Positions 1 to 64,000 of a DNA stretch of 64,000 nucleotides are shown here, in pieces. A model generated the notes under the pieces. The model was not told the origin of the DNA. It saw only the letters and a list, made by a program, of their open reading frames with translations, and did not search any database. Each line of letters opens with the position of its first letter. Positions within the stretch are counted from its first letter, which is position 1. The stretch covers positions 62,001 through 126,000 of the forward strand of contig NZ_JABXYK010000010.1 in NCBI RefSeq assembly GCF_013378445.1, given 5' to 3'. Source of the stretch: Mycoplana rhizolycopersici. Its GTDB lineage: Bacteria > Pseudomonadota > Alphaproteobacteria > Rhizobiales > Rhizobiaceae. The translations under genes and the position numbers were made by a program.

Positions 1-207
1 CTGATCGCACGCACGGACCTGCTAAGCTTCACCTCACGCCAGAACCTGACGCGCACCAATGGTGGGGAAAACTTGGTCGAGCTGGCGTATCCCGACATCA
101 CATGGGAGCGGCACTTCGGCATCTTCACGCGCAAGGGCGGCTACATTCCCACTGCGAGCCAGGTTCTCGTCGACCGCATCATCCAGGCGACGGCAAACGT
201 TGACTGA
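1..207 (+). CDS. LysR-family transcriptional regulator, C-terminal fragment
   Basis: The frame is open from the first base and ends at a TGA at 205-207, giving the last 68 residues of a protein cut by the window edge. The residues resemble the end of a LysR substrate-binding domain: a 'ERHFGIFTRKGGYIPTA' stretch, the usual last beta strand and hairpin, followed by a short helix that ends the protein. The DNA-binding half is outside the window, so target and effector cannot be inferred. It is convergent with the minus-strand operon that ends at 366. Family assignment is moderately sure; it could be another type-2 periplasmic-fold regulator. Confidence 0.6.
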   Translation: MIARTDLLSFTSRQNLTRTNGGENLVELAYPDITWERHFGIFTRKGGYIPTASQVLVDRIIQATANVD

Positions 208-324
208 CGGGCGGGCCTGTGCCGGGTTGCATCGAGAGCCGCCTCGCCCGACGACGAGAGCGGCCGCCTTCCTGGTGGCGCCCTCTGGCCTCTTGAGAGG
301 CGCCGGCAATCCGACCCGGTTAAG

Positions 325-365
325 CCCCGCGCTGGCAGCCTGCAATTGAAGGCTCCCGGGCGGGG
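325..365. terminator. possible hairpin between convergent genes
   Basis: Between the LysR fragment and the convergent flavin reductase gene, CCCCGC (325-330) can pair with GCGGGG (360-365), with an inner AGCC/GGCT pair (337-340/351-354). There is no T-run on either side, so this is a weak candidate terminator; the rest of 208-324 shows nothing recognisable. Confidence 0.25.
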
Positions 366-884
366 TTAGCGGTGCAAGACCTGGCTATTGTTCCAGGCAA
401 CATACCGGCGGGAGCAATAGAGCAAGGCGGCTTCCTGATCGCTCCTGCGGACGCTGATGACGCGGCCGAACAGAACGCGATGCGTACCTTCATCGAAGGC
501 GCGCGTAAGCTCGCATTCGAAGCTCACCAGCGCATCCTCGAGCACCGGCGCATCGGTCTTGCCTTCCATCCATCGTCCGGCCGAGAAGCGCTCGGCCATG
601 GAAGTCTTGCCGCCGAACAGGTTGGACAGGCTCTCATGGGAGGGCGAAAGCGTATTGACGCAAAAGAAGCGAGCGCGCTCGAAGGCGGGGAAACAGGAAC
701 TCGTCCGGTTGATGCAGGCGAGCAAGGTCGCGGGTGCGTCGCTCACGCTGCACACGGCCGACGCCGTGAAGCCGAAGGGTCCGTCAGCCGCACGGGTCGT
801 GACGATGTTTACCGCGGCCCCGAGGCGGGACATGCCGTTGCGAAAATCCGTGCTTTCCACGGTCTGGAAGTCATGCATCATCAT
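366..884 (-). CDS. flavin reductase family protein (HpaC/RutF-like)
   Basis: About 172 residues with the FMN-binding split-barrel fold of NAD(P)H:flavin reductases: 'GAAVNIVTT' near residue 25, 'GFTASAVCSVS' near 40, 'FCVNTLSPSH' near 75 and a closing 'VLFGRVISV' strand. Such proteins supply reduced FMN by diffusion to a two-component monooxygenase. The LLM-class monooxygenase gene lies directly upstream in the same operon (18 bp gap), so the two probably form one oxygenase system. Three ATGs in a row (884, 881, 878) follow an AGGTG; any could be the start. It is the last gene of the operon that starts at 6489. Family sure, physiological partner inferred. Confidence 0.85.
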   Translation of the reverse strand: MMMHDFQTVESTDFRNGMSRLGAAVNIVTTRAADGPFGFTASAVCSVSDAPATLLACINRTSSCFPAFERARFFCVNTLSPSHESLSNLFGGKTSMAERFSAGRWMEGKTDAPVLEDALVSFECELTRAFDEGTHRVLFGRVISVRRSDQEAALLYCSRRYVAWNNSQVLHR

Positions 885-902
885 ACCCACCTGCGCATCC
901 CC

Positions 903-2198
903 TCAAGCCCGTGCCGGGCGTTCCAGGCCCATGCGGTCGCGTAGCGTCTTGCCTTCGTATTCGGTCCGGTAGAGGCCGCGCTCCTGCAGGATTGGCACGA
1001 CGAGATCGACGAAATCCGTCAGGCCCGAGGGGAAATGGGACGGCATGATGTTGAAGCCGTCGGCGGCACCCGTCGCAAACCAGGTTTCCAGCGTGCCTGC
1101 CACGTATTCCGGCGTGCCACACAGCACCCAGTGGCCGCGCGCGGCCGCCATGAGATTGTAGACGTCGCGCAGTCTCATGTTTTCGCGCTTCGCCTTGTCG
1201 AGCATGACTTTCGCAAAGGCATGGTAGTTGTCGGAGGGCACGAGATCAGCGGGGACCGGGCCGTCGAGGTCATAGGCGCTCATGTCTACCCCGAACCGGT
1301 CACTGAGCAGCGACAGTGCATTCGTTTCGCTGATGAAACCCTGGAGTTCCGCGAGCTTGTCGTGCGCTTCGCGTTCCGTCCGTCCGACGATCGGCATCAC
1401 GCCGGGCAGCACGACCATGGAGTCCTCGCTGCGCCCGTATTTTGCAAGCCTGTCCTTGACCGACCGGTAAAAGGCGCGTGCTTCGTCCAGATCCTGGGTG
1501 ACGGAGAAGACGACGTCGGCCGATTTCGCCGCCAGTTCCTGGCCAGGGCCAGATCCGCCAGCCTGGAGGACGACCGGCTGACCCTGCGGCGACCGGCCGA
1601 TGTTAAGCGGGCCCTTGACCTTGAAATGCTTACCCTCGTGGTCGAGCGGGCGCACCTTCGCGGGATCGATGTAAATGCCGGTCTCCCGGTCGGCCACGAT
1701 CGCGTCGTCGGCCCAGCAATCCCACAGGCCGCGCACGACGGTCAGGAACTCTTCGGCGATCTCGTAGCGCTTGGAATGGTCTGGGTGAAGAGTGCCGAAG
1801 TTGGCCGCGGCTGCCGGGTTGGCCGTCGTCACCGCATTCCAGGCCGCACGGCCGCCACTGATGTGATCGAGCGAGGCGAAGAGCCGTGCGACGGTGAAGG
1901 GATCCGAATAGGTGGTCGACACCGTGGCCCCGAGCCCGATGTGCTTTGTCGCACCGGCGACGGCCGAAAGCAGCGTGAGCGGTTCCAGCCGGGCGGTGTA
2001 GGAAGGATGAGCTGCCGGGTCGGCGTTGAGATTGTCTCCCATGAAGATGAGGTCGAACAGGCCGCGCTCGGCCTCTGCCGCGATCTGCCGGACCATCTCT
2101 ATGTCCTGGAAACTGTCCATCGCGCCGGGTACGCGCCAACCCGCGACGTGGCTGCCGGTTCCGAGCAGGAAGAGGCCGAAATGGATCTTGCGTGTCAT
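903..2198 (-). CDS. LLM-class flavin-dependent monooxygenase (NtaA/SnaA/DszA type)
   Basis: 431 residues, the usual size for the NtaA/SnaA/DszA/SoxA branch of bacterial luciferase-like monooxygenases, which use FMNH2 and O2 to attack C-N, C-S or heteroaromatic substrates. Visible hallmarks: N-terminal 'KIHFGLFL', an aromatic-rich 'GSHVAGWR' loop near 15-22, 'EPLTLLSAVAGAT' near 72, 'HISGGRAAWNAVTT' near 112 (the family SGGR-NxVT motif), and a C-terminal region typical of the branch. GGAG precedes the start by about 9 bases. It sits between the flavin reductase gene and the importer genes, so it probably performs the first oxidative step on the imported compound. It is longer than RutA (about 380 residues) and does not have RutA's sequence, so uracil oxygenase activity should not be assumed. 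Confidence 0.88.
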   Translation of the reverse strand: MTRKIHFGLFLLGTGSHVAGWRVPGAMDSFQDIEMVRQIAAEAERGLFDLIFMGDNLNADPAAHPSYTARLEPLTLLSAVAGATKHIGLGATVSTTYSDPFTVARLFASLDHISGGRAAWNAVTTANPAAAANFGTLHPDHSKRYEIAEEFLTVVRGLWDCWADDAIVADRETGIYIDPAKVRPLDHEGKHFKVKGPLNIGRSPQGQPVVLQAGGSGPGQELAAKSADVVFSVTQDLDEARAFYRSVKDRLAKYGRSEDSMVVLPGVMPIVGRTEREAHDKLAELQGFISETNALSLLSDRFGVDMSAYDLDGPVPADLVPSDNYHAFAKVMLDKAKRENMRLRDVYNLMAAARGHWVLCGTPEYVAGTLETWFATGAADGFNIMPSHFPSGLTDFVDLVVPILQERGLYRTEYEGKTLRDRMGLERPARA

Positions 2199-2204
2199 GC
2201 TATT

Positions 2205-2966
2205 TCATCTCCAGAAGACGTAACGGCGCTCGACAAAGCTGATGGCGCCGAAGAAGGCGAGGCTGATGGCGGACGCCACGATGATGGCGGCCCAGACCTT
2301 CACGAAATCGACCTGTAGCACCGCCTGGTAGATCACCCAGCCGAGCCCGCCATAGGCGCCGAGCATCTCCGTCACGATGGCGACGATGACGCTGCGTACG
2401 GTAGAGACCCGCATCCCCGCGATCACGAGCGGCAGCGCCGTCGGCAGGCGCAGCCGCCACAGGACTGTGAACCGGTCTGCCCCAAAGGACCGGATGAGAT
2501 CGACCGACTTGCGATCGACGCGGTCAAGGCCGGCGATCGTGCTGAGGAAGATGGTGAAGGAAACGGCGATCGCCACCATGACGATCTTCGAGGCCATGCC
2601 GATGCCGAACCACAGGAGAACCAGCGGCGAATAGGCGACGACCGGCACCGAGTTGATCGCGGTTGCCAGCGGCACCACGACGGAGCGCGCACTCGGGATC
2701 ATGGTGACGAGCACCGCCGCAGTCATGCCGGCAAGGCAGCCGATCGCATAGCCCGTGAACGATTCTGCGGCGGTGAAGCGGGCGGCGGCCAGGAGAGAAC
2801 CGGCATCGCTCGCCAACCCCGCCAGGATGCTGCTGACGGAGGGAAGAACATAGGCCGGCAGATCGAGGCCGCGCGCGCAGAGCTCCCAGACGGCAGCGAC
2901 GAGAAGCGCGCCGGCGATTCCGCGGGAAAACTGCCGAAGGCTGTCGGACGAAACGGACGCGCTCAT
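2205..2966 (-). CDS. ABC transporter permease (SsuC/TauC/ThiX type)
   Basis: 253-residue inner-membrane permease of the BPD_transp_1 family with about six hydrophobic segments and the cytoplasmic EAA-like loop near residue 165-190 ('LIRSFGADRFTVLWRLRLP'), which contacts the ATPase. Its ATG overlaps the stop of the upstream permease gene (ATGA, 2963-2966), implying translational coupling. A longer in-frame upstream extension overlaps that gene and was not used. With the permease at 2963-3760, the binding protein at 3757-4770 and the ATPase at 5617-6489 it forms a full THI5/NMT1-type importer. Confidence 0.9.
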   Translation of the reverse strand: MSASVSSDSLRQFSRGIAGALLVAAVWELCARGLDLPAYVLPSVSSILAGLASDAGSLLAAARFTAAESFTGYAIGCLAGMTAAVLVTMIPSARSVVVPLATAINSVPVVAYSPLVLLWFGIGMASKIVMVAIAVSFTIFLSTIAGLDRVDRKSVDLIRSFGADRFTVLWRLRLPTALPLVIAGMRVSTVRSVIVAIVTEMLGAYGGLGWVIYQAVLQVDFVKVWAAIIVASAISLAFFGAISFVERRYVFWR

Positions 2967-3760
2967 TGCTCGCCTCCCCAGAAGACGATCCTGCGCTCGG
3001 CGTAGGAAACCGCGCCATAGAGGCCCATGCCGAGGCAGGCGGAGACGACGATGGTGGCCCAGATGCCCGCGACGTTTTCGTTGTACATGGCCTGGAGGAG
3101 AAGCACGCCGAGGCCGGTGGTGTCGCCGAACCATTCGCCGACGATGGCACCGACGAGAGCAAGCGAGGAGGCGAGCTTCAGCGCGACGAAGAGCTGCGGC
3201 AGCGCGGCAGGCAGGTAGAGCCGGCGGAGGATCTGCGCATCTGAGGCGCCGAAACTGCGCATGAGTTGCACCTGGCGCGGATCGACGGCGGAAAAGCCGA
3301 GCATCGTGTTCACGGTCACCGGCAGGAAGCTGATGTAGAAGGAGATCACGGCCTTGGCGAACAGCGTATTGCCGAACCAGAGGACGACAACGGCGCCGAA
3401 GGCGATGACGGGTATGGTCTGAGAAACGATGAAGAGTGGAAAAAACAGTTCCCGCAGCGTCTGCCAGCGGTGGAAGACGACAGCCATGACGACGCCGAAC
3501 ATGCTGCCGGCGACGAAGCCGAGCGCCGTTTCAAGGAAGGTTCGCCAAAGACCTGCGAGGTAGGCGCCGGGCGTGGCCATAATGGTCGACGCGATCACGC
3601 TCGGGCGCGGCAGGTAGTAGGTGCGGATTCCGAACACGACGACCACCGCCTCGACGACGACGAGCGCAAGCAGAAGCCAGAGAACCGGCCTGAGAACGAC
3701 ACCGATCCTGCCCGTCGATACGACGGGCAGGTTGGCAGCAAGGGTAGCTGTGCCGCTCAT
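2963..3760 (-). CDS. ABC transporter permease (SsuC/TauC/ThiX type)
   Basis: 265 residues; N-terminal hydrophobic segment at about 23-45 after a short cytoplasmic tail, further membrane segments, and the EAA loop 'LMRSFGASDAQILRRLYLP' near 175. Start and stop both overlap neighbours by four bases (3757-3760 and 2963-2966), so binding protein, permease and permease are translationally coupled. It and the 2205-2966 product are homologous but clearly diverged, which suggests a heterodimeric channel. The second importer of the island (22739-23488 and 23470-24231) has the same two-permease arrangement. Confidence 0.9.
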   Translation of the reverse strand: MSGTATLAANLPVVSTGRIGVVLRPVLWLLLALVVVEAVVVVFGIRTYYLPRPSVIASTIMATPGAYLAGLWRTFLETALGFVAGSMFGVVMAVVFHRWQTLRELFFPLFIVSQTIPVIAFGAVVVLWFGNTLFAKAVISFYISFLPVTVNTMLGFSAVDPRQVQLMRSFGASDAQILRRLYLPAALPQLFVALKLASSLALVGAIVGEWFGDTTGLGVLLLQAMYNENVAGIWATIVVSACLGMGLYGAVSYAERRIVFWGGEQ

Positions 3761-4770
3761 AGGCGCCTTTCCTCGGCGGGAATGCTCTCGATGAAGCTGG
3801 CATTGAATGCGGCATCCAGATCGACCGGCTTGGAGATCACGCCATATTCGGCGAGCAGCTTGTTGGCCGAGCCGACCGCATCCTTGTCGATGGAGAAGAG
3901 CCCGTCCGTCGATGCCTTGCCGGCCGTCATCAGCGTCTTGACTTCCTTCAACATGAATTCCTGCTGGGCGCGGTTGAGCGTCGGCGAGATCTTCATGATG
4001 ATGTCGATCGCTTCTGCCTCGTTGGCGAAGGCTTCCTTCCATCCCTTGACGCTGGCGCGCAGGAACTTCGTGACGAGTTCGGGCTTTTCGGTCGCCGTCT
4101 GTTCCGAGACGATCAGCGTGTCGCGGGGGAAGGAGACACCGCTGTCTTCCGGCACGAAGAGGTTGAGATTGTCCTTACCGACGCGCTCGTTGATGACGTA
4201 GAGTTCGTTGTAGCGGGTGGCCGTGACGATATCGACCTGCTTGTCGACGAACGGGGTAACGGAGACCTGTTGCGGCTGGATGTCGACGTCGGACGGACTG
4301 GTTCCGGCCTTGGAGAGCATCGCCGACAGCACGTGGTTGGCGCCGGTGAACCATGTGGTGGCCGTCTTGCCCTTGAAGTCGGCGACCGACTGGACCGCAC
4401 CGTCCTTGTGAGAGACGAAGACGAAGGGCGTAACCTGATGCGCAACGCCGATGCAGACGATTGGCAGGCCCTTGTCGCGCGCGGCGAACACGCTGTCCGT
4501 GCCGCCGGAGAGGCCGAATGTGTCGGCACCGGTCGCTACCAGATTTTCGGTCAGAAGGTTCGGGCCGCCGGGGTTGATGGTGAGGTTGATCCCCTCTTCC
4601 TTGTAGTAGCCTTTTTCAAGGGCGACATAGAAGCCGGCAAACTGAGCCTGGGTCAGCCATTTCAGGCGAAGGCTGGCATTGACCAGATCCTGTGCGCTGG
4701 CCGGAGAAAGCCCCTGGAGGCTGAAGGCGGCGGCAGCGAAGGCCGCGAATAACGTACGTCGTCTGAACAT
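3757..4770 (-). CDS. THI5/NMT1-family ABC solute-binding protein
   Basis: 337 residues with a Sec signal peptide (RRR at 3-5, hydrophobic core to about 25, cleavage after ...SPASA). The mature part starts with the family signature 'LRLKWLTQAQFAGFYVA', then 'INPGGPN' and 'FKGKTATTW'. This family includes binding proteins for thiamine-pyrimidine (HMP/formylaminopyrimidine) and related heterocycles, taurine and aliphatic sulfonates. ATG at 4770 was chosen because AGAGG lies seven bases upstream; an in-frame ATG 42 bases further upstream has no such site. It is closely similar to the product of 21672-22679: both share the KW..QAQFAG start, the INPGGPN loop and a 'DKQ.D' segment. Periplasmic; ligand unknown. 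Confidence 0.9.
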   Translation of the reverse strand: MFRRRTLFAAFAAAAFSLQGLSPASAQDLVNASLRLKWLTQAQFAGFYVALEKGYYKEEGINLTINPGGPNLLTENLVATGADTFGLSGGTDSVFAARDKGLPIVCIGVAHQVTPFVFVSHKDGAVQSVADFKGKTATTWFTGANHVLSAMLSKAGTSPSDVDIQPQQVSVTPFVDKQVDIVTATRYNELYVINERVGKDNLNLFVPEDSGVSFPRDTLIVSEQTATEKPELVTKFLRASVKGWKEAFANEAEAIDIIMKISPTLNRAQQEFMLKEVKTLMTAGKASTDGLFSIDKDAVGSANKLLAEYGVISKPVDLDAAFNASFIESIPAEERRL

Positions 4771-4818
4771 GGAACCTCTCTGTTGGTTTTCGTCGTTATC
4801 GATTTCCTCCACCGGGCA

Positions 4819-5598
4819 TCATTGCCGGTAGTCCGCGCCCTCCCGGTCGAGCTGTCGCAGGAAGGCCGGCCACTCCCGTTCGCCGGCAATGAGAATGTCG
4901 CCCTTGCTTTCCCAGAACTGCCGCGCGGCCTTCTCGCAGACCTCGTGCGGCGGCACGACGAGCTTCGTACCGGAGGCGGTTGCCGCCTGGAGGTCGAGCT
5001 GGATGCGTGCGGCGCGTTCGAAATAGTAGAGCAACATGAAGGCTTCGCCCGGCGTGCGGCCGACGGTCAGGATGCCGTGATTGCGCATCAGCATCACCCT
5101 GTTGTCGCCCAGGTGGCTGATGATCCGCGCCTGTTCGTCAAGGTCGATCGCCACGCCTTCGTAGTCGTGAAACGCCTGGCGCTTGTAGAAGCGCATGGCG
5201 AACTGGCTGAGCGGTAGCAGGCCGTCCTCCTGGCAGGAGATGGCAACGCTCGCGTCGGAATGGGTGTGCAGCACGCAGACTGCGTCGTGGCTCGACTTGT
5301 GGATTGCCCCGTGGATGACGAATGCGGCCTTATTGACGGTATAGGGCGTGTCGTCGAGCTTGTTGCCTTGAGTATCGATGCGCACCAGGCTCGATGCGGT
5401 GATTTCCTCAAAGAGGAAGCCGTAGGGGTTAAGCAGGAACTGGTCCTCGTGGCCGGGTATCCGCATGGAAATGTGATTGTAGATCAAATCGTCCATGCCG
5501 AGCCGCGCGACCATGCGATAGCAGGCGGCGAGATCGACACGCGCCCTCCATTCGCTTTCGGAAATGTGGGCGGGGCGGCCCGAATAATGGTCGGTCAT
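4819..5598 (-). CDS. class II aldolase/adducin family protein
   Basis: 259 residues. 'YNHISMRIPG' near 40-49, 'HTHSDASVA' near 110 and 'MRNHGILTVG' near 170 supply the Zn-binding histidines of fuculose-phosphate-aldolase-like enzymes; members are aldolases, epimerases, decarboxylases or of unknown reaction. AGGAG lies 5 bases before the ATG. The gene lies between the ATPase gene and the binding-protein gene of the importer in one operon, so it should act on a product of the imported compound. The length is that of a single-domain stand-alone member. Its specificity cannot be read from sequence. Confidence 0.82.
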   Translation of the reverse strand: MTDHYSGRPAHISESEWRARVDLAACYRMVARLGMDDLIYNHISMRIPGHEDQFLLNPYGFLFEEITASSLVRIDTQGNKLDDTPYTVNKAAFVIHGAIHKSSHDAVCVLHTHSDASVAISCQEDGLLPLSQFAMRFYKRQAFHDYEGVAIDLDEQARIISHLGDNRVMLMRNHGILTVGRTPGEAFMLLYYFERAARIQLDLQAATASGTKLVVPPHEVCEKAARQFWESKGDILIAGEREWPAFLRQLDREGADYRQ

Positions 5599-5616
5599 GT
5601 CAGCTCCTCGTCTCTA

Positions 5617-6489
5617 TCAATGTCCGGCGACCTGGAAGGATTTCATGCTTTCCTCCTCGATCGCCTCGAGCAGGGTCTTCTTCAGGGAAATGAACTCGAG
5701 AGAGGTCACGATGTTGGCCTTGCGTGGGCGCGGCAGTTCGACCACCTGCTCGAGCTTGATGCGGCCGGGCCGGGCCGTCATCACCAGTACCCGGTCGCCG
5801 AGGAAAATCGCCTCGTCGACATCATGGGTGATGAAGAGGACCGTGCGCTTGTGCTTTTGCCAGACGTCGAGCAGCCAACGCTGCATCATCGTGCGCGTCA
5901 ACGCGTCGAGCGCACCGAAGGGCTCGTCGAGCAGCATCAGGTCGCGCTTGAAGAGGAAGGTACGCATCAGCGCCACGCGCTGGCGCATGCCGCCCGAAAG
6001 CTGGTTGGGATATTGGGCCTCGAAGCCGGCAAGGCCGAATTCGGGCAGCATGTCCATTGCCAGCTTACGCGCCTCGGCACGTGGCATGCCCTCGATCTCC
6101 AGCGCGAGGATCGCGTTGTCGATAACGTTGCGCCACGGCAGAAGGAGGTCGCGTTGCGGCATGAACGAGACCTTTCCGAGCAGGTCGGAGGCCGCGGAGC
6201 TGACGCCCTTGAGCCGCAGGATGTTGCCCGGATCGGGCTCCTCCAAGCCTGCGAGAATGTTGAAGAGCGTGCTCTTGCCGCAGCCTGACGGGCCAACAAC
6301 GGTCACTAGTTCGCCCGGGCGAATGGAGACCTCCAGGTCCTGGAGCGCTTTCACGGTACCGAAGGTCTTCGAGACCTGCCGCAGTTCGATGAGCGGGCGT
6401 TCTGCTCCGGCGGTATCCTGCACGGAGGCGAGATCCTTTGTGCCCGCATCGCCGGCGGCACCCTGGAAATCCCTGTCAACCAATGTCAT
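5617..6489 (-). CDS. ABC transporter ATP-binding protein (SsuB/TauB type)
   Basis: 290 residues: Walker [10 protein letters not shown] at 66-74, signature LSGGMRQR at 164-171, Walker B 'LMLLDEP' at 184-190, switch histidine near 222 ('ITHDVDEA'). The 30-residue N-terminal extension before the domain is slightly long. GGAGG precedes the ATG by six bases. It is the first gene of the leftward operon behind the 6490-6861 promoter region. It is the only SsuB/TauB-type ATPase in the first 24 kb, while two permease sets of matching type are present, so it may also energise the importer at 21672-24231. Confidence 0.92.
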   Translation of the reverse strand: MTLVDRDFQGAAGDAGTKDLASVQDTAGAERPLIELRQVSKTFGTVKALQDLEVSIRPGELVTVVGPSGCGKSTLFNILAGLEEPDPGNILRLKGVSSAASDLLGKVSFMPQRDLLLPWRNVIDNAILALEIEGMPRAEARKLAMDMLPEFGLAGFEAQYPNQLSGGMRQRVALMRTFLFKRDLMLLDEPFGALDALTRTMMQRWLLDVWQKHKRTVLFITHDVDEAIFLGDRVLVMTARPGRIKLEQVVELPRPRKANIVTSLEFISLKKTLLEAIEEESMKSFQVAGH

Positions 6490-6861
6490 GGCTTGCCTCC
6501 GTCATCGCAAAGATCCTTACGTATGCAGTTTTTGTCTACAGGGATACATGCAAGCTGCATGCCAAACTGATAGCTGCCGCGAGATTGATGTAATTTTGCC
6601 TTTCTTTCCCATTTTCGGCTCATTCTCACCGACTTTGACGATGCGGCAAACGTCGCTGCGGCATTATGAATCCATAAAATAGAATTTTGCATACATTATC
6701 AAATTTCCTGCGTGCAAAAAGTTCTATTTATTGTGCATTCAATGGTCGATTTTGAGGCACCCACCGCCGGCGGCGACCGGCATCTCCCCGCGGCTTGCCA
6801 CCGTCATGAAAAGGCCGGCGATGGACGTGGCGCCGGTCTCTCCACCTTTCGGCAGGACGCC
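6490..6861 (-). promoter_or_regulatory. promoter/operator region of the 6489-to-366 operon
   Basis: 372 bp without a gene, AT-richer than its surroundings. It holds two copies of a motif also found in the other promoter regions of the island: TTACGTATGCA at 6517-6527 (minus-strand TGCATACGTAA) and TGCATACAT at 6688-6696. A CATGCA/TGCATG inverted repeat lies at 6547-6561. On the minus strand, TTGATA (6702-6697) and TTTTAT (6679-6674) are 17 bases apart and could be a sigma-70-type promoter; the 6688-6696 motif would then lie in its spacer, as expected for a repressor site. The remaining 6703-6861 shows nothing recognisable. Confidence 0.55.
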
Positions 6862-7800
6862 TTACGCGAGCGCCTGCTTCATCATCCGGAAGAAGCCATC
6901 GTTCGAGGCGCGCTCTATGACGCGCGCGTTGACCGTGTAGTCCGGCCAGCGGTTTCCGAGCGCCGGCGGATGGATTGCGGAAAAGCCGCGCGTGATCTCG
7001 CCGGCGGTCTCGATCCGCACGACGGCCTCGCGCGAAGCTTCGATGAGGGCCGGGTTGAGCGCGCAGGCGCAGGTGAGAGAATCCGGATGCGTGCTCATGG
7101 GGCGGCCGTAACGGGCCTGCGCCATTTGCCGCGGCACGGCGGAAACCTTGCGGTAGAACTCCGACAGCGGCGTCTTCATCGCGAAGATCTCATCGAGCTG
7201 TTCCGTCTCGAAGACGCTGGATTTCAGCGTCAGCGTCCAGGTCGACAGCGTGATGTTGAAGCCCGCCTCGAAGACGATCCGCGCCGCCTCCGGATCGATG
7301 AAGAAGTTGTATTCCGCGCAAGGGGTGATGTTGCCGACGGAATTGTCCGTGCCGCCCATGATCCAGAGATGGCGCACCGCCTGGGCGATGCGCGGCTCCT
7401 TCATCACGGCCAGTGCGATGTTGGTAAGCGGCGCCTGCGCAAGGATGTCGATTTCACCCGGCTCCGCCATCACGCGCTCGATGATCGCGTCGACGGCGTG
7501 CATGGTCTCCGGACGTTGGCGGGCGATGGGAAAGTTGGCGCCGCTCATGCCGTCGTTACCGTGCATGGTCGAGGCCTCCCATGGCTTGACCATGGGGCGC
7601 CGCGCGCCGCAATAAACCGGAACCCTCCCGGAGAAGCCAGCCGCCTCGATCGTCGCCAGCGCGTTTTCGACCTGCTGGTCGAACGGCACGTTGCCGACGC
7701 AGACCGTCACCGCTTCGAGGGTCGAGCCGGGCGTCCGCATCGCCAGAAGCAGCGAGTAGGTGTCGTCGCCCGCCGTATCCGTATCGATGATGAGCCGCAT
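6862..7800 (-). CDS. inosine/uridine-preferring nucleoside hydrolase family (IUNH)
   Basis: 312 residues. The N-terminus has the Ca2+-binding motif of nucleoside N-ribohydrolases (IIDTDTAGDD, aspartates at 6, 8, 12 and 13). It also has 'APLTNIALA' near 128, 'IMGG' and the asparagine/aspartate loop 'EYNFFIDPEA' near 170. The reaction would be cleavage of an N-glycosidic bond to free base and ribose. The start was set at the ATG of MRLIIDTDT at 7800, overlapping by one base the stop of the upstream bicupin gene; longer in-frame versions run into that gene. Last gene of the operon starting at 12820. It suggests that the operon's substrate is a nucleoside or N-glycoside. Confidence 0.88.
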   Translation of the reverse strand: MRLIIDTDTAGDDTYSLLLAMRTPGSTLEAVTVCVGNVPFDQQVENALATIEAAGFSGRVPVYCGARRPMVKPWEASTMHGNDGMSGANFPIARQRPETMHAVDAIIERVMAEPGEIDILAQAPLTNIALAVMKEPRIAQAVRHLWIMGGTDNSVGNITPCAEYNFFIDPEAARIVFEAGFNITLSTWTLTLKSSVFETEQLDEIFAMKTPLSEFYRKVSAVPRQMAQARYGRPMSTHPDSLTCACALNPALIEASREAVVRIETAGEITRGFSAIHPPALGNRWPDYTVNARVIERASNDGFFRMMKQALA

Positions 7801-8729
7801 CAGTAGAACTCGAAGCCCATCGTGCGGGCATGGTAGTACAGCCCGCCGTCCTGCACGATCAGAAACTCGGCGCGGGTATTGCCATCGTTGTGGTGGCTGT
7901 GCTTGGCCGCAGGCGGCGTGACAAGCGTCGCCCAGGGCGACCAGTCGCATTTCTGATCGGCAACCATCGAGTAGGCCGGCTCGCCCGCGACGACCAGCGT
8001 GATGGCAGCCGAATTGTGCTTGTGCGGCGGCTGCTCGCTGTTGGGCTTCAACGTGTTGAGCGACAACGTCATCGTCGGGGTGATGTTGCGTGCGGCCTCC
8101 GTCTTCTCGGCGGAGAAGATCAGCGCGTGGCCGGACGTGCCCTCATTGGCATTGCGGCTGTAGACGACATCGAGCTGGTGGACGATCTCGTCGGCCGGAT
8201 AGTGGACGAACTGCACCGCGGCTTCTGCCCCTGTAGCCGGTGCCGACGCATCGAACATGAGCTGTGGATCGTTGCCGACGGCCCAGAAGACGCTGTCTTC
8301 CCTGGCGGTGATGGAGGACGCTACGCCACCCGGCAGCAGGAACACATCTGCCTTGCCAAGGGCGGCGCCTTCGCCGCCAACGGTAAGATCGGCGCTTCCC
8401 TTGATGACGTACCAGATCGACGCGGTGTTCGGCAGCGTCGTGTCGAGCGTCTCGCCCGCTTTGACGACGGCGTAGCGTGCCAGCATCAGGGGCGTCGTCG
8501 CCGGGAAGGCGCACTGCATCCGGTCGGACTGGTCGCAATTGATGAAGCCGGTTACATCCGACTTCATCGCCTTGGCCGGCTCGTCGATGAAGATGTGCCC
8601 CGGCACCGGCGGCAGCTTGATATTGAAGGCGTTGCCGGAGTTGAAATAGCGGCTGCGCGCCTGTGCCGCGCTTGCGGGATCACGCGGCAGTTGGACCGGC
8701 ATTTCCGCCATGTCGTTGGCAGTGCTCAT
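7800..8729 (-). CDS. bicupin protein (gentisate-dioxygenase-like fold)
   Basis: 309 residues with two cupin barrels. The N-terminal one (about 80-150) has 'SIWYVIKGSADL' but lacks the usual HxH. The C-terminal one (about 215-300) has 'PPHKHNSAAITLVV' and 'AKHSHHNDG', giving metal-binding histidines placed as in gentisate 1,2-dioxygenases and other bicupins. A ring-cleaving dioxygenase or an aminohydrolase of the ureidoglycine type are both conceivable. AGGAGATGAAAG precedes the ATG; its start overlaps the M20 hydrolase stop by four bases. Only the C-terminal barrel looks catalytic. Confidence 0.75.
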   Translation of the reverse strand: MSTANDMAEMPVQLPRDPASAAQARSRYFNSGNAFNIKLPPVPGHIFIDEPAKAMKSDVTGFINCDQSDRMQCAFPATTPLMLARYAVVKAGETLDTTLPNTASIWYVIKGSADLTVGGEGAALGKADVFLLPGGVASSITAREDSVFWAVGNDPQLMFDASAPATGAEAAVQFVHYPADEIVHQLDVVYSRNANEGTSGHALIFSAEKTEAARNITPTMTLSLNTLKPNSEQPPHKHNSAAITLVVAGEPAYSMVADQKCDWSPWATLVTPPAAKHSHHNDGNTRAEFLIVQDGGLYYHARTMGFEFY

Positions 8730-9982
8730 CTTTCATCTCCTTGGTTCGACAAAACGCCCGCCTCCCGCATGAGGAGGTCGAGAAGAACGGTGGCACCGGC
8801 GGCGACATGGGCGGGCTCGGCCCATTCGTCGGGATGATGGCTGACGCCGCCGCGGCACGGAATGAAGATCATCGCTGTGCGGGTGAGCGGCGCCATCTGT
8901 CGCGCGTCATGGCCGGCGGCGGAAAGAAGGCCGAGGTGAACAAGGCCGTGCCTGTCGGCCGAGGTGCGGATCGCCTCTTGAAGGCCGGGATCGAAACCGT
9001 TCGATGGCGCATCGACGAGGCGACGGATATCGATGGCGCAGGCGCCCGCGCCTGCCTTCGCGATTTCCTCGATCCGCGCGGCGAAGGCATTCAGCGTGGC
9101 GTTGTCGGGATGGCGCAGGTCGACGCGGAACGTCACCCTGGCCGGCACGACGGAGGGCGCATTCGGCTCGACCACGACGCGGCCGATGGTGAACTTCACC
9201 ACGAGGTCGCCAGCCATGGCGGCGTGCATGCGCGAGGCGATCTCCGCGAAGGCTTTCACCGCATCCCGCCGCTGTGCCATCGGCTCCGTGCCGGCATGGG
9301 CCTCGCGCCCGGAAAGCGTGATCTCGAAGGTCTTCTTGCCCTGGATGCCGGTGACGACGCCGATCACAGCGCCGTCGGCTTCCAGCTTGTCCGCCTGCTC
9401 GATATGCGGTTCGATATATGCGTGGACCGGAAAGCCCAGCGGCCGATGCTCGACATCGGGGAAGGAATCGTGAAGCGCTTTCAGCGCTTCGCCGACGCTT
9501 ATGCCGTCGGCGTCGCGGACCGCCAGGACCGCGTCAAGCGGGCGCAGGCCGGCAAAGAGCTCCGAGCCCATCATGCCCGGTGCGAAACGGCTTCCCTCCT
9601 CGTTCATCCAGCCAACGACGACGACCGAACGTTCGGGCCTAAGCCCGGCTTCGGCGATGGCGGTGACCGCTTCAAGTGCGGCAAGCGTGCCGAAGGCTCC
9701 GTCAAAAAGACCGCCCGTCGGCTGGCTGTCGATATGACTGCCGGCGACGACGGGCGTCAGGTGGGGAGCAGAACCTTCCAGCGTCAGAAAGAGGTTTCCG
9801 GCAGGATCGGTCGAGGGCTTGAGGCCGGCTTCGGCGCCCCAGCCGATGATGCGGCGCCAGGCGAGGACTTCTTCCGCCGATAGCGCCTGCCGGTTGACGC
9901 CGCCGCCGGGCAGCGCGCCGTCTTCGCCGAGCGCCATCAGGCGCTGCCAGAGCCGGTCGGCGGAAATCCTCGGCAGCGCCAT
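8726..9982 (-). CDS. M20-family Zn-dependent amidohydrolase (allantoate amidohydrolase / N-carbamoyl-amino acid hydrolase type)
   Basis: 418 residues. Two-metal ligands are visible: His83 in 'GSHIDSQPTGG', Asp94 in 'LFDGAFG', Glu127-128 in 'NEEGSRF', His192 in 'PHIEQ' and His382-383 in 'GVSHHPDEW'. The lid/dimer domain carries 'GREAHAGTEPM'. This subfamily removes carbamoyl or ureido groups (beta-ureidopropionase, allantoate or L-N-carbamoylase). The start at 9982 (MALPRIS) leaves four bases after the upstream hydrolase stop; longer in-frame versions overlap that gene. With the nucleoside hydrolase and the oxygenase it suggests breakdown of a ring containing urea- or amide-type nitrogen. Confidence 0.87.
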   Translation of the reverse strand: MALPRISADRLWQRLMALGEDGALPGGGVNRQALSAEEVLAWRRIIGWGAEAGLKPSTDPAGNLFLTLEGSAPHLTPVVAGSHIDSQPTGGLFDGAFGTLAALEAVTAIAEAGLRPERSVVVVGWMNEEGSRFAPGMMGSELFAGLRPLDAVLAVRDADGISVGEALKALHDSFPDVEHRPLGFPVHAYIEPHIEQADKLEADGAVIGVVTGIQGKKTFEITLSGREAHAGTEPMAQRRDAVKAFAEIASRMHAAMAGDLVVKFTIGRVVVEPNAPSVVPARVTFRVDLRHPDNATLNAFAARIEEIAKAGAGACAIDIRRLVDAPSNGFDPGLQEAIRTSADRHGLVHLGLLSAAGHDARQMAPLTRTAMIFIPCRGGVSHHPDEWAEPAHVAAGATVLLDLLMREAGVLSNQGDER

Positions 9983-9986
9983 GTCC

Positions 9987-10865
9987 TTACTCCGTCCGCA
10001 TGACCTGGCCGGGATCGGCGCGCGGATCACGCACCTTCCAGGCACCCTGCTCGGCCTGCGCGATGAAATCGGCGACGAGCGCATTGAAGAGCGCCGGCTC
10101 TTCGAGGTTCAGCGTGTGGCCGGTCTTCGGCAGGATCGCGAGGCCAGCGGCGGGCAGCATCTTCTTGAGATAGATCGACGGCTGCAGGCAGTGGTCATCC
10201 TCGTCGCCGGTCATTACGAGCGTCGGCACGGTCATGCGCTTCAGCTCCTCCTCGAGGTCCCAGAAAGACGGGCGACGGCACTGAACGCCGCGCATGGTGT
10301 TGGCGGCACCGATCGCCGAATGGCGCGAAAGCCGTTCGGCGAAGGCCGCCCAGCCGCGCGGGTCCTTGTTCTGGAACTGCACGCGGCTTGCGCCGAGCGC
10401 ATAGATCTTCGAGAAGCCGGCCGGGTCTTTTTCGAAATTCTCCGCCACCTTCAGCGAGGTATTTCGGAAATAGTCGGCTGTTTCCCGTTCCGTGCCGTAG
10501 CCCGCACCCGCAATCGTCAGCGACAGAGCACGTTCGGGATAGCGCAGGCCAAAATGCAGCGTCGCAAAGCCGCCCATTGACAGGCCGACGATATGCGCCT
10601 TCTCGATGCCGAGCGCATCGAGCACGGCAAGCGCATCCGATGCCGCGATCGCCTGGGAATATTTCTCGACGTCATCGGGAATATCGGACGGCGCATAGCC
10701 GCGTGCCGCGTAGGTGATGCAGCGGTGGCGGCGCGCGAAGAAGCTCATCTGCGGCTCCCAGGCATCGTAGTTGCCGCCGAACTCGTGGACGAAGAGAATG
10801 GGCGTGCAGCCCTCCCCAGCCGTCTCGTAGTAGAGCTTCGTGCCATCGCTCGCGGTCGCATACAT
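9987..10865 (-). CDS. alpha/beta hydrolase
   Basis: 292 residues. Oxyanion-hole segment 'FVHEFGGNYDAW' at 25-36, nucleophile elbow GLSMGG with Ser96, acid near 'MTGDEDDHC' at about 220 and catalytic His250 in 'KTGHTLNLEEP'. Hydrolase of an ester, amide or C-C bond; the substrate cannot be read. AGAGG precedes the ATG at good spacing. Part of the 12820-to-6862 operon, between the aminotransferase and the M20 hydrolase. RutD-like spontaneous-step enhancers have the same fold, but there is no specific resemblance. Confidence 0.85.
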   Translation of the reverse strand: MYATASDGTKLYYETAGEGCTPILFVHEFGGNYDAWEPQMSFFARRHRCITYAARGYAPSDIPDDVEKYSQAIAASDALAVLDALGIEKAHIVGLSMGGFATLHFGLRYPERALSLTIAGAGYGTERETADYFRNTSLKVAENFEKDPAGFSKIYALGASRVQFQNKDPRGWAAFAERLSRHSAIGAANTMRGVQCRRPSFWDLEEELKRMTVPTLVMTGDEDDHCLQPSIYLKKMLPAAGLAILPKTGHTLNLEEPALFNALVADFIAQAEQGAWKVRDPRADPGQVMRTE

Positions 10866-10907
10866 GCGGAGCCTCTTTCTCGGTCTGTTGTCGTATCAAT
10901 ACCGGCC

Positions 10908-12038
10908 CTAGAACAGGGCCGGCACGTCGTTGAGCGTACGCGCCGTCTCGATGTAGCGCGGCAGGCCTTCGCAGAAGCGCTCGGCCCAGGCGCCCGGCAC
11001 CGAGGTCGAGACCTTGATGAAACGGTCGCCGAAGGCGGCGGTGTGATAGCGGCCCTGCCGGATCATCACGCCCTCGCGGCGAGCGGCCTCGACGATCGCT
11101 TCCGGAGACACCCCGGTCGCGGCGGTCTCGAGCACCAGGAAATTGCCGTGCGATATCGGAATCGGTACCGAGAGACCGGCATTCCGCGCGGCATCGACAA
11201 TCATCGCCTTGTTGGCGCGATCGAGGCGACGAACCTCCTGCATCCATTCCGGCTTGACCGAGAGGCCCGCCATGGCGGCACGTTGGGCGACCACGGAGGC
11301 ACCAAGGACCGAGGTCGAGGCGGCCGAGAATTCGTCCACCAGCTTCGGTTCGGCTACCAGGGCGCCGATGCGCATGCCGGCCAGACCCAGCCACTTCGAG
11401 AAGCTGAGCGAGACAACGGTGCCCTCCGGCGCCACCTGCAGCACCGGCGTGTGGCCGTCGGCGAAGTCGCGATAGGTGCAGTCATGGATCATAAGCGCGC
11501 CGACCGAGCGGGCAATCTCGGCGAAGGCTTCGATTTCCTCCCGCTCGTAGCGGATGCCGAGCGGATTGTTCGGATCGACGATGTAGATAAGCGCGCAACG
11601 CTCGTCGATGGCGGCACGAAGCGCTTCCGGCGTCAGCTTGTAGTTTGTCGCTGGATCGTAGATCGGGATCTGGATCACCTCGGCGCCGGCCTGCTCGGCG
11701 AACATGCACGGCCATTTCCAGGTTGGATCGGTGGTAACCAGTGTCGTGCCGGGCTTGGCGCGCGCCTTGCAAATCATGGCGAGCGCATTGACGCCGCCCT
11801 CGGTGACGAGCGCCTCGCCGACGTTCACGCCGAGATCGGCGACGATGGCGCTTCGCAGCGCCTCGAAGCCCATCGGCGGCGCATAGGCGTTGAACTCACC
11901 GGCTTCCACCGACCTGACCATCGCCTCGACGATGGCCGGATGCGCGGGGACGTGGTTGGTGTTTTGGCCCATCCACGCCAGGTCCGGCGTGGAGAAAAGG
12001 TCGTCGAAATAGCGGTTGCGGGTGCGTGCGTCGGCCAT
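10908..12038 (-). CDS. class I/II PLP-dependent aminotransferase
   Basis: 376 residues, usual for fold-type I aspartate-aminotransferase-like enzymes. 'DPNNPLG' at 155-161, aspartate of 'IHDCTYRDF' near 185, PLP-binding Lys215 in 'SFSKWLGLAGMRIG' and a C-terminal substrate arginine region. It should transfer or remove an amino group on a catabolic intermediate; ureidoglycine-glyoxylate aminotransferase-like roles are possible but unproven. It starts five bases after the stop of the SDR gene and therefore belongs to the same operon. Confidence 0.88.
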   Translation of the reverse strand: MADARTRNRYFDDLFSTPDLAWMGQNTNHVPAHPAIVEAMVRSVEAGEFNAYAPPMGFEALRSAIVADLGVNVGEALVTEGGVNALAMICKARAKPGTTLVTTDPTWKWPCMFAEQAGAEVIQIPIYDPATNYKLTPEALRAAIDERCALIYIVDPNNPLGIRYEREEIEAFAEIARSVGALMIHDCTYRDFADGHTPVLQVAPEGTVVSLSFSKWLGLAGMRIGALVAEPKLVDEFSAASTSVLGASVVAQRAAMAGLSVKPEWMQEVRRLDRANKAMIVDAARNAGLSVPIPISHGNFLVLETAATGVSPEAIVEAARREGVMIRQGRYHTAAFGDRFIKVSTSVPGAWAERFCEGLPRYIETARTLNDVPALF

Positions 12039-12043
12039 GGCGA

Positions 12044-12820
12044 TCAGATCACCGAGCCGCGGGCGGCGATACCGCCATCGATCGTGACGACCGTGCCGCT
12101 GATGTAGCCTGCCTTCGGCGAGGCGAGGAAAACGCAGAGATCGGCAACCTCTTCGGCCGTCGCCGGACGCTTGCCCGGATACTTGTCGTAGAGTTCTTCC
12201 CAGCGCGATTCATCGCCCAGCATGTCGATCGCCTTGCGCTTCATGATCTTGAACATGCGCGGCGTGTCGACGGGACCAGGGTTCACGCCGACGACACGAA
12301 TGCCCTCGTCCATGCTGCGTCCGCCAAGCGCCTTGGTGAAGCTCATCAATGCGGCATTGCCGGTCGAGCCCGCGAAGTATGCAGCATCCCAGTTTTCGCC
12401 GGAATTGCCGATGACGTTGATGATGACGCCGCCCTTGCCCTTCCGCCGCTTCCAGAACTCGCGGGAGAGCGTGATGTAGCCGAAGACCTTGAGATCGAAG
12501 CCGCGACGGATCGATTCGTCGGTGACGTCCTCGATTGACCCAGCCGGGATGTCGCCGGCATTGTTCATGAGGATGTCGTAGTCGCCGCACGCCTTGTCCA
12601 GTGCGACCATCGCTTCCGTCGTGCCGAGGTCCGCCTCATGGACGGTGACCTCGACCGGATAGACGGCGAGCTCCTTCTTCAGTTCTTCCATGGCGGTGCG
12701 GTTGCGCGCGGCGAGGTGAAGATGGCACCCCTCCGCTGCCAGCACCTTGGCGATGGCGTGACCGATACCTTGAGAGGCCCCGGTAATCAGCGCCGTCTTT
12801 CCAGCCAGATTGAGTTCCAC
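12044..12820 (-). CDS. short-chain dehydrogenase/reductase (SDR), atypical active site
   Basis: 258 residues: TGASQGIG cofactor loop at 13-20, NNAG at 86-89, catalytic-type serine near 140 in 'GNSGE'. The segment where classical SDRs have YxxxK reads 'YFAGSTGNAALMSF': aligned on the AAL helix, lysine is replaced by asparagine and the tyrosine position by glycine, with a tyrosine five residues before. It may belong to a divergent SDR subgroup or may not be a standard oxidoreductase. GTG at 12820 was chosen because AGGAG lies six bases before it; the ATG at 12826 directly abuts AGGAG with no spacing. First gene of the leftward operon. Confidence 0.8.
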   Translation of the reverse strand: MELNLAGKTALITGASQGIGHAIAKVLAAEGCHLHLAARNRTAMEELKKELAVYPVEVTVHEADLGTTEAMVALDKACGDYDILMNNAGDIPAGSIEDVTDESIRRGFDLKVFGYITLSREFWKRRKGKGGVIINVIGNSGENWDAAYFAGSTGNAALMSFTKALGGRSMDEGIRVVGVNPGPVDTPRMFKIMKRKAIDMLGDESRWEELYDKYPGKRPATAEEVADLCVFLASPKAGYISGTVVTIDGGIAARGSVI

Positions 12821-13126
12821 CTGCATCTCCTGTCTGAATACATATATCTAATTCCTGCATACGTAAATTTTTCGTAGTGTCCATACTTTTCCGCTGTGAC
12901 AGCGAATGTTTTTCATTTTTTACATGGGAAGGCGGCTTATTTTCCGCCTTTGCCCAGCAGGCGGGCACAAGGCGTAGGCATATCGCCTCATAATTTGGCA
13001 TTCATAGCAAATATCGCAAGTTTCCATTTTTTGTATACGTGATGCTATTGCATGAATACGAAAATGCCAGCAAAGTCGCCGCAGGCCTTCGGGTCGGCTT
13101 GTGAATGGACGCTCAGGAAGATTCCC
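12821..13126. promoter_or_regulatory. divergent promoter/operator region (SDR operon / MalK operon)
   Basis: 306 bp, AT-rich. It holds TGCATACGTAA at 12856-12866, an exact 11-base match (opposite orientation) to the site at 6517-6527, and a related TGTATACGT at 13032-13040. The former overlaps a possible leftward -35 (TTTACG on the minus strand). The sites face the two divergent operons and are good candidates for the GntR regulator encoded at 18291. The middle part (about 12900-13020) shows nothing else recognisable. Confidence 0.55.
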
Positions 13127-14209
<1,083 letters not shown>

Positions 14210-14265
14210 AAGAGCCTGCAGCCGGACAAACCTGCGACGATCAACAAGAACAAGGAGAACAGCTG

Positions 14266-15573
14266 ATGAAGACCCGCAATCTGCTCCTGGCCGGCCTGCT
14301 GGCTGCGACGGCGCTCGGCAGCTCGAGCGTGGCCCACGCTCAGGACGCGGTCGCCTGCACCGGCGAGACGGTAACGCTCCGGATCCTTCGCACACCCGGA
14401 AACTATCCCTATCCGGCGCCCATGGAGGGCTGGCAGAAGGAGAACCCGTGCGTCCAGTTCGAGATCAACGAGGTTCCGTTTGCCCAGCTCGCCGACACGA
14501 TCTCCGTCCAGGCGGCAAGCTCCAACCCGCCGGATATCCTGGTCTACGATGGGCCGAACACGCAATCCTATGCCGCATCCGGGATCCTCTTGCCGCTGAC
14601 AAAGTACCTGCCGGAAGGCTGGGACGAGGACATCCTGCCGGCGACGAAGACCGAACACAGCTACGAGGGCGAGGTCTACTCGCCGGGCATCGAACAGACC
14701 ACCGTCGCAATGTACTACAACAAGACGCTCTTGGAGGCCGCAGGCATAAAGCCGCCGCAGACCCTGGAGAAGGCCTGGACCTGGGCCGAGGCGCTGGAAG
14801 CCTTCAAGGCCTGTCAACAGGGCCCGGCCAGCTCGCCCACCGTCTGGGGGCTTGGCCCGACGCGCTTCGGCAACGGCCAGCCCGGCCTGGTCTATCAGGA
14901 CCTGATCTACCAGCGCTCGGCCGGCGATCCGAACGCCGACCCATCGAGTAGCGCCTACAAGACCTTCTGGGCGTTATCGCCCGATGGAAAATCGGTCACA
15001 GGCTACCTCAACACGCCCGAAGCCGTTGGGGCCCTTACCTTCTACCGGTCGCTCTTCAACTCCGAGGGCGTTGCACCCAAGGTCGGCATTCCCAATGCGT
15101 TCTTCGACGGCAAGGCCTGCTTCTACATCGATACGCCGGCTGCCGGGAACGCCCTGCTCAAGGATCCCAAGTTCGACTGGGGGATCACGCCGATTCCTCA
15201 TTTCAAGACACCCATCGTCCATACGGGATCGACGACGATCGGTGTGGCCGCGCGCTCGCGCAACCCCGATGTCGCCGCGAAATTCGTGGTCGACATGTCG
15301 TGGGGTGAATACGCCTACATGAACGTCAGCCAGCGCGGCAACCTGCCGACCCTGAAGAGCCTGTTCCCCCGCTTCGAGGTCTACAACGGCTATCCGATGA
15401 AAGTCTTCGTCGACCAGCTTCAGGAATGGGGCCAGCCGCGTCCGCCGGGAGCGAAATTCGCCCAGTACGACAAGCTGGTCACGGATGCGTTGCGCGCTGT
15501 CGCCTTTGGCGGCGATCCGGCCGAGCTGATGGGCGACGCGGAAAAGAAGGTCCAGCGGGTTCTCGACCGCTAA
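14266..15573 (+). CDS. extracellular solute-binding protein, CUT1 sugar family
   Basis: 435 residues with a clear Sec signal peptide (KTR, hydrophobic 5-22, cleavage after ...VAHA near 25). The mature protein has the SBP_bac_1 layout: 'FEINEVPFAQLADTI' near 65, 'PPDILVYDGP' near 87 and 'SWGEYAYMNVSQRGNLPT' near the C-terminus. Periplasmic receptor of the importer. AAGGAG precedes the ATG by eight bases. The context (nucleoside hydrolase opposite, hydrolase downstream) makes a sugar, nucleoside or glycoside moiety plausible; no residue reading can decide. Confidence 0.9.
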   Translation: MKTRNLLLAGLLAATALGSSSVAHAQDAVACTGETVTLRILRTPGNYPYPAPMEGWQKENPCVQFEINEVPFAQLADTISVQAASSNPPDILVYDGPNTQSYAASGILLPLTKYLPEGWDEDILPATKTEHSYEGEVYSPGIEQTTVAMYYNKTLLEAAGIKPPQTLEKAWTWAEALEAFKACQQGPASSPTVWGLGPTRFGNGQPGLVYQDLIYQRSAGDPNADPSSSAYKTFWALSPDGKSVTGYLNTPEAVGALTFYRSLFNSEGVAPKVGIPNAFFDGKACFYIDTPAAGNALLKDPKFDWGITPIPHFKTPIVHTGSTTIGVAARSRNPDVAAKFVVDMSWGEYAYMNVSQRGNLPTLKSLFPRFEVYNGYPMKVFVDQLQEWGQPRPPGAKFAQYDKLVTDALRAVAFGGDPAELMGDAEKKVQRVLDR

Positions 15574-15588
15574 CGAACGGATGCAGGA

Positions 15589-16533
15589 ATGTCGGTCCCG
15601 AACATCCTAACTGCGGCTTCGGCCGGAACGAAAGCCAGGGCTCGCAAGCCGGTTACCCGCCGACAGAAGCGGGACTGGGTCTTCGCGGCCGGCTTCCTTG
15701 CGCCCTTCATGATCCTGCTGCTGGTCTTCCAGTATGTGCCGCTGGTCGTGATGGCAAAGAACAGCGTGCTGGATTACAGCCTGCTCAATCCGGCTGTGGC
15801 GAAGTTCGTCGGGCTGCGCAACTTCACCGACATGATCGAATACGAGGATGCCGCCGTCAGCTTCGGCGTCACCTTCCTCTTCGCGCTCGGCGTCGTCGTC
15901 ACGGTGATCCCGATCGCCTTCCTGCTGGCGCTGTTCCTCAACTCGAAGCTGCCTGCGCGCGGCCTCGTGCGAACGATGATCATGCTGCCGGTCGTTACCT
16001 CCGCGGTGGTGGTGGCGACCATGTGGTCGTTCCTGCTTGATCCGTCGAACGGCCTGATCAACGGCGTGCTCAACCTCATCGGTGTCGGCAATCAGCCATT
16101 CCTCACCTCCACGGGACAGGCGTTGCCGGCACTGATCGTCATGACGCTCTGGCAGCAGGTGGGTTTCGGTGCGATCCTGTTTCTCGCCGGGCTTCAGGGT
16201 CTGCCCCCGGAATTGACGGAAGCCGCCCGCATCGACGGGGCGACGAAGCGTCAGGTCCTGTGGAACGTGACGATCCCGCTTCTGTCACGCACAACGCTCT
16301 TCGTGGTCGTCATCATGACGGTTTTCTCGCTTCAGGCGTTCGCGCCTGCCTTCCTGATGACGCAGGGCGGCCCGCAGGAAGCCACCAACCTCATCGTCTA
16401 CCACATCTACAACACCGCCTTCATCATGCAGCAGGCGGGCTATGCCTCGGCGCTCTCCGTCGTGCTGCTCCTCGTCGTGCTTGCCATCTCGACGCTTCAG
16501 ATGGCGCTGCTGCGCTCGCGCTGGAACTACTGA
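15589..16533 (+). CDS. sugar ABC transporter permease (MalF/UgpA type)
   Basis: 314 residues. An N-terminal basic stretch (KARARKPVTRRQKR, 16-29) precedes the first membrane segment near 33-55. The EAA motif 'LTEAARIDGATKRQVLWNV' near 208 is textbook CUT1. About six membrane helices. It starts 15 bases after the binding-protein gene and ends one base before the second permease, so it is the first of a heterodimeric pair. Confidence 0.93.
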   Translation: MSVPNILTAASAGTKARARKPVTRRQKRDWVFAAGFLAPFMILLLVFQYVPLVVMAKNSVLDYSLLNPAVAKFVGLRNFTDMIEYEDAAVSFGVTFLFALGVVVTVIPIAFLLALFLNSKLPARGLVRTMIMLPVVTSAVVVATMWSFLLDPSNGLINGVLNLIGVGNQPFLTSTGQALPALIVMTLWQQVGFGAILFLAGLQGLPPELTEAARIDGATKRQVLWNVTIPLLSRTTLFVVVIMTVFSLQAFAPAFLMTQGGPQEATNLIVYHIYNTAFIMQQAGYASALSVVLLLVVLAISTLQMALLRSRWNY

Positions 16534-16534
16534 A

Positions 16535-17380
16535 ATGAAGACGCATCCCCTCCAGCGCGCCCTTTTCGTCGCCCTCGTCATCGCCCTCATACTGTGCTGC
16601 TTCCTCGCGCCCTACGCCTGGATCGTGTCGTCATCCTTCAAGAACCAGCTCACGCTCTTCAACGACGTGACGCCGCTTTCCTGGAAGGCCTTTTTTCCCG
16701 TCGAAGGTACATTGGAGAACTACCGCACGCTCTTTGAGCGCACCAATGTGCTCAGGGCGCTCCTCAACACCGCGATCGTCGCGGGCGGACAGGTGGCGCT
16801 GACGCTGCTGCTCTGCGCGATGGCCGCCTACTCGCTGACGCGCATCCGCTTTCCCGGTGCAAAGATCGTTTTCGTGATGATCCTGCTAACCTTCCTGCTG
16901 CCGATCGAGGCGCTGATGGTGCCGCTCTATCAGGTCGTCTCGGGGCTCGGGCTCTCCAATACGTTGCTCGGCATCATGATTCCCTGGATCGCCAGCCCGT
17001 TTGGCCTGTTTCTGCTGAAGCAGGCGTTCGAAGAGCTGCCGGTGGAACTGGAAGACGCCGCTCGCATCGATGGCGCCGGGCATGTGCGCATCTTCTTCTC
17101 CATCGTCCTGCCGAATGTGAAAGTGCCGATGCTCACGCTTGGCCTCATCACCTTCCTCTTTTCCTGGAACAGCTTCCTCTGGCCGCTCGTCATCGTTCAG
17201 GATCCCGCTCACCAGGTGATCCAGGTGGCGATCGCCCAGCAGGGATCGCCGACCCAGTTGCCGAACTGGGGCGAAACCTTCGCCGGCGCGACTGTCGCCA
17301 CTTTGCCGCTCATCCTGCTTTTCCTGCTGCTGCAGAAATACTTCACGCAGGGTATGACCACGAGCGGCATCAAGGGGTGA
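16535..17380 (+). CDS. sugar ABC transporter permease (MalG/UgpE type)
   Basis: 281 residues, with membrane segments starting near 11-33 and the EAA motif 'LEDAARIDGAGHVRIFFSI' near 175-193. It begins one base after the stop of its partner. The C-terminus 'KYFTQGMTTSGIKG' is the usual end of MalG-type proteins (QKYFV.G...GA.KG). An in-frame extension upstream overlaps the partner gene and was rejected. With 13127-16533 it makes a complete CUT1 importer. Confidence 0.93.
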   Translation: MKTHPLQRALFVALVIALILCCFLAPYAWIVSSSFKNQLTLFNDVTPLSWKAFFPVEGTLENYRTLFERTNVLRALLNTAIVAGGQVALTLLLCAMAAYSLTRIRFPGAKIVFVMILLTFLLPIEALMVPLYQVVSGLGLSNTLLGIMIPWIASPFGLFLLKQAFEELPVELEDAARIDGAGHVRIFFSIVLPNVKVPMLTLGLITFLFSWNSFLWPLVIVQDPAHQVIQVAIAQQGSPTQLPNWGETFAGATVATLPLILLFLLLQKYFTQGMTTSGIKG

Positions 17381-17383
17381 GCG

Positions 17384-18208
17384 ATGACTGTTGAACCCCT
17401 CCCCGCACTCGAAATGTTGAACGCCCCCATGGGCGGCAGCGTCGGCTACCGTACGATGGGAGTCGGCGACTGGCTCGTGCTCGTCCATGGCTGGTGCGGC
17501 AATGCCGATATCTGGAATCCGATCGTGCCGGCCCTCGCCCGGGACTATCGCATCCTGGCACTGACGCTTCCGGGGTTCGGCGGCATGGCGCCGCCTCCGA
17601 AGGAAGGGCAGACGATCAACGCCATGGGTGCCGCCGTCTCGCATGTGCTCGCCCATCTTGGTATCGACGGTGCCGTGCTCGTTGGCCATTCCATGGGCGG
17701 GCCGGTCATGACGGAGGCGGCGATCTGCGCGCCGGCGCGGATCCGCGCCCTTGTGGGTCTCGATACGCTGACGGACCGCGACTATTACGGCCGGGTGCCC
17801 GATGCTGAAATCACCAGACGGCATGCCGACTTTGCCACCGACTATACGGGGCGGATGCGCGGCATGATCGACAACATCGTCCATCCGGACACGCCCGAAA
17901 CGCTACGGCAGTCGATCACCGACGACATGGTGTCGGCGGCACCGATGGAGTTCGCGCTCGACGTCAAGGACACGCTCTTTGCCTGGGACGCCGAGGAGCG
18001 CTGGCCGCTTGTCGCCTGCCCGGCCGTGATGCTCAATTCCACCTGGGTTGCGCGCCTTGCCCATCCCGAACCGATGGGCTGTTTCGCGGCCACGGAGGTC
18101 ATCCCTTACGACTCCGGCCATTTCCCGATGATCGAGGCGCCAGCGATGATTGTGGAAAAGCTGAAAACCTGCCTCGCCGGACTGGTATACCGGCATGCGC
18201 GAGATTGA
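17384..18208 (+). CDS. alpha/beta hydrolase
   Basis: 274 residues. Oxyanion strand 'LVHGWCGNADIW' near 29-40, nucleophile elbow GHSMGG with serine near 104, catalytic histidine near 247 in 'YDSGHFPMIEAP'. It starts three bases after the permease stop, clearly in the same operon, so it probably acts on what the CUT1 importer brings in or on an intermediate of the divergent operon. It is not a close copy of the hydrolase at 9987-10865. Substrate unknown. Confidence 0.86.
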   Translation: MTVEPLPALEMLNAPMGGSVGYRTMGVGDWLVLVHGWCGNADIWNPIVPALARDYRILALTLPGFGGMAPPPKEGQTINAMGAAVSHVLAHLGIDGAVLVGHSMGGPVMTEAAICAPARIRALVGLDTLTDRDYYGRVPDAEITRRHADFATDYTGRMRGMIDNIVHPDTPETLRQSITDDMVSAAPMEFALDVKDTLFAWDAEERWPLVACPAVMLNSTWVARLAHPEPMGCFAATEVIPYDSGHFPMIEAPAMIVEKLKTCLAGLVYRHARD

Positions 18209-18290
18209 ATGCACACCCGAAAGAAAAGTATAAATGGCACTTCAGAAATCCCGTTTAACCTTCGCAAGCAGTGCGAGAGGAGTGCCCGTC

Positions 18291-19013
18291 GTGGATCAGG
18301 ATGAAATCCGCTCGCCAAATGCTTCGGCTGCGGCACAGGGAACGACGCGCGCGCCGACCCGATCGGGCGAACTGCGCGAGCAGCTCGAACAGATGATCCT
18401 CGACGGCCGCCTCGCCCCCGGCGAACGGCTGGACGAGATGGAACTCGCCCGCCGCTTCGGCCTGTCGCGCACTCCGGTGCGCGAAGCGATCAAAGCGCTG
18501 CTGGCGGTCGGTCTCGTCGAGACGCGCGGCCGGCAGGGCACCCATGTGGCGCTGCTCTCCATTCCCGCCCTCCTCGAAATGTTCGATGTCATGTCCGCGC
18601 TCGAAGGCCTCTGTGCCCGGTTGGCGGCGCGACGCGCCACGCCTGCCGAACGCGCCGCCATGCGCAAGGTGCATGAAGAGCTCATCCAGGCCTACGAAGC
18701 GGGTGATCCGGTCGCCTTCTACAAGGTGAACCAGAAGTTCCATGACCTGCTCTATGAGGCCGCGCATACGCATTTCATCGCAGACCAGGCGATACAGCTG
18801 CGCCGCCGCATCGGCGCCTACCGCATGCGCGCCACCTATCAACCGGGGCGGATGCTGAGCACGCTCAGCGAGCATGTGCGTATCATGGACGCGATCGACG
18901 CTGGCGACCCGGAAACCGCCCGCCAGGCGGCGAGCGAGCATGTGCAGCTACTCGGCGACCAGCTCACCGACTTCATATCCTCGCTCCCGGCCAGTCTCAG
19001 TCGTGCGCAATAG
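18291..19013 (+). CDS. GntR-family transcriptional regulator, FCD (FadR) subfamily
   Basis: 240 residues. N-terminal winged helix at about 25-90 ('LAPGERLDEMELARRFGLS', 'RTPVREAIKAL'). C-terminal FCD all-helical domain has the metal/effector motif residues: 'KVNQKFHDLLYEAA' near 145, 'LSEHVRIMDAI' near 195 and 'ASEHVQLL' near 215. GTG at 18291 is preferred because AGAGGAG lies eight bases upstream; the in-frame ATG at 18234 has no good site. Such regulators usually repress neighbouring catabolic operons and are released by a pathway metabolite. The repeated TGCATAC-type sites in the island's promoter regions are the likely targets (inference). Confidence 0.9.
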   Translation: MDQDEIRSPNASAAAQGTTRAPTRSGELREQLEQMILDGRLAPGERLDEMELARRFGLSRTPVREAIKALLAVGLVETRGRQGTHVALLSIPALLEMFDVMSALEGLCARLAARRATPAERAAMRKVHEELIQAYEAGDPVAFYKVNQKFHDLLYEAAHTHFIADQAIQLRRRIGAYRMRATYQPGRMLSTLSEHVRIMDAIDAGDPETARQAASEHVQLLGDQLTDFISSLPASLSRAQ

Positions 19014-19073
19014 ATCGCGACGGTCGCACCGTCCCCAGAGCAGCCGCGACGCCCGCGTCGGATAAGGAGAGAC

Positions 19074-20027
19074 ATGCCCACGCGCAAGAGACCCGTGATC
19101 GTCAACCATCTCGGTGCGGAGTTCGGCCGCCTTGCAGCCGCACATCCCTCGCAGCCGCTGGTGATCGACGATTTCGCAGCCGCCGAACCGTGGCGTATCT
19201 GCCCGGACGCGGAAATTCTTGTGACGAAAGCCCTCCCCGACTGGAGCAGAACACCGCTCGACCACCCATTTCCCGACACGCTGAAATGGGTGCAGGTCGT
19301 GTCTACCGGCGTCGAGACGTATCCGCCGGCGCTGATGCGGGGGCGGCTCGTCACCTGCGGACGCGGGCTCAATGCATTGCCAATCGCCGAATTCGTGTTC
19401 GCGGCGATGCTGCGCGTCGAGCGGAAACTCGAGGAAACGCGGGCACGCACCGAGGCGGACTGGCGCGCCCAGCACACGATCGGCCACCTGCACGGAAGGA
19501 CGCTCGGCCTTGTCGGATACGGTTCGATCGGCCAGGCGATCGCGCGGCGCGCGCTCGCCTTCGACATGCGCGTGCTTGTCAACCGCCGCACCCCATGGTC
19601 AGGCGGCGACGGCCTGACCGCCTGTGCGGACCCGGCGGAGGTTTTTGCGGGCTCCGATCATGTCGTCATCGCCGCGCCGTTCACGCCGGAGACACAAGGC
19701 ATGGTCGGCGCCGAACTGCTGAGTGCTGCGAAACCCGGCCTGCACCTGATCAATATTTCCCGTGGCGGCCTCGTCGACCAGAATGCACTGCTCGACGCGC
19801 TCGAAAGCGGCCGCATCGGCCACGCGACGCTGGACGTCACCACGCCGGAACCGCTACCGGACGGGCATGCGCTTTACCGCCAGCAGAATGTCTTCATCAG
19901 TCCGCACATTTCCTGGTGCGGAGGAACCGGTGATGCGGATTTCCGCACGCGGTTCCTTGCCAATCTCGACGCCTATCTTTCAGGCGAGCCGCTGCGGGAA
20001 GTCGTCGATCCCTCCCGCGGCTACTGA
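19074..20027 (+). CDS. D-isomer-specific 2-hydroxyacid dehydrogenase
   Basis: 317 residues. Rossmann loop GYGSIG at 148-153 in 'GRTLGLVGYGSIG', catalytic Arg230 ('NISRGGLVD'), Glu259 ('TTPEPLP') and His278 ('SPHISW'), the standard Arg-Glu-His set. It interconverts a 2-oxo acid and a D-2-hydroxy acid with NAD(P). AAGGAGAG precedes the ATG. It lies 60 bases after the GntR gene and convergent with the amidase; last gene of the rightward operon. The substrate may be a 2-oxo acid from the aminotransferase step. Confidence 0.9.
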   Translation: MPTRKRPVIVNHLGAEFGRLAAAHPSQPLVIDDFAAAEPWRICPDAEILVTKALPDWSRTPLDHPFPDTLKWVQVVSTGVETYPPALMRGRLVTCGRGLNALPIAEFVFAAMLRVERKLEETRARTEADWRAQHTIGHLHGRTLGLVGYGSIGQAIARRALAFDMRVLVNRRTPWSGGDGLTACADPAEVFAGSDHVVIAAPFTPETQGMVGAELLSAAKPGLHLINISRGGLVDQNALLDALESGRIGHATLDVTTPEPLPDGHALYRQQNVFISPHISWCGGTGDADFRTRFLANLDAYLSGEPLREVVDPSRGY

Positions 20028-20039
20028 GGCTAGGGGCTT

Positions 20040-21443
20040 TCAGAGATCTGGCCGGCGACGGTGGAAAGCGGTGACGCTCTGATAGGCCCCGCCGGCGCGG
20101 CAGAGCAGCGCCTCGGCAAACGGCCCGCCGACGAACTGCAACCCCATCGGAATCCCCTCGCTGCTCTGGCCGCAGGGCAGTGTGATCGTCGGATAGCCGC
20201 AGACGTCGAACGGCGCCGTGAAAGGCCCGATGGCGAGAATGGCTGCCGGATCCTCGCCCAGCGATGCCATGAAATCCATCGATGGGCCGGCGACCGGCAG
20301 GCCCGGGACCATAAGCAGGTCGATGCCGGAAAAAAGCCGTGCCATCCGACCGTTGAAATCGCGACGATCCTGCAGTGCCACAGCCATGTCGCGGGCCGTG
20401 TGCCTGCGGCCCCGCTCGATAAGGGCTGAAAGCCGTTCGCCGTATTCGGCGCTGCGCGAGGGATAGGCACCTTCGTGTGCAAGCGCACATTCGACGGCGC
20501 ATTGTACGGCCCAGCCGCGCAGGATCGCATCCGGATCTGGAAAGTCGACGGCGACGAAGCGCGCACCCAAGGCACTCATCACCTCGACGGCTGCCTCGAT
20601 GGAGGCCTGGACCTCGTCTGTGGCGCGCGAGGCGATGAAGGTGCGATCTATGCCGATGGTCAGTCCGGCGACGTCGGCCGACAGTGCTGCCTCGAGATAG
20701 TCGTCGAGCGGCGCCGGCGCGGACGTCGGATCGGCGGCATCGGTACCTGCGATCACGCCAAGCAGGGCGGCAGCGTCTGCGGTGCTTCGTGCCATCGGTC
20801 CCACGTGATCCAGGGATTCGGCGAGCGGAAAGACGCCGTGGCGGCTGACGCGGCCCCAGGTCGGCTTGATGCCGACCACGCCGCAGCAGGAGGACGGCAG
20901 GCGGATCGAACCGCCTGTATCCGTGCCGAGCGTCGCATAGGCGAGCCCCGATGTCACGGCAACGCCGGAGCCCGACGACGAGGTGCCCGTCCAGTGTGCG
21001 GGTCCGAACGGGTTCACGGGCGGGGTGATCGACGGGTGGTGATCCGCATAGACGCCTTCGGTCAACGTAAGCTTGCCGAGCATCACAGCACCTGCCGCCC
21101 TCAACCGCGCCGTGGCAGTCGATTCTTCGGTAATCGGCTGTCCAGCGAAGACGGGACTGCCGAAGCCGGTTGGAATGTCGACGGTGGCGAATGCATCCTT
21201 TACGGCCAGCGGAATGCCGTGCAGCGGTCCACGCCAGTTGCCCGCGGCAATCTCGGCATCGGCCGCCCTGGCGGCCGCGCGTGCCACGTCCGGCGCCACT
21301 GCCGCGTAGGAATTGAGCCTTGCATCATGAGCGGCGATGCGTTCGAGCATCAGCTCTGTCAGTTCGCAAGAGGTCACCGCACCAGAGCGGATGGCGTCGG
21401 AAAGCCGGGTAAACTCGGCGGCCCAAAGGGGCTGGTCGGTCAT
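20040..21443 (-). CDS. amidase signature-family hydrolase
   Basis: 467 residues with the Ser-cisSer-Lys triad: Lys82 in 'AVKDAFAT', the serine-rich 'GTSSSGSG' at 153-160 and Ser179 in 'DTGGSIRLPSS'. Length and motifs fit GatA/AtzF/indoleacetamide-hydrolase-like amidases that act on small amides. GAGAGG precedes the ATG. It is monocistronic, convergent with the dehydrogenase gene (12 bp gap) and divergent from the second THI5/NMT1 importer, with which it shares a regulatory region. It probably deamidates a pathway intermediate. Confidence 0.9.
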   Translation of the reverse strand: MTDQPLWAAEFTRLSDAIRSGAVTSCELTELMLERIAAHDARLNSYAAVAPDVARAAARAADAEIAAGNWRGPLHGIPLAVKDAFATVDIPTGFGSPVFAGQPITEESTATARLRAAGAVMLGKLTLTEGVYADHHPSITPPVNPFGPAHWTGTSSSGSGVAVTSGLAYATLGTDTGGSIRLPSSCCGVVGIKPTWGRVSRHGVFPLAESLDHVGPMARSTADAAALLGVIAGTDAADPTSAPAPLDDYLEAALSADVAGLTIGIDRTFIASRATDEVQASIEAAVEVMSALGARFVAVDFPDPDAILRGWAVQCAVECALAHEGAYPSRSAEYGERLSALIERGRRHTARDMAVALQDRRDFNGRMARLFSGIDLLMVPGLPVAGPSMDFMASLGEDPAAILAIGPFTAPFDVCGYPTITLPCGQSSEGIPMGLQFVGGPFAEALLCRAGGAYQSVTAFHRRRPDL

Positions 21444-21671
21444 TCTCTATCCTCTCGTGATACGGCGCATGGCCGGCTAGCTCACCGCTATTGAGCCTAA
21501 AAAATCATATTTGTCAAAATTGCATACATAATAAGCAAAGTGTGCATCCTCAATTTTGATTTGGTGAATATTTAGCGCTGAAAGTCAGCGACAACGCGTA
21601 TCTGGATGCGAAACATGGTTGGCACGTATATTGCAGATGATTTTATGCATACACCAACTAAGGGGAACAGA
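21444..21671. promoter_or_regulatory. divergent promoter/operator region (amidase / second importer)
   Basis: 228 bp, AT-rich. TGCATACAT at 21521-21529 and TGCATACA at 21646-21653 match the motif in the two other promoter regions of the island. A possible rightward promoter is TTGGCA (21619-21624) and TTTTAT (21641-21646), 16 bases apart; the 21646 site would overlap the -10 end, a position suited to repression. No TPP-type riboswitch core was found. Confidence 0.5.
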
Positions 21672-22679
21672 ATGAACCTCCCGCTCAAGTGCAGCATCGC
21701 TGCCATCGCATTCGCCGCCGCCTTGGTCGGCGGCTCACTGCCCGCAAAGGCGGCGGAAGCCGTTTCCGTCCGGCTGAAATGGGTCGCGCAAGCCCAGTTC
21801 GCGGGAGTTTACGTTGCCAAGGCCAAGGGCTTCTACGAGGAAGCCGGCCTCGATGCGACCATCAATCCCGGCGGACCCAACATCAATGTCGAGACGCTCG
21901 TCGCCTCGGGTGCCGACACGTTCGGCATCGCCAGCGGCACGGAAGGTGTGCTCTATGCTCGCGAAAAGGGGTTGCCGCTGACCTGCATTGGCATGTCGCA
22001 GCAGATGACCCCCTTTGCCTATGTCGCCTATGACGATTCCGGCATCAACTCGGTGAAGGACTTCAAGGGCAAGACGGTCGCGACCTGGATGACCGGCCCG
22101 CAGTTCACGCTCTATTCGGTTCTGGCGCATGAAGGTCTGGCGCAGAGCGATGCCAACATCGTCTCCCAGCCTTTCTCCATGCAGCCCTTCATCGACAAGC
22201 AGTACGATGTCGCGACGGTCACGCTCTACAACGAGCTGAACACGCTGAAGGAACAGGGCATCAACAACATCAAGATCTTCCTCCCCGACGATTCCGGTGT
22301 CACGACCCAGCAGGATTCGATCGTCACTTCCGAAAAGATGATCGCGGAAAAGCCGGAAGTCGTGCAGGCTTTCCTCAACGCCACGCTGAAGGGCTGGAAG
22401 TACGCCTTCGAGAACAAGAGCGAGGCGGTTGATATCGTCATGGCCGCCGGCTCGGGGCTCGAGCGCAAGCACCAGGAATTGATGCTTGAAGAGATCGAGA
22501 AGCTGATGCGTGCCAAGCTCGGCGGCAGCGAGGGCCTCGGCGCCATCGACATGGCCTCGATCAAGGCCGTGCACGACAGCCTGATAGAGTACAAGGCCTT
22601 GAATACCGAAATCGATCTGGAATCCGCCTTCGACCAGAGCTTCTGGGCCAAGGTTCCGGCAGACGCAAAGTCCATGTGA
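21672..22679 (+). CDS. THI5/NMT1-family ABC solute-binding protein (second copy)
   Basis: 335 residues with a Sec signal peptide (core 9-24, cleavage near ...AKAA). The mature start 'VRLKWVAQAQFAGVYVA' and 'INPGGPN' are nearly those of the product at 3757-4770; 'FKGKTVATW' and 'DKQYDVATVTLYNEL' also match, so the two receptors are paralogous. AGGGGAAC precedes the ATG at 21672; an in-frame ATG 66 bases upstream lacks such a site. It would bind the same or a related heterocycle in the periplasm. First gene of a three-gene operon with two permeases. Confidence 0.9.
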   Translation: MNLPLKCSIAAIAFAAALVGGSLPAKAAEAVSVRLKWVAQAQFAGVYVAKAKGFYEEAGLDATINPGGPNINVETLVASGADTFGIASGTEGVLYAREKGLPLTCIGMSQQMTPFAYVAYDDSGINSVKDFKGKTVATWMTGPQFTLYSVLAHEGLAQSDANIVSQPFSMQPFIDKQYDVATVTLYNELNTLKEQGINNIKIFLPDDSGVTTQQDSIVTSEKMIAEKPEVVQAFLNATLKGWKYAFENKSEAVDIVMAAGSGLERKHQELMLEEIEKLMRAKLGGSEGLGAIDMASIKAVHDSLIEYKALNTEIDLESAFDQSFWAKVPADAKSM

Positions 22680-22690
22680 GGCATGCGCAT

Positions 22691-22719
22691 ATGCCCGGCG
22701 GTCCGATATCGCCGGGCAT
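22691..22719 (+). terminator. intercistronic stem-loop after the binding-protein gene
   Basis: ATGCCCGGCG (22691-22700) pairs perfectly with CGCCGGGCAT (22710-22719) around a 9-base loop, followed by a short TTTT. It lies in the 59-bp gap between the binding-protein gene and the first permease gene. Hairpins here commonly stop part of transcription or protect the binding-protein mRNA, giving more receptor than permease. Confidence 0.65.
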
Positions 22720-22738
22720 ATTTTACCACGGAGTTTGC

Positions 22739-23488
22739 ATGAAACGACATCTCCCGCTGGCGCATCCCGCCACCGCCCTGGTTATGGCGACGTGCGCCTG
22801 GCTCGTCCTCGTCCCGCTGCTTGGTGTTCCACCGCGCTATCTTCCCTCACTCGGACGCGTCGTTGCGGACGCAATTTCAGTCTGGCCGGAACTCCTGAAC
22901 AGCTTCCTGCGTACGCTTTCCGAAGCCGTGCTCGGCTTTCTCGCTGGCGCAGCACTCGGCATCGCCTTTGGCGTGGCTTTCGCCCGCAGCCGCGTGCTGG
23001 AGCGCTCGGTCTTGCCGCTCTTCATCGCGCTGCAGAGCGTCCCGGTCATCGCCTTCGGCGCAGTCGTCGTCATCTGGTTCGGCAACAGCCTCTTGTCCAA
23101 GGTGATGATCGCACTGTACCTCTCCTTCTTTCCCGTTGCGGTCTCGACACTTCGCGGTCTGCAGGCGATCGATGAGAAGCGCGTCGCGCTCTTCCTCAGC
23201 TTCGGCGCCAATCGCATGCAAGTCTTCTGGCGGCTCGCGCTGCCGACCGCCCTGCCCTCGATCTTCACCGGCCTGAAACTCGCCGTGTCGCTTAGCCTTA
23301 TAGGTGCGATCGTCGGCGAATGGTTCGGCGATACAGTCGGTCTCGGCGTGATGCTGCTGCAGGCGCTCTATTTTGAGCAGGTCGAGCGCATCTGGGTGCT
23401 GATCGTCGTCTGCGGCCTGCTTGGTACCTTGCTCTATGGGCTGCTCGCCTTCATCGAAAGGAAATATGTATGGTGGCGTCCCGCCTGA
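22739..23488 (+). CDS. ABC transporter permease (SsuC/TauC/ThiX type)
   Basis: 249 residues, hydrophobic from residue 10 on, with the EAA-like loop 'LFLSFGANRMQVFWRLALP' near 155-173 and 'GAIVGEWFGDTVGLGVMLL' near 195, the latter nearly identical to the 2963-3760 permease ('GAIVGEWFGDTTGLGVLLL'). This shows direct paralogy of the two importers. ATG at 22739 follows GGAG by five bases. The next permease starts inside its last codons (23470). Confidence 0.9.
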   Translation: MKRHLPLAHPATALVMATCAWLVLVPLLGVPPRYLPSLGRVVADAISVWPELLNSFLRTLSEAVLGFLAGAALGIAFGVAFARSRVLERSVLPLFIALQSVPVIAFGAVVVIWFGNSLLSKVMIALYLSFFPVAVSTLRGLQAIDEKRVALFLSFGANRMQVFWRLALPTALPSIFTGLKLAVSLSLIGAIVGEWFGDTVGLGVMLLQALYFEQVERIWVLIVVCGLLGTLLYGLLAFIERKYVWWRPA

Positions 23489-24231
23489 ATGCGCTGCTCA
23501 ACGCATGCCTGCCCGTTGTCTTTGCCATCTTCGTCATGGGTTTCGTCTGGGAGGTCGCCGTTGCCTTCGGCGAGGTGCCGCAATATGTGCTGCCGAGCCC
23601 GAGCGGCATCATTGCGGCCGCGGTTCAACGTTTTCCGCAGATCGCGGACGGCCTCTGGATCACCACATTCGAGGCCCTGGCAGGGTTCGCTGTCGGGTCG
23701 GTGATCGGCCTGGCGCTCGCATGTCTTTTTCTGCTGGTGCCGCCGACGAGAGCACTTCTGCTCCCGCTGGTCGTGGCGCTAAACAATGTTCCCTCCATCG
23801 CCTTCGTGCCGCTGGCGCTATTGTGGTTCGGCATGGGGCCCGCCTCGAAAATCGCCATCGCGGCGCTGGCTGTCAGCTTCGCCGTCCTGCTGGCTGCGCT
23901 GGAGGGATTTTCACGAACCGAGGACGGACAGGTAAACCTGCTGCGCAGCTTCGGCGCGAACCGGCTTGCGATCCTCTGGCGCCTGCGCCTGCCGGCTGCC
24001 ATGCCCTCCATCATTACCGGTTTGCGGATCGGCCTTGCCAGAAGCACGATCGCCGTGATCGTGGCCGAAATGCTGGGTGCTTATAAAGGCATCGGCCAGA
24101 TCGTCTACCGTGCGACTGCCGAGATGGACTCCCTCACCGTCTGGTCAGCCATCCTCGTATCATCGGCAACCAGCCTGGCGCTCTACGGTCTACTGGTACT
24201 GATCGATCGAAGATTGGTCTGGTGGCAGTAA
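23470..24231 (+). CDS. ABC transporter permease (SsuC/TauC/ThiX type)
   Basis: 253 residues; EAA-like loop 'LLRSFGANRLAILWRLRLP' near 155-175 and 'STIAVIVAEMLGAYKGIG' near 190, matching the 2205-2966 permease ('SVIVAIVTEMLGAYGGLG'). It overlaps its partner by 19 bases. No ATPase gene follows: the next gene, lsrG, is on the other strand. The importer 21672-24231 therefore lacks an energy subunit of its own. Confidence 0.9.
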   Translation: MVASRLNALLNACLPVVFAIFVMGFVWEVAVAFGEVPQYVLPSPSGIIAAAVQRFPQIADGLWITTFEALAGFAVGSVIGLALACLFLLVPPTRALLLPLVVALNNVPSIAFVPLALLWFGMGPASKIAIAALAVSFAVLLAALEGFSRTEDGQVNLLRSFGANRLAILWRLRLPAAMPSIITGLRIGLARSTIAVIVAEMLGAYKGIGQIVYRATAEMDSLTVWSAILVSSATSLALYGLLVLIDRRLVWWQ

Positions 24232-24289
24232 GGGCGGCGCGCATGTATTCCGCCGCTCCGGAAGGCAGCCACAAACGAACAAGACGAGC

Positions 24290-24595
24290 TCAGGTGTCGG
24301 TGAAGTCGGCCATTTCTACCTTGTAGAACGTCTTCGTCCGCGGGCCGGCGAGGATCGGGTCGATGCGACGCACGCACTCCTGGTAGTGCGCCGTCTTGCG
24401 ATGCTCATCCAACGCCTCCGGCGACTTGAAGACCTCGTAGATCAGGAAGCTGTGCTCGTCGTCTGGATTGCGCAGTACGTCAAAGCGCAAATTGCCCGGT
24501 TCCCGACGGGTTCCCTCGTAGTTGATGCGAAACGCCTCAAGGAACTCGGCGGCGTTGCCCGGTTTGACGTTGATGCTGACCATCTGGATGAGCAT
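24290..24595 (-). CDS. lsrG: phospho-AI-2 (P-HPD/P-DPD) isomerase LsrG
   Basis: 101 residues of the ABM dimeric ferredoxin-like fold. 'GNLRFDVL' near 34-41, 'FLIYEVF' near 50 and 'HYQECV' near 70 correspond closely to the E. coli LsrG motifs (GNLRFDVL, YIYE, HYKTCV). LsrG isomerises 3-hydroxy-2,4-pentanedione-5-phosphate during breakdown of phosphorylated autoinducer-2. It lies 51 bases after lsrK in the leftward lsrR-lsrK-lsrG unit, convergent with the importer at 23470-24231. Cytoplasmic. Symbol supported by both sequence and context. Confidence 0.92.
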   Translation of the reverse strand: MLIQMVSINVKPGNAAEFLEAFRINYEGTRREPGNLRFDVLRNPDDEHSFLIYEVFKSPEALDEHRKTAHYQECVRRIDPILAGPRTKTFYKVEMADFTDT

Positions 24596-24646
24596 GTCGT
24601 ATTCCCTACTGTGTTGACGGTGCGCTGATGCGCTGAGGATGAAGAA

Positions 24647-26209
24647 CTAGAGGCCCGGCGCCTTCCACATGGCCGTGGTGACGCCCTCGTCGACGAGCTG
24701 GCGCTGCAGCGCATAGGCCCGCGCCCAGCGTTCCCCCATCTCGTCGTAGATGGCCTTGTGTTGGAGGTTCGGTTCGAAACGCTTGTCGTAACGCACCCAG
24801 CCTTCAGCGGCCTCGACGAAGTCGCGGCGCAGGCCGAGGCCGATCGCCGCCGCCGCCGCGCAACCGAGCGCGGTTGCCTCCTTGACAACGGGAGTTACGA
24901 CCGGGAGCCCTGTCGCGCTGGACAGGATCTGGGACCAGTGAGCGGATTTGGACGCGCCGGCAGCAAAGACGATCTTGTCCGGCGTCTTGCCGGAAAGCTT
25001 GAAGATGGCCGAGAGGTTGCGGGCTGCGACAATTGCCGCGTTCTCCTGCAGCGCGCGGAAAATCGCCGCCTTGCCGGATTTCTCCGGGTCGATGGAAAGG
25101 TTCAGCAGCGACGGCGCGGCATGATACCAGTTGCCGTAGCGCATGACATCGGAGAAGACCGGGATGATGCCGTAGGCACCGACGGGTACGCCTGCCGCCT
25201 TCTCTTCCAGCAGCCTGTATGCATCGCCCCCGGGGCCCGCGGCCGCGACCTCCTCTGCGCCAAAGCTGTCGCGGAACCAGCGCATGACCATGCCGACAAA
25301 GAAGCTGATCGCCTCGGCCTGGTTGAGGCCGGCGACGACGTGCGGATTGATGCGCAGGTCCATCGAGGGGTCCGAGACCGACGGGCTGACATTGACCACC
25401 TGCTGCCAGAAGGTGCCTCCCAGAACGGCGCAGTCTCCTTCGTTGACGACGCCGATGGCCGCCGCCCCGCTCTGGCAGTCGCCGCCACCCATGACGACGG
25501 GTGTTCCGGCGGCAAGGCCGGTTTCCTCGGCTGCCTTCGCGGTAACGCGGCCGATGACAGTGCCGGATTCGACGCTTTCCGGAAAAATGTCGTCGCGCAT
25601 GCCGGCCTTTGCCATCGCCTCCGGCAGCCAGTCGCGTTTCGTCAGGCTGTAGAGCCCCGTCGTGCCGGCATTGGAGGGCTCGCTGGCGATGACGCCGGAA
25701 AGACGCGCCAGAATCCAATCGGACAGCATGCTGATCTTGTCGATGCGCGCATAGACGTCCGGCAGGTTGCGCTTCAGCCACAGGAGGCGCGGCAGTGCGC
25801 CAAGCGCAAATGTCTGCCCCGTCTCGTCGTAGAGTTGGCGTTCCAGGTCGGCGAAATCACGTTTCAGGTCACGCACCTCGCTGACGGCGCGACTGTCGAC
25901 GTTGGCGCAGGCCCAAATTTCCCGGCCGTTGCGGTCATAGACGACGATTGCCTCGCGCATGCTGGTGGCGCTGACGGCGCGAATATCCGCGGCCGCGATG
26001 CCTGCCGCGACAATCGCCTGCCGGATGGCACGCGACAACAGCGACCAGTTTCCCTCCACGTCGAAGTCCATCGAGCCGGGAAAGCGCGGATCGGCCTTGT
26101 GCCGCCATTCGTACTGCGCGCTGGCGATCTGGTGGCCGTTCTCGTCGAAGATCACTGCGCGGCCGCTGCCGGTGCCGGCGTCGACTGCCAGCAGATAGGA
26201 AGTCGTCAT
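24647..26209 (-). CDS. lsrK: autoinducer-2 kinase LsrK
   Basis: 520 residues, FGGY carbohydrate-kinase family, close to E. coli LsrK (about 530). 'DAGTGSGRAVIFD' near 9-21 is the N-terminal phosphate loop. 'IWACANVDSRAVSEV' near 98, 'PSNAGTTGLY' near 180, 'VLGGTFWQQVVN' near 262, 'WYHAAPSLLNLSIDP' and the C-terminus 'MWKAPGL' all mirror the E. coli enzyme. It phosphorylates imported AI-2 (DPD) at C5, trapping it and making the LsrR inducer. Starts four bases after lsrR. Confidence 0.95.
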   Translation of the reverse strand: MTTSYLLAVDAGTGSGRAVIFDENGHQIASAQYEWRHKADPRFPGSMDFDVEGNWSLLSRAIRQAIVAAGIAAADIRAVSATSMREAIVVYDRNGREIWACANVDSRAVSEVRDLKRDFADLERQLYDETGQTFALGALPRLLWLKRNLPDVYARIDKISMLSDWILARLSGVIASEPSNAGTTGLYSLTKRDWLPEAMAKAGMRDDIFPESVESGTVIGRVTAKAAEETGLAAGTPVVMGGGDCQSGAAAIGVVNEGDCAVLGGTFWQQVVNVSPSVSDPSMDLRINPHVVAGLNQAEAISFFVGMVMRWFRDSFGAEEVAAAGPGGDAYRLLEEKAAGVPVGAYGIIPVFSDVMRYGNWYHAAPSLLNLSIDPEKSGKAAIFRALQENAAIVAARNLSAIFKLSGKTPDKIVFAAGASKSAHWSQILSSATGLPVVTPVVKEATALGCAAAAAIGLGLRRDFVEAAEGWVRYDKRFEPNLQHKAIYDEMGERWARAYALQRQLVDEGVTTAMWKAPGL

Positions 26210-26212
26210 GGT

Positions 26213-27160
26213 TCAGTCCTTGATCTCGATAAGCCCGGCGGCCGTCGTCTCGTCGGTGATGAGAATGCCGACAAACTTGCCGCGAAGCGCTGCGTGGATA
26301 GCCTGTACCTTGTGGATGCCGCCCGCAGCCGCCACGACCTTTTCCGCCCGCGAAAGTGCGGCAAGCTTCACGCCGATCACCCGATCGTGCAGTGGCAGGT
26401 CGAGCGGCTCGCCGCGCTCGTTGTAGAACTGGCAGAGAATGTCGCCGACCGCTCCCTTGCGGCGTAGCGGCTCTACCTCGTCAGGTCCGACATAGCCGGA
26501 GCGGACCACCGTCGAGGCGGCCGAAAGCTCACCGATACCGACGAGCTGGTAGGTGGCGTTGAGCGCCATGTCGAGCAGGTTGGCAACGGCGGGCTCGGAG
26601 GAAAGATTGCGCGCCACATCCGGATCGCGCACGACGAGCGGCGCAGGTACGAGATGAACGCCGCTGCCCCAATTGGCCGTACGCATGCCGTCGACATAGG
26701 TGCCGACGCCACCAGTCAGACTGACGAGGCCGATATTGCGCTCATTGGCGAGATGGCCAAGCCGCTGGATCGTGTTCGAAACGGTGGCGCCCCAGCCGAC
26801 TGCCAAAAGATCGTCGGTCTGCAGCCGCTGCATGAGGAATTGCGCGGCCGCCTGGCCGAGGCGGTCGCTCGGATCCTGGTCGGGAAGCTGCGGCACCACA
26901 TAGGCCTCGAGCAGCCCGTAGCGTTCCTTGATCTGCCGCTCCAGCGTGAGGCATCCCTGATAACGCGAATTGATGCGGACCTGGATGATGCCCGAGCGGC
27001 GGCCGCTTTCGAGCAGGCGCGATACCTTGATGCGCGACATGTTCAGCTTTTCGCCGATGTCGTTCTGCGTCAGTCCGTCGTTGTAGTAGTACCAGGCGAT
27101 GCGGGTGAGGATCTCCTCGTCCGTATCGGCGTAGCTCCATTCCCCGTTATCCGACGCCAT
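26213..27160 (-). CDS. lsrR: lsr operon repressor LsrR (SorC/DeoR sugar-binding family)
   Basis: 315 residues. N-terminal HTH 'GLTQNDIGEKLNMSRIKVSR' near 27-46, then 'SGIIQVRINSRYQGCLTLE', as in E. coli LsrR, followed by the phospho-sugar-binding domain ('LTGGVGTYVDGM' near 150, 'RKGAVGDILCQFYNERG' near 240). LsrR represses the divergent lsr operon until phospho-AI-2 binds. ATG at 27160 follows AGGAG; an in-frame ATG at 27193 has no ribosome site. Divergent from lsrA. Confidence 0.95.
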   Translation of the reverse strand: MASDNGEWSYADTDEEILTRIAWYYYNDGLTQNDIGEKLNMSRIKVSRLLESGRRSGIIQVRINSRYQGCLTLERQIKERYGLLEAYVVPQLPDQDPSDRLGQAAAQFLMQRLQTDDLLAVGWGATVSNTIQRLGHLANERNIGLVSLTGGVGTYVDGMRTANWGSGVHLVPAPLVVRDPDVARNLSSEPAVANLLDMALNATYQLVGIGELSAASTVVRSGYVGPDEVEPLRRKGAVGDILCQFYNERGEPLDLPLHDRVIGVKLAALSRAEKVVAAAGGIHKVQAIHAALRGKFVGILITDETTAAGLIEIKD

Positions 27161-27400
27161 GCATCCGGGCTCCTTCGGTCGATTTATGATCATTTGAATA
27201 TCAAGAAAACTTTTGTTCCGTCAACGGACGTGAGGGGAGAAAATTCTTTTCAGCCGCAACGCGTTGATTTTCGACAAAAAATCATATTTTGCAGCGCAAT
27301 ATGGAGAGGCTGTGGTCGAATATGGCGATATGAGCATATTGACGGTCGTCGGCCACTATGATCACATGATTGACATTGATTACATATGAACAGGTGCGGA
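27161..27400. promoter_or_regulatory. divergent lsrR/lsrA regulatory region
   Basis: 240 bp of AT-rich DNA. TATGATCA occurs twice, at 27185-27192 (33 bp before lsrR) and 27357-27364 (about 40 bp before lsrA). A 12-bp imperfect palindrome ATATG-AG-CATAT lies at 27328-27339. These are candidate LsrR sites for the two promoters. No convincing -35/-10 pair was assigned. Confidence 0.45.
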
Positions 27401-28903
27401 ATGACTGGGAGCCCGGCGGCCGGGAGGGTCGCGAAGCTGACGGACATCTGGAAGTCCTACGGTGCCGTTCCGGTGCTGAAGGGTGTTTCGCTCGCCTTGC
27501 AGGCTGGAGAGGTGCATGCACTTCTCGGCGGCAATGGCGCCGGTAAGTCGAGCCTCATGAAGATCATGTCAGGCGTCATCCAGGCCAATTCCGGCGCGAT
27601 CGAAATCAACGGTCGGGCGCTCGCCCACGCATCGCCGGCCCATGCCCAGGACCTCGGTCTCTATCTGGTGCCGCAGGAGGCGCATATCCTGCCCAATCAG
27701 AGCGTTCTGGAAAACATCTGCCTCGGTCTTGCCGCATCGCCCCGGGTGCTGCGTTCGCGCGTCGAGCAGCTGGTCGCCGAGCTCTCGGTCTCGCTCGATC
27801 TTGACGCGCAGGCCGCCGCCCTCGAAATCGCCGAACGGCAGATCGTCGAGATCCTGCGTGGCCTCGTACGCGATGCCCGCGTGCTGATCCTGGACGAGCC
27901 CACATCCGCGCTCACCCCATTCGAGACGAATGCCCTCTTCCAGCGTGTGCGCATGTTGCAGGCGCAGGGCGTCGGCATCTTCTTCATCTCGCACAAGCTG
28001 CGCGAGATCCGCGAGATCTGCGGCACGATCAGCGTGTTGCGCGACGGGGTGATTGTGCTTTCCGGCTCACTCGACAACTATAGTGATGCCGAGATCATCG
28101 ACGCGATGAGCCGCGTGCAGATAGCCGAAGGTTCGGGCAAGGAACGTGGCGGTCGCAAAGTCTCGCAAATTGGTAAGCCGCGCCTCAGTGTTCGCGGTCT
28201 CAGCGGTGAAGGCTTCCGCAACATCAGCCTCGATGTGCGGGCCGGCGAAATCCTCGGTCTTGCCGGCGTCGTCGGTGCCGGGCGCACGGAATTTGCGGAA
28301 ACACTTTTCGGTCTGCGCCCCCAGACGGCGGGCAGCGTGATCTTCGATGGCGCGGAACTGACGAAGCGCTCGCCACGTCTCTGCATCGATCGCGGCCTTG
28401 TCTACCTGCCCGAGGATCGTCAGCAGCACGGCCTGTTCCTCGAGGCGCCCCTGTTTTGGAACGTCTCGTCCTATCTCGTGCATCGCCTGCCCTTCTTTTT
28501 ACGCCCCGGCTCGGAGCGAAAGGTTTTCGACGAATTCCGCGCGAGCATGGGCATCAAGTGCACTGGCCCCGGCCAGGAGGCACGCGGGCTTTCCGGCGGC
28601 AACCAGCAGAAGGTACTGCTGGCGAAGTGCCTGTCGGCGCGACCGAAGGTACTGATCCTCGACGAGCCGACACGCGGCGTCGACGTCGCGGCCCGCAACG
28701 ACATCTACGAACTTATCCGCAAGCTTGCGGCCGACGGCGTTGCCATCATCCTCATCTCCTCGGATTTCGACGAGATCGAACAGCTCGCCGACCGGGTCGA
28801 AGTCATGGCCTTCGGCCAGTCCGGTGGCGAAATCACGGAGAATATCTCGGTGGATGCCATCGCCCGCCTCGCCTTCGGCGCCTCGGAGGCCCGCCATGCT
28901 TGA
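27401..28903 (+). CDS. lsrA: AI-2 ABC transporter ATP-binding protein LsrA
   Basis: 500 residues with two ABC domains, as in sugar (CUT2) importers. First Walker A GGNGAGKSS at 43-51 and 'ILDEPTSALTPFE' near 163. The second domain from about 255 has the degenerate loop 'GVVGAGRTE' and signature 'LSGGNQQKVLLAKCL' near 392. 'LKGVSLALQAGEVHALLGG' corresponds to the E. coli LsrA start. ATG at 27401 was chosen because AGGTGCGGA precedes it; ATG at 27386 would add five residues and lacks a site. Energises LsrC/LsrD; overlaps lsrC by eight bases. Confidence 0.94.
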   Translation: MTGSPAAGRVAKLTDIWKSYGAVPVLKGVSLALQAGEVHALLGGNGAGKSSLMKIMSGVIQANSGAIEINGRALAHASPAHAQDLGLYLVPQEAHILPNQSVLENICLGLAASPRVLRSRVEQLVAELSVSLDLDAQAAALEIAERQIVEILRGLVRDARVLILDEPTSALTPFETNALFQRVRMLQAQGVGIFFISHKLREIREICGTISVLRDGVIVLSGSLDNYSDAEIIDAMSRVQIAEGSGKERGGRKVSQIGKPRLSVRGLSGEGFRNISLDVRAGEILGLAGVVGAGRTEFAETLFGLRPQTAGSVIFDGAELTKRSPRLCIDRGLVYLPEDRQQHGLFLEAPLFWNVSSYLVHRLPFFLRPGSERKVFDEFRASMGIKCTGPGQEARGLSGGNQQKVLLAKCLSARPKVLILDEPTRGVDVAARNDIYELIRKLAADGVAIILISSDFDEIEQLADRVEVMAFGQSGGEITENISVDAIARLAFGASEARHA

Positions 28904-29927
28904 CCTTTTCGCACGCAACCGCGTCGCAACGCTCATCGTTGTTCTCGCCGTCGCCTATGCCGCCATCGGTGCAGCCGCGCCGGGCTATCTCTCCGGCACC
29001 ACCGCCTCTGTGGTCGTCTCAAGCAGCCTCGTTCTGATGCTCATCTCGCTCGGCACGATGATCGTCATCCTGACGCGCAACATCGACGTGTCGAGCGGAT
29101 CGGTGCTCGGTCTTAGCGCCGCTGTGCTCGGCCTCTCGCTCAATGCCGGCGTCAGCCTGCCGCTCGCCATCGTCTTCTGCCTTGCGACCGGAGGGCTCGC
29201 CGGGGCCTTTAATGGGCTGATGGTCGCCTATCTCGGCATTCCCTCCATCGTCGCGACACTCGGCACGCTCGGCCTCTACCGCGGTATCATGCTGGTTCTT
29301 ACCGGCGGACGGTGGATAGAGGACCTGCCGCAAGGCTTGAAGGCGCTGGCCGCCAATCTCGGCTTTGGCTTCTCGGCCCTCACCATCGTGGTGCTGGCGC
29401 TCGTCATTCTTGCCTGGATCGTGCTGCGCAAGACGCGCTTCGGCCGCTATTTCTACGCGGTCGGCGACAACCGCGCCGCCGCCCACCATCTCGGCGTGCC
29501 GGTCAAACGCGTGCAGTTCACGGCCTTCGTCGCGACCGGCGTCTGCGCCGCGCTTGCCGGCGTCGTTTTCTCCGCCCAGATCGGCTTCATCCCCAACCAG
29601 GCCGGCAGCGGCATCGAGTTGAAAGCCATCGCCGTCAATGTGCTCGGCGGGGTCAGCCTCCTCGGCGGCACCGGCTCCGTCGCGGGGGTCTTCGCCGCCG
29701 TCATCTTTATCACCTCGATCGACAGCGCCCTCGTCTTCCTTAAGATCCCCGCCTACTGGAACGACTTCATCGCCGGCGCGATCCTGCTTTCCGTGCTGCT
29801 GCTCGACGGCCGCATCCGCCAGATCATCGATCGCCGCATCCGCGCCCGCCGCTATGCCGTACACGATCGCGGCCCCACCCAATCCGCAGAGGCGACAATG
29901 GCGCGCACCCTGGAGGCAGGTCGATGA
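28896..29927 (+). CDS. lsrC: AI-2 ABC transporter permease LsrC
   Basis: 343 residues, the size of E. coli LsrC (342). '[19 protein letters not shown]' near 45, '[19 protein letters not shown]' near 110, '[20 protein letters not shown]' near 228-247 and '[15 protein letters not shown]' near 285 match LsrC almost word for word. BPD_transp_2 membrane protein with about 8-10 helices. Starts within the last codons of lsrA, ends overlapping lsrD (ATGA at 29924). Confidence 0.94.
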
Positions 29928-30937
29928 AAAAGCTGATCTTCCGCTGGGAGACCGCGCTCCTTGCCATGCTTGTCGCCGAACTCCTCATCTTCGGCCTGCT
30001 CAATCCGCGCTTTCTCAACGTCGCGAACCTGATCTATGGCACGTCCGACTTCGTGCAGATCGGCATCGTCGCCCTGCCGCTGACGCTCGTCATCATTGCC
30101 GGTGGCATCGATGTCTCGTTCGCCTCGGTGATCGGCCTTGCCGCCATCGTCTTCGGGGTAGCCACGTTCTATGGCGTACCGCTGCCGGTTTCCATCGCGC
30201 TTGCACTCGCTTCCGGTGCCCTATGTGGGCTCTTCAACGCGACGGTCATCCATCTTTCAAAGATCCAGCCGCTCGTCGTGACGCTCGGCAGCCTCTATCT
30301 TTTCCAGGGCACGGCGACTGTGGCATCCGGCCTTGTCGGCGCGGGCGGCTATGAGGGCATCGGCGATTTCCCTGAAGCTTTCAACGCCTTCGGCTATGCC
30401 GAATTTCTCGGCCTGCCGGCGCCGCTCGCCCTCTTCCTCGTGCTTTCGCTCGTGCTGATCGTCCTGCTGCATTTCACGCGCTTCGGCCGCGCCGTCTTCC
30501 TTTCCGGCCAGTCGGAGAGTGCTGCGCGCTTCGCCGGCATCCCGGTCGGCCGCGTGCAGACGATCACCTATGTCATCACCGGTCTTTCGGCTGCAGTCGC
30601 AGGTCTCGTCATGTCGGCCTACTTCGGCTCCGCCCGCGTCGACCTCGGTTCTGCGACGCTGCTGCCGGCCGTCACGGCCGCCGTGCTTGGCGGCGCCTCC
30701 ATCTATGGCGGCCAGGGGTCCATCCTCGGCACCCTGATCGCCACCTTCGTCATCGGCTACCTGCAGCAGGGCCTGCAGGCGGCCGGCGTGCCCAGCCAGA
30801 TTTCCAGCGCACTTTCGGGAGGGTTGCTGGTTGTCGCGGTCGCATTGCGCCACGGAAGCGTTTTGCTGGCCGATTTCATCGCCGTCGCCCGGCAACAGAA
30901 AAAGAACCGGGTGGCGGTCACTTCAGGAGGAGAATGA
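29924..30937 (+). CDS. lsrD: AI-2 ABC transporter permease LsrD
   Basis: 337 residues, BPD_transp_2 family, partner of LsrC. '[20 protein letters not shown]' near 44-63 followed by '[11 protein letters not shown]' is the usual CUT2 permease core; '[19 protein letters not shown]' near 260 is the conserved late-helix motif. Coupled by ATGA overlap to lsrC upstream and to the lsrB start region downstream. Confidence 0.93.
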
Positions 30938-30939
30938 GA

Positions 30940-31971
30940 ATGATCAAGACTGTTCTGAGATCCGGCGCCGTTGCCGCGGCGCTTCTTGCCGGCACAATGC
31001 TCGCTGCGGGTGCCGCCCGCGCCGAAAACCAGATCGCCTTCATCCCCAAACTGGTGGGTGTCGGCTTCTTCACGTCCGGCGGCGCCGGTGCGGTGAAGGC
31101 TGGCGAGGAAGTCGGTGCGAAAGTCACCTATGATGGCCCGACGGAGCCCAGCGTTTCGGGGCAGGTGCAGTTCATCAACAACTACGTCAACCAGGGCTAC
31201 AACGCCCTCATCGTCTCCTCCGTCTCGCCCGACGGCCTGTGCCCGGCACTGAAGCGCGCCATGGATCGCGGCGTACTCGTCATGACCTGGGACAGCGACG
31301 TCAACCCGGATTGCCGCAGCTACTACATCAACCAGGGCACGCCCGAGCAGCTCGGCGGCCTCCTGGTCGACATGGCGGCCGAAGGCGTGACGAAGGAAAA
31401 GGCCAAGGTCGCCTTCTTCTATTCCAGCCCGACCGTGACCGACCAGAACGCCTGGGCGGAGGCCGCCAAGGCGAAGATCGCCAAGGAGCATCCGGGCTGG
31501 GAGATCGTCACCACCCAGTACGGCTACAACGATGCGCAGAAGTCACTGCAGACGGCCGAAAGCATCCTGCAGACCTATCCGGACCTCGACGCAATCATCG
31601 CGCCCGACGCCAATGCCCTGCCGGCCGCCGCGCAGGCTGCGGAAAACCTGAAACGCGCCGAGGGCGTCACCATCGTCGGCTTCTCCACGCCGAACGTCAT
31701 GCGCCCCTATATCGAGCGCGGCACGATCCAGCGCTTCGGCCTGTGGGACGTCACGCAGCAGGGCAAGATCTCGGTCTTCGTTGCCGATCACGTCCTGAAA
31801 AACGGCCCGATGAAGGTCGGCGACAAGCTGGAGATCCCCGGCATCGGTACCGTCGAGGTCTCGGCCAACAAGGTGCAGGGCTACGAGTACGAAGCCGATG
31901 GCAACGGCATCATCCTGCTGCCGGAGCGCACCGTCTTCACCAAGGACAACATCGGAAAGTTCGACTTCTGA
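30940..31971 (+). CDS. lsrB: AI-2-binding periplasmic receptor LsrB
   Basis: 343 residues (E. coli 340). Signal peptide cleaved near ...GAARA at 28. The AI-2 contact residues of the enteric/Sinorhizobium LsrB type are present: Lys37 in '[11 protein letters not shown]', aspartate in '[15 protein letters not shown]', Asp-Gln in '[10 protein letters not shown]', and Pro/Ala in '[10 protein letters not shown]'. C-terminus 'DNIGKFDF' also matches. ATG at 30940 has AGGAGG nine bases upstream; the ATG at 30934 overlaps the lsrD stop and is only three bases from that site. It binds the (2R,4S)-THMF form in this family. Receptor identity is very likely. Confidence 0.95.
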
Positions 31972-31983
31972 TCACGCCTAGAC

Positions 31984-32007
31984 GGCGGGCGGCTCCGGCT
32001 GCCCGCC
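31984..32007 (+). terminator. intercistronic hairpin lsrB/aldolase
   Basis: GGCGGGC (31984-31990) pairs with GCCCGCC (32001-32007) around a short GC-rich loop, with no T-run. It lies just after lsrB and may stabilise the receptor mRNA or reduce downstream transcription. Confidence 0.5.
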
Positions 32008-32036
32008 CAACTTTCTTCAAGGACAGGAAAATTCGC

Positions 32037-33290
32037 ATGGACAGCCGCTGGAAAGACGAGGACGCAGCCCGCTACGTGGAGGTTGCGCGCGCCGCCGGGC
32101 ATAGCGAGGCGCTCGGCCTTCGCATCTATACCTCCCGCATTGTCGGCGGCGATCCGGACCTCGTACTGCATGGCGGTGGCAACACCTCCGTCAAGGTGAA
32201 GTCCGCCGAGGGCGAAGACCTGATGCACATCAAGGGCAGCGGCTGGGATCTCGATACGATCGAAGCGCCGGGTCTGCCGGCCGTGCGCCTTGCTCCGCTT
32301 CTGGAAACGCGCAACGGTCCGAAGCTCTCCGATCCCGACATGGTTTCGCTGCTGCGCGCCAGCCTGATCGAGGCGGATGCTCCGAACCCGTCCGTCGAGG
32401 CATTGCTGCACGCCTTCCTGCCCTTCGCCTACGTCGATCACACGCACGCGACCGCGATCCTGGCTCTCGCCGACCAGCCGGATATGCGCGACACGATCAA
32501 GCGCATCTACGGCAACCGCCTTGCCTATGTTCCTTACGTGATGCCCGGCTTCGACCTTTCCATCGTCGCCGACCGCATCTACCGGGAGCATCCTGACTGT
32601 CAGGGACTATGGTTGGAAAACCACGGCCTCTTCACCTTCGCCAAGGATGCCCGCGCTTCGTACGAACTGATGATCGAGTTCGTCACCATGGCGGAAGAGG
32701 AGCTTGCGCGCGCCGGGGTGAGGCTTGGCGGTCCGCAGCCAAGCGATGGCGAAGAGGATTCCGCACTGACCGCGCGACTGAAAAAGGCGCTGGCCGGGGA
32801 CGACTCGCCCTTCGCCAAGGGTGTTTTCCTCGACTATCGCTCCACCGTTGCGATCCGCGAGCACGCCGCCAAGGAAGACGTCGAAGCGATCGGCCTTCGC
32901 GGCACTGTCACACCGGATCACGTAATCCGCATCAAGCCCTGGCCTCTCGTCATCGAGGCGAACGCGGACGAGGGAGCAATCAATGGTGCGCTGGCGGATT
33001 ATGCCGATCGCTACAGGGCATATTTCGCACGTAACGCGGCTCGCTCGAACGAACCGAAGCATATTCTGGATGTCTATCCGCGGCTGGTTCTTGTGCGGGG
33101 ACAAGGCATCTACGCCCTGGGTGCCAACGCAAAGGCGGCCAAAATCGGCGGGGATCTCTGTGAGCAGGCCACACGTGCGATCAACGCCGCCGAGGCCTAT
33201 GGCCGATTTACCCCCATCGGAGAATCCGATCTGTTCGATATGGAATACTGGTCCCTCGAACAGGCCAAGCTGAGCGTGGCCACTGCATAG
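32037..33290 (+). CDS. stand-alone class II aldolase (aldolase half of RhaD/ADH-type fusion)
   Basis: 417 residues resembling the aldolase module of rhizobial bifunctional rhamnulose-1-phosphate aldolase/dehydrogenases. 'LVLHGGGNTSVK' near 42, the Zn ligands 'YVDHTHATAI' near 135 and 'LWLENHGLFTFAK' near 200. It ends just after 'DMEYWSLEQAKL', where fusion members continue into an SDR domain; none follows here. AGGACAGGAAAA precedes the ATG. Position after lsrB, where enteric operons have lsrF (not found in this window), makes it a candidate for a phospho-AI-2 breakdown step, but this is inference. Confidence 0.83.
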   Translation: MDSRWKDEDAARYVEVARAAGHSEALGLRIYTSRIVGGDPDLVLHGGGNTSVKVKSAEGEDLMHIKGSGWDLDTIEAPGLPAVRLAPLLETRNGPKLSDPDMVSLLRASLIEADAPNPSVEALLHAFLPFAYVDHTHATAILALADQPDMRDTIKRIYGNRLAYVPYVMPGFDLSIVADRIYREHPDCQGLWLENHGLFTFAKDARASYELMIEFVTMAEEELARAGVRLGGPQPSDGEEDSALTARLKKALAGDDSPFAKGVFLDYRSTVAIREHAAKEDVEAIGLRGTVTPDHVIRIKPWPLVIEANADEGAINGALADYADRYRAYFARNAARSNEPKHILDVYPRLVLVRGQGIYALGANAKAAKIGGDLCEQATRAINAAEAYGRFTPIGESDLFDMEYWSLEQAKLSVATA

Positions 33291-33327
33291 TCCAACGGGC
33301 TGCCGCGGTGGAAGTGGTTGGTTCGGT

Positions 33328-33346
33328 CGCCGGCAGATTGCCGGCG
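33328..33346 (+). terminator. compact hairpin between aldolase and ALDH genes
   Basis: CGCCGGCA (33328-33335) pairs perfectly with TGCCGGCG (33339-33346) with a 3-base loop, in the 160-bp gap. No T-run. It could be a partial terminator; the rest of the gap (to the GGAGG at about 33441) shows no clear promoter. Confidence 0.45.
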
Positions 33347-33450
33347 TCTCTCAGCTCGATCTCCTTGCGGACCGGGTCTTGCTCTTGCGGCTTAATCACT
33401 CCATCTGAGAGGGCGGATCCAAAGACCGTACAGCAACACGGGAGGGCACC

Positions 33451-34899
33451 TTGCTCCAGACGAATGCCATGATCGACAAACGCAGTTTCTATATCGACGG
33501 CCAATGGGTGCAGCCCGAAGGTGGCAACACGATCGCGGTCATCAATCCCGCCACGGAAAAAGCCATCGCCGTGATTACCGCCGGCAGCGCGGCCGACATT
33601 GACCGCGCCGTCGCCGCCGCGCGACGCGCCTTCGATGGCTGGAGCAGGACGTCCCGGGAGGAGCGCATCGGCTATCTGGAGAAGATCGCCACGATCTACG
33701 GCCGCCGCATGGACGAGATGGCGCAGGCCATCAGCCTGGAAATGGGCGCCCCCATCAAACTTTCGCGCGAATCGCAGGCATTCGTCGGCCTGTCACATCT
33801 GAAAGCGTTCATCCGCGCCTTCCGGAGTTACGAGTTCGAGCATGTCCCCGATCCGGAGCGTCCGGAGCAGCGTATCGTGCACGAGCCGATCGGTGTATGC
33901 GGTCTCATCACGCCCTGGAACTGGCCGATGAACCAGATCGCCCTGAAGGTCATTCCGGCGATCGCCGTGGGCTGTACCGTCGTCTTGAAGCCGTCCGAGA
34001 TCGCGCCGCTCTCGGCCATGCTGTTTGCCGAATTCGTTCACGAGGCAGGCCTGCCGGCGGGCGTGTTCAATCTCGTCAACGGGGAAGGCGTAGTCGTCGG
34101 CGAAGCCCTCTCCAGCCATCCGGACGTCGACATGATGTCGTTCACCGGATCGACCCGCGCCGGCACCGCGGTCTCGCGCGCCGCCGCCGCGACGGTCAAG
34201 CGCGTCTCGCTCGAACTCGGCGGAAAGTCGCCGAACATCGTCTTTGCCGACGCCGACCTGCCCGCCGCCATCAGGCGTGGCGTGCTGCACTGCTTCGAGA
34301 ACACCGGGCAGTCCTGCAACGCGCCGACGCGCATGCTTGTCGAACGCTCGGTCTATGACGAGGCGGTGAGGATCGCAGCCGCGGTGGGGGCGGAGGTCGC
34401 CGTCGACGACCCCGCAAAGGAGGGCGACCACATCGGGCCGCTTTCCTCGGCCACGCAGTTCGAGAAGGTCCAGTCGATGGTCGAGAAAGGCGCTGCGGAA
34501 GGGGCCAGGGTCGTGCTCGGCGGTGCCGGCCGGCCGGAAGGTTTTGATCGCGGCTACTTTGTCCGTCCCACCATCTTCGCCGATGTCAACAACGACATGA
34601 CAATCGCCCGCGAAGAGGTCTTCGGCCCGGTTCTGGCGATGATCCCGTTCGAGGACGAGGAGGATGCCGTGCGGATTGCCAACGATACGGTCTACGGCCT
34701 TTCGGCCTATATCCAGACGGGGTCGCCGGATCGTGCCCAGCGTGTGGCCCGGCGCCTGCGCGCCGGCATGGTGCAGATCAACGGCACCTCCCGTGCTCCC
34801 GGCACCCCCTTCGGCGGCTACAAGCAGTCCGGTATCGGCCGTGAAGGCGGCAAATGGGGCCTTGAGGATTTTCTCGAGGTAAAGCTGGTCAGCGGCTGA
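33451..34899 (+). CDS. NAD(P)-dependent aldehyde dehydrogenase
   Basis: 482 residues. 'TPWNWPMNQIALKVIPAI' near 150, cofactor loop 'FTGSTRAG' near 231, Glu in 'SLELGGKSPNIVF' near 253 and catalytic cysteine in 'NTGQSCNAPTR' near 287, all standard for the superfamily. TTG at 33451 is the likely start, with GGAGG five bases upstream; an ATG 18 bases later lacks a site. It oxidises an aldehyde to an acid, possibly a product of the aldolase upstream. It is 160 bp after the aldolase gene, so co-transcription with lsr is possible but not certain. Confidence 0.92.
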   Translation: MLQTNAMIDKRSFYIDGQWVQPEGGNTIAVINPATEKAIAVITAGSAADIDRAVAAARRAFDGWSRTSREERIGYLEKIATIYGRRMDEMAQAISLEMGAPIKLSRESQAFVGLSHLKAFIRAFRSYEFEHVPDPERPEQRIVHEPIGVCGLITPWNWPMNQIALKVIPAIAVGCTVVLKPSEIAPLSAMLFAEFVHEAGLPAGVFNLVNGEGVVVGEALSSHPDVDMMSFTGSTRAGTAVSRAAAATVKRVSLELGGKSPNIVFADADLPAAIRRGVLHCFENTGQSCNAPTRMLVERSVYDEAVRIAAAVGAEVAVDDPAKEGDHIGPLSSATQFEKVQSMVEKGAAEGARVVLGGAGRPEGFDRGYFVRPTIFADVNNDMTIAREEVFGPVLAMIPFEDEEDAVRIANDTVYGLSAYIQTGSPDRAQRVARRLRAGMVQINGTSRAPGTPFGGYKQSGIGREGGKWGLEDFLEVKLVSG

Positions 34900-34911
34900 T
34901 TTTCAGATTCA

Positions 34912-34939
34912 CCGTGCCGGGCATTTGTGCCCGGCACGG
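34912..34939. terminator. strong stem-loop between convergent genes
   Basis: CCGTGCCGGGCA (34912-34923), TTTG loop, TGCCCGGCACGG (34928-34939): a perfect 12-bp stem between the ALDH gene and the convergent DUF1622 gene. No T-run on either side, but position and strength suit a bidirectional transcript end. Confidence 0.7.
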
Positions 34940-34995
34940 CATTCCTACCGCGCGCACCTTGACGAATACGTTCCCTCCGCACCCTCAGGATGTCA

Positions 34996-35421
34996 TCAAG
35001 AGGCTTCGCGCTCAAAGCCCTGTCCTCTCGCTTGCCGATTTCCCGGGTTCGCGTTACGCGCCCATGGCCAATGGCCGTCGATTTCCGCCTCCAGCGAAAA
35101 GCTGAGGAAGGTGCGGATCAGGACAATCAACCCGAGCAATCCGACGCTCTCCCAGGTCAAGGGCGAAATGATCGTTGCGATGATGTCGGCGCCGATCAGT
35201 ATTTCGAGCCCCAGCAGAATGCCGCGCCCCAGATTGGCACGGTAGTTTTCATAGGCTGCGCCCCTGCGGCTGGACAGCAGATCGCGAATGTAACCGATTG
35301 TGGCGACGACAACGCCGACGAGAATGACGCTTACACCGAAAAACTCAAGCCCAGTCGCGACCGGCCGCAGCACGGGCGCAATCAGACTGATCAGTTCTGT
35401 GGGATCACTGCCGACGTCCAT
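34996..35421 (-). CDS. DUF1622 family small membrane protein
   Basis: 141 residues. Two long hydrophobic stretches, about 22-46 ('FFGVSVILVGVVVATIGYI') and 68-108 (with 'GLEILIGADIIATI' and 'VGLLGLIVLIRTFLS'), flank a basic loop with 'YRANLGRGILLGLE', the DUF1622 hallmark. 'FLSFSLEAEIDG' near 107 is also typical. Inner-membrane protein of unknown function. The C-terminal 25 residues are hydrophilic. It is monocistronic, between unrelated catabolic modules, and preceded by the 35501 palindrome. Confidence 0.82.
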   Translation of the reverse strand: MDVGSDPTELISLIAPVLRPVATGLEFFGVSVILVGVVVATIGYIRDLLSSRRGAAYENYRANLGRGILLGLEILIGADIIATIISPLTWESVGLLGLIVLIRTFLSFSLEAEIDGHWPWARNANPGNRQARGQGFEREAS

Positions 35422-35735
35422 GGTAGCGGCTCCTTGTATCTGCTTGATGGAGCGATACTGGTCGAGAAAATGACAAGCGGCAATGGCATCAATATTTATG
35501 AATTTATTGCGATTTCCGCAATAAATTGCCGACGCCTTGGACCATCGTCATGCCGTTTCACGCGGAAGCGCATCGGATGCGTATGCTTCAGTATGGCGTC
35601 GTGACCACCGATTGTCATCAATGCTCCGTCCAAGGCGATCATCGGCAAGCATCTCCTCGGACTGAAAACGCCGGCGATCGGAATACGCTGGGCCGGCACC
35701 CTGTCGTCGCCGTTGTCGGCGCAAGGCTGGTTGCT
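35422..35735. other. 314-bp gene-free stretch with an AT-rich palindrome
   Basis: Between the DUF1622 gene and the 3' end of the RraA-family gene. It contains the 27-bp palindrome at 35501-35527, and a smaller nested hairpin: GCATC/GATGC at 35570-35580 inside GAAGC/GCTTC (35565-35569/35585-35589). Short open frames here have no ribosome sites or recognisable products. From 35590 to 35735 nothing is recognised. Confidence 0.5.
35501..35527. repeat. perfect 11-bp inverted repeat, AT-rich
   Basis: AATTTATTGCG (35501-35511), five-base spacer, CGCAATAAATT (35517-35527). A perfect symmetric arm of this length in a GC-rich genome, 80 bp before the DUF1622 start, looks like an operator for an unlinked regulator. 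Confidence 0.75.
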
Positions 35736-36383
35736 TCACGGGACGAGGTGACGCAACCCCAGCAAGTCGAGCGTCAGTTCGCCGCCTGCAATCCGCGCTC
35801 GCATCTCTGCCTCGGAGGCGATGCGTGCTGCTGCTGCGTCGCGGATGGCGGCAAGTTGCGCTGCCGGGAGGACGACGACACCGTCGGCGTCCCCGATCAC
35901 GGCGTCGCCGGCGTGGATCGTGATGTCGTCGATCGTCACCGGCTCGCCCACGCTGCCCGGATCACGCTTGACCGTGCCCTTTATCGAGCATCCGCGGGCG
36001 AACACCGGGAAGCCCATCGCGATCAGGCTGTCGCTGTCGCGTACAGCGCCGTTGATGACGAGCCCGGCAATGCCGCGCACCTGCGCAGCCAGCGCCAGCA
36101 CATCCCCGAACGGCCCGTATGACAGCGTGCCGCCGTGATCGACCACCAGCACATCGCCCGGTCGCGCAAGCGCAATGGCGCGGTGCAGCGCCAGATTGTC
36201 GCCAGCAGGAGCGGAGACCGGCAGCGCCGTTCCCCATAGCCTCATTTCCCGGCTGAGAGGGGCGATGCCTCCTGGCAGGGCGCCGATCCGGCCTGCCGCT
36301 TCGTGGAGCGTGGCCGTGCCGAAGCCGGCCACCTCCTCCAGAAGCTCGGGGGGAATCCGCACGCGTTCCGCGGTCCCGCCCAT
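35736..36383 (-). CDS. RraA/HMG-aldolase family protein
   Basis: 215 residues. Core motif 'FGDVLALAAQVRGIAGLVI' then 'NGAVRDSDSL' near 85-115 and 'GFPVFARG' near 120, where the Asp and Arg bind metal and substrate in 4-hydroxy-4-methyl-2-oxoglutarate (HMG/CHA) aldolases and oxaloacetate decarboxylases; RNase-E inhibitors of the RraA type share the fold. ATG at 36383 lies four bases after the FAH-family gene; a start 27 bases upstream would overlap that gene. Paired with an FAH hydrolase it fits the end of a ring-cleavage or dicarboxylic-acid pathway. Confidence 0.83.
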   Translation of the reverse strand: MGGTAERVRIPPELLEEVAGFGTATLHEAAGRIGALPGGIAPLSREMRLWGTALPVSAPAGDNLALHRAIALARPGDVLVVDHGGTLSYGPFGDVLALAAQVRGIAGLVINGAVRDSDSLIAMGFPVFARGCSIKGTVKRDPGSVGEPVTIDDITIHAGDAVIGDADGVVVLPAAQLAAIRDAAAARIASEAEMRARIAGGELTLDLLGLRHLVP

Positions 36384-36387
36384 GGCG

Positions 36388-37074
36388 TCAGGCCGCCGCG
36401 CCGATCGCAATTTCGAGCGGTGCCAGCCCTTCGAACGTGGCGACCAGCCTGTCTCCCGGCGTCACGGGCCCGACGCCGTGCGGCGTGCCGGTCAGGATGA
36501 CGTCGCCGGGCTGCAGTTCGAAGAACTCCGACAGGCGGGAGATGATCTCCGGAATGCGCCAGATGAGCAGCGAGACGTCGGAGTGCTGCACGACTTTTCC
36601 GTTGACCTTCAGCTCGATCCTCCCCTTGTCGATCCTGCCGGTCTGCGCGATCGGCGCAATGGCACCGACAGGGAAGGAGTTGTCGAAGGATTTCGCGATT
36701 TCCCACGGCAGCCCGCCGCCCTGGATGTCGCGGCGGGTCATGTCGAGACCGACGGCATAGCCCCAGATGTGTGATTCCGCCTCGGCCTCGGGAATGTTTC
36801 TCCCGCCCTTGCCGATCGCCAGCACCAATTCGACCTCATGGTGATAGTTCGAGGTCTTGCTGGGATAGGGGATAGTCGCACCGCTGTTGACGACAGCGTC
36901 CGTAGGCTTCTGAAAGAACAGGGGCGGGTCGCGGTCCGCGTCTCCCCCCATCTCCTCCACATGGGCGACGTAGTTGCGGCCGATGCAGTAGATGCGGCGG
37001 ACAGGGAAGGTCTTGTCGCTGCCCACAACCGGTATCGTGGCGGTCTGCGGCGCGTCGATCACGTGACTGCTCAT
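36388..37074 (-). CDS. fumarylacetoacetate hydrolase family protein
   Basis: 228 residues, the short single-domain FAH/acylpyruvase type. 'IYCIGRNYVAHVEEMG' near 29, 'PLFFQKPTDAVV' near 50, metal ligands Glu in 'YHHEVELVLAIG' near 78 and Asp in 'YAVGLDMTRRDIQ' near 107; 'GDVILTGTPHGVGPV' near 190. Hydrolyses or decarboxylates a 2,4-diketo acid. AGGAGGAG lies upstream of the ATG. First gene of the two-gene leftward operon, divergent from the ABC importer at 37347. Confidence 0.9.
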   Translation of the reverse strand: MSSHVIDAPQTATIPVVGSDKTFPVRRIYCIGRNYVAHVEEMGGDADRDPPLFFQKPTDAVVNSGATIPYPSKTSNYHHEVELVLAIGKGGRNIPEAEAESHIWGYAVGLDMTRRDIQGGGLPWEIAKSFDNSFPVGAIAPIAQTGRIDKGRIELKVNGKVVQHSDVSLLIWRIPEIISRLSEFFELQPGDVILTGTPHGVGPVTPGDRLVATFEGLAPLEIAIGAAA

Positions 37075-37346
37075 GCGGTATCTTCTCCTCCTCGATGAAT
37101 AATCAATGCCCGGCCTCGATCAGCACACGGTGAATGAGGTCCCGAGCAGCTCTCACTATTTAGCATGTATGATTTTGCAATCAAACAATATCATACATTA
37201 TTTACGCATTGACACAAAATAAGATATGCCGCAGGTTCGGTTTCGTCAGCCGGAAGAGGAGCCGGCCTGACACCGGGCGTGGGGCTGGTGAAGCTTCGCC
37301 GGGTCCGGAGATCGTTACAGGCGCGAAGCCTTCAGGGAGGAAGATA
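37075..37346. promoter_or_regulatory. divergent regulatory region with inverted repeat
   Basis: 272 bp. ATGTATGAT (37165-37173) and ATCATACAT (37190-37198) form a perfect 9-bp inverted repeat separated by 16 bases in an AT-rich patch between the FAH gene and the importer genes. This is a likely operator for the linked GntR regulator (40122). A TTGACA at 37209-37214 is a possible rightward -35, but no good -10 follows. Similarity to the TGCATAC sites of the first island is partial only. Confidence 0.5.
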
Positions 37347-38354
37347 ATGACTGGAATGAAGCGCATGGGCGCAGCACTTCTGTTTGCGATGAGCATGCTC
37401 TCGCCCGCCTCGGCGGAGGTCAAGGAACTGACCATCGTGGTACCCAATCCCTCGGCCATCAACGTGTATCCGCTGCATGTCGCCGTGGGAGAGGGCTATT
37501 TTGCGGAAGAAGGCCTCAGCGTTAAGGTCGAAGCCGTGAATGGCTCCGCCTCGGTGTTGCAACTGCTTGCCTCCGGCCAGGGCGATATCGGCCAACCGGG
37601 TCCAGCACCGCTCCTGGCAGCGCGTGCACGCGGTGAGGACGTCGTCTTTATCTACAATCATTTCAGCCGCTCCGTCTTCGGCCTCGTGGTACCGGAGGAT
37701 TCGCCCGCCAAGACTCCCGCCGATCTCAAGGGTGTAACGATCGGCGTCGGCACGGCCGACGGCGCTGAAGTGGGCTTCACCCGCGGCATCATGAACGATC
37801 TGGGTCTGAAGGATGGCGCCGACTATGAGTTCCTCGCCATCGGCGACGGGGGTACGGCGGTAGCAGCCTTCCTCAACAAGGAAGTCGGTGCGTATGCCGC
37901 GGCCGTGGCGGATTCGGCCATCATTTCGTCGCGCGGCATTCCGTTGCGGGAGATTACGCCCGAGCCCTATCTCGATTACTTCGGCAATGGTTGGGCAGTG
38001 ACGCGAAAGTTCCTGGACGAGAACAAGGAGACCGTCGAAGGGTTCGGTCGTGCGCTCGTCAGGGGGACGAAGTTCGGCCTCGACCCGGCAAATCGCGATG
38101 CGACGCTGAAGCATGTTGCCGCCGGAAACCCGCAGGAAAGCGAGGATCCGGTCTTCGCGGCGGCATTGCTGACCGCTATCCAGGGCAGAACGCTGCCGGT
38201 CGATTCCAAGGATCCTTTCGGCTACATGCCGCCGGCGGCTTGGGTGAAGTGGCAGGAGAGCCTCGTGGCGAGCGGCGGTCTCGAAAAGCCGCTGGACAAT
38301 ATCGAGGAAGCCTACACGAACCAGTTCGTCGAAACCTGGAACGCGGCAAAGTAG
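37347..38354 (+). CDS. ABC solute-binding protein (SsuA/TauA/NMT1-like)
   Basis: 335 residues with signal peptide (KRMG then hydrophobic to about 20, cleavage after ...SPASA at about 22). 'VAVGEGYFAEEGLSV' near 42, 'GQGDIGQPGPAPLLAA' near 78 and 'FLNKEVGAYAAAVADSA' near 175 show the nitrate/sulfonate/taurine-type fold. It is only distantly related to the two THI5/NMT1 receptors above. AGGGAGGAAG precedes ATG 37347; an in-frame TTG 138 bases upstream would put the signal peptide internally and was rejected. Ligand unknown; the linked FAH and RraA enzymes suggest an aromatic or keto acid. Confidence 0.88.
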   Translation: MTGMKRMGAALLFAMSMLSPASAEVKELTIVVPNPSAINVYPLHVAVGEGYFAEEGLSVKVEAVNGSASVLQLLASGQGDIGQPGPAPLLAARARGEDVVFIYNHFSRSVFGLVVPEDSPAKTPADLKGVTIGVGTADGAEVGFTRGIMNDLGLKDGADYEFLAIGDGGTAVAAFLNKEVGAYAAAVADSAIISSRGIPLREITPEPYLDYFGNGWAVTRKFLDENKETVEGFGRALVRGTKFGLDPANRDATLKHVAAGNPQESEDPVFAAALLTAIQGRTLPVDSKDPFGYMPPAAWVKWQESLVASGGLEKPLDNIEEAYTNQFVETWNAAK

Positions 38355-38355
38355 G

Positions 38356-39177
38356 ATGATGCAGAGCGCCATTCCCGTGGCGGAGCAGCCGGTCGGACGA
38401 TCCCTCGCCCGACCGGTCTACCAACTCCGCAATGTCTCCAAATCCTACGGTTTCGGCAAAATCCGCGCGCTTGATCCCGTAGACCTCGATCTTCGGCAGG
38501 GCTCTTTTTCGTCCGTCATCGGTCCTTCGGGCTGCGGCAAGTCCACGCTCCTGAAGATCATGGCCGGCGTGACGCCGCCCACCACGGGCAGCGTCATCCT
38601 GGACGGAAAGCCCGTTCTCGGTGCGCGGCGAGAGATCGGCATGATGTATCAGCAGGCGACGCTGTTTCCATGGCTGACCGCACTCGACAACGTGCTGCTG
38701 CCGATCAGCATCCGCGACGGCAAGGCGGCGGCAAACGCCCGACGCAAGGAGGCGCAGGCGCTGCTCGAACTGGTCGGCCTGAAGGGCTTCGACAAGGTCT
38801 ATCCACGCCAGCTCTCCGGCGGCATGGCGCAGCGAACCTCCATCTGCCGCATGCTGATCACCGAACCGCAGGTCTTGCTGCTGGACGAGCCCTTCTCGGC
38901 TCTCGACGAACTTGCGCGCGACTTCATGAACATCGAGTTGCAGCGCATCTGCCTGTCGCGCAACGCCACCGCCTTCCTGATCACACATTCGATCCCCGAG
39001 GCCGTCCTGCTTTCCGACGTGGTCTACATCATGTCACCGCGGCCAGGAAAATTCCTCGAAGCGGTGCCCATCGAACTGCCGCGTCCGCGTACGCTTGAAA
39101 TGATGACTGCGCCGGAATTCGGCGAGTATGTCCGTTATATCCGCAGCCGCCTGGACGAAGGGGCCGTGACCGCATGA
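38356..39177 (+). CDS. ABC transporter ATP-binding protein (SsuB/TauB type)
   Basis: 273 residues. Walker [10 protein letters not shown] near 55-63, signature LSGGMAQR near 154, Walker B 'VLLLDEPFSALDE' near 173, switch 'ITHSIPEAVLLSDVV'. Starts one base after the binding-protein stop, ends overlapping the permease ATG (39174-39177). Energises the importer of this module. Confidence 0.93.
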   Translation: MMQSAIPVAEQPVGRSLARPVYQLRNVSKSYGFGKIRALDPVDLDLRQGSFSSVIGPSGCGKSTLLKIMAGVTPPTTGSVILDGKPVLGARREIGMMYQQATLFPWLTALDNVLLPISIRDGKAAANARRKEAQALLELVGLKGFDKVYPRQLSGGMAQRTSICRMLITEPQVLLLDEPFSALDELARDFMNIELQRICLSRNATAFLITHSIPEAVLLSDVVYIMSPRPGKFLEAVPIELPRPRTLEMMTAPEFGEYVRYIRSRLDEGAVTA

Positions 39178-40073
39178 ATTCCATCGACACCAAGACCACC
39201 TCCCCAGCTCTGGGGCGACCGATCACCGTTGAGCCGGGCACGTTCCCAGAAACGATCTGGAACGAACAGGTCGCCTGGATCGATCGCGTTCCGCGCGTCG
39301 TGGCGATGGCGGCGCTTTTGTTCAGCGTCCTCTTTCTGTGGTGGGCGGTTCATTATTTTGAGGTTGTCTCGCGCATCATCCTGCCTTCTCCGGCAGAAGT
39401 CGCCAGGGACATCGTCGTCGTCGGCAAGAACATCCTCTCCAGCGGCTATATGCTCGCCGCACTCTGGATGACCACGAAGGAAGTGCTCTGGGGCTTCGCC
39501 TTCGCGATCGCCATCGGCTTTTCGCTCGGCGTCCTGGTGGGCGAAACCTCCTTCGGCGAACGCGCGGTCCTGCCTTACCTGGTCGCGATCGACACCATGC
39601 CCAAAGTGGCCTTTGCCCCGCTCTTTCTCGCCTGGCTGGGTTTCGGCATCGCGTCAAAGGTGGCGCTGGCGGCGTTCATCGCCACGTTCCCCATCGTGGT
39701 CGGAACGGCAGCGGGATTGCATGCCGCCGACGAGAACGCTCGCATGCTCTTTCGCACGCTCGGCGCCAGCCGCTGGCAGACCCTGGTCCGCATGAAGATA
39801 CCCACGGGGCTGCCGCAGATTTTCACCGGCCTCAAGATCGGCGCGGTCGGAGTCATGGCCGGCGCCATCACCGCCGAGTTCCTCGGTGGCGGCAAGGGGT
39901 TCGGGGAACTGATCCGGGTGGCTGCGAGCCAGTTGCAAACCCCTCGCGTGTTCTCGCTGATCCTCTATCTCAGCGTGCTCGGTTTCCTGCTATTCTGGAC
40001 CGTGATCCTGATCGAACGGAGACTGGTCTTCTGGCATCGCAGCTCGGTTGCAGGTATCGATGACCGTCGCTAG
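39174..40073 (+). CDS. ABC transporter permease (SsuC/TauC type)
   Basis: 299 residues; N-terminal cytoplasmic part of about 38 residues, first helix near 40-60, EAA-like loop 'LFRTLGASRWQTLVRMKIP' near 185-203, and the C-terminal 'ILIERRLVFWH' typical of the family. The importer has a single permease gene, so a homodimeric channel is expected, unlike the two-permease importers at 2205-3760 and 22739-24231. Confidence 0.92.
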   Translation: MNSIDTKTTSPALGRPITVEPGTFPETIWNEQVAWIDRVPRVVAMAALLFSVLFLWWAVHYFEVVSRIILPSPAEVARDIVVVGKNILSSGYMLAALWMTTKEVLWGFAFAIAIGFSLGVLVGETSFGERAVLPYLVAIDTMPKVAFAPLFLAWLGFGIASKVALAAFIATFPIVVGTAAGLHAADENARMLFRTLGASRWQTLVRMKIPTGLPQIFTGLKIGAVGVMAGAITAEFLGGGKGFGELIRVAASQLQTPRVFSLILYLSVLGFLLFWTVILIERRLVFWHRSSVAGIDDRR

Positions 40074-40121
40074 CCCCGTGGCGTCCTGTTTCGCGGTATG
40101 AATGAGAGGAAGTCAAAGCCG

Positions 40122-40844
40122 ATGACGACCCGCACGATTGCACCCCGTCGCGCAACGCCGCGACGGGTCGAGAAAGAGACCGCGGCGACAACGGTCTACC
40201 ATGCCCTAAAGCGCGACATCGTCCACGGCGTGCTCGAACCCGGGCACAAGCTCCTGATCGACCAGATCGCAGAGCGCTATTCCGCCGGCACGAACCCGGT
40301 TCGGGAAGCCCTCAACCGGCTCTCCTCCGAACGGTTGGTGGACCGTGAGGATCTTCGCGGCTTCTTCGTACCGCCGATCTCGCTCGACGACTTCCGCGAC
40401 ATCGTGCGCACACGCTGCTGGGTCGAGGGCAAGGCGCTCGAGGAATCGATCCGCAATCGAACCGAAGCCTGGGAGGATGCCATCATCCTCGCCAACCACC
40501 GTCTGCAGAATACGCCGATCCATTATTACGAACACACCGAGCCCGGCATGCCGCCACCGGACAACAGCCCGTGGGAAGAGCGGCATCGCACCTTTCATCG
40601 CGCCCTTATTGCCAATTGCGGTTCTCGGCACCTTTTGCGTTTCGCAGACGAACTCATGCTGCTGGGGGAGCGATATCGCTTCATCTCGATGGCCAACAGC
40701 TATCCCCGTCGCCGCAGCGTCGATGAACATCAGGCGATCGTTGACGCCGCGCTGGCCGGCGACACGAAAAGAGCTGTCGAAGCGCTTCAGGGTCAGTATC
40801 AACTGACGCTGAAGATCTATGAAGAAACGATGTCAGGCGAGTGA
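40122..40844 (+). CDS. GntR-family transcriptional regulator (FCD-like C-terminus)
   Basis: 240 residues. Winged helix near 20-85: 'TTVYHALKRDIVHGVLEPG', 'AERYSAGTNPVREALNRL'. The C-terminal helical domain has 'WEERHRTFHRALIANCG' near 160 and 'VDEHQAIVDAALAGD' near 205, as in FCD regulators. GAGAGGAAG lies ten bases before ATG 40122; ATG 40098 has no site. It follows the importer genes and probably controls the divergent promoter region at 37075-37346. Confidence 0.88.
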   Translation: MTTRTIAPRRATPRRVEKETAATTVYHALKRDIVHGVLEPGHKLLIDQIAERYSAGTNPVREALNRLSSERLVDREDLRGFFVPPISLDDFRDIVRTRCWVEGKALEESIRNRTEAWEDAIILANHRLQNTPIHYYEHTEPGMPPPDNSPWEERHRTFHRALIANCGSRHLLRFADELMLLGERYRFISMANSYPRRRSVDEHQAIVDAALAGDTKRAVEALQGQYQLTLKIYEETMSGE

Positions 40845-40871
40845 GTCTGCCCTTTCAGTCCGGATTTTTCT

Positions 40872-41705
40872 ATGAATTTCGATATTGAGACACTACTGGC
40901 CCTCGGCGGCCTGCTTTTGGTGGCGGGTGCCGCCGTCGGCTTTCTCGCTGGTCTTTTCGGCGTCGGCGGAGGGGCGGTTTCCGTTCCCGTTCTCTACGAG
41001 GCTTTTGGCTTCATGGGCATCGATGATGGGGTTCGGATGCCGCTCGCTGTTGGCACCTCGCTTGCATTGATCGTCCCGACCTCCCTGCAATCGGCGCGCA
41101 GCCACTATCTGCGCGGCGCGATGGATCTGCGTGTCCTTCGGCAATGGGCTGTGCCGATTCTGATCGGCGTCAGCATCGGTTCCGTCGTGGCGCGCTATGC
41201 CGATCCCTGGGTGTTCAAACTGGTGTTTATCGGGGTCGCGGGGCTGGTCTCGGTGCGGATGCTGCGCGGCTCCGGCTGGAACGCCGCAGACACCCTCCCC
41301 GGGAAGGGGCTGATGCGCTTATTCGGTATGGTCATCGGTTTCCTTTCCTCGCTGATGGGTATCGGCGGCGGGGCGATTTCCAACCTGATCCTGTCGCTGT
41401 TCGGCACACCCATTCATCGCGCGGTCGCCACCTCTGCAGGGGTGGGCGTTCTCATCTCGATACCCGGCGCCATCGGTTACATCTATGCCGGCTGGGGCAA
41501 GGCGGGATTGCCGCCGGACGCGCTCGGTTATGTCTCGATTCTCGGCTTCCTGCTGCTCCTGCCGACGTCGTTTCTCACCACCCGCTTCGGGGTGCAGGCG
41601 GCCCACGCGCTCAAGAAGCGCCAACTTGAGGTGCTCTTCGGCCTCTTCCTCATGACGGTCTGCCTGCGTTTCATCTACGACATGTTCATCGGTGGAGCGT
41701 CCTGA
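40872..41705 (+). CDS. TauE/SafE (TSUP) family anion exporter
   Basis: 277 residues with about seven to eight hydrophobic segments and the duplicated TSUP motif: 'GFLAGLFGVGGGAVSVPVL' near 23 and 'GFLSSLMGIGGGAISNLIL' near 156. Members export sulfite, sulfoacetate or organic acids. It starts 27 bases after the GntR gene, so it may belong to the same operon; a sulfonate-type substrate for the module (releasing sulfite) would fit but is unproven. Convergent with the FAH gene at 41765. Confidence 0.88.
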   Translation: MNFDIETLLALGGLLLVAGAAVGFLAGLFGVGGGAVSVPVLYEAFGFMGIDDGVRMPLAVGTSLALIVPTSLQSARSHYLRGAMDLRVLRQWAVPILIGVSIGSVVARYADPWVFKLVFIGVAGLVSVRMLRGSGWNAADTLPGKGLMRLFGMVIGFLSSLMGIGGGAISNLILSLFGTPIHRAVATSAGVGVLISIPGAIGYIYAGWGKAGLPPDALGYVSILGFLLLLPTSFLTTRFGVQAAHALKKRQLEVLFGLFLMTVCLRFIYDMFIGGAS

Positions 41706-41764
41706 CGAACGCTGCACGCCGCATTCCCGCCCGTTTGACAGACAGGTGGCGCGGCCCTTTATCG

Positions 41765-42949
41765 CTATGGCTTAAGAGTGGTCGGGAGAAGCTTCCGAGC
41801 TGCGAGGTTGCGCATAAGGTCTGAAACGCCAAAGACCCACGGCGCCGCACGATCGGTTGCCCGCACGTGGTTCACCAGCGCGCCGAGCTCCGGCGCGCTG
41901 ATCGTCACGATATCGCCCGTCCTGTGGGTGAAGCCGCGGCCCGGTTCGTCACGATCCTGAACAGGTGCGAACATCGTACCGAGGAAAAGAACGAGGCCAT
42001 CGGGATAACGGTGGTGAGCGTTGATCGCCTGGGCTACCAGGTCCTCGGGGTCCCTGCTGATCTCGCTCATCGAGGAGCGACCTTTCATCTCGAAACCCTC
42101 GGGACCGTCAACGCGCAGTGACAGCTCCAGCTGGCGGACGTCATCGATATTGAAATCCGCATCGAAGAGGCGGATGAAGGGGCCGATGGCGCAGGCGCCG
42201 TTATTGTCCTTCGCCTTGCCAAGCAAGAGCGCCGAACGGCCCTCCACGTCGCGCAGGTTCACGTCGTTGCCGAGCGTGGCGCCGACGATACGGCCGAGGG
42301 AGGAGACGACGAGCACCACTTCAGGTTCGGGATTGTTCCAGGTAGAGGCGGGATGCACGCCGATATCGACCCCCGTGCCGACCGCCGAAAATGGCTGGCC
42401 CTTCGTGAAGATCTCGGCATCCGGGCCAATCCCTACCTCGAGATACTGACTCCAGGCACCGGCCTCGATCAGCGCTTCCTTCAGCTTTGCAGCTTCAGGC
42501 GATCCGGGCTTGAGATTTCGGATGTCGTCGCCGACCAACGAAGCGATCCGGGCGCGCATGCCGCCCGCTGCCGCCGCGTCGCCGCGGATCTTTTCCTCGA
42601 TGACGCGCTCCAGCATGGAGACGACGAAGGTGACGCCGGCCGCCTTCAAGGCCTGAAGATCGACCGGGGCCAGAAAATGCGGGCGTGATGGATCGCGGCC
42701 CTCCACCGGAGTATTGGACAGAATGTCGATCGCCGAGCCGATGACCTCGCCGTCGGCCGCCCGCAACGCATCGACGGGTTGCGCGGTCTCGCACAGATCG
42801 CGAACCGTCGGATATGCGGCGGAGATGTCGATGACCCGCCCGGCCTGAATGCGGACGACCGATGGCCCGGCAACGTCGGGGCGAAACACACGCCCGACGA
42901 GATTGGCCTGGGTGTTGTCCAGAAGGGTCTTGGTAATCGCGTCGATCAT
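41765..42949 (-). CDS. fumarylacetoacetate hydrolase family protein (long form)
   Basis: 394 residues; the long FAH subtype with 'NNPEPEVVLVV' near 210, 'VGATLGNDVNLRDVEGRSAL' near 225 and 'LLGKAKDNNGACAIGPFIRL' near 245, as in 2,4-diketo-3-deoxy-sugar-acid hydrolases and relatives. AAGGGCAAAG precedes ATG 42949; longer in-frame starts overlap the neighbour. Final gene of the TRAP/CoA-transferase operon; the imported acid may be a keto- or hydroxy-acid. Confidence 0.85.
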   Translation of the reverse strand: MIDAITKTLLDNTQANLVGRVFRPDVAGPSVVRIQAGRVIDISAAYPTVRDLCETAQPVDALRAADGEVIGSAIDILSNTPVEGRDPSRPHFLAPVDLQALKAAGVTFVVSMLERVIEEKIRGDAAAAGGMRARIASLVGDDIRNLKPGSPEAAKLKEALIEAGAWSQYLEVGIGPDAEIFTKGQPFSAVGTGVDIGVHPASTWNNPEPEVVLVVSSLGRIVGATLGNDVNLRDVEGRSALLLGKAKDNNGACAIGPFIRLFDADFNIDDVRQLELSLRVDGPEGFEMKGRSSMSEISRDPEDLVAQAINAHHRYPDGLVLFLGTMFAPVQDRDEPGRGFTHRTGDIVTISAPELGALVNHVRATDRAAPWVFGVSDLMRNLAARKLLPTTLKP

Positions 42950-42977
42950 GTCTTTGCCCTTGTGTTGTCCATGCCGC

Positions 42978-44108
42978 TCAAGCGAAGCTTTTGCGGAAGA
43001 GATCGTTGAGATCGGCAACCACGGTTCCCGCTGCCTCGCTGCCCTTCAGACCGGCGCTGATGCGCTCGGATGCCGCTGCCTGGAACGGCATGTAGCCATC
43101 GTGACGCGGGCGGAGATATGAGCCTTCGAGCGTCGCACGCGTCTTGCGGTAGAAGTCCCAGGCAGGCGCGTTGACGCCATCATCTTCCCAGGCTGCTGAA
43201 TGGCCAGGCTGTCCGCCTGCCGACGCATAGGGACCGCGCTGCGCATCCGCGCCGGAGATCCAGTAGGCGAAATCCACCGCGGCTTCGGGATGTCTGGTGT
43301 AGGCGGAGACCGCGATACCGGTTCCTCCAAGTGTCCCCCCTACTGGGCCGTTCGTCCCTGCTGTCGGAATATCGGCGAAGTCCACCCGCCTCTCGCGGAA
43401 GCCATCCCAGGCATAGCTGACATAGCCGTAGGTGTAGGGAATGCAGGCGATCCTGCTATCCGCCGCAGACATCGCTTCCGACGCCTGGATCGGATCCATG
43501 TCGAAGCAGGCCGGATCGAGGTGTGCGACAAGGTCCTTCAGGAGATCGTAGACACGGGCACCGGTAGCGGAATCGATGAGATCGCCCGGCACGGTCGAAC
43601 ACGGCCGGCCGAGATTGGCTGCCAGCGTGTAGAACGTCATGAGGGCATGGGGGGCGCGAAGCGGGAGGAGGACACGTCCTTTATGGGCGAGTTCCATGAC
43701 CTCCTCCCAACGCGCCGGCGCACGAGCCGCGAGATCCGGTCGGAAGGCCTGGACCTGCGTCGCTGCATCGATGGGGAATGCCCACTGGCGACCTTGCCAG
43801 AAATAGCTGCGATAGGACGGGCCGACGGTGGCCTCGCTGAGCGCTTCGCGTTCCGTGCCCCGGCCATCGACGTCGAGCGGAAGCAGGCAGTCTTCCTGCG
43901 TCACCTGCCCCACGTGAGGATGATCGATGACGATGAGGTCGTAGGCGCGGGCCAGTTCGTCGACGGGGTAGCTCTCGAAATCCTGAAGAGAACGCTTCTC
44001 CCAGAATATCTCGACGCCCGTCTTCTCCTTGTAAACCTCGGAGCAGTGCACCATCGGATCGTATCCGCGCGGATGGCTCCAGGTCATGCCTTTCAAAGTC
44101 ACGGTCAT
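42978..44108 (-). CDS. solute-binding-protein-like protein without signal peptide
   Basis: 376 residues with the SBP_bac_1 type-2 fold seen in sugar receptors: 'GYDPMVHCSEVYKEKTGVEI' near 15-34, 'YDLIVIDHPHVG' near 60, 'GTLGGTGIAVSAYTRHPEAA' near 262. The product starts MTVTLKGMTW directly at the domain; neither this start nor any in-frame sequence upstream offers a signal peptide, so it should stay in the cytoplasm. It overlaps nothing and lies between enoyl-CoA hydratase and FAH genes in an operon that already has a TRAP receptor. A cytosolic ligand-binding or chaperone role is possible. Confidence 0.75.
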   Translation of the reverse strand: MTVTLKGMTWSHPRGYDPMVHCSEVYKEKTGVEIFWEKRSLQDFESYPVDELARAYDLIVIDHPHVGQVTQEDCLLPLDVDGRGTEREALSEATVGPSYRSYFWQGRQWAFPIDAATQVQAFRPDLAARAPARWEEVMELAHKGRVLLPLRAPHALMTFYTLAANLGRPCSTVPGDLIDSATGARVYDLLKDLVAHLDPACFDMDPIQASEAMSAADSRIACIPYTYGYVSYAWDGFRERRVDFADIPTAGTNGPVGGTLGGTGIAVSAYTRHPEAAVDFAYWISGADAQRGPYASAGGQPGHSAAWEDDGVNAPAWDFYRKTRATLEGSYLRPRHDGYMPFQAAASERISAGLKGSEAAGTVVADLNDLFRKSFA

Positions 44109-44148
44109 GTTCGCAACGCTCTCGCTGAAATTCGGATCGGAATTGTCG

Positions 44149-44919
44149 TCAACGCCGGTGGAACACCGGAGTGCGCTTTTCCTTGAAGGCAGCCCGGCCT
44201 TCAAGGGCGTCCGCCGTGGCAAAGCAGATCGTCTGCAGATCGCGCTCGTATTCGATGGCCTTTTCCTGCGGCATGGTATGGGCGGCGCGCAGGTTGAGCT
44301 TGGCGGTCTCGGCCGCGATCGGGGCGCGCGAAGCAATCGTCCCGGCAATCGCGCGAGCTCGTGCCATCAATTCGGCCTGCGGTACAACTTCGCTGACGAG
44401 TCCCCAGCTCAGCGCTTTCTCGGCCGATACCGGGTCGCCGGTCATCAGCATCAGGGCCGCGTTGGACGCACCGATCGAATGCGCAAGGAAGGTGGCCATA
44501 CCGCCGCCGCCGATCCAGCCGAGCTTGATCTCCGGTGCCGCGAACTGGGCATTTTCGGAGGCGATGCGGATGTCGCAGCTCATCGCCGTTTCCAGCCCGC
44601 CGCCGAAGGCATAACCGTTGATGGCGGCAATCGTCGGCTTCAGTAGCCGCCGCATGGCATCGCAATAGTCGGGACGATTGCGAAACTGCCACGGCGTTTC
44701 GTAGGTATCCAATTCCTTGATGTCGGAGCCGGCGCAGAAGGCCCGTTCGCCGGCGCCGGTGACGATGACGCAGCGGATCGAATCGCTGGCATTGACCGAT
44801 TCCACCGCCGTGACGATCGCGTCCGACATTTCGGGCGTGACGGCGTTGAGCTTGTGTGGCCGGTTCAGCGTGATGGTCGCCACGTGGCCGTCGACGACAA
44901 AGAGAATATCGTCCGTCAT
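44149..44919 (-). CDS. enoyl-CoA hydratase/isomerase family protein
   Basis: 256 residues of the crotonase fold. Oxyanion-hole loop 'AFCAGSDIKELD' near 60-71 and second loop 'YAFGGGLETAMSCDIRIAS' near 102-120. Glutamate-rich active-site positions cannot be fixed by eye, so hydratase, isomerase or hydrolase are possible. It starts three bases after the CoA-transferase stop, so it probably acts on that enzyme's CoA thioester. Confidence 0.9.
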   Translation of the reverse strand: MTDDILFVVDGHVATITLNRPHKLNAVTPEMSDAIVTAVESVNASDSIRCVIVTGAGERAFCAGSDIKELDTYETPWQFRNRPDYCDAMRRLLKPTIAAINGYAFGGGLETAMSCDIRIASENAQFAAPEIKLGWIGGGGMATFLAHSIGASNAALMLMTGDPVSAEKALSWGLVSEVVPQAELMARARAIAGTIASRAPIAAETAKLNLRAAHTMPQEKAIEYERDLQTICFATADALEGRAAFKEKRTPVFHRR

Positions 44920-44922
44920 CGC

Positions 44923-46128
44923 TCAGAGTTCTCCCTGAGCGACGACACCAGCTGCCAGAAGCGTCTCTATCCGCTCGGGCGCGAAGCCCGCCTCCTTCAG
45001 CACTTCGCGCGAATGCTGCCCGGTCACCGGCGCGCCGCGATCGACACGCGAGGGCGTCTTGGAGAAGTTGATCGGGAAGCCGGGAGTCTTGATACGACCC
45101 TCCGTCGGGTGGTCGTACTCGACGAAGGTGCCGTTATGCCGGATCTGCTCGTCTTGCAGAAGATCCTCATATCCGTACACCGGACCGCACCAGATGTCGG
45201 CAGCGCGCAACAGCGACAGCCATTCGGCGGATGTTTTGGCCAGAAGCCGTTCACGCGTGCGGGCGAAGATGTGGTCGCGCTGCGCCCAGCTGTCCGTCTC
45301 GTCGTCCATCGTCAGGAAAGACGGCTCACCGATGATCTCGCCGAATTTCTTGAGTGGTGGGAAAGCCACGATAATGTAGCCGTCGCTGGTGGCGAAAGCA
45401 CCATAGGGCGCGCGGATGTAGACATGGGCGTGCGGCTCGGCGGAGCGCGCCTGCGGCTTGCCGGCCACGGTGAAGACCGACAGTTCCTGCATCTGGATGT
45501 TGGTGATGGCGTCGAGCATGTTCACCTGGACAAGCTGTCCCTCGCCGGTGCGTTCTCGGTGAAGCAACGCCGCCAGCGCGCCTTCGAATGCGGTATAGGC
45601 TGCGACGGCGTCGACCAGATACTGGCCGGCGGCTGTCGGTGCTTCGCCCTCCCTGCCTGCCGACAGCATGGCACCCGACATGCCCTGCAGGATCAGGTCC
45701 TGGCCGGGACGGTCAAGATAGGGGCCGCTCTCGCCGTAGCCCGACATCGAGACATAGACCAGACGCGGATTGAGCTTCGACAGCGTCTCGTAGTCCACGC
45801 CGAGCCGTGCGGCGACGCCCGGCCGGTAGTTCTGCAGGAAGACGTCGGCGTCCTTGACCAGATCGAGCAGCACCGCCTTGCCCTCGGGCGACTTCAGGTC
45901 GATCGCCAGCGAACGCTTGTTGCGGTTCAGCGAAAGGAAGGACACGTTGATGCGGTTACCCTTCGCGCCACCGGCCGAGACATGGCGCTGCCACTCGCCG
46001 GTCACCGGCTCGATCTTGACGACGTCGGCGCCAAGATCGCCAAGCCGCTGCGCGGCGAAGGGGCCCGCCATGGCGATGGAGCAGTCGAGGACGCGGTAAC
46101 CGGAAAGAATACCGGAGCTTTTGGTCAT
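44923..46128 (-). CDS. class III (CaiB/BaiF family) CoA-transferase
   Basis: 401 residues, normal for the family. N-terminal 'GYRVLDCSIAMAGPFAAQRL' then 'GDLGADVVKIEP' at 10-41 and catalytic Asp144 in 'GPYLDRPGQDLILQG'. Transfers CoA from a donor thioester to a carboxylic acid, here presumably the acid imported by the TRAP system. AAGGATC precedes the ATG. Followed by the enoyl-CoA hydratase gene at three bases. Confidence 0.92.
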   Translation of the reverse strand: MTKSSGILSGYRVLDCSIAMAGPFAAQRLGDLGADVVKIEPVTGEWQRHVSAGGAKGNRINVSFLSLNRNKRSLAIDLKSPEGKAVLLDLVKDADVFLQNYRPGVAARLGVDYETLSKLNPRLVYVSMSGYGESGPYLDRPGQDLILQGMSGAMLSAGREGEAPTAAGQYLVDAVAAYTAFEGALAALLHRERTGEGQLVQVNMLDAITNIQMQELSVFTVAGKPQARSAEPHAHVYIRAPYGAFATSDGYIIVAFPPLKKFGEIIGEPSFLTMDDETDSWAQRDHIFARTRERLLAKTSAEWLSLLRAADIWCGPVYGYEDLLQDEQIRHNGTFVEYDHPTEGRIKTPGFPINFSKTPSRVDRGAPVTGQHSREVLKEAGFAPERIETLLAAGVVAQGEL

Positions 46129-46168
46129 ATCGGTAGATCCTTGGTACTGACTTTGCAGTCGGTTATGC

Positions 46169-47449
46169 TCAATGGAAGAAGTTCGGCAGCCACATCACGA
46201 TCGGCGACCAGTAGGTGATGATGAGAAGCATGAGGGCGAGCGGGATGTAGAAGGGCAGGATCGCCCTGATCATCTGTGAGAAGCGGATTCCGGCGATGTG
46301 CTGGCAGATGAAGAGGATGACGCCCATCGGTGGCGTGATGGCACCGATCAGAAGGTTCACGATCATGATGACGCCGAGATGGATCGGATCGATCCCGTAG
46401 GCGGCGGCAAGCGGCAGGAGCGCCGGCGTCGCGATCAGCAGCACGGCCGTCGTCTCGATGAACAGACCCATTGCCAGTAGTGCTACGTTAACGATCAGGA
46501 GGAATATGATCCAGTTCGCCCCGATGGACTCGAAAAAGCCGAGCAGGCCGGACGCATAGTTGCCGACGGAAATGATCCAGCCGAACGGCACGGCGGCGGC
46601 GATGATGAGGGTCAGGATGCCGGAGGTGACGGCGCTCTGGCGGATGTGCATCAGCAGAGACGAGAAAGTCAGGTCCTTGGTGATGAAGCCGAGGACGACG
46701 GCGTAGATTACCGTAAGCGCTCCGAGTTCCGTCGGCGTCGCGAAGCCGAGCAGCATGCCGGCCGTCAGGAAGATGGGGGCGACAAGTGCCGGCAGAGCCT
46801 TCCAGAAGGTGACAGCGATCAGTGGAATGCTGGCGCGCGGCTCTGTCGGCGCCTTGACCCGGCCGGTCGCCGCCAAAACCCAGACCAGGATCATCAAGGC
46901 CAGGCCCATCGTCAGGCCAGGAATGATGCCGGCAAGGAAAAGCTTTGTCAGCGACACCTGCGCCGTCACCGCGTAGACGACCATGATGACGCTTGGCGGA
47001 ATGATGGGGCCGATGATGGCAGAGGCGGCGGTGCAGGCGGCCGCGAACGGCGCGCTATAGCCGTGCTCCTTCATGTGCTTGATCTCGATGGTGCCGAGAC
47101 CGGCCGCATCCGCCTGCGCCACGCCGGACATGCCGGCAAACACCATGCTGCCGAAGATGTTGACTTGCGCTAGTCCCCCCTTGATGTGACCGACGAGTGC
47201 AACGGCAAAGGCGTAGATGCGTGCTGCGATGCCGGCGCCGTTCAGGATATTACCGGCAAGCACGAACAGCGGGATCGCGATCAGCGGAAAACTGTCGAGA
47301 CCGGATGCCATGCGTTGCACGACGATCTGGATCGGCATCGGCGTGAAGACGTCGATATAGGCCAGAGACGACAGGAAGAGCGCGATGGCGACGGGGACCT
47401 CGGCCGCGAGGAGGACCAGGAAGCCTGCAAATAGAATGAATATCGGCAC
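46169..47449 (-). CDS. TRAP transporter large permease (DctM type)
   Basis: 426 residues, almost entirely hydrophobic with about 12 segments. 'FPLIAIPLFVLAGNILNGAG' near 53, 'GMSGVAQADAAGLGTIEI' near 103-120, and the C-terminal 'ITPPMGVILFICQHIAG' near 378 are DctM hallmarks. Start is GTG at 47449, four bases after the small-permease stop. Na+-driven uptake with the DctQ and DctP proteins encoded upstream. Confidence 0.94.
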   Translation of the reverse strand: MPIFILFAGFLVLLAAEVPVAIALFLSSLAYIDVFTPMPIQIVVQRMASGLDSFPLIAIPLFVLAGNILNGAGIAARIYAFAVALVGHIKGGLAQVNIFGSMVFAGMSGVAQADAAGLGTIEIKHMKEHGYSAPFAAACTAASAIIGPIIPPSVIMVVYAVTAQVSLTKLFLAGIIPGLTMGLALMILVWVLAATGRVKAPTEPRASIPLIAVTFWKALPALVAPIFLTAGMLLGFATPTELGALTVIYAVVLGFITKDLTFSSLLMHIRQSAVTSGILTLIIAAAVPFGWIISVGNYASGLLGFFESIGANWIIFLLIVNVALLAMGLFIETTAVLLIATPALLPLAAAYGIDPIHLGVIMIVNLLIGAITPPMGVILFICQHIAGIRFSQMIRAILPFYIPLALMLLIITYWSPIVMWLPNFFH

Positions 47450-47453
47450 GGGA

Positions 47454-48017
47454 TCAGCTCGCGGTTAGGGGAATGTCTTGCTCTTCGACGGGGAACGGCT
47501 CGATGAGCGGCGTCCGGTCCTTGAGCACAATCAGTCGGAACAGGCGTGCGAGGCTCGAAAAGGCCGTCACGAAGGCGAAGTAGAACAGGGGCACGGAATA
47601 GAACCACGAGCGCGGCACATCGATCGGCAGCGCCATCGTCATGCTCCGGCTCTCGATCGCAATGACGCTCGGCGTGATCCACGCGAGATAGGCACAGCCG
47701 AGAAGGATGAAAATGTGGCTCAGGATCGCAATCTTGCGAAGCCCATCCTCGCCAAAATTGGCGCTGAAGAGCTCGACCTTGATCAGCTTGCCCTGCTTGG
47801 CGCCGTAGCTGGCCCCGACGAACGTGATCCAGATGAAGGCGTAGACGGCTCCCTCCTCCACCCAGGTGATGGGGCGTCCGAAGGCGTAGCGCGTAAACGT
47901 CTGGAGCGCGATGGAGGCAATGATGAAAACCATCGCGACGACCAGCGCGGAAATCTCTATGCGGGCGATGCTGCGGATGATCCCCGCGAAAACCCCGTCG
48001 ATTCTTCTAGAAAGCAT
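47454..48017 (-). CDS. TRAP transporter small permease (DctQ type)
   Basis: 187 residues, four hydrophobic segments (about 20-45, 58-78, 100-120, 145-165); 'PITWVEEGAVYAFIWITFVG' near 53 and 'GASYGAKQGKLIKVEL' near 72 are the conserved DctQ core. AAAGGTAG precedes ATG 48017; longer in-frame versions lack a site and would add a hydrophilic stretch. Couples the binding protein to the large permease. Confidence 0.92.
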   Translation of the reverse strand: MLSRRIDGVFAGIIRSIARIEISALVVAMVFIIASIALQTFTRYAFGRPITWVEEGAVYAFIWITFVGASYGAKQGKLIKVELFSANFGEDGLRKIAILSHIFILLGCAYLAWITPSVIAIESRSMTMALPIDVPRSWFYSVPLFYFAFVTAFSSLARLFRLIVLKDRTPLIEPFPVEEQDIPLTAS

Positions 48018-48096
48018 TGGTTCTACCTTTCGGCGATATTCGAGCGTCCGACGATTGAGGAAGGCGGCCGGCTCGAAGCCGGCCGCCCGTCTCCAA

Positions 48097-49074
48097 TCAG
48101 TCCAGCGCCTGAATTTCGGCCCAAAGGCCCTTCGGCCAGAAGCCGTCGGCTTCGAGCTTTTCAACGGCAACTTCCGAACGCTCGCGAAGCGGTGCGACGT
48201 CTATTTCCGTCACGACCGCTCCGTCGGCGGCCATCTTGTCGAGCGTCGCGGCCTGCTCTGCAGTGACCGTTTCCATCTGCCAGTTCACCGCATCCTGCGC
48301 GGCCTCGGTGAGCAGCTCCTGGATTTCGGGCGACTGCGACTGGAACCACGCGTCGTTGACGGCGATGTTCGCAATGATGCGCACATGGTCCGTGCGCGTG
48401 ACGTTCTTCGCCGCCTCATGGAACTTTGCGCCGTAGATCGACGAGATTCCGCCCTCGGCGCCTTCAACGACGCCCGTCGACAGTCCCAGGAACGTCTCGC
48501 CCCAGGCGACGCGCGCCGGCGCCGTGCCCAACGTTTCCCAGAGCGCCAAGTAGGTGCGGATTTCGGGAACACGCATCTTCAGACCGGCGAGGTCTTCGAC
48601 ACCCTTGATCGGGCGGGTCGACACCATCACCCGGATCTGTCCGGGCGCGGCCGCCAGGACTCTGATCCCCTGTTCCGTGCGAAGTTTCTCGATGGCGTTC
48701 TTGTAGGTATTGCTTTCGATGAAGGCCTGGACATGGGCATTGTCGCGGAACAGGAACCCCCAGCTGACGATGTTCAGTTCGGGCACCCAGTTGGAGTAAA
48801 AACTGAAGTCGTCGCCGTAGAACTGCACGGCGCCGCTCATCACCTGCTCGATGACCTGCACGTCGTTGCCAAGCTGTTCGCCACGAATGAAGTCCAGCTT
48901 GATCTGGCCTGCGCCGCGTTCGTTGACCAGGTCGACAAAATGCTGGTTCTGGCGATCATATACCCCCTCCAGCGGGTCGGCCCCGCCGAATACGGCGGCG
49001 ACCTCGGCTGAAGCCGTGCCCACCATTGCCAGCAGCGCAATCGCGCTGACCAGGCCTCTTCCCAAAATTTTCAT
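48097..49074 (-). CDS. TRAP transporter solute-binding protein (DctP type)
   Basis: 325 residues with signal peptide (hydrophobic 8-21, cleavage after ...GTASA near 23). 'SWGFLFRDNAHVQAF' near 100, 'VLAAAPGQIRVMVSTRPI' near 138 then 'LKMRVPEIRTYLALWETLG' near 168 carry the conserved carboxylate-binding arginines of the family. AGGGAGGAG precedes the ATG. Periplasmic; substrate is probably an organic acid. Confidence 0.93.
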   Translation of the reverse strand: MKILGRGLVSAIALLAMVGTASAEVAAVFGGADPLEGVYDRQNQHFVDLVNERGAGQIKLDFIRGEQLGNDVQVIEQVMSGAVQFYGDDFSFYSNWVPELNIVSWGFLFRDNAHVQAFIESNTYKNAIEKLRTEQGIRVLAAAPGQIRVMVSTRPIKGVEDLAGLKMRVPEIRTYLALWETLGTAPARVAWGETFLGLSTGVVEGAEGGISSIYGAKFHEAAKNVTRTDHVRIIANIAVNDAWFQSQSPEIQELLTEAAQDAVNWQMETVTAEQAATLDKMAADGAVVTEIDVAPLRERSEVAVEKLEADGFWPKGLWAEIQALD

Positions 49075-49118
49075 GCTCTCCTCCCTTTGAGCTGGACGAC
49101 CCTCACGTCGCCCTGTTC

Positions 49119-49583
49119 CTACCCAACCTGCCGAATGCCTTCCGGGGCCTTTTCGACCATGCGTATGTGATCGCTAACAAGTACCGTTTCTCCGCGCTGA
49201 TTAACCACCTCGCACCGCTCGGTCACTCGCCCATATTGGGGCTTGCGCGGATCGTCCGCCTTTTCGACGACCGTGATGCGGGTGTGGATCGTATCTCCGA
49301 TGAAGACGGGGCGGATGAAGCGAAGCCTGTCATGGCCATAGCTGAACGAGGCCGGATTGACCTCGGCAGCTGCCAGCCCGATTCCGATGGAAAACACCAT
49401 CGTCCCGTGCGCGATACGCTTACCAAATGGAGTTTTTGCCGCAAAATCAGCATCAACGTGATGGGGAAAGAAGTCGCCCGTGTGTCCGGCATGAACGACG
49501 ATATCTGTTTCGGTGATCGTTCGCGTCGAAGATGAGCGGGTTGCGCCGATGGTGAACTGCTCGAAATAAACTGCGACCGGCAT
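49119..49583 (-). CDS. MaoC-like (R)-specific hydratase family protein
   Basis: 154 residues, single hot-dog domain. The hydratase-2 motif is visible: 'HHVDADFAAKTPFGKRIAHG' at about 40-59, with catalytic Asp and His; 'RFIRPVFIGDTIHTR' near 88. Hydrates an enoyl-CoA. ATG at 49583 follows the strong GGAGGGGAAGG; an in-frame ATG 18 bases upstream is inside that region. First gene of the operon leading to the TRAP, CoA-transferase and hydratase genes, 133 bp after a LacI-type operator. Confidence 0.9.
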   Translation of the reverse strand: MPVAVYFEQFTIGATRSSSTRTITETDIVVHAGHTGDFFPHHVDADFAAKTPFGKRIAHGTMVFSIGIGLAAAEVNPASFSYGHDRLRFIRPVFIGDTIHTRITVVEKADDPRKPQYGRVTERCEVVNQRGETVLVSDHIRMVEKAPEGIRQVG

Positions 49584-49715
49584 GATTTCCTTCCCCTCCA
49601 TGACAGCATTCGAAATCGACGGTGGCCAGTCTTCGGCTCACGCGCTGCGCGACCATGTGCCGGTCGCTTCGAATGGCAGGAATCTAGGTCTCCTCCCCAA
49701 AATTCCCTATTTTTG

Positions 49716-49729
49716 TGTTAGCGCTATCA
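49716..49729. promoter_or_regulatory. LacI/GalR-type operator upstream of the TRAP operon
   Basis: TGTTAGCGCTATCA is a near-perfect 14-bp palindrome (one mismatched pair) with the CG centre typical of LacI-family operators. It lies between the LacI-family gene and the MaoC start, so the adjacent regulator is the likely ligand. Confidence 0.75.
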
Positions 49730-49767
49730 AAAGGAGTTGTCAATTGCCGTCCGGACACTTTGTCGGC

Positions 49768-50811
49768 CTAGGCGCTTCCGCGTCTGAGAAGCTGAAGCGG
49801 CACGACTGTCTGGGAAGGTCCCTGAACGCTTCCGTCCAATCTGGCGAGAATGGCATTGGCGGCAAGAACGCCTATTTGCTCGAAAGGAACGGCGACCGTA
49901 GTCAGCGCCGGCACGATTGCGTCGGCGAAGTCGTAGTTGCCGAAACCGCAGATCGCTAGCTGTTCAGGCACACGCATCCCGCGGCGATTGCACTCGAGCA
50001 GGGCGGAAATCGCAAGGGTGTCGGCGCTGAAGAAGATCGCCTGTGTCAGCGGATCGATGGCAAGAACCTGGTCGAGGCCGCGAACGCCGTCGCCTGCGGG
50101 CATGGGCAGTGTAAGCTCGATACGGGCGACAGGTGCGAGCCCTGCCTCGGCCAGGCGGGATTGCAGCCCTTCGAAGCGCGCATTGGAGCGAAAGTCCTGG
50201 TCGCTCCGGCCGCCGACATAGGCTATGCGAGTCAGGCCGCGGCTGAGAAAGAGCTCGGCAACCTTCCGACCCGCCTCCAGGTTGCTGAATCCGACGGACA
50301 TGTCCATGGCAGCGTTGTCGCCGTCAAATGTTTCGACGACCGGCACGCCACTGTTCCTGAGAAGCTGCCGGGTGAGATCCGTATGCTGTGTGCCTGTCAG
50401 GATGAAGCCATCGGGCCGGCGTTCGAGGAAGGACTGGACAAGGCGTTCTTCGCGCAACTCGGAGTAGTCGCTATGGCCGATCACGACCGAAAAGGAATGC
50501 TCTTCCAGCACCCGGACGATGTGGTGAACTTCTTGCGCGTAGACTGTAGCCGAAAGGCTCGGAATGATGACGGCTACGATATGGCTGACACTCGAAGCCA
50601 ACAGCCGTGCCGCGCTGTTCGGAATGTAGTTCAGTTCGCGGATGGCCTGCTCAACCAGCTTGCGGGTATCGTCCGCGACGAGTTCCGGTCGGCTGAGGAC
50701 GCGCGAGACCGTCTGCGTGGAGGTGCCGGCCAGTCGCGCGACGTCCACCATCTTTACCCCGCCGCCGGACAAGCGGCGGCTGCGCACGCGCTTTTCTGTT
50801 GCCTCCGACAT
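49768..50811 (-). CDS. LacI-family transcriptional regulator
   Basis: 347 residues. HTH and hinge at about 20-65 ('KMVDVARLAGTSTQTVSRVL', then 'LNYIPNSAARLLAS'). Effector domain from about 70 has 'IVAVIIPSLSATVYAQEVHH' and 'RRGMRVPEQLAICGFGNYDF', the conserved ligand-sensing ends. GGGGAGG precedes ATG 50811; an in-frame start 57 bases upstream lacks a site. Probably represses the MaoC-TRAP operon downstream. Confidence 0.93.
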   Translation of the reverse strand: MSEATEKRVRSRRLSGGGVKMVDVARLAGTSTQTVSRVLSRPELVADDTRKLVEQAIRELNYIPNSAARLLASSVSHIVAVIIPSLSATVYAQEVHHIVRVLEEHSFSVVIGHSDYSELREERLVQSFLERRPDGFILTGTQHTDLTRQLLRNSGVPVVETFDGDNAAMDMSVGFSNLEAGRKVAELFLSRGLTRIAYVGGRSDQDFRSNARFEGLQSRLAEAGLAPVARIELTLPMPAGDGVRGLDQVLAIDPLTQAIFFSADTLAISALLECNRRGMRVPEQLAICGFGNYDFADAIVPALTTVAVPFEQIGVLAANAILARLDGSVQGPSQTVVPLQLLRRGSA

Positions 50812-51003
50812 AGGCCTCCCCTCACCCGAATTCTGCGGGAGAAGTAACGCAAAATCACTGCCCTGCAAACGTTCTTTGGTGGCGTCTGCGACGACGAATG
50901 GACGAAGACCCGCGTCCGGGGGGGGCTATCGGCATTTGGCCACCCGTCTGCAACAGTCCTCCACCTTGCCGGTCACCCTTCAACCGGCCTGCCGGCAGGA
51001 CAT

Positions 51004-51786
51004 CTATTTGAGCGGGTCGATCCCCTGTCGGATGTCGCTGGCTCCCTTGCCGAGCAGGCTCTGATCGGATCCGCATATGAAAATGGTGAAGCCGAGCTTG
51101 GCGAAGCGCTCGGCTTCGGCAACCCTACCGATATGGATCGCCAGCCGCATGCCTGCGGCCGTTCCTGCCGCGGCGATCCCGGAGACCGCATCCTCCACGG
51201 CCGCATCGTCGATCGTCGACGCGCCGAGCGAGCGCATCAGATCCGCACGGCCGACGAACAGCGCGTCCACGCCTGGAACGCGGCAGATGGAATCAATGTT
51301 GGCCACACCTTCGACATCCTCGATCTGGCACCAGACGTTGACCGCCTCGTCGCTGGCCGCCATGAAGTCGGCAAGCGTCCGGGCGCCGTAGTCCCCGGCG
51401 CGGCCCGAGGGCGACAGACCACGCCCCCCGGCGGAAAACCGTGCTGCTGCCACAGCATCTGCCGCATTCTCCGCAGACATTACGTGCGGGATGACGATTC
51501 CGCTCGCACCGGCATCAAGGCAGGCTCCGATAAGGGAGGTCCGCAGCTCCGGCACCCGGACGAGCACCGGAAAGCCGCGTGGATGGGTCGCCGCCAGTAC
51601 CTCGTCGATCGCTTCGATGCCGAACGGTGCATGCTCGGCATCGAGGACGGCGAAGTCGAGCCCGCTGTGGGCCAGTATTTCGCCGACATGGCGGGATGGC
51701 GTCTTCTGGAAAGTTCCGGCGACCTTCTCCCCGGCATGGCAGCGCTGCCGGAACAGCGCATAGCGATCGAAAGCGCTGTCCATCAT
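51004..51786 (-). CDS. HpcH/HpaI aldolase/citrate lyase beta family protein
   Basis: 260 residues. 'AVLDAEHAPFGIEAIDEVL' near 46, catalytic arginine in 'FPVLVRVPEL' near 77, 'DAGASGIVIPHVMSAENA' near 93, metal ligand in 'WCQIEDVEGVANID' near 152 and 'VDALFVGRADLMRSLG' near 171. Cleaves (or decarboxylates) a 4-hydroxy-2-oxo acid to pyruvate and an aldehyde. Directly after the thiolase stop (51787); last gene of the HyuAB-Liv operon. Confidence 0.9.
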   Translation of the reverse strand: MMDSAFDRYALFRQRCHAGEKVAGTFQKTPSRHVGEILAHSGLDFAVLDAEHAPFGIEAIDEVLAATHPRGFPVLVRVPELRTSLIGACLDAGASGIVIPHVMSAENAADAVAAARFSAGGRGLSPSGRAGDYGARTLADFMAASDEAVNVWCQIEDVEGVANIDSICRVPGVDALFVGRADLMRSLGASTIDDAAVEDAVSGIAAAGTAAGMRLAIHIGRVAEAERFAKLGFTIFICGSDQSLLGKGASDIRQGIDPLK

Positions 51787-52953
51787 CTATACCGCCTCAA
51801 GAATGGAGACGTAGTTGGCGACGCCGCTGCCGCCCATGTTGAAGACGCCGGCAAGACCGGCGCGCGGAAGCTGCAGCGCGCCCGCCTCTCCGACGAGCTG
51901 CATTGCGGACAGAACATGCATGGACACACCGGTCGCGCCGACCGGATGCCCCTTCGCCTTCAACCCGCCGGAGCGATTGACCGGCAGGCGGCCACGCGCG
52001 TCAGTCCAGCCCTCCAACACCGCATGCGCGCCCTTGCCGGGGGCGGTCAGGCCCATGGCCTCGTAGGCGAGAAGCTCGGCGATTGTGAAGCAGTCGTGCA
52101 CCTCGACGAAGGAAAGGTCCGAGATCTCGAGGTTTGCCGCGCCGAGCGCCCTGTTCCAGGCTTCGCTCGCGCCCTCCAACCGGTGCAGGTCCCGTTTCGA
52201 GAGCGGCATATGGTCGTTGACGTGGATCGCGGCTCGGAAGCGAACCGCCCGTGGGAATCGAGCCATGTCGTCTCCCGTCGTCATGACAATTGCAGCCGCA
52301 CCGTCGGATATTGGCGAGCAGTCTGTGCGGCGCAACGGGCCAGCCACGATCGGATTCCTCTCGCTGACCGTGTTGCAGAATTCGTAGCCGAGATCCTTGC
52401 GCATCTGCGCGAAAGGATTGTCGACGCCGTTGCGGTGGTTCTTCGCGGCGATATGGGCGAGTGCTTCGGACTGGTCGCCGTAGCACTGGAAATAGGCATC
52501 CGCCATCCGGGCAAAGACGCCGGCGAACCCGGCAGGCACGTCGCCCTCCTCCCTGCGGTAGCTGGCACCCAGAAGCGCGTCGCCGACGCTCTGCGTGCTG
52601 CTGCCGGTCATCTTCTCGACGCCGATCACAAGCACGGTGCGTCCATTACCCGCGCGAATGAAGTTGCGCCCGGCATGGATGGCCGCACTGCCCGAAGCGC
52701 AGGCATTCTCACAGCGCGTCATCGGCGTGAAGCGTAGTTCGGGAACGGACTGCAGAACGAGGCTCGAGGGGAAATCCTGCTTCGCCATGCCGTTGTTGAA
52801 CATGCCGACAAAGACGCCGTCTATGTCGGCCGGTTGCAGCCCGGCATCTTCGATCGCCTTGCGCGCCACTTCGGCGACGAGCGCCTCGGCGTCCTTGTCC
52901 TCATGTTTGCCGAACGGCGTGTGGGCCCAGCCCACGATGACCGGATCACTCAT
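51787..52953 (-). CDS. thiolase family protein (SCP-x type)
   Basis: 388 residues. Nucleophile Cys85 in 'CENACASGSAA', 'VEVHDCFTIAELLAYEAMG' near 280 and the closing glycine-rich loop 'AKGHPVGATG' near 335. The SCP-x-type thiolase splits a 3-ketoacyl-CoA with CoA. GGGGGAA precedes ATG 52953; the long in-frame upstream extension overlaps the ligase gene. Its place directly after the AMP ligase suggests thiolysis of the acyl-CoA made by that ligase. Confidence 0.9.
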   Translation of the reverse strand: MSDPVIVGWAHTPFGKHEDKDAEALVAEVARKAIEDAGLQPADIDGVFVGMFNNGMAKQDFPSSLVLQSVPELRFTPMTRCENACASGSAAIHAGRNFIRAGNGRTVLVIGVEKMTGSSTQSVGDALLGASYRREEGDVPAGFAGVFARMADAYFQCYGDQSEALAHIAAKNHRNGVDNPFAQMRKDLGYEFCNTVSERNPIVAGPLRRTDCSPISDGAAAIVMTTGDDMARFPRAVRFRAAIHVNDHMPLSKRDLHRLEGASEAWNRALGAANLEISDLSFVEVHDCFTIAELLAYEAMGLTAPGKGAHAVLEGWTDARGRLPVNRSGGLKAKGHPVGATGVSMHVLSAMQLVGEAGALQLPRAGLAGVFNMGGSGVANYVSILEAV

Positions 52954-52991
52954 GCATTCCCCCGTTTCTCCGAAATCCGCGATCCCTGGCG

Positions 52992-54506
52992 TCAGCGGGC
53001 ACAATGGCCGGCATCCATTTCGCGCAGCGTCGTCTTGACGATCTTCCCATAATTGTTCTTCGGCAGGGCATCGACGAACACATATTCCTTCGGCCGCTTG
53101 AAGCGTGCGATGCGCTCGAGGCAGAGAGTATCGAGCGCGCCCGGCTCTGCTTCGCCAACCACATAGGCGACAACCACCTCGCCCCATTCCGGGTCGGGGC
53201 GCCCGATGACCGACACTTCCCGAATGCCGGGGTGGACCAGCAGGACTTCTTCGACCTCGCGCGGATAGATATTGCTGCCGCCGGAGATGATGACGTCCTT
53301 GGAACGGTCCATCAATGTGAGGTTTCCGTCTTCTCCGAAAGCGCCGACGTCTCCGGTGTGCAGCCAGCCGTCTCTCAGCGTTGACGCCGTCGCCGCCTCA
53401 TTGTTCCAGTAGCCGCTCATCACGGTCGGGCCGCGCACGAGAATTTCGCCGGAAACGCCTGTCGCAAGCGGACGGCCGTCAGTGTCGACCACGATGACCT
53501 CCATCATGCCGAACGGCGTCCCCACACTGCCGAGTGCCGCGCGCCAGCTGGCGCGTTCGCGGTCGGCAATCGCCGACTTGTCGAGCACCGTAATTGTCAT
53601 CGGCGTCTCGCCCTGCCCATAGATCTGGGCAAGCCGGGGGCCGAAGACGTCCAGGGCGGCAATGGCGTCTTCGACATACATCGGGCCGCCGCCGTAGATG
53701 ATCGTGCGGAACCCGGACGGATCGAAGTCGCTGGCCGCGCCGACCATCCGCTTGACCATGGTCGGGGCAGCAAAGAGCGACATGCCTCGCCAATGGGCCG
53801 AAAGCTCGAAAACCTCGCCGGCATCGAAACCGCCGGTTTCAGGTACGACGTTGATCGCGCCACGCAGGATGTGCGCCATCATGTAGAGACCGGCGCCATG
53901 GCTCATCGGCGCGGCGTGCAATGTGCTGTCGCCGGGCGCGGTCGGATCGACCTCGGCGAGGTAGGCGTAGGACATGGCCGCGAGATTGGCGTGCGACAGG
54001 CAGGCGCCCTTGGGCTTTCCGGTCGTCCCGCTGGTATAGAACAGCCAAGCCATATCACCCGGTAGCCTCGCCGCAGGTGCGACTGCGTCGGATGAAGCAA
54101 GGATGTCCCAGTCGCTGCCGCCGAGTTTTATGAGATGGCGCAGGCAGGGCGGCGCCACCGCGGCAACGCTCTCGGCGATGTCTTTGGACGCGAGGACGAC
54201 GGACGCGCCGGCATCCTCAATCGAGAAGGCGATTTCGTGACCGTGCAGCTTGGCGTTGACAGGCACGGCAACGCCGCCGGCAAACCAGATGGCATAGAGA
54301 GCGGTGACGTAATCCGGATCGTTCTTGGAGGCGATAACAACCCTATCTCCCGGACGCACACCCAGCCGCGTGACGAGGCCTCCGGCCAGGCGGGCGGTGC
54401 GCTCCGCGAGTTCACCGTAGGTTGCGACAACGCGGCGACCGTGCCCGAGCGCGGGAAGCATCGGATTTGTCCTGCCATTGCGGGCGAGCCAGGATGCAAT
54501 GTTCAT
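52992..54506 (-). CDS. AMP-dependent acyl-CoA synthetase/ligase
   Basis: 504 residues. ATP loop 'FYTSGTTGKPKGACLSHANL' near 153-172, 'YGQGETPM' near 288, 'DGWLHTGDVG' near 378, hinge 'KDVIISGGSNIYPREVEEVL' near 400 and catalytic lysine in 'LPKNNYGKIVK' near 485. Activates a carboxylic acid to its CoA ester. AGGAGAG precedes the ATG. Between the cupin and thiolase genes in the HyuAB-Liv operon. Substrate acid unknown. Confidence 0.93.
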   Translation of the reverse strand: MNIASWLARNGRTNPMLPALGHGRRVVATYGELAERTARLAGGLVTRLGVRPGDRVVIASKNDPDYVTALYAIWFAGGVAVPVNAKLHGHEIAFSIEDAGASVVLASKDIAESVAAVAPPCLRHLIKLGGSDWDILASSDAVAPAARLPGDMAWLFYTSGTTGKPKGACLSHANLAAMSYAYLAEVDPTAPGDSTLHAAPMSHGAGLYMMAHILRGAINVVPETGGFDAGEVFELSAHWRGMSLFAAPTMVKRMVGAASDFDPSGFRTIIYGGGPMYVEDAIAALDVFGPRLAQIYGQGETPMTITVLDKSAIADRERASWRAALGSVGTPFGMMEVIVVDTDGRPLATGVSGEILVRGPTVMSGYWNNEAATASTLRDGWLHTGDVGAFGEDGNLTLMDRSKDVIISGGSNIYPREVEEVLLVHPGIREVSVIGRPDPEWGEVVVAYVVGEAEPGALDTLCLERIARFKRPKEYVFVDALPKNNYGKIVKTTLREMDAGHCAR

Positions 54507-54523
54507 CGCCGTCTCTCCTGTCC

Positions 54524-54856
54524 TTATGCGTATTCGGGACGACGTGGTGTGAAGACGTCGAGGTTGAGAACGTCTTCGTCGCCCACGACCTCTCCCCAGT
54601 GGACGACATTAGGCGGTATCACCAACAAGCCACCCGGGCCGATGATATGCTCCTCGTCGCCGACGACGAAGCGGATCGTGCCGGCGAGGATGTAGGCGAT
54701 CTGTTCGTTCGCGTGCGCGTGCGGCTTCGGCTCGTGGCCCGGCTTCAGCCGGTGCAATGCGAGCGTCGCCCCGTCGCCGGAGAAAGCCTTTCGTTCCACG
54801 CCGTCGCGCACCGGCGTCCACGGAATACTGTTCCAGTCGATTTTTCGGATGTCCAT
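54524..54856 (-). CDS. small single-domain cupin
   Basis: 110 residues. Metal-binding 'PKPHAHANEQIAYILAG' near 45-61 and 'IPPNVVHWGE' near 85 with glycine and turn placement of cupin_2. It may bind metal for catalysis or act as an accessory/isomerase. ATG at 54856 follows GAGACACCTC; longer in-frame versions run into the Liv permease gene. 17 bp before the ligase gene. Confidence 0.85.
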   Translation of the reverse strand: MDIRKIDWNSIPWTPVRDGVERKAFSGDGATLALHRLKPGHEPKPHAHANEQIAYILAGTIRFVVGDEEHIIGPGGLLVIPPNVVHWGEVVGDEDVLNLDVFTPRRPEYA

Positions 54857-54878
54857 GAGGTGTCTCGCAGGGGGGTGC

Positions 54879-55757
54879 TCAGCGGCTGCTTCCGAGGATG
54901 CCGGAGGGGCGGATGAAGAGGAAAACGAGAAGGATCGACAGGGCCGCGACGTTCTTGAAGCCCGCCCCGAAGGAGAGGATCGCCACGGCCTGGACCAGCC
55001 CGAGCGTGATGCCGCCGAGGAAGGCGCCAAATGGTCGGCCGAAGCCGCCGATGATGGCAGCTATGAAGCCGGAGATAGCGAAAGGCACGCCCATGTTGAA
55101 GGCGGTGTATTGCGTAGGTGTCACCAGAATGCCGGCAAGAGCGCCAAGGACGGCGCTGATCGCGAAGGCGCCCGTCAGAAGCGCCGACACCGGTATGCCC
55201 TGAAGCGCGGCCGCTTCCGCATTGATAGAGCAGGCGCGCATCGCCTTGCCGAGCCGGGTATGCTTGAAGAACAGGCCAAGGGCTGCCACGATCAGCAGCG
55301 AACCGGTCATGATCCAGAGCGACTGGTAGTTGATGGCAACCCCGCCGATCATGATTGGCGGCAGGTCGAGGAACACCGGCAGCGTCTTTGGCTGATCGTC
55401 TACAGCGAGATAGGTCAACCGCTCTATGACGATCTGTGCTGCGAGTGTCGCAAGGATCATCACGAACATCGCCGCGTTACGCTTCCACAGCGGCCGCACC
55501 ACCAGCCGTTCGAGAAGGGCGCCGACAAGTGCCACGAAGGCGATCGCCAGTACGGCCGCGAGCATATAGGGCAGATGGTATTGTTCGAGCAGGACATAGG
55601 TGACCATGCCACCCAGCATCACAAAGGCGCCCTGTGCGAAATTCACGATGCCGCTAGCATTGTAGATGACGCAGAAGCCGATACCGATCAGGCCATAGAC
55701 GCAACCAATGCTGACGCCGCTGATGAGGCTTTGAATCACCAGTCCGAAATTGTCCAT
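54879..55757 (-). CDS. branched-chain-amino-acid-type ABC permease (LivH family)
   Basis: 292 residues with about eight hydrophobic segments. 'SLISGVSIGCVYGLIGIGF' near 11, 'GIVNFAQGAFVMLGGMVTYV' near 36-55 and 'GMPVSALL-like' core 'GIPVSALLTGAFAISAVLGA' near 192-211 fit LivH. AGGAG lies six bases before ATG 55757, so this rather than GTG 55760 is preferred. Forms the channel with the LivM-type protein at 56519-57478. Confidence 0.92.
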   Translation of the reverse strand: MDNFGLVIQSLISGVSIGCVYGLIGIGFCVIYNASGIVNFAQGAFVMLGGMVTYVLLEQYHLPYMLAAVLAIAFVALVGALLERLVVRPLWKRNAAMFVMILATLAAQIVIERLTYLAVDDQPKTLPVFLDLPPIMIGGVAINYQSLWIMTGSLLIVAALGLFFKHTRLGKAMRACSINAEAAALQGIPVSALLTGAFAISAVLGALAGILVTPTQYTAFNMGVPFAISGFIAAIIGGFGRPFGAFLGGITLGLVQAVAILSFGAGFKNVAALSILLVFLFIRPSGILGSSR

Positions 55758-55766
55758 CACGTTCTC

Positions 55767-56522
55767 CTAACCGAGATAGGCCGCGATCACGGCGGGATCC
55801 CGGCGCACGGCGTCCGGCGTGCCCTGGGCAATCTTGCGGCCATAGTCGAGGACGACGACCTCGTCAGCGATGTCCATGACCAGCTTCATGTCATGTTCGA
55901 TGAGCAACACCGCGACGCCGTCTGCCGCAATCCTGCGCACCGTCCGTGCCAGCCGTTCGCTCTCCTCGGCGTTGAGGCCTGCTGCTGGCTCGTCGAGCAG
56001 AAGCACCCGCGGACCGGAGGCCATGGCGCGGGCGATCTCGAGCAGACGCTGCTGGCCATAAGGCAGGGCCGATGCGCTGCTGTCGGCGATGGCGGAAAGC
56101 CCGACCAGCTCGAGAAGGGCTTTGGCCCTTTCCTCCACCTCGCGCTCCGATTGCCGTTGCCAGCGCGGGCGCAGCAGTGCGGCGATCAGTCCGCCGCGCG
56201 TCCGAAGATGAAAACCGACCTTGACGTTTTCGAGCGCGGTCAACTCCTGGAACAGTTTGACGAGCTGGAAGGTGCGTACCAGGCCGAGACCGGCACGGGC
56301 CTCAGACGGCAGCGTCGTCACCTCGTTTCCGGAGAGCAGGATTGCGCCCTCGCTGGGCGGCATGCTGCCGGCGATCAGATTGAAAAGCGTCGTCTTTCCG
56401 GCACCGTTCGGGCCGATGACCGCCGTTACTCCACGTTCGGGAACATCGAAGGAAACACTGTCGACGGCGGTCAGTCCGCCAAAGCGGCGCGTGGCACCGC
56501 GAACTTCCAGGATCGCGTTCAT
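55767..56522 (-). CDS. branched-chain-amino-acid-type ABC ATPase (LivG family)
   Basis: 251 residues. Walker A GPNGAGKTT near 33-41, signature 'ALPYGQQRLLEIARAMA' near 157, Walker B 'VLLLDEPAAGLNAEE' near 175, C-terminal 'DYGRKIAQGTPDAVRRDPAVIAAYLG'-type end typical of LivG. GGAGG precedes ATG 56522, which overlaps the LivM stop by four bases. Confidence 0.93.
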   Translation of the reverse strand: MNAILEVRGATRRFGGLTAVDSVSFDVPERGVTAVIGPNGAGKTTLFNLIAGSMPPSEGAILLSGNEVTTLPSEARAGLGLVRTFQLVKLFQELTALENVKVGFHLRTRGGLIAALLRPRWQRQSEREVEERAKALLELVGLSAIADSSASALPYGQQRLLEIARAMASGPRVLLLDEPAAGLNAEESERLARTVRRIAADGVAVLLIEHDMKLVMDIADEVVVLDYGRKIAQGTPDAVRRDPAVIAAYLG

Positions 56523-57478
56523 TGCGACCTCCACGTATCGAATGTTTTCGCAAGTCCCACGAGCCCCTTGGGCGCATAGATCAGGATGACAATCAGCGTC
56601 AGCCCGTAGGCGAGGTCCTGGCTTTCGCTCAAGCCGCGGAACATCTCAGGCAAGAGGCTGACGATCAGCGCGCCGATAATGGGGCCGGCGACCGTACCAA
56701 GCCCGCCGATGTAGATCATGGTGAAGGCGAGCACGACCATGTGAAGTCCGAAGACCTCCGGGCTGACATAGCCGACGACATGCACGAAGAGCGAGCCGGA
56801 GATTGACGCGAGTCCTGCCGCGAGCAGGAACGAAACAAGCTTGTAGCGCGCGACGTTGATGCCGAGTGCGCTTGCTGCTTCCTCGCTTCCGGCAACGGCT
56901 GCGAACGCCCGGCCGAGCCGGGATTGGCGAATGCGCGACATCGCAAATGCGACGAGCACCGTCAGCGCGGAGAGCGTCAACAGGATCTGCCGGTCGCTCG
57001 TCGCTTCGAGGGAGCCGACACCGAGTGGCGGTATGCCGGAAATGCCCATATAGCCCTGGGTGACGCTTTCCCATTCGACGGCGATCTCATAGACGATCAG
57101 GCCTATAGCAAGCGTGGCCATGGCGAGATAGTGACCCTTGAGCCGCAGCGTCGGAAAGCCGATGAGGAATGCAGCCACGAGCGCGGCCACGAGGCCGCAA
57201 AGCATCGCGGGCAGCGGCGCCCATCCGTAGGTCGTCGTCATTACCGCCGAACTGTAGCCACCTATCGCGGCAAACGCGCTCTGTCCGAAGGAGACCTGCG
57301 CCGTCAGTCCCATGAAGACGTTGAGACCGGACACGAAGATCGCGTAAATCAGCGCGAAGGCGACGATCGTCGATAGATAGCCGCCGAAGATGAACGCGTA
57401 GCCCACGATCGAAGCCGAAACGACCCAGACGCCGATCGATGCCGCCCTGCCGCCGATGCCTCCTGAACGGACCGCCAT
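56519..57478 (-). CDS. branched-chain-amino-acid-type ABC permease (LivM family)
   Basis: 319 residues (333 if the ATG at 57520 is used). About eight to ten hydrophobic segments; 'GLNVFMGLTAQVSFGQSAF' near 32-50 and 'GIPPLGVGSL' near 130 are LivM marks, and 'HMVVLAFTMIYIGGLGTVAG' near 245 is the conserved late motif. GAGGG precedes ATG 57478; the alternative at 57520 also has a GAGGTG but overlaps the LivF gene by 32 bases. Confidence 0.9.
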   Translation of the reverse strand: MAVRSGGIGGRAASIGVWVVSASIVGYAFIFGGYLSTIVAFALIYAIFVSGLNVFMGLTAQVSFGQSAFAAIGGYSSAVMTTTYGWAPLPAMLCGLVAALVAAFLIGFPTLRLKGHYLAMATLAIGLIVYEIAVEWESVTQGYMGISGIPPLGVGSLEATSDRQILLTLSALTVLVAFAMSRIRQSRLGRAFAAVAGSEEAASALGINVARYKLVSFLLAAGLASISGSLFVHVVGYVSPEVFGLHMVVLAFTMIYIGGLGTVAGPIIGALIVSLLPEMFRGLSESQDLAYGLTLIVILIYAPKGLVGLAKTFDTWRSQ

Positions 57479-57488
57479 CAACGAGCCC

Positions 57489-58220
57489 TCAGGCGAAGTA
57501 ATACTGTGCGAGTTCGTCATGGGATTTCACCTCGCGGGGATCGATGGTCGCAACGATGCGTCCGAGTGAGAGAAGATAGGCGCGGCAGGCGAGCTTCAGC
57601 GCCAGAGGCGCCTTCTGCTCGACCAGAATCACCGGAAGCCCTTCGGCAGCGAGCCTGCCAAGCGTCTCGAGAATTTCGCCCGTCACACGCGGAGCCAGAC
57701 CGAGCGAAGGCTCGTCCAGCAGCAGCACCTTCGGCTCTGCCATCATCGCGCGCCCGACCGCGACCATCTGCTGTTCGCCGCCCGACATGGAGCCCGCGAC
57801 CTGGGCAAGACGTTCCTTGATGCGCGGAAAGAGATCGAAGACGCGGGCGAACCTTCGCTGCATCTCGGCCTTGTCGCGGACGCGGTAGGCGCCGAGCTCC
57901 AGGTTCTCCAGCACCGTCATTGGGCCGAAGATGCCCCTGCCTTCGGGCACGAGCACGACGCCCTTTGCCGCAGCGCCGACCGGATCGCGGCGCGCGAGTT
58001 GTGTGCCCATGAAGCGCACCTCGCCCTCGTTTTGCGTCAACCCCATGATCGCCCGTAGCAGCGTCGATTTCCCGGCCCCGTTGGGGCCGAGAACGGCGAC
58101 AAGTTCACCCTTGCCGACCTTAAGGTCGGCACCTTTGAGCGCCTGGATGTGGCCATAGCGCGCGCGAAGACCCAGAACTTCGAGCACCGGCGTCTCGGGC
58201 TGCGCCAGACTAGCCGTCAT
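57489..58220 (-). CDS. branched-chain-amino-acid-type ABC ATPase (LivF family)
   Basis: 243 residues. Walker A GPNGAGKST near 44-52, signature 'GSMSGGEQQMVAVGRAMM' near 140, Walker B 'VLLLDEPSLGLAP' near 160; typical LivF 'YGHIQALKGADLKVGKGEL' start. ATG 58220 overlaps the receptor stop (58217-58220). A long in-frame upstream extension belongs to the receptor gene's other frame. Confidence 0.93.
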   Translation of the reverse strand: MTASLAQPETPVLEVLGLRARYGHIQALKGADLKVGKGELVAVLGPNGAGKSTLLRAIMGLTQNEGEVRFMGTQLARRDPVGAAAKGVVLVPEGRGIFGPMTVLENLELGAYRVRDKAEMQRRFARVFDLFPRIKERLAQVAGSMSGGEQQMVAVGRAMMAEPKVLLLDEPSLGLAPRVTGEILETLGRLAAEGLPVILVEQKAPLALKLACRAYLLSLGRIVATIDPREVKSHDELAQYYFA

Positions 58221-59359
58221 TCGGCGATCCTCACCTTGCCGTCGATGATCTGGCCGACGACGAACGGATTGGCGGAAATGCCCTGGTGCTGTTGCGGGGT
58301 GAAGTCGTAGGTGCCGGTCGTGCCCTGGAAGCCGGTGATGTTCTCCAGGTTCTCGCGAACCGCGGCACCCTCGAACGACTGCCCCTTCTCGATGGCGGCC
58401 ACCGTCAGCATGACTCCGTCCCATCCGCGCGAAGCCCAGTTCGGGTCGCGGTCGCCGAACTTCTCCCGCCAGGGATCCAGGAAGGAGGCGATCGCCTGCT
58501 TGAGCGGGCCGTCCGGATAGGCGTCGAAGACCTGCGACGGCGAAGCGACGAAGAAAAATCTGTCGCCCAGCACTTCTGCTACGGGCTTGAAGACGGCAAT
58601 GTCCTCCAGGCTCGTCAACAGGAGCATGTTCGAGCCAAGCTGTTTGAGGTTCTTGGCGGCCGTAAGCGTCGTGCCGCCGAGGCCGATCTTGATGATCGCG
58701 CCGGCGCCGGCCGCCTGCATCTTGTTGAGCTGGACGCTGAGATCGGCGTCGTCCTGCTTGTAGGCCTCGACACCGACAAGCTCCATGCCGTACTTCGCGG
58801 CAATCTGCTCGGCGACGCCCTTCTGCAGCAGAGCGTAAGGGGTCGGATCGTGCAGGACGCCAATCTTGCGGATGTCGGTCTTGTCGCGCAGATATTCCAG
58901 TCGCTTCTCGACCTCGAAGCCGGCCGGGGGCAGCGTTGTGAAGGCCCACTCTATCTCCCTCGGCTGCTTGGGCAGGATCGAGCAGAGGATCATCGGCACT
59001 TCGCTGCGGGCGGTGATGCTCGCAGCAGCCGCATTTCCGGCCGAGACGCAGCCGCTGATGAAGATGTTCGCCCCGTCCGAGCTGAGCATCTTGCGATAGA
59101 CCGTAACCGCATCCTGCGGCTGGGAGCGGTTGTCCTCGACCACCACCTCCAGCTTACGCCCGAGAACCCCGCCTTTGGCGTTGACCACTTCGACAGCGGT
59201 TTCGACGCCGTCCCGCCAAGCCCGGTCGACCGTGGCCGCATAACCGGTCAGGCCCGCCGAAATGCCGATCTTGTAGACTTCTTCCGATGCCGCAGGTCCC
59301 GCGGCGAAAGCACCCAGGATCGTTGCGGCGACTGCCAGTTTCCTCAATCCGTACGACAT
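58217..59359 (-). CDS. branched-chain-amino-acid-type ABC solute-binding protein (LivK family)
   Basis: 380 residues with signal peptide (RKL, hydrophobic 8-22, cleavage near ...GPAAS). 'YKIGISAGLTGYAATVDRAW' near 29 and 'VVNAKGGVLGRKLEVVVED' near 55 are the Peripla_BP_6 start; 'YDFTPQQHQGIS' near 345 the end. GGGAGGAG precedes ATG 59359. Receptor of the importer at 54879-58220; the ligand probably feeds HyuA/HyuB. Confidence 0.92.
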   Translation of the reverse strand: MSYGLRKLAVAATILGAFAAGPAASEEVYKIGISAGLTGYAATVDRAWRDGVETAVEVVNAKGGVLGRKLEVVVEDNRSQPQDAVTVYRKMLSSDGANIFISGCVSAGNAAAASITARSEVPMILCSILPKQPREIEWAFTTLPPAGFEVEKRLEYLRDKTDIRKIGVLHDPTPYALLQKGVAEQIAAKYGMELVGVEAYKQDDADLSVQLNKMQAAGAGAIIKIGLGGTTLTAAKNLKQLGSNMLLLTSLEDIAVFKPVAEVLGDRFFFVASPSQVFDAYPDGPLKQAIASFLDPWREKFGDRDPNWASRGWDGVMLTVAAIEKGQSFEGAAVRENLENITGFQGTTGTYDFTPQQHQGISANPFVVGQIIDGKVRIAE

Positions 59360-59402
59360 GAACTCCTCCCGTAGCTCGCTTGTCACTTCATTCTTAAGCC
59401 CG

Positions 59403-60950
59403 TCATGCAGGCGGGCCGAACCCTCCGCCGCCAGGCGTCTCCAGCAACACCCGGTCGTTCGCCTGCATCGTCAATTTGCGGGCCTCGCTGACGGACTGTC
59501 CGTTGACCAGGAAACGTCCCGCCTCGCCCGGCAACCCGCCGCCGATGCCTTCCGGGCCCTTGTTGAGTCGGCTCGGCACGGCGTTCAGCAGCCAAGGCAC
59601 GTTGGTGCGCATGTGGAAGCCTATGGTTTGGCCGTCGCCGCCGCGTGTGCGGCCAGCGCCCCCCGATCCCCGGCGCAACTCCTTGCGGTCGAAGACGATC
59701 GGCATGGCCGCTTCGAGGATTTCGATGGGCACGGCGGCAACCCCGGTCGGATAGCAGGTGGCGCTCGGCCCCGGCTTCTCGGCGCGCGCGCCCATTCCGC
59801 CCGAATAGTTGAACATGGACGACGTGAAGGGCTGGCCTGCATCGTTGCGGCCCTGGATCTGGATCGTCCACACAGCACCCGAGCCCTCCGCCAGGACCTG
59901 CGTCGGTATGACCTGATGCAGCGCCTTGAGGATCGGCATCGGAACATACATCCCGACGACATGGCGCGCATTGACCGGCGCCGGGTAGCTGCAGTTGATG
60001 ATCGAGCCTTCCGGGGCGCGAATCTCGATCGGCGCAAGTGATCCCGAATTGTTGGGCAGGTCCGGGTTCAGGCAGCTGCGGATCGCAAAGGTCGAGTAGG
60101 CATGCGTGTAGTTGAGCACCACATTGATGCCGGTCGCTGTCTGCATCGAGCTGCCATCGAAATCGACGATGATGCTGCCCGCAACGGGATCGATCGTGAC
60201 CGCGGTTTTCAGAGTGATGATCTCGCCGCCGGGAACATCGAACTGAGACTCGCCGTGATACGTGCCAGCTTTCAGCTTGCGGATCGCTGTCCGCGTTGCT
60301 TCCTCGGAACGGGCGATGATCTCGTCCGAGAGCATCTCAATATCGTCGACGCCCTGGCGCTCGCAAAGTGCGATCAGATGCTCGGCTGCTGCCTGCCCGC
60401 TGGAAACCTGGGCGGCCAGATCGCCGAAGACGGCATCCGGGGTGCGGACATTGCGGCGGATCATCGCCTGCAGTACCGGGTTCATGACGCCGCGCTCGTA
60501 GAACTTCAACGGCGGGATCCACAGGCCCTCCTCGTGCACGTCGCGGGCGCCGGCACCGATGCCGTAGCCGCCGATATCGGTGTGATGGATAGTCGAGCCG
60601 ATATAGGCGATCAGCCGCTCTCCGTTGAAGATCGGGGTGAGGATCGTGATGTCGAAGAAGTGGCCGGCGGACAGCCACGGATCATTGGTGATGAGGACGT
60701 CGCCAGGCTCGCAGCGGCCGGCGAATTCTCGCACCAGATGCTGGCCGGCGAAAGCCAGCGAGTTGATATGGCCCGGCGTGCCCGTATTGGCCTGCGCCAC
60801 CATGCGCCCGCGCTGGTCGAACAGCGCGCAGGCGAGGTCGCCCGCCTCGCGGACGATGGGGCTGAAGGCGATGCGCTGCAGCGCCTTGGCGCGCTCGGTG
60901 ACGATGCCGATCAGATTGGACCAGAGAATTTCAAGTTCGATGCCGTCCAC
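59403..60950 (-). CDS. hydantoinase B/oxoprolinase family protein (HyuB type)
   Basis: 515 residues. 'LEILWSNLIGIVTERAKALQ' near 5-24, 'GTPGHINSLAF' near 57, 'GDVLITNDPWLSAGHFFDIT' near 83-102, 'GRTRGGDGQTIGFHMRT' near 425 and 'VLLETPGGGGFGPPA' at the end, all HyuB/AcxB marks. GTG at 60950 is preferred: GGGAGG lies seven bases upstream. With HyuA it forms an ATP-dependent enzyme of the hydantoinase, oxoprolinase or ketone carboxylase family. Confidence 0.93.
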   Translation of the reverse strand: MDGIELEILWSNLIGIVTERAKALQRIAFSPIVREAGDLACALFDQRGRMVAQANTGTPGHINSLAFAGQHLVREFAGRCEPGDVLITNDPWLSAGHFFDITILTPIFNGERLIAYIGSTIHHTDIGGYGIGAGARDVHEEGLWIPPLKFYERGVMNPVLQAMIRRNVRTPDAVFGDLAAQVSSGQAAAEHLIALCERQGVDDIEMLSDEIIARSEEATRTAIRKLKAGTYHGESQFDVPGGEIITLKTAVTIDPVAGSIIVDFDGSSMQTATGINVVLNYTHAYSTFAIRSCLNPDLPNNSGSLAPIEIRAPEGSIINCSYPAPVNARHVVGMYVPMPILKALHQVIPTQVLAEGSGAVWTIQIQGRNDAGQPFTSSMFNYSGGMGARAEKPGPSATCYPTGVAAVPIEILEAAMPIVFDRKELRRGSGGAGRTRGGDGQTIGFHMRTNVPWLLNAVPSRLNKGPEGIGGGLPGEAGRFLVNGQSVSEARKLTMQANDRVLLETPGGGGFGPPA

Positions 60951-61023
60951 GGTAATTCCTCCCAACCGCTGCGCTGCCTTGCCCCGCCGTGTTGGGCGGA
61001 GCAGGAGCGCACGCTAAAAAATA

Positions 61024-63099
61024 TCAGGCCTGAGCCGGCTTCCTGGTGGCCACGATGCAGCCGAACGCATCGATGGTGGCGACCCAGTTCGGCGGGATCG
61101 CCGTCGTCGTTTCGCGTTCCTCGATGATGACCGGACCCTCCACGACCTGGCCGACGGCGAGGTCGCCGCGCTCGTACACGACCACCATCTGACCGTCCTG
61201 CCAGGCATGCACCGGGCGATGGCCCTTCGGCTGGCCGGGGGCGCTGGCCGGCTGGCCTGCGGGATGGAAATGGACCGCGGGGCCGTTGACGGTGATGCGC
61301 CAACTGACCACTTCAACCGGAACATGGGACGGATTGACGCCATAGAGGGTGTGGTAGGCTTCCGAGAACAGCGCCTCGATCGCCTGCGTATCGCGGGACT
61401 TGCGCGGGTCATGGTCGAAGGTGACCGTTACCTCATGCTGCTGCCCGAAGTAGCGCAGGTCCGCGCCGATATGGATTTCCACATCCGATGCCTCGCAGCC
61501 GGCTTCCATCAGCGCCAGCCGGCCTTCTTTTTCCAGTTCGCCGAGCAGCTTCTCGGTCCGCGCCCAGTCGATCGCATCGAGCCGGACGAGATCGCTGCGA
61601 ACCAGATCGAGACGCAGCGGCGTGACGAGGGTGCCGAAGGCCGAAAGCACGCTGGAGCGCGGCGGCACGATAACGGAAGCGCTCTGCAGCAATTCCGCCA
61701 CGCCGCAGGCATGCAGCGGCCCGGCTCCACCGAACGCAAACAATGGCAGGCCGCGATAATCGACACCGCGGTCCGTGGCGTGGGCCCGCGCTGCAGACGC
61801 CATCGCTTCGGTAACGACGCGGTAGATTCCACGTGACGCCTGAACCGGGGTCGTGCCGAGACCGTCGGCAAGCGACTTCATGGCGTGCTCGGTCGCAGCC
61901 GTGTCCAGCCGCATCTCGCCGCCGAGGAAGTTGTCCGCATCGATCAGGCCGAGCATGAGATCGGCGTCGGTGACCGTTGCATTCTTGCCGCCGCGGCCGT
62001 AGCAGGCCGGACCGGGGTTGGAGCCGGCGCTCTCCGGGCCGACCTTCAAAAGGCCCAACTCGTCGACATGGGCGATGCTGCCGCCGCCGGCGCCAATCTC
62101 GATCAGGTCGATCGAGGGGACCGTCACCGGCAGGCCGCTGCCTTCCTTGAAGCGATAGCGGCGGTCGACCTCGAACAGGCCGGTGACGAGCGGTGTGCGG
62201 TTTTCGATGAGGCAGGCCTTGGCGGTCGTCCCGCCCATGTCGAAGGACATCAGCCGGTCGATTCCGAGCACTTCCGCATAGTGGCAGGCGGCGAGCGCAC
62301 CGGCTGCCGGCCCGCTTTCGATCATGCGCACCGGATTGCGTCCCGCCGTCTCCGCCCCGACGACGCCGCCGGAGCTCAACATGATCAGCGGCGAGTTGCC
62401 AAAACCCTCGTCGCGCAGCCGATCGCTGAGCCGACGCAGATAGGGCTGCGAGATCGGCATCGTATAGGCGTTGACGGTTGCGGTTGAGGCGCGCGGATAC
62501 TCCCTGATCTGCGGCGCGACATCGGACGAGGTGCAGATGAAGAGATCGTTCAGCAGCCTCGACAAACGACCGGCGACGTAGGCCTCGTTCGATGAGTTGA
62601 CGAACGAATTCAGGAAGCAGATGGCGACCGACTGAGCGCCGGTCTTGCGAATGTCTGCAGCCAGGACTTCGATCGCCTCGTCGGAAGGTGTCTGTGCGAC
62701 CGTGCCGTCAGCAAGCGTGCGTTCTGCAATGCCGAATGTCAGTTCGATCGGCACGAGCGGCTCGGGGAATTCGATCTGCGGATCATACATGTCGTAGCGG
62801 TGCTCGTTGCGGATCGACAGCACGTCGCGGAAACCCTCCGTCACGACGAGTGCGGTCGGCGGCCCCTTGCGTTCGATCAGTGCGTTGGTGACGACGGTGG
62901 TTGCATGAACGATCACGCCGTCAATCGCGTCGGAGGAGATGCCCGCCTTCTTGAGGACGGCATTCACACCGCCGAAGAAGCCACTGAGCAGATCCTCGTG
63001 CGTTGTCAACGTCTTGTCGACGGACAGTCGGCCGTCTGAATTGCGAAGGACGATATCGGTGAATGTGCCGCCGATATCGACTGCAAGCGAATAGGTCAT
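61024..63099 (-). CDS. hydantoinase A/oxoprolinase family protein (HyuA type)
   Basis: 691 residues. N-terminal ATPase phosphate loop 'LAVDIGGTFTDIVLR' near 5-19, second phosphate loop 'MSFDMGGTTAKACLIENRTP' near 280, 'SIDLIEIGAGGGSIAHVDE' near 325 and 'PLFAFGGAGPLHA' near 455. Partner of the HyuB-type protein; homologues drive hydantoin, oxoproline or ketone carboxylation with ATP. ATG 63099 overlaps the IclR stop (63096-63099); an upstream in-frame ATG at 63114 is less likely. Active-site details do not decide among hydantoinase, oxoprolinase and carboxylase. Confidence 0.92.
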   Translation of the reverse strand: MTYSLAVDIGGTFTDIVLRNSDGRLSVDKTLTTHEDLLSGFFGGVNAVLKKAGISSDAIDGVIVHATTVVTNALIERKGPPTALVVTEGFRDVLSIRNEHRYDMYDPQIEFPEPLVPIELTFGIAERTLADGTVAQTPSDEAIEVLAADIRKTGAQSVAICFLNSFVNSSNEAYVAGRLSRLLNDLFICTSSDVAPQIREYPRASTATVNAYTMPISQPYLRRLSDRLRDEGFGNSPLIMLSSGGVVGAETAGRNPVRMIESGPAAGALAACHYAEVLGIDRLMSFDMGGTTAKACLIENRTPLVTGLFEVDRRYRFKEGSGLPVTVPSIDLIEIGAGGGSIAHVDELGLLKVGPESAGSNPGPACYGRGGKNATVTDADLMLGLIDADNFLGGEMRLDTAATEHAMKSLADGLGTTPVQASRGIYRVVTEAMASAARAHATDRGVDYRGLPLFAFGGAGPLHACGVAELLQSASVIVPPRSSVLSAFGTLVTPLRLDLVRSDLVRLDAIDWARTEKLLGELEKEGRLALMEAGCEASDVEIHIGADLRYFGQQHEVTVTFDHDPRKSRDTQAIEALFSEAYHTLYGVNPSHVPVEVVSWRITVNGPAVHFHPAGQPASAPGQPKGHRPVHAWQDGQMVVVYERGDLAVGQVVEGPVIIEERETTTAIPPNWVATIDAFGCIVATRKPAQA

Positions 63100-63908
63100 T
63101 CTTTTTCTCTCCATCCCAAACGTTCAGAGATCCGGTGCGCCGTGGCACGGACCTCGTCTATCTGCGCGCCGTCCGGCGAAGCGGCGATGAATTGCGTCGA
63201 GCCGACGATTGCCACCGAGCCGGCGATTTCGCCCCGGTGATTGAAGACGGGTGCGGCAAGCGCATTGACAGCCGTCAGCAATTCGTCCGCCGCCATGGCC
63301 CAGCCCTGGTTCCGTACTGTGTCGATCTCCTCGCGAAGGCGGACCGGATCGACGATGGTCTTCGGCGTCCAGGCATGAAGCGGTGCAGCCGTTGTCTGCG
63401 CGAACAGCGCTGGCTTGGCGAAGGCAAGCCAAACCTTGCCGTGCGCGGTCGCATGGATCGAAAGCTCCGTTCCCGGGCGGGTGCCGAATTCGATGACGGT
63501 GCGGCCGTGCAGCAGATCCAGTACGACGAGCTTTCCATCGACCATTCCGCAGATCGTCACGGCCTGCCCGGTACGCTCGCGCAAGCCCGAAAGCTCGTCG
63601 CGCGCCGCCGTGGCGACCTGGAAGCGGTTGCGTACCGCCTCGCCCAGCATCAGCAGCTTGACGCCGGCCTCGTAGCGGCTGGTTTCCTGATCCTGGCGAA
63701 CGAAGTCGTGGCGTTGAAGCGTAACGAGGTGGCGATAGACGGTGGCCTTGCTGGCGGAAAACGCCTTGGCGATCTGGGCCAGCGTCAGCGGCTGGTCCTG
63801 GGCTGCGAGGAACTCCACGATACGCAACGCCATGTCGAGCGTGCTCGTCCCCGTCCCCAACCGTTCCGACTTGCCGGAAGCGCCTTCCATGGTGTTTCTA
63901 TCCCTCAT
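63096..63908 (-). CDS. IclR-family transcriptional regulator
   Basis: 270 residues (264 if ATG 63890 is used). N-terminal winged HTH near 22-80 ('LTLAQIAKAFSASKATVYRH') and effector domain with 'GQAVTICGMVDGKLVVLDLL' near 113, 'IHATAHGKVWLAF' near 150 and 'GSVAIVGSTQFIAASPDG' near 230. Stop overlaps the HyuA start. AGGGA lies ten bases before 63890, so either start is possible. First gene of the operon; likely senses the catabolised substrate and its own promoter dyad. Confidence 0.92.
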   Translation of the reverse strand: MRDRNTMEGASGKSERLGTGTSTLDMALRIVEFLAAQDQPLTLAQIAKAFSASKATVYRHLVTLQRHDFVRQDQETSRYEAGVKLLMLGEAVRNRFQVATAARDELSGLRERTGQAVTICGMVDGKLVVLDLLHGRTVIEFGTRPGTELSIHATAHGKVWLAFAKPALFAQTTAAPLHAWTPKTIVDPVRLREEIDTVRNQGWAMAADELLTAVNALAAPVFNHRGEIAGSVAIVGSTQFIAASPDGAQIDEVRATAHRISERLGWREKE

Positions 63909-63911
63909 GAC

Positions 63912-63928
63912 GTTTCAAATAATGAAAC
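63912..63928. promoter_or_regulatory. IclR-type inverted repeat in the operon promoter
   Basis: GTTTCA (63912-63917) and TGAAAC (63923-63928) form a 6-bp dyad with a 5-base AATAA centre, of the size and type used by IclR/KdgR regulators, just upstream of the IclR gene. The remaining bases to the window end (63929-64000) contain an AT-rich run and no other gene. Confidence 0.55.
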
Positions 63929-64000
63929 ATCGTTTTATTTTCATTGATATTTACGCGACGTGCACCGGCTGTCAAGCGGCCAGATGCGATCAATGCCAAT

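What the first reader, a model, noticed from the sequence alone, without database searches (positions are those of the whole stretch)
366..24231. Catabolic island for an unidentified N-heterocycle/nucleoside, built around two THI5/NMT1 importers
A flavin monooxygenase and reductase pair, nucleoside hydrolase, bicupin, M20 ureido/carbamoyl hydrolase, two alpha/beta hydrolases, aminotransferase, amidase, class II aldolase and D-hydroxyacid dehydrogenase are linked to three importers and one GntR regulator. I see no match to the known rut, reductive pyrimidine, xanthine/allantoin or thiamine-salvage gene sets as wholes. N-glycosidic cleavage, oxygenation, deamidation, transamination and aldol cleavage together would degrade a modified nucleoside or pyrimidine-like compound. 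The individual families are seen in the sequence; the pathway is inference.
Basis: partly seen in the sequence, partly recalled or inferred. Interest (0 to 1): 0.75.

Follow-up and report, generated by a model that had tools for sequence, protein, structure and literature searches.

The report
Conserved pathway for a pyrimidine-like nucleoside
A Rhizobium-like bacterium carries about 24 clustered genes, whose core is conserved in many other bacteria, that most likely import a pyrimidine-like ring compound and its sugar-linked (nucleoside) form and break them down by a route for which no published description was found; the exact compound is not known.

Summary
The core is one conserved unit: 54 of 80 fetched bicupin loci (alpha-, beta- and gammaproteobacteria) keep SDR, aminotransferase, alpha/beta hydrolase, M20 and bicupin together, nearly always with an NMT1-type importer and a class II aldolase. 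The nucleoside hydrolase and the sugar-type (CUT1) importer are an add-on: both in 23 of the 54, neither in 31; Rhizobium subbaraonis has lost both by two deletions. A putative operator, TGYATACRT, occurs five times in 64 kb, each in one of the cluster's three promoter regions. Relatives of the SDR-aminotransferase-hydrolase-M20 quartet sit with thymidine phosphorylase, a uridine-phosphorylase relative, DeoC and a BMP importer on two Rhizobium plasmids. The binding-protein model is closest to thiamin/aminopyrimidine-binding proteins. The same genome has a separate dihydropyrimidine locus with M20 and NMT1 paralogues.

Best reading: a GntR-controlled catabolic pathway for a pyrimidine-like base (NMT1 entry) and its riboside (CUT1 plus hydrolase entry), using an interchangeable flavin or TauD oxygenase and a gentisate-dioxygenase-like bicupin. 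It fails the tests for Rut, reductive and thiamin-salvage systems. Substrate and step order remain inference.

The parts
366..890 (-). flavin reductase, RutF-like
   Evidence: PF01613 E 3.8e-36; best NCBIfam RutF 209.6 bits, below its cut-off 254.75
903..2198 (-). two-component flavin monooxygenase, NtaA/DmoA family (LLM)
   Evidence: TIGR03860 540.6 bits, cut-off 279.7; nearest solved: YtnJ, nitrilotriacetate monooxygenase
2205..2966 (-). ABC permease A of importer one
   Evidence: PF00528 on the longer ORF 2205-3134; co-conserved
2963..3760 (-). ABC permease B of importer one
   Evidence: PF00528 on the longer ORF 2963-4042; co-conserved
3757..4812 (-). NMT1/THI5-type binding protein of importer one (NMT1a)
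   Evidence: PF09084; AF2 model nearest thiamin- and FAMP-binding proteins
4819..5598 (-). class II aldolase/adducin-fold enzyme (aldolase or decarboxylase)
   Evidence: PF00596; NF005451 354.8 bits, cut-off 207
5617..6489 (-). ABC ATPase of importer one, possibly shared with importer two
   Evidence: PF00005; type B relatives of importer two have an ATPase gene inside, the window copy does not
6519..6527 (-). putative operator TGCATACGT before the ATPase sub-operon
6688..6696 (+). putative operator TGCATACAT before the ATPase sub-operon
   Evidence: one of two exact matches of the 13-base word in the genome
6862..7803 (-). inosine-uridine type nucleoside hydrolase (accessory riboside entry)
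   Evidence: PF01156 E 1.4e-75 on ORF 6862-7950; DTDTAGDD and E.NF..DPEAA motifs invariant in 29 sequences
7800..8729 (-). bicupin, gentisate-1,2-dioxygenase-like
   Evidence: Cupin_2; His236, His238, His277, His279 invariant in 41 sequences; Foldseek top hits gentisate/salicylate dioxygenases
8726..10084 (-). M20 hydantoinase/carbamoylase-family amidohydrolase (start may lie nearer 10012)
   Evidence: TIGR01879 377.3 bits, cut-off 204
9987..10865 (-). alpha/beta hydrolase 1
   Evidence: PF00561
10908..12038 (-). PLP-dependent aminotransferase
   Evidence: NF004870 512.4 bits, cut-off 351
12044..12826 (-).
   Evidence: NF004779 364.7 bits, cut-off 261
12856..12864 (+). putative operator TGCATACGT in the divergent SDR/UgpC promoter region
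13032..13040 (+). putative operator TGTATACGT in the divergent SDR/UgpC promoter region
13052..14209 (+). CUT1 importer ATPase (UgpC/MalK type)
   Evidence: NF008653 500.7 bits, cut-off 432
14266..15573 (+). CUT1 binding protein
   Evidence: PF01547; nearest solved: sugar-binding proteins
15589..16533 (+). CUT1 permease 1
   Evidence: PF00528
16442..17380 (+). CUT1 permease 2 (start probably near 16520)
   Evidence: PF00528
17384..18208 (+). alpha/beta hydrolase 2
   Evidence: PF00561
18234..19013 (+). GntR/FCD regulator
   Evidence: PF00392 + PF07729
19074..20027 (+). D-2-hydroxyacid dehydrogenase (accessory)
   Evidence: PF02826; present beside the cluster in G004, G006, G164, not seen in the N. 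galegae copies
20040..21443 (-). amidase-signature enzyme, type B module
   Evidence: PF01425; 67-69% identical in the type B clusters of G089 and G026, beside the NMT1b importer
21521..21529 (+). putative operator TGCATACAT in the divergent amidase/NMT1b promoter region
21606..22679 (+). NMT1/THI5-type binding protein of importer two (NMT1b)
   Evidence: PF09084
22676..23488 (+). ABC permease C of importer two
   Evidence: PF00528
23470..24231 (+). ABC permease D of importer two
   Evidence: PF00528

Best explanation
A catabolic regulon for a pyrimidine-like N-heterocyclic base and its N-riboside. SHOWN by comparison: the core genes are one conserved unit; three promoter regions share one candidate operator; the nucleoside hydrolase and CUT1 importer form a separable module gained or lost together in the type A loci; the flavin monooxygenase and a TauD-type oxygenase replace each other. 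INFERRED: the free base enters through the NMT1 importers; the nucleoside enters through the CUT1 importer and is split by the hydrolase to ribose and base; the flavin monooxygenase with its reductase (or TauD in Variovorax relatives and P. viridiflava) oxidises the ring, the bicupin cleaves a C-C bond of the oxidised product, an alpha/beta hydrolase and the M20 enzyme remove the acyl/carbamoyl part to leave an amino acid, the aminotransferase turns that into an oxo acid or semialdehyde, and the SDR and the class II aldolase-fold enzyme finish it. The amidase/NMT1b module feeds a related, amide-bearing substrate into the same steps. GntR/FCD is the regulator.
For: Co-conservation: 54 of 80 loci have AmTr+abh1+M20+bicupin, with SDR 54/54, aldolase 53/54, ABC ATPase 53/54, NMT1 51/54, GntR 48/54. 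Nucleoside hydrolase and CUT1 binding protein: both in 23, neither in 31, one alone in 0 of the 54; two deletions in R. subbaraonis, window 6962-7747 and 13450-17361, with no CUT1 binding-protein homologue at E 1e-30 in that genome nor in the genomes of L066 and L067, while three control genomes ring. Oxygenases: of 54 type A loci the LLM orthologue is seen in 38 and just outside the fetched flank in 3 more, TauD in 12, both in none, neither seen in 1 (L076). Operator: TGYATACRT 5 matches in 64 kb, all in three cluster promoter regions, 0.46 expected, 0 of 100 shuffles reach 5; looser TGYATRCR in 22 of 23 SDR/UgpC, 18 of 22 ATPase and 8 of 13 type B amidase/NMT1b upstream regions against 1.2, 0.9 and 0.5 in shuffles. 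Nucleoside link: quartet relatives (48-64% identity) beside genes annotated as BMP importer, a uridine-phosphorylase relative, thymidine phosphorylase (over its cut-off), DeoC and phosphopentomutase on two Rhizobium plasmids. Base link: NMT1a model nearest thiamin- and FAMP-binding proteins (E 2e-23, 3e-23) and then THI5 (5e-18), before TauA/SsuA (2e-15 and weaker). In the same genome M20 and NMT1-importer paralogues adjoin PRK08318-family (PreA, name recalled) and D-hydantoinase/dihydropyrimidinase-family genes. Bicupin: gentisate-dioxygenase-like fold and histidines.
Against: No substrate is known and no gene here was tested. Only 3 independent pairs on supported branches for the hydrolase/CUT1 link, too few for significance. 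Outside type A the link breaks: 5 type B loci and L069 have the hydrolase without this CUT1 importer, and L188 and L189 (2 of 16 order-level loci) have another CUT1-type importer beside M20 with no nucleoside hydrolase in view. The core occurs without nucleoside genes in 31 of 54 type A loci, and no nucleoside hydrolase was seen in the 16 order-level quartet loci. The bicupin also pairs with TauD in a cluster with opine-dehydrogenase-like and arginase-family genes, so it need not mark pyrimidines. In the nucleoside hydrolase the segment that should hold the catalytic His reads HPDS, and His82 is not invariant (numbering recalled). The operator word was spotted by eye in these promoters and then tested; the strict form occurs in only 6/23, 13/22 and 4/13 of the same upstream regions, the loose form in only 4 of 32 A-core and 2 of 11 type B GntR regions, and many of the 23 loci are close relatives. 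The flavin reductase was seen in only 13 of 54 type A and 2 of 13 type B loci.
Confidence: 0.5

Rival explanations
1. Thiamin-pyrimidine salvage or breakdown: the ThiY-like importer takes up formylaminopyrimidine or HMP, the M20 enzyme deformylates (as YlmB does, recalled), the aminotransferase turns aminomethyl into aldehyde, the SDR interconverts aldehyde and HMP; LLM, bicupin and aldolase degrade it.
For: Closest solved binding proteins are thiamin- and FAMP-binding; M20, SDR and aminotransferase could all converge on a 5-formylpyrimidine (inference).
Against: No Rfam match over gathering score, hence no TPP riboswitch, in the window or in 7 quartet loci, 137 kb (7 of the 16 order-level and plasmid-type loci I held were given); no TenA, ThiD or ThiM family among the cluster's Pfam hits; M20 is of the carbamoylase subfamily; nucleoside genes are unexplained.
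Confidence: 0.15
2. A pyridine-type or other N-heterocycle and its riboside (for example a nicotinate- or B6-like ring): LLM or bicupin opens the ring, the class II aldolase-fold protein acts as a ring decarboxylase.
For: The aldolase-fold protein has distant solved relatives called decarboxylase (NovR, 89 bits) and Mlr6791 (46 bits; a vitamin B6 enzyme by recall); bicupin is gentisate-dioxygenase-like; an arylmalonate-decarboxylase/racemase-family gene occurs in 7 loci by cluster count.
Against: Best solved aldolase matches are a structural-genomics protein and adducin; pyrimidine-nucleoside phosphorylase neighbours of the quartet; M20 carbamoylase family points to a ureido or N-acyl acid.
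Confidence: 0.2
3. Sulfonate or N-/S-alkyl substrate: LLM and TauD replace each other as C-S or C-N cleaving oxygenases and the NMT1 importer is of the Ssu/Tau kind.
For: TauD and the LLM orthologue exclude each other in type A loci; TauD is closest to taurine dioxygenase, 217 bits, below cut-off 313; permease A resembles SsuC/TauC weakly.
Against: Binding-protein model is closer to thiamin/FAMP proteins than to TauA/SsuA; SsuA family score 82.5, cut-off 163.5.
Confidence: 0.08
4. A mere neighbourhood of several unrelated catabolic operons.
For: The cluster is modular: amidase/NMT1b, CUT1/hydrolase and 2-hydroxyacid dehydrogenase are each absent from many relatives.
Against: Core conserved across alpha-, beta- and gammaproteobacteria and the modules share one operator motif.
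Confidence: 0.07

Closest known systems
Reductive pyrimidine pathway (PreTA/PydAB, dihydropyrimidinase, M20 beta-ureidopropionase; in this genome with an NMT1 importer)
   Same: Paralogous M20 (38%) and NMT1 importer (32-39%) in the same genome; M20 then aminotransferase logic
   Different: No dihydropyrimidine dehydrogenase or dihydropyrimidinase in the cluster; oxygenases instead; GntR regulator
Rut pathway (RutA-F)
   Same: Two-component LLM oxygenase with RutF-like reductase and alpha/beta hydrolases that score with RutD
   Different: LLM is NtaA/DmoA family, RutA model 66.7 bits against cut-off 498.3; no RutB-, RutC- or RutE-type family among the cluster's Pfam hits
Thiamin-pyrimidine salvage (ThiXYZ, YlmB, TenA)
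   Same: ThiY-like binding-protein fold, an amidohydrolase
   Different: No TPP riboswitch found, no TenA/ThiD; oxygenases present
Gentisate/salicylate 1,2-dioxygenase bicupins
   Same: Fold and conserved HxH...H set
   Different: 11-17% identity in the structural alignments; metal motif lies in the C-terminal cupin; 43 bits against equivalog cut-off 442.1
Nucleoside hydrolases (RihA/RihC, UriH)
   Same: PF01156 and the DxDxxxDD and ExN motifs
   Different: Below all four equivalog cut-offs listed

Membership tests
Rut pathway | RutA equivalog (TIGR03612) | tested here: not met
   66.7 bits, cut-off 498.3; none over cut-off in the whole genome
Rut pathway | RutF equivalog (TIGR03615) | tested here: not met
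   209.6 bits, cut-off 254.75; still the best of the families listed
Rut pathway | RutB isochorismatase-type hydrolase and RidA-type RutC in the cluster | tested here: not met
   No such Pfam family among the cluster genes
Reductive pyrimidine pathway | dihydropyrimidine dehydrogenase (PRK08318 family) and dihydropyrimidinase (TIGR02033) in the cluster | tested here: not met
   Over cut-off on contig C5 (and a second TIGR02033 hit on C30), none on C10
Reductive pyrimidine pathway | M20 ureido-acid hydrolase of hydantoinase/carbamoylase family | tested here: met
   TIGR01879 377.3, cut-off 204
Thiamin-pyrimidine salvage | ThiY-class binding protein | tested here: inconclusive
   Nearest folds 4nmy and 3ix1 at 25-26% identity; ligand not tested
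Thiamin-pyrimidine salvage | TPP riboswitch | tested here: not met
   0 Rfam matches in window and 7 related loci
Gentisate 1,2-dioxygenase | three-histidine Fe site in a GDO-type cupin | tested here: inconclusive
   His236/238/277/279 invariant in 41 and top Foldseek hits, but metal geometry was not examined
Gentisate 1,2-dioxygenase | equivalog score | tested here: not met
   43 bits, cut-off 442.1
Ureidoglycine aminohydrolase bicupin (ureide pathway) | UGlyAH-like bicupin as nearest relative | tested here: not met
   4e2q rank 43 and YlbA 1rc6 rank 45, behind GDO, oxalate decarboxylase and quercetinase
IU nucleoside hydrolase | PF01156 with DxDxxxDD and ExN...DPEAA motifs | tested here: met
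NtaA/DmoA flavin monooxygenase family | TIGR03860 over cut-off | tested here: met
   540.6, cut-off 279.7
Any pathway above | substrate and product of the enzymes | not testable with these tools
   needs biochemistry

The most novel reading that the evidence does not exclude
A further aerobic route of pyrimidine catabolism, beside the reductive, oxidative (barbiturate) and Rut routes: an interchangeable flavin (LLM) or 2-oxoglutarate (TauD) oxygenase oxidises a substituted, possibly RNA- or plant-derived, pyrimidine, a gentisate-dioxygenase-like bicupin cleaves its carbon skeleton, and an M20/aminotransferase/SDR tail finishes it, with a plug-in module (CUT1 importer plus nucleoside hydrolase, or BMP importer plus phosphorylases) for the nucleoside form.
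Probability: 0.3. Interest if true: 0.8.

Novelty: new variant of a known kind. Interest (0 to 1): 0.58.

Why it matters
If right, it defines a widespread but unnamed pathway by which soil, plant-associated and marine bacteria use a nucleobase-type compound, gives functions to several families without one (NF004870 aminotransferase, NF004779 SDR, the GDO-like bicupin, ThiY-like NMT1 importers), and offers directly testable predictions: one regulon, two entry routes, two interchangeable oxygenases. It also warns that a ThiY-like binding protein need not mean thiamin salvage.

Tried and rejected
Allantoin/ureide pathway (bicupin as ureidoglycine aminohydrolase, with M20 and aminotransferase): rejected because the fold is nearest to gentisate/salicylate dioxygenases and UGlyAH ranks 43. 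Rut, reductive pathway and thiamin salvage as wholes: rejected on the tests above. Seven literature searches for such a cluster or substrate (listings and abstract starts seen only) gave no description of it; three more (dihydrouridine catabolism, pyrimidine regulons, trigonelline ring cleavage) gave none either; the library holds open-licence papers only. Passages seen by term search, not whole papers: PMC5343134 (RutR regulon, nothing on this cluster) and PMC12709175 (2'-O-methylnucleoside catabolism). Whole-genome motif search for further regulon members: only the two exact matches, both in this cluster, and one 1-mismatch site (contig C13) between an ORF without a Pfam match and an ABC ATPase; 33 sites at up to 2 mismatches against 15 for the reversed control, so no further member is claimed. 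My first count of TauD (13 loci by ORF clustering, 8 of type A) missed four type A loci and was redone. One search had no positive control; one search repeats it with three. Mobile-island status was not pursued.

Full report
WHAT IS THERE. The window is bases 62001-126000 of contig C10 of a 5.6 Mb genome. The nearest named relative found at this locus is Rhizobium subbaraonis JC85 (bicupin 95% identical). One long minus-strand run (12826 down to 366) encodes SDR, aminotransferase, alpha/beta hydrolase 1, M20, bicupin, nucleoside hydrolase, ABC ATPase, class II aldolase-fold protein, NMT1 binding protein, two permeases, flavin monooxygenase (LLM) and flavin reductase. A divergent plus-strand run encodes a CUT1 importer, alpha/beta hydrolase 2, GntR/FCD and a 2-hydroxyacid dehydrogenase. 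An amidase and a second NMT1 importer (without its own ATPase gene) follow, divergent from each other. Sugar-kinase/SorC/ABC genes from 24647 on look like a separate system.

CO-CONSERVATION. A genome-collection scan with a bicupin alignment found 115 relatives, of which the tool kept the best 80. By thresholds that I set, 54 of 80 are 'type A' (aminotransferase, hydrolase 1, M20 and bicupin together; SDR in all 54, aldolase 53, ATPase 53, NMT1 51, GntR 48, flavin reductase only 13), 13 are 'type B' (amidase and no aminotransferase; LLM 13 of 13, SDR 13, aldolase 12) and 13 are neither (one of these, L069, has bicupin, nucleoside hydrolase and NMT1 importer genes but none of the genes of the other side; it holds no masked bases, and the cause is unknown). 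Type A spans Rhizobiaceae, Roseobacter relatives, Xanthobacter, Azorhizobium, Bradyrhizobium, Methylobacterium, Roseomonas relatives, Variovorax relatives and Pseudomonas. Many Rhizobiaceae rows are near relatives. The window unites both types: its amidase/NMT1b/permease module is 57-76% identical to that of two type B genomes.

THE RIBOSIDE MODULE. Among the 54 type A loci the nucleoside hydrolase and the CUT1 binding protein are both present in 23 and both absent in 31, never one alone. In R. subbaraonis, otherwise 91-92% identical in DNA, two separate deletions remove window 6962-7747 (inside the hydrolase) and 13450-17361 (rest of UgpC, binding protein, both permeases); the blastn pieces show no other gap of that size from window base 1 to 23582. 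No homologue of the binding protein at E 1e-30 was found in that genome or in the genomes of L066 and L067, which also lack both, while the query rings in three control genomes (one search gave the same without a control). On the bicupin tree type A needs 4 changes of this state, and the two genes move together in the 3 independent pairs on supported branches, too few for significance. Against it: 5 type B loci and L069 have the hydrolase without this CUT1 importer, and L188/L189 have a different CUT1-type importer without a hydrolase in view. The 29 hydrolases compared share DTDTAGDD and E.NF..DPEAA motifs; that these bind calcium and ribose is recalled family knowledge.

ONE REGULON. Reading the three promoter regions showed a shared word; TGYATACRT then occurs 5 times in 64 kb, all in those regions (0.46 expected; 0 of 100 shuffles reach 5). 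Because the word was found in the regions tested, the fair test is elsewhere. The strict word occurs in 6 of 23 SDR/UgpC, 13 of 22 ATPase and 4 of 13 type B amidase/NMT1b upstream regions (shuffle expectation 0.2-0.3 each); the looser TGYATRCR in 22 of 23, 18 of 22 and 8 of 13 (expectation 1.2, 0.9, 0.5), but only in 4 of 32 regions of A-core loci, whose GntR is mostly about 50% identical, and in 2 of 11 type B GntR regions. In the whole genome the longer word TTGCATACATWAT has two exact matches, both here. That GntR/FCD is the binder is inference.

THE QUARTET AND NUCLEOSIDES. The aminotransferase, searched in 397 genomes of the order, hits 17 (16 besides this one). In the 16 fetched loci aminotransferase, hydrolase and M20 lie together in 16, SDR is seen in 15 (not in L188, cut by the contig end; in L189 it lies apart), an NMT1 binding protein in 15 (L191 has TctA/TctC transporter genes instead), the bicupin in 3, the LLM in 5 and the nucleoside hydrolase in 0. 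So the quartet with an NMT1 importer is the wider, perhaps older, core. In plasmids 9 records have the aminotransferase at E 1e-100 or better: 4 Neorhizobium (hydrolase and CUT1 present), 2 Rhizobium, 2 Methylobacterium, 1 Tistrella. In the 2 Rhizobium plasmids the quartet (identity of the CB3060 copy to the window: SDR 54, aminotransferase 51, hydrolase 64, M20 48%) is followed by a nucleoside phosphorylase and DeoC, preceded by an importer annotated as BMP family, and flanked by phosphopentomutase, thymidine phosphorylase and an NMT1 importer with GntR. In the CB3060 copy the first phosphorylase is nearest uridine phosphorylase (216.6 bits, cut-off 280.3) and the second is over the thymidine-phosphorylase cut-off (675 against 570.7). 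This is a second, differently built nucleoside entry to the same enzymes, with pyrimidine-type phosphorylase genes.

WHICH BASE. The NMT1a model (mean pLDDT 85.9) is nearest the thiamin-bound protein 4nmy and the FAMP-binding protein 3ix1, then THI5; TauA and SsuA come later. The same genome has on contig C5 a PRK08318-family gene (746 bits, cut-off 335; PreA by recall), a D-hydantoinase/dihydropyrimidinase-family gene (603.7, cut-off 393.25), an M20 38% identical and an NMT1 importer 32-39% identical to those of the window; I read this as the reductive pyrimidine locus. So M20 plus NMT1 importer probably serve pyrimidines elsewhere in this genome, and plain uracil/thymine probably has its own route; the window's substrate is more likely a different or substituted base (inference). 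No RutA over cut-off and no riboswitch.

OXYGENASES. Of the 54 type A loci the LLM orthologue is seen, whole or cut by the locus end, in 38 and lies just outside the fetched flank in 3 more (L070, L072, L073; 73-76%). A TauD gene is in 12 others (11 Variovorax-group loci and P. viridiflava; 68-100% identical to the query copy), and none has both; L076 shows neither. In P. viridiflava TauD lies between the NMT1 and aldolase genes. Of six TauD-bearing genomes searched, three have no related monooxygenase at E 1e-60 and three only 45-51% paralogues elsewhere. The bicupin model (pLDDT 86.7) is nearest gentisate/salicylate dioxygenases, and His236, 238, 277 and 279 are invariant in 41 sequences. 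Five further bicupin loci outside types A and B have more distant TauD genes (34-40%); one has opine-dehydrogenase-like and arginase-family neighbours, one a PhyH and one a different luciferase-family gene, so the bicupin's chemistry is broader than this cluster.

VERDICT. Ten searches of one open-access library showed no published description, which does not prove there is none.

Noticed in passing
window 24647-31971: FGGY sugar kinase, SorC-type regulator and an RbsA-type sugar ABC importer directly after the cluster; beside the cluster in relatives only 24-37% matches were seen (G004, G026).
   Followed up: partly
window 31239-34899: A 683-aa ORF with an internal class II aldolase domain, and an aldehyde dehydrogenase.
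   Followed up: no
window 37209-41705: Third NMT1-type ABC system in the window, with its own GntR/FCD regulator and a TauE-like gene.
   Followed up: partly
window 41765-46128: FAA-hydrolase-family and class III CoA-transferase genes, probably another catabolic operon.
   Followed up: no
L077, L079, L081, L082, L093: Kaistia/Bosea-type clusters add aldehyde dehydrogenase, DAO and (in four) sarcosine-oxidase-alpha-like genes, extra NMT1 proteins without permeases (one, as called, with little room for a signal peptide) and, in four, an ECF-type CbiQ gene; the NMT1 proteins might be enzymes.
   Followed up: partly
L099, L102, L112, L115, L121: Bicupin with a TauD gene in the same locus outside the cluster, in L112 with an opine-dehydrogenase-like and an arginase-family gene: a wider oxygenase pair of unknown role.
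   Followed up: partly
L124 2001-2909: A contig listed as viral (IMG/VR) encodes hydrolase 1, M20 and bicupin relatives (67, 62, 53%); bacterial flank or phage-borne genes, not resolved.
   Followed up: no
L039 (N. galegae pNgVX), L058 (Shinella), L041 (Neorhizobium EC2-8): Several cluster genes match in split pieces, i.e. look frameshifted in these records (sequence error or decay).
   Followed up: no
window 5597-6682 and 6712-7806, plus strand: Long ORFs opposite real genes (ABC ATPase, nucleoside hydrolase) without a Pfam or NCBIfam match: probably shadow ORFs.
   Followed up: yes
G000 contig C30, 21148-22524: A second D-hydantoinase-family gene over cut-off (531 bits) without M20 or NMT1-importer relatives in the 16 kb around it.
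   Followed up: partly
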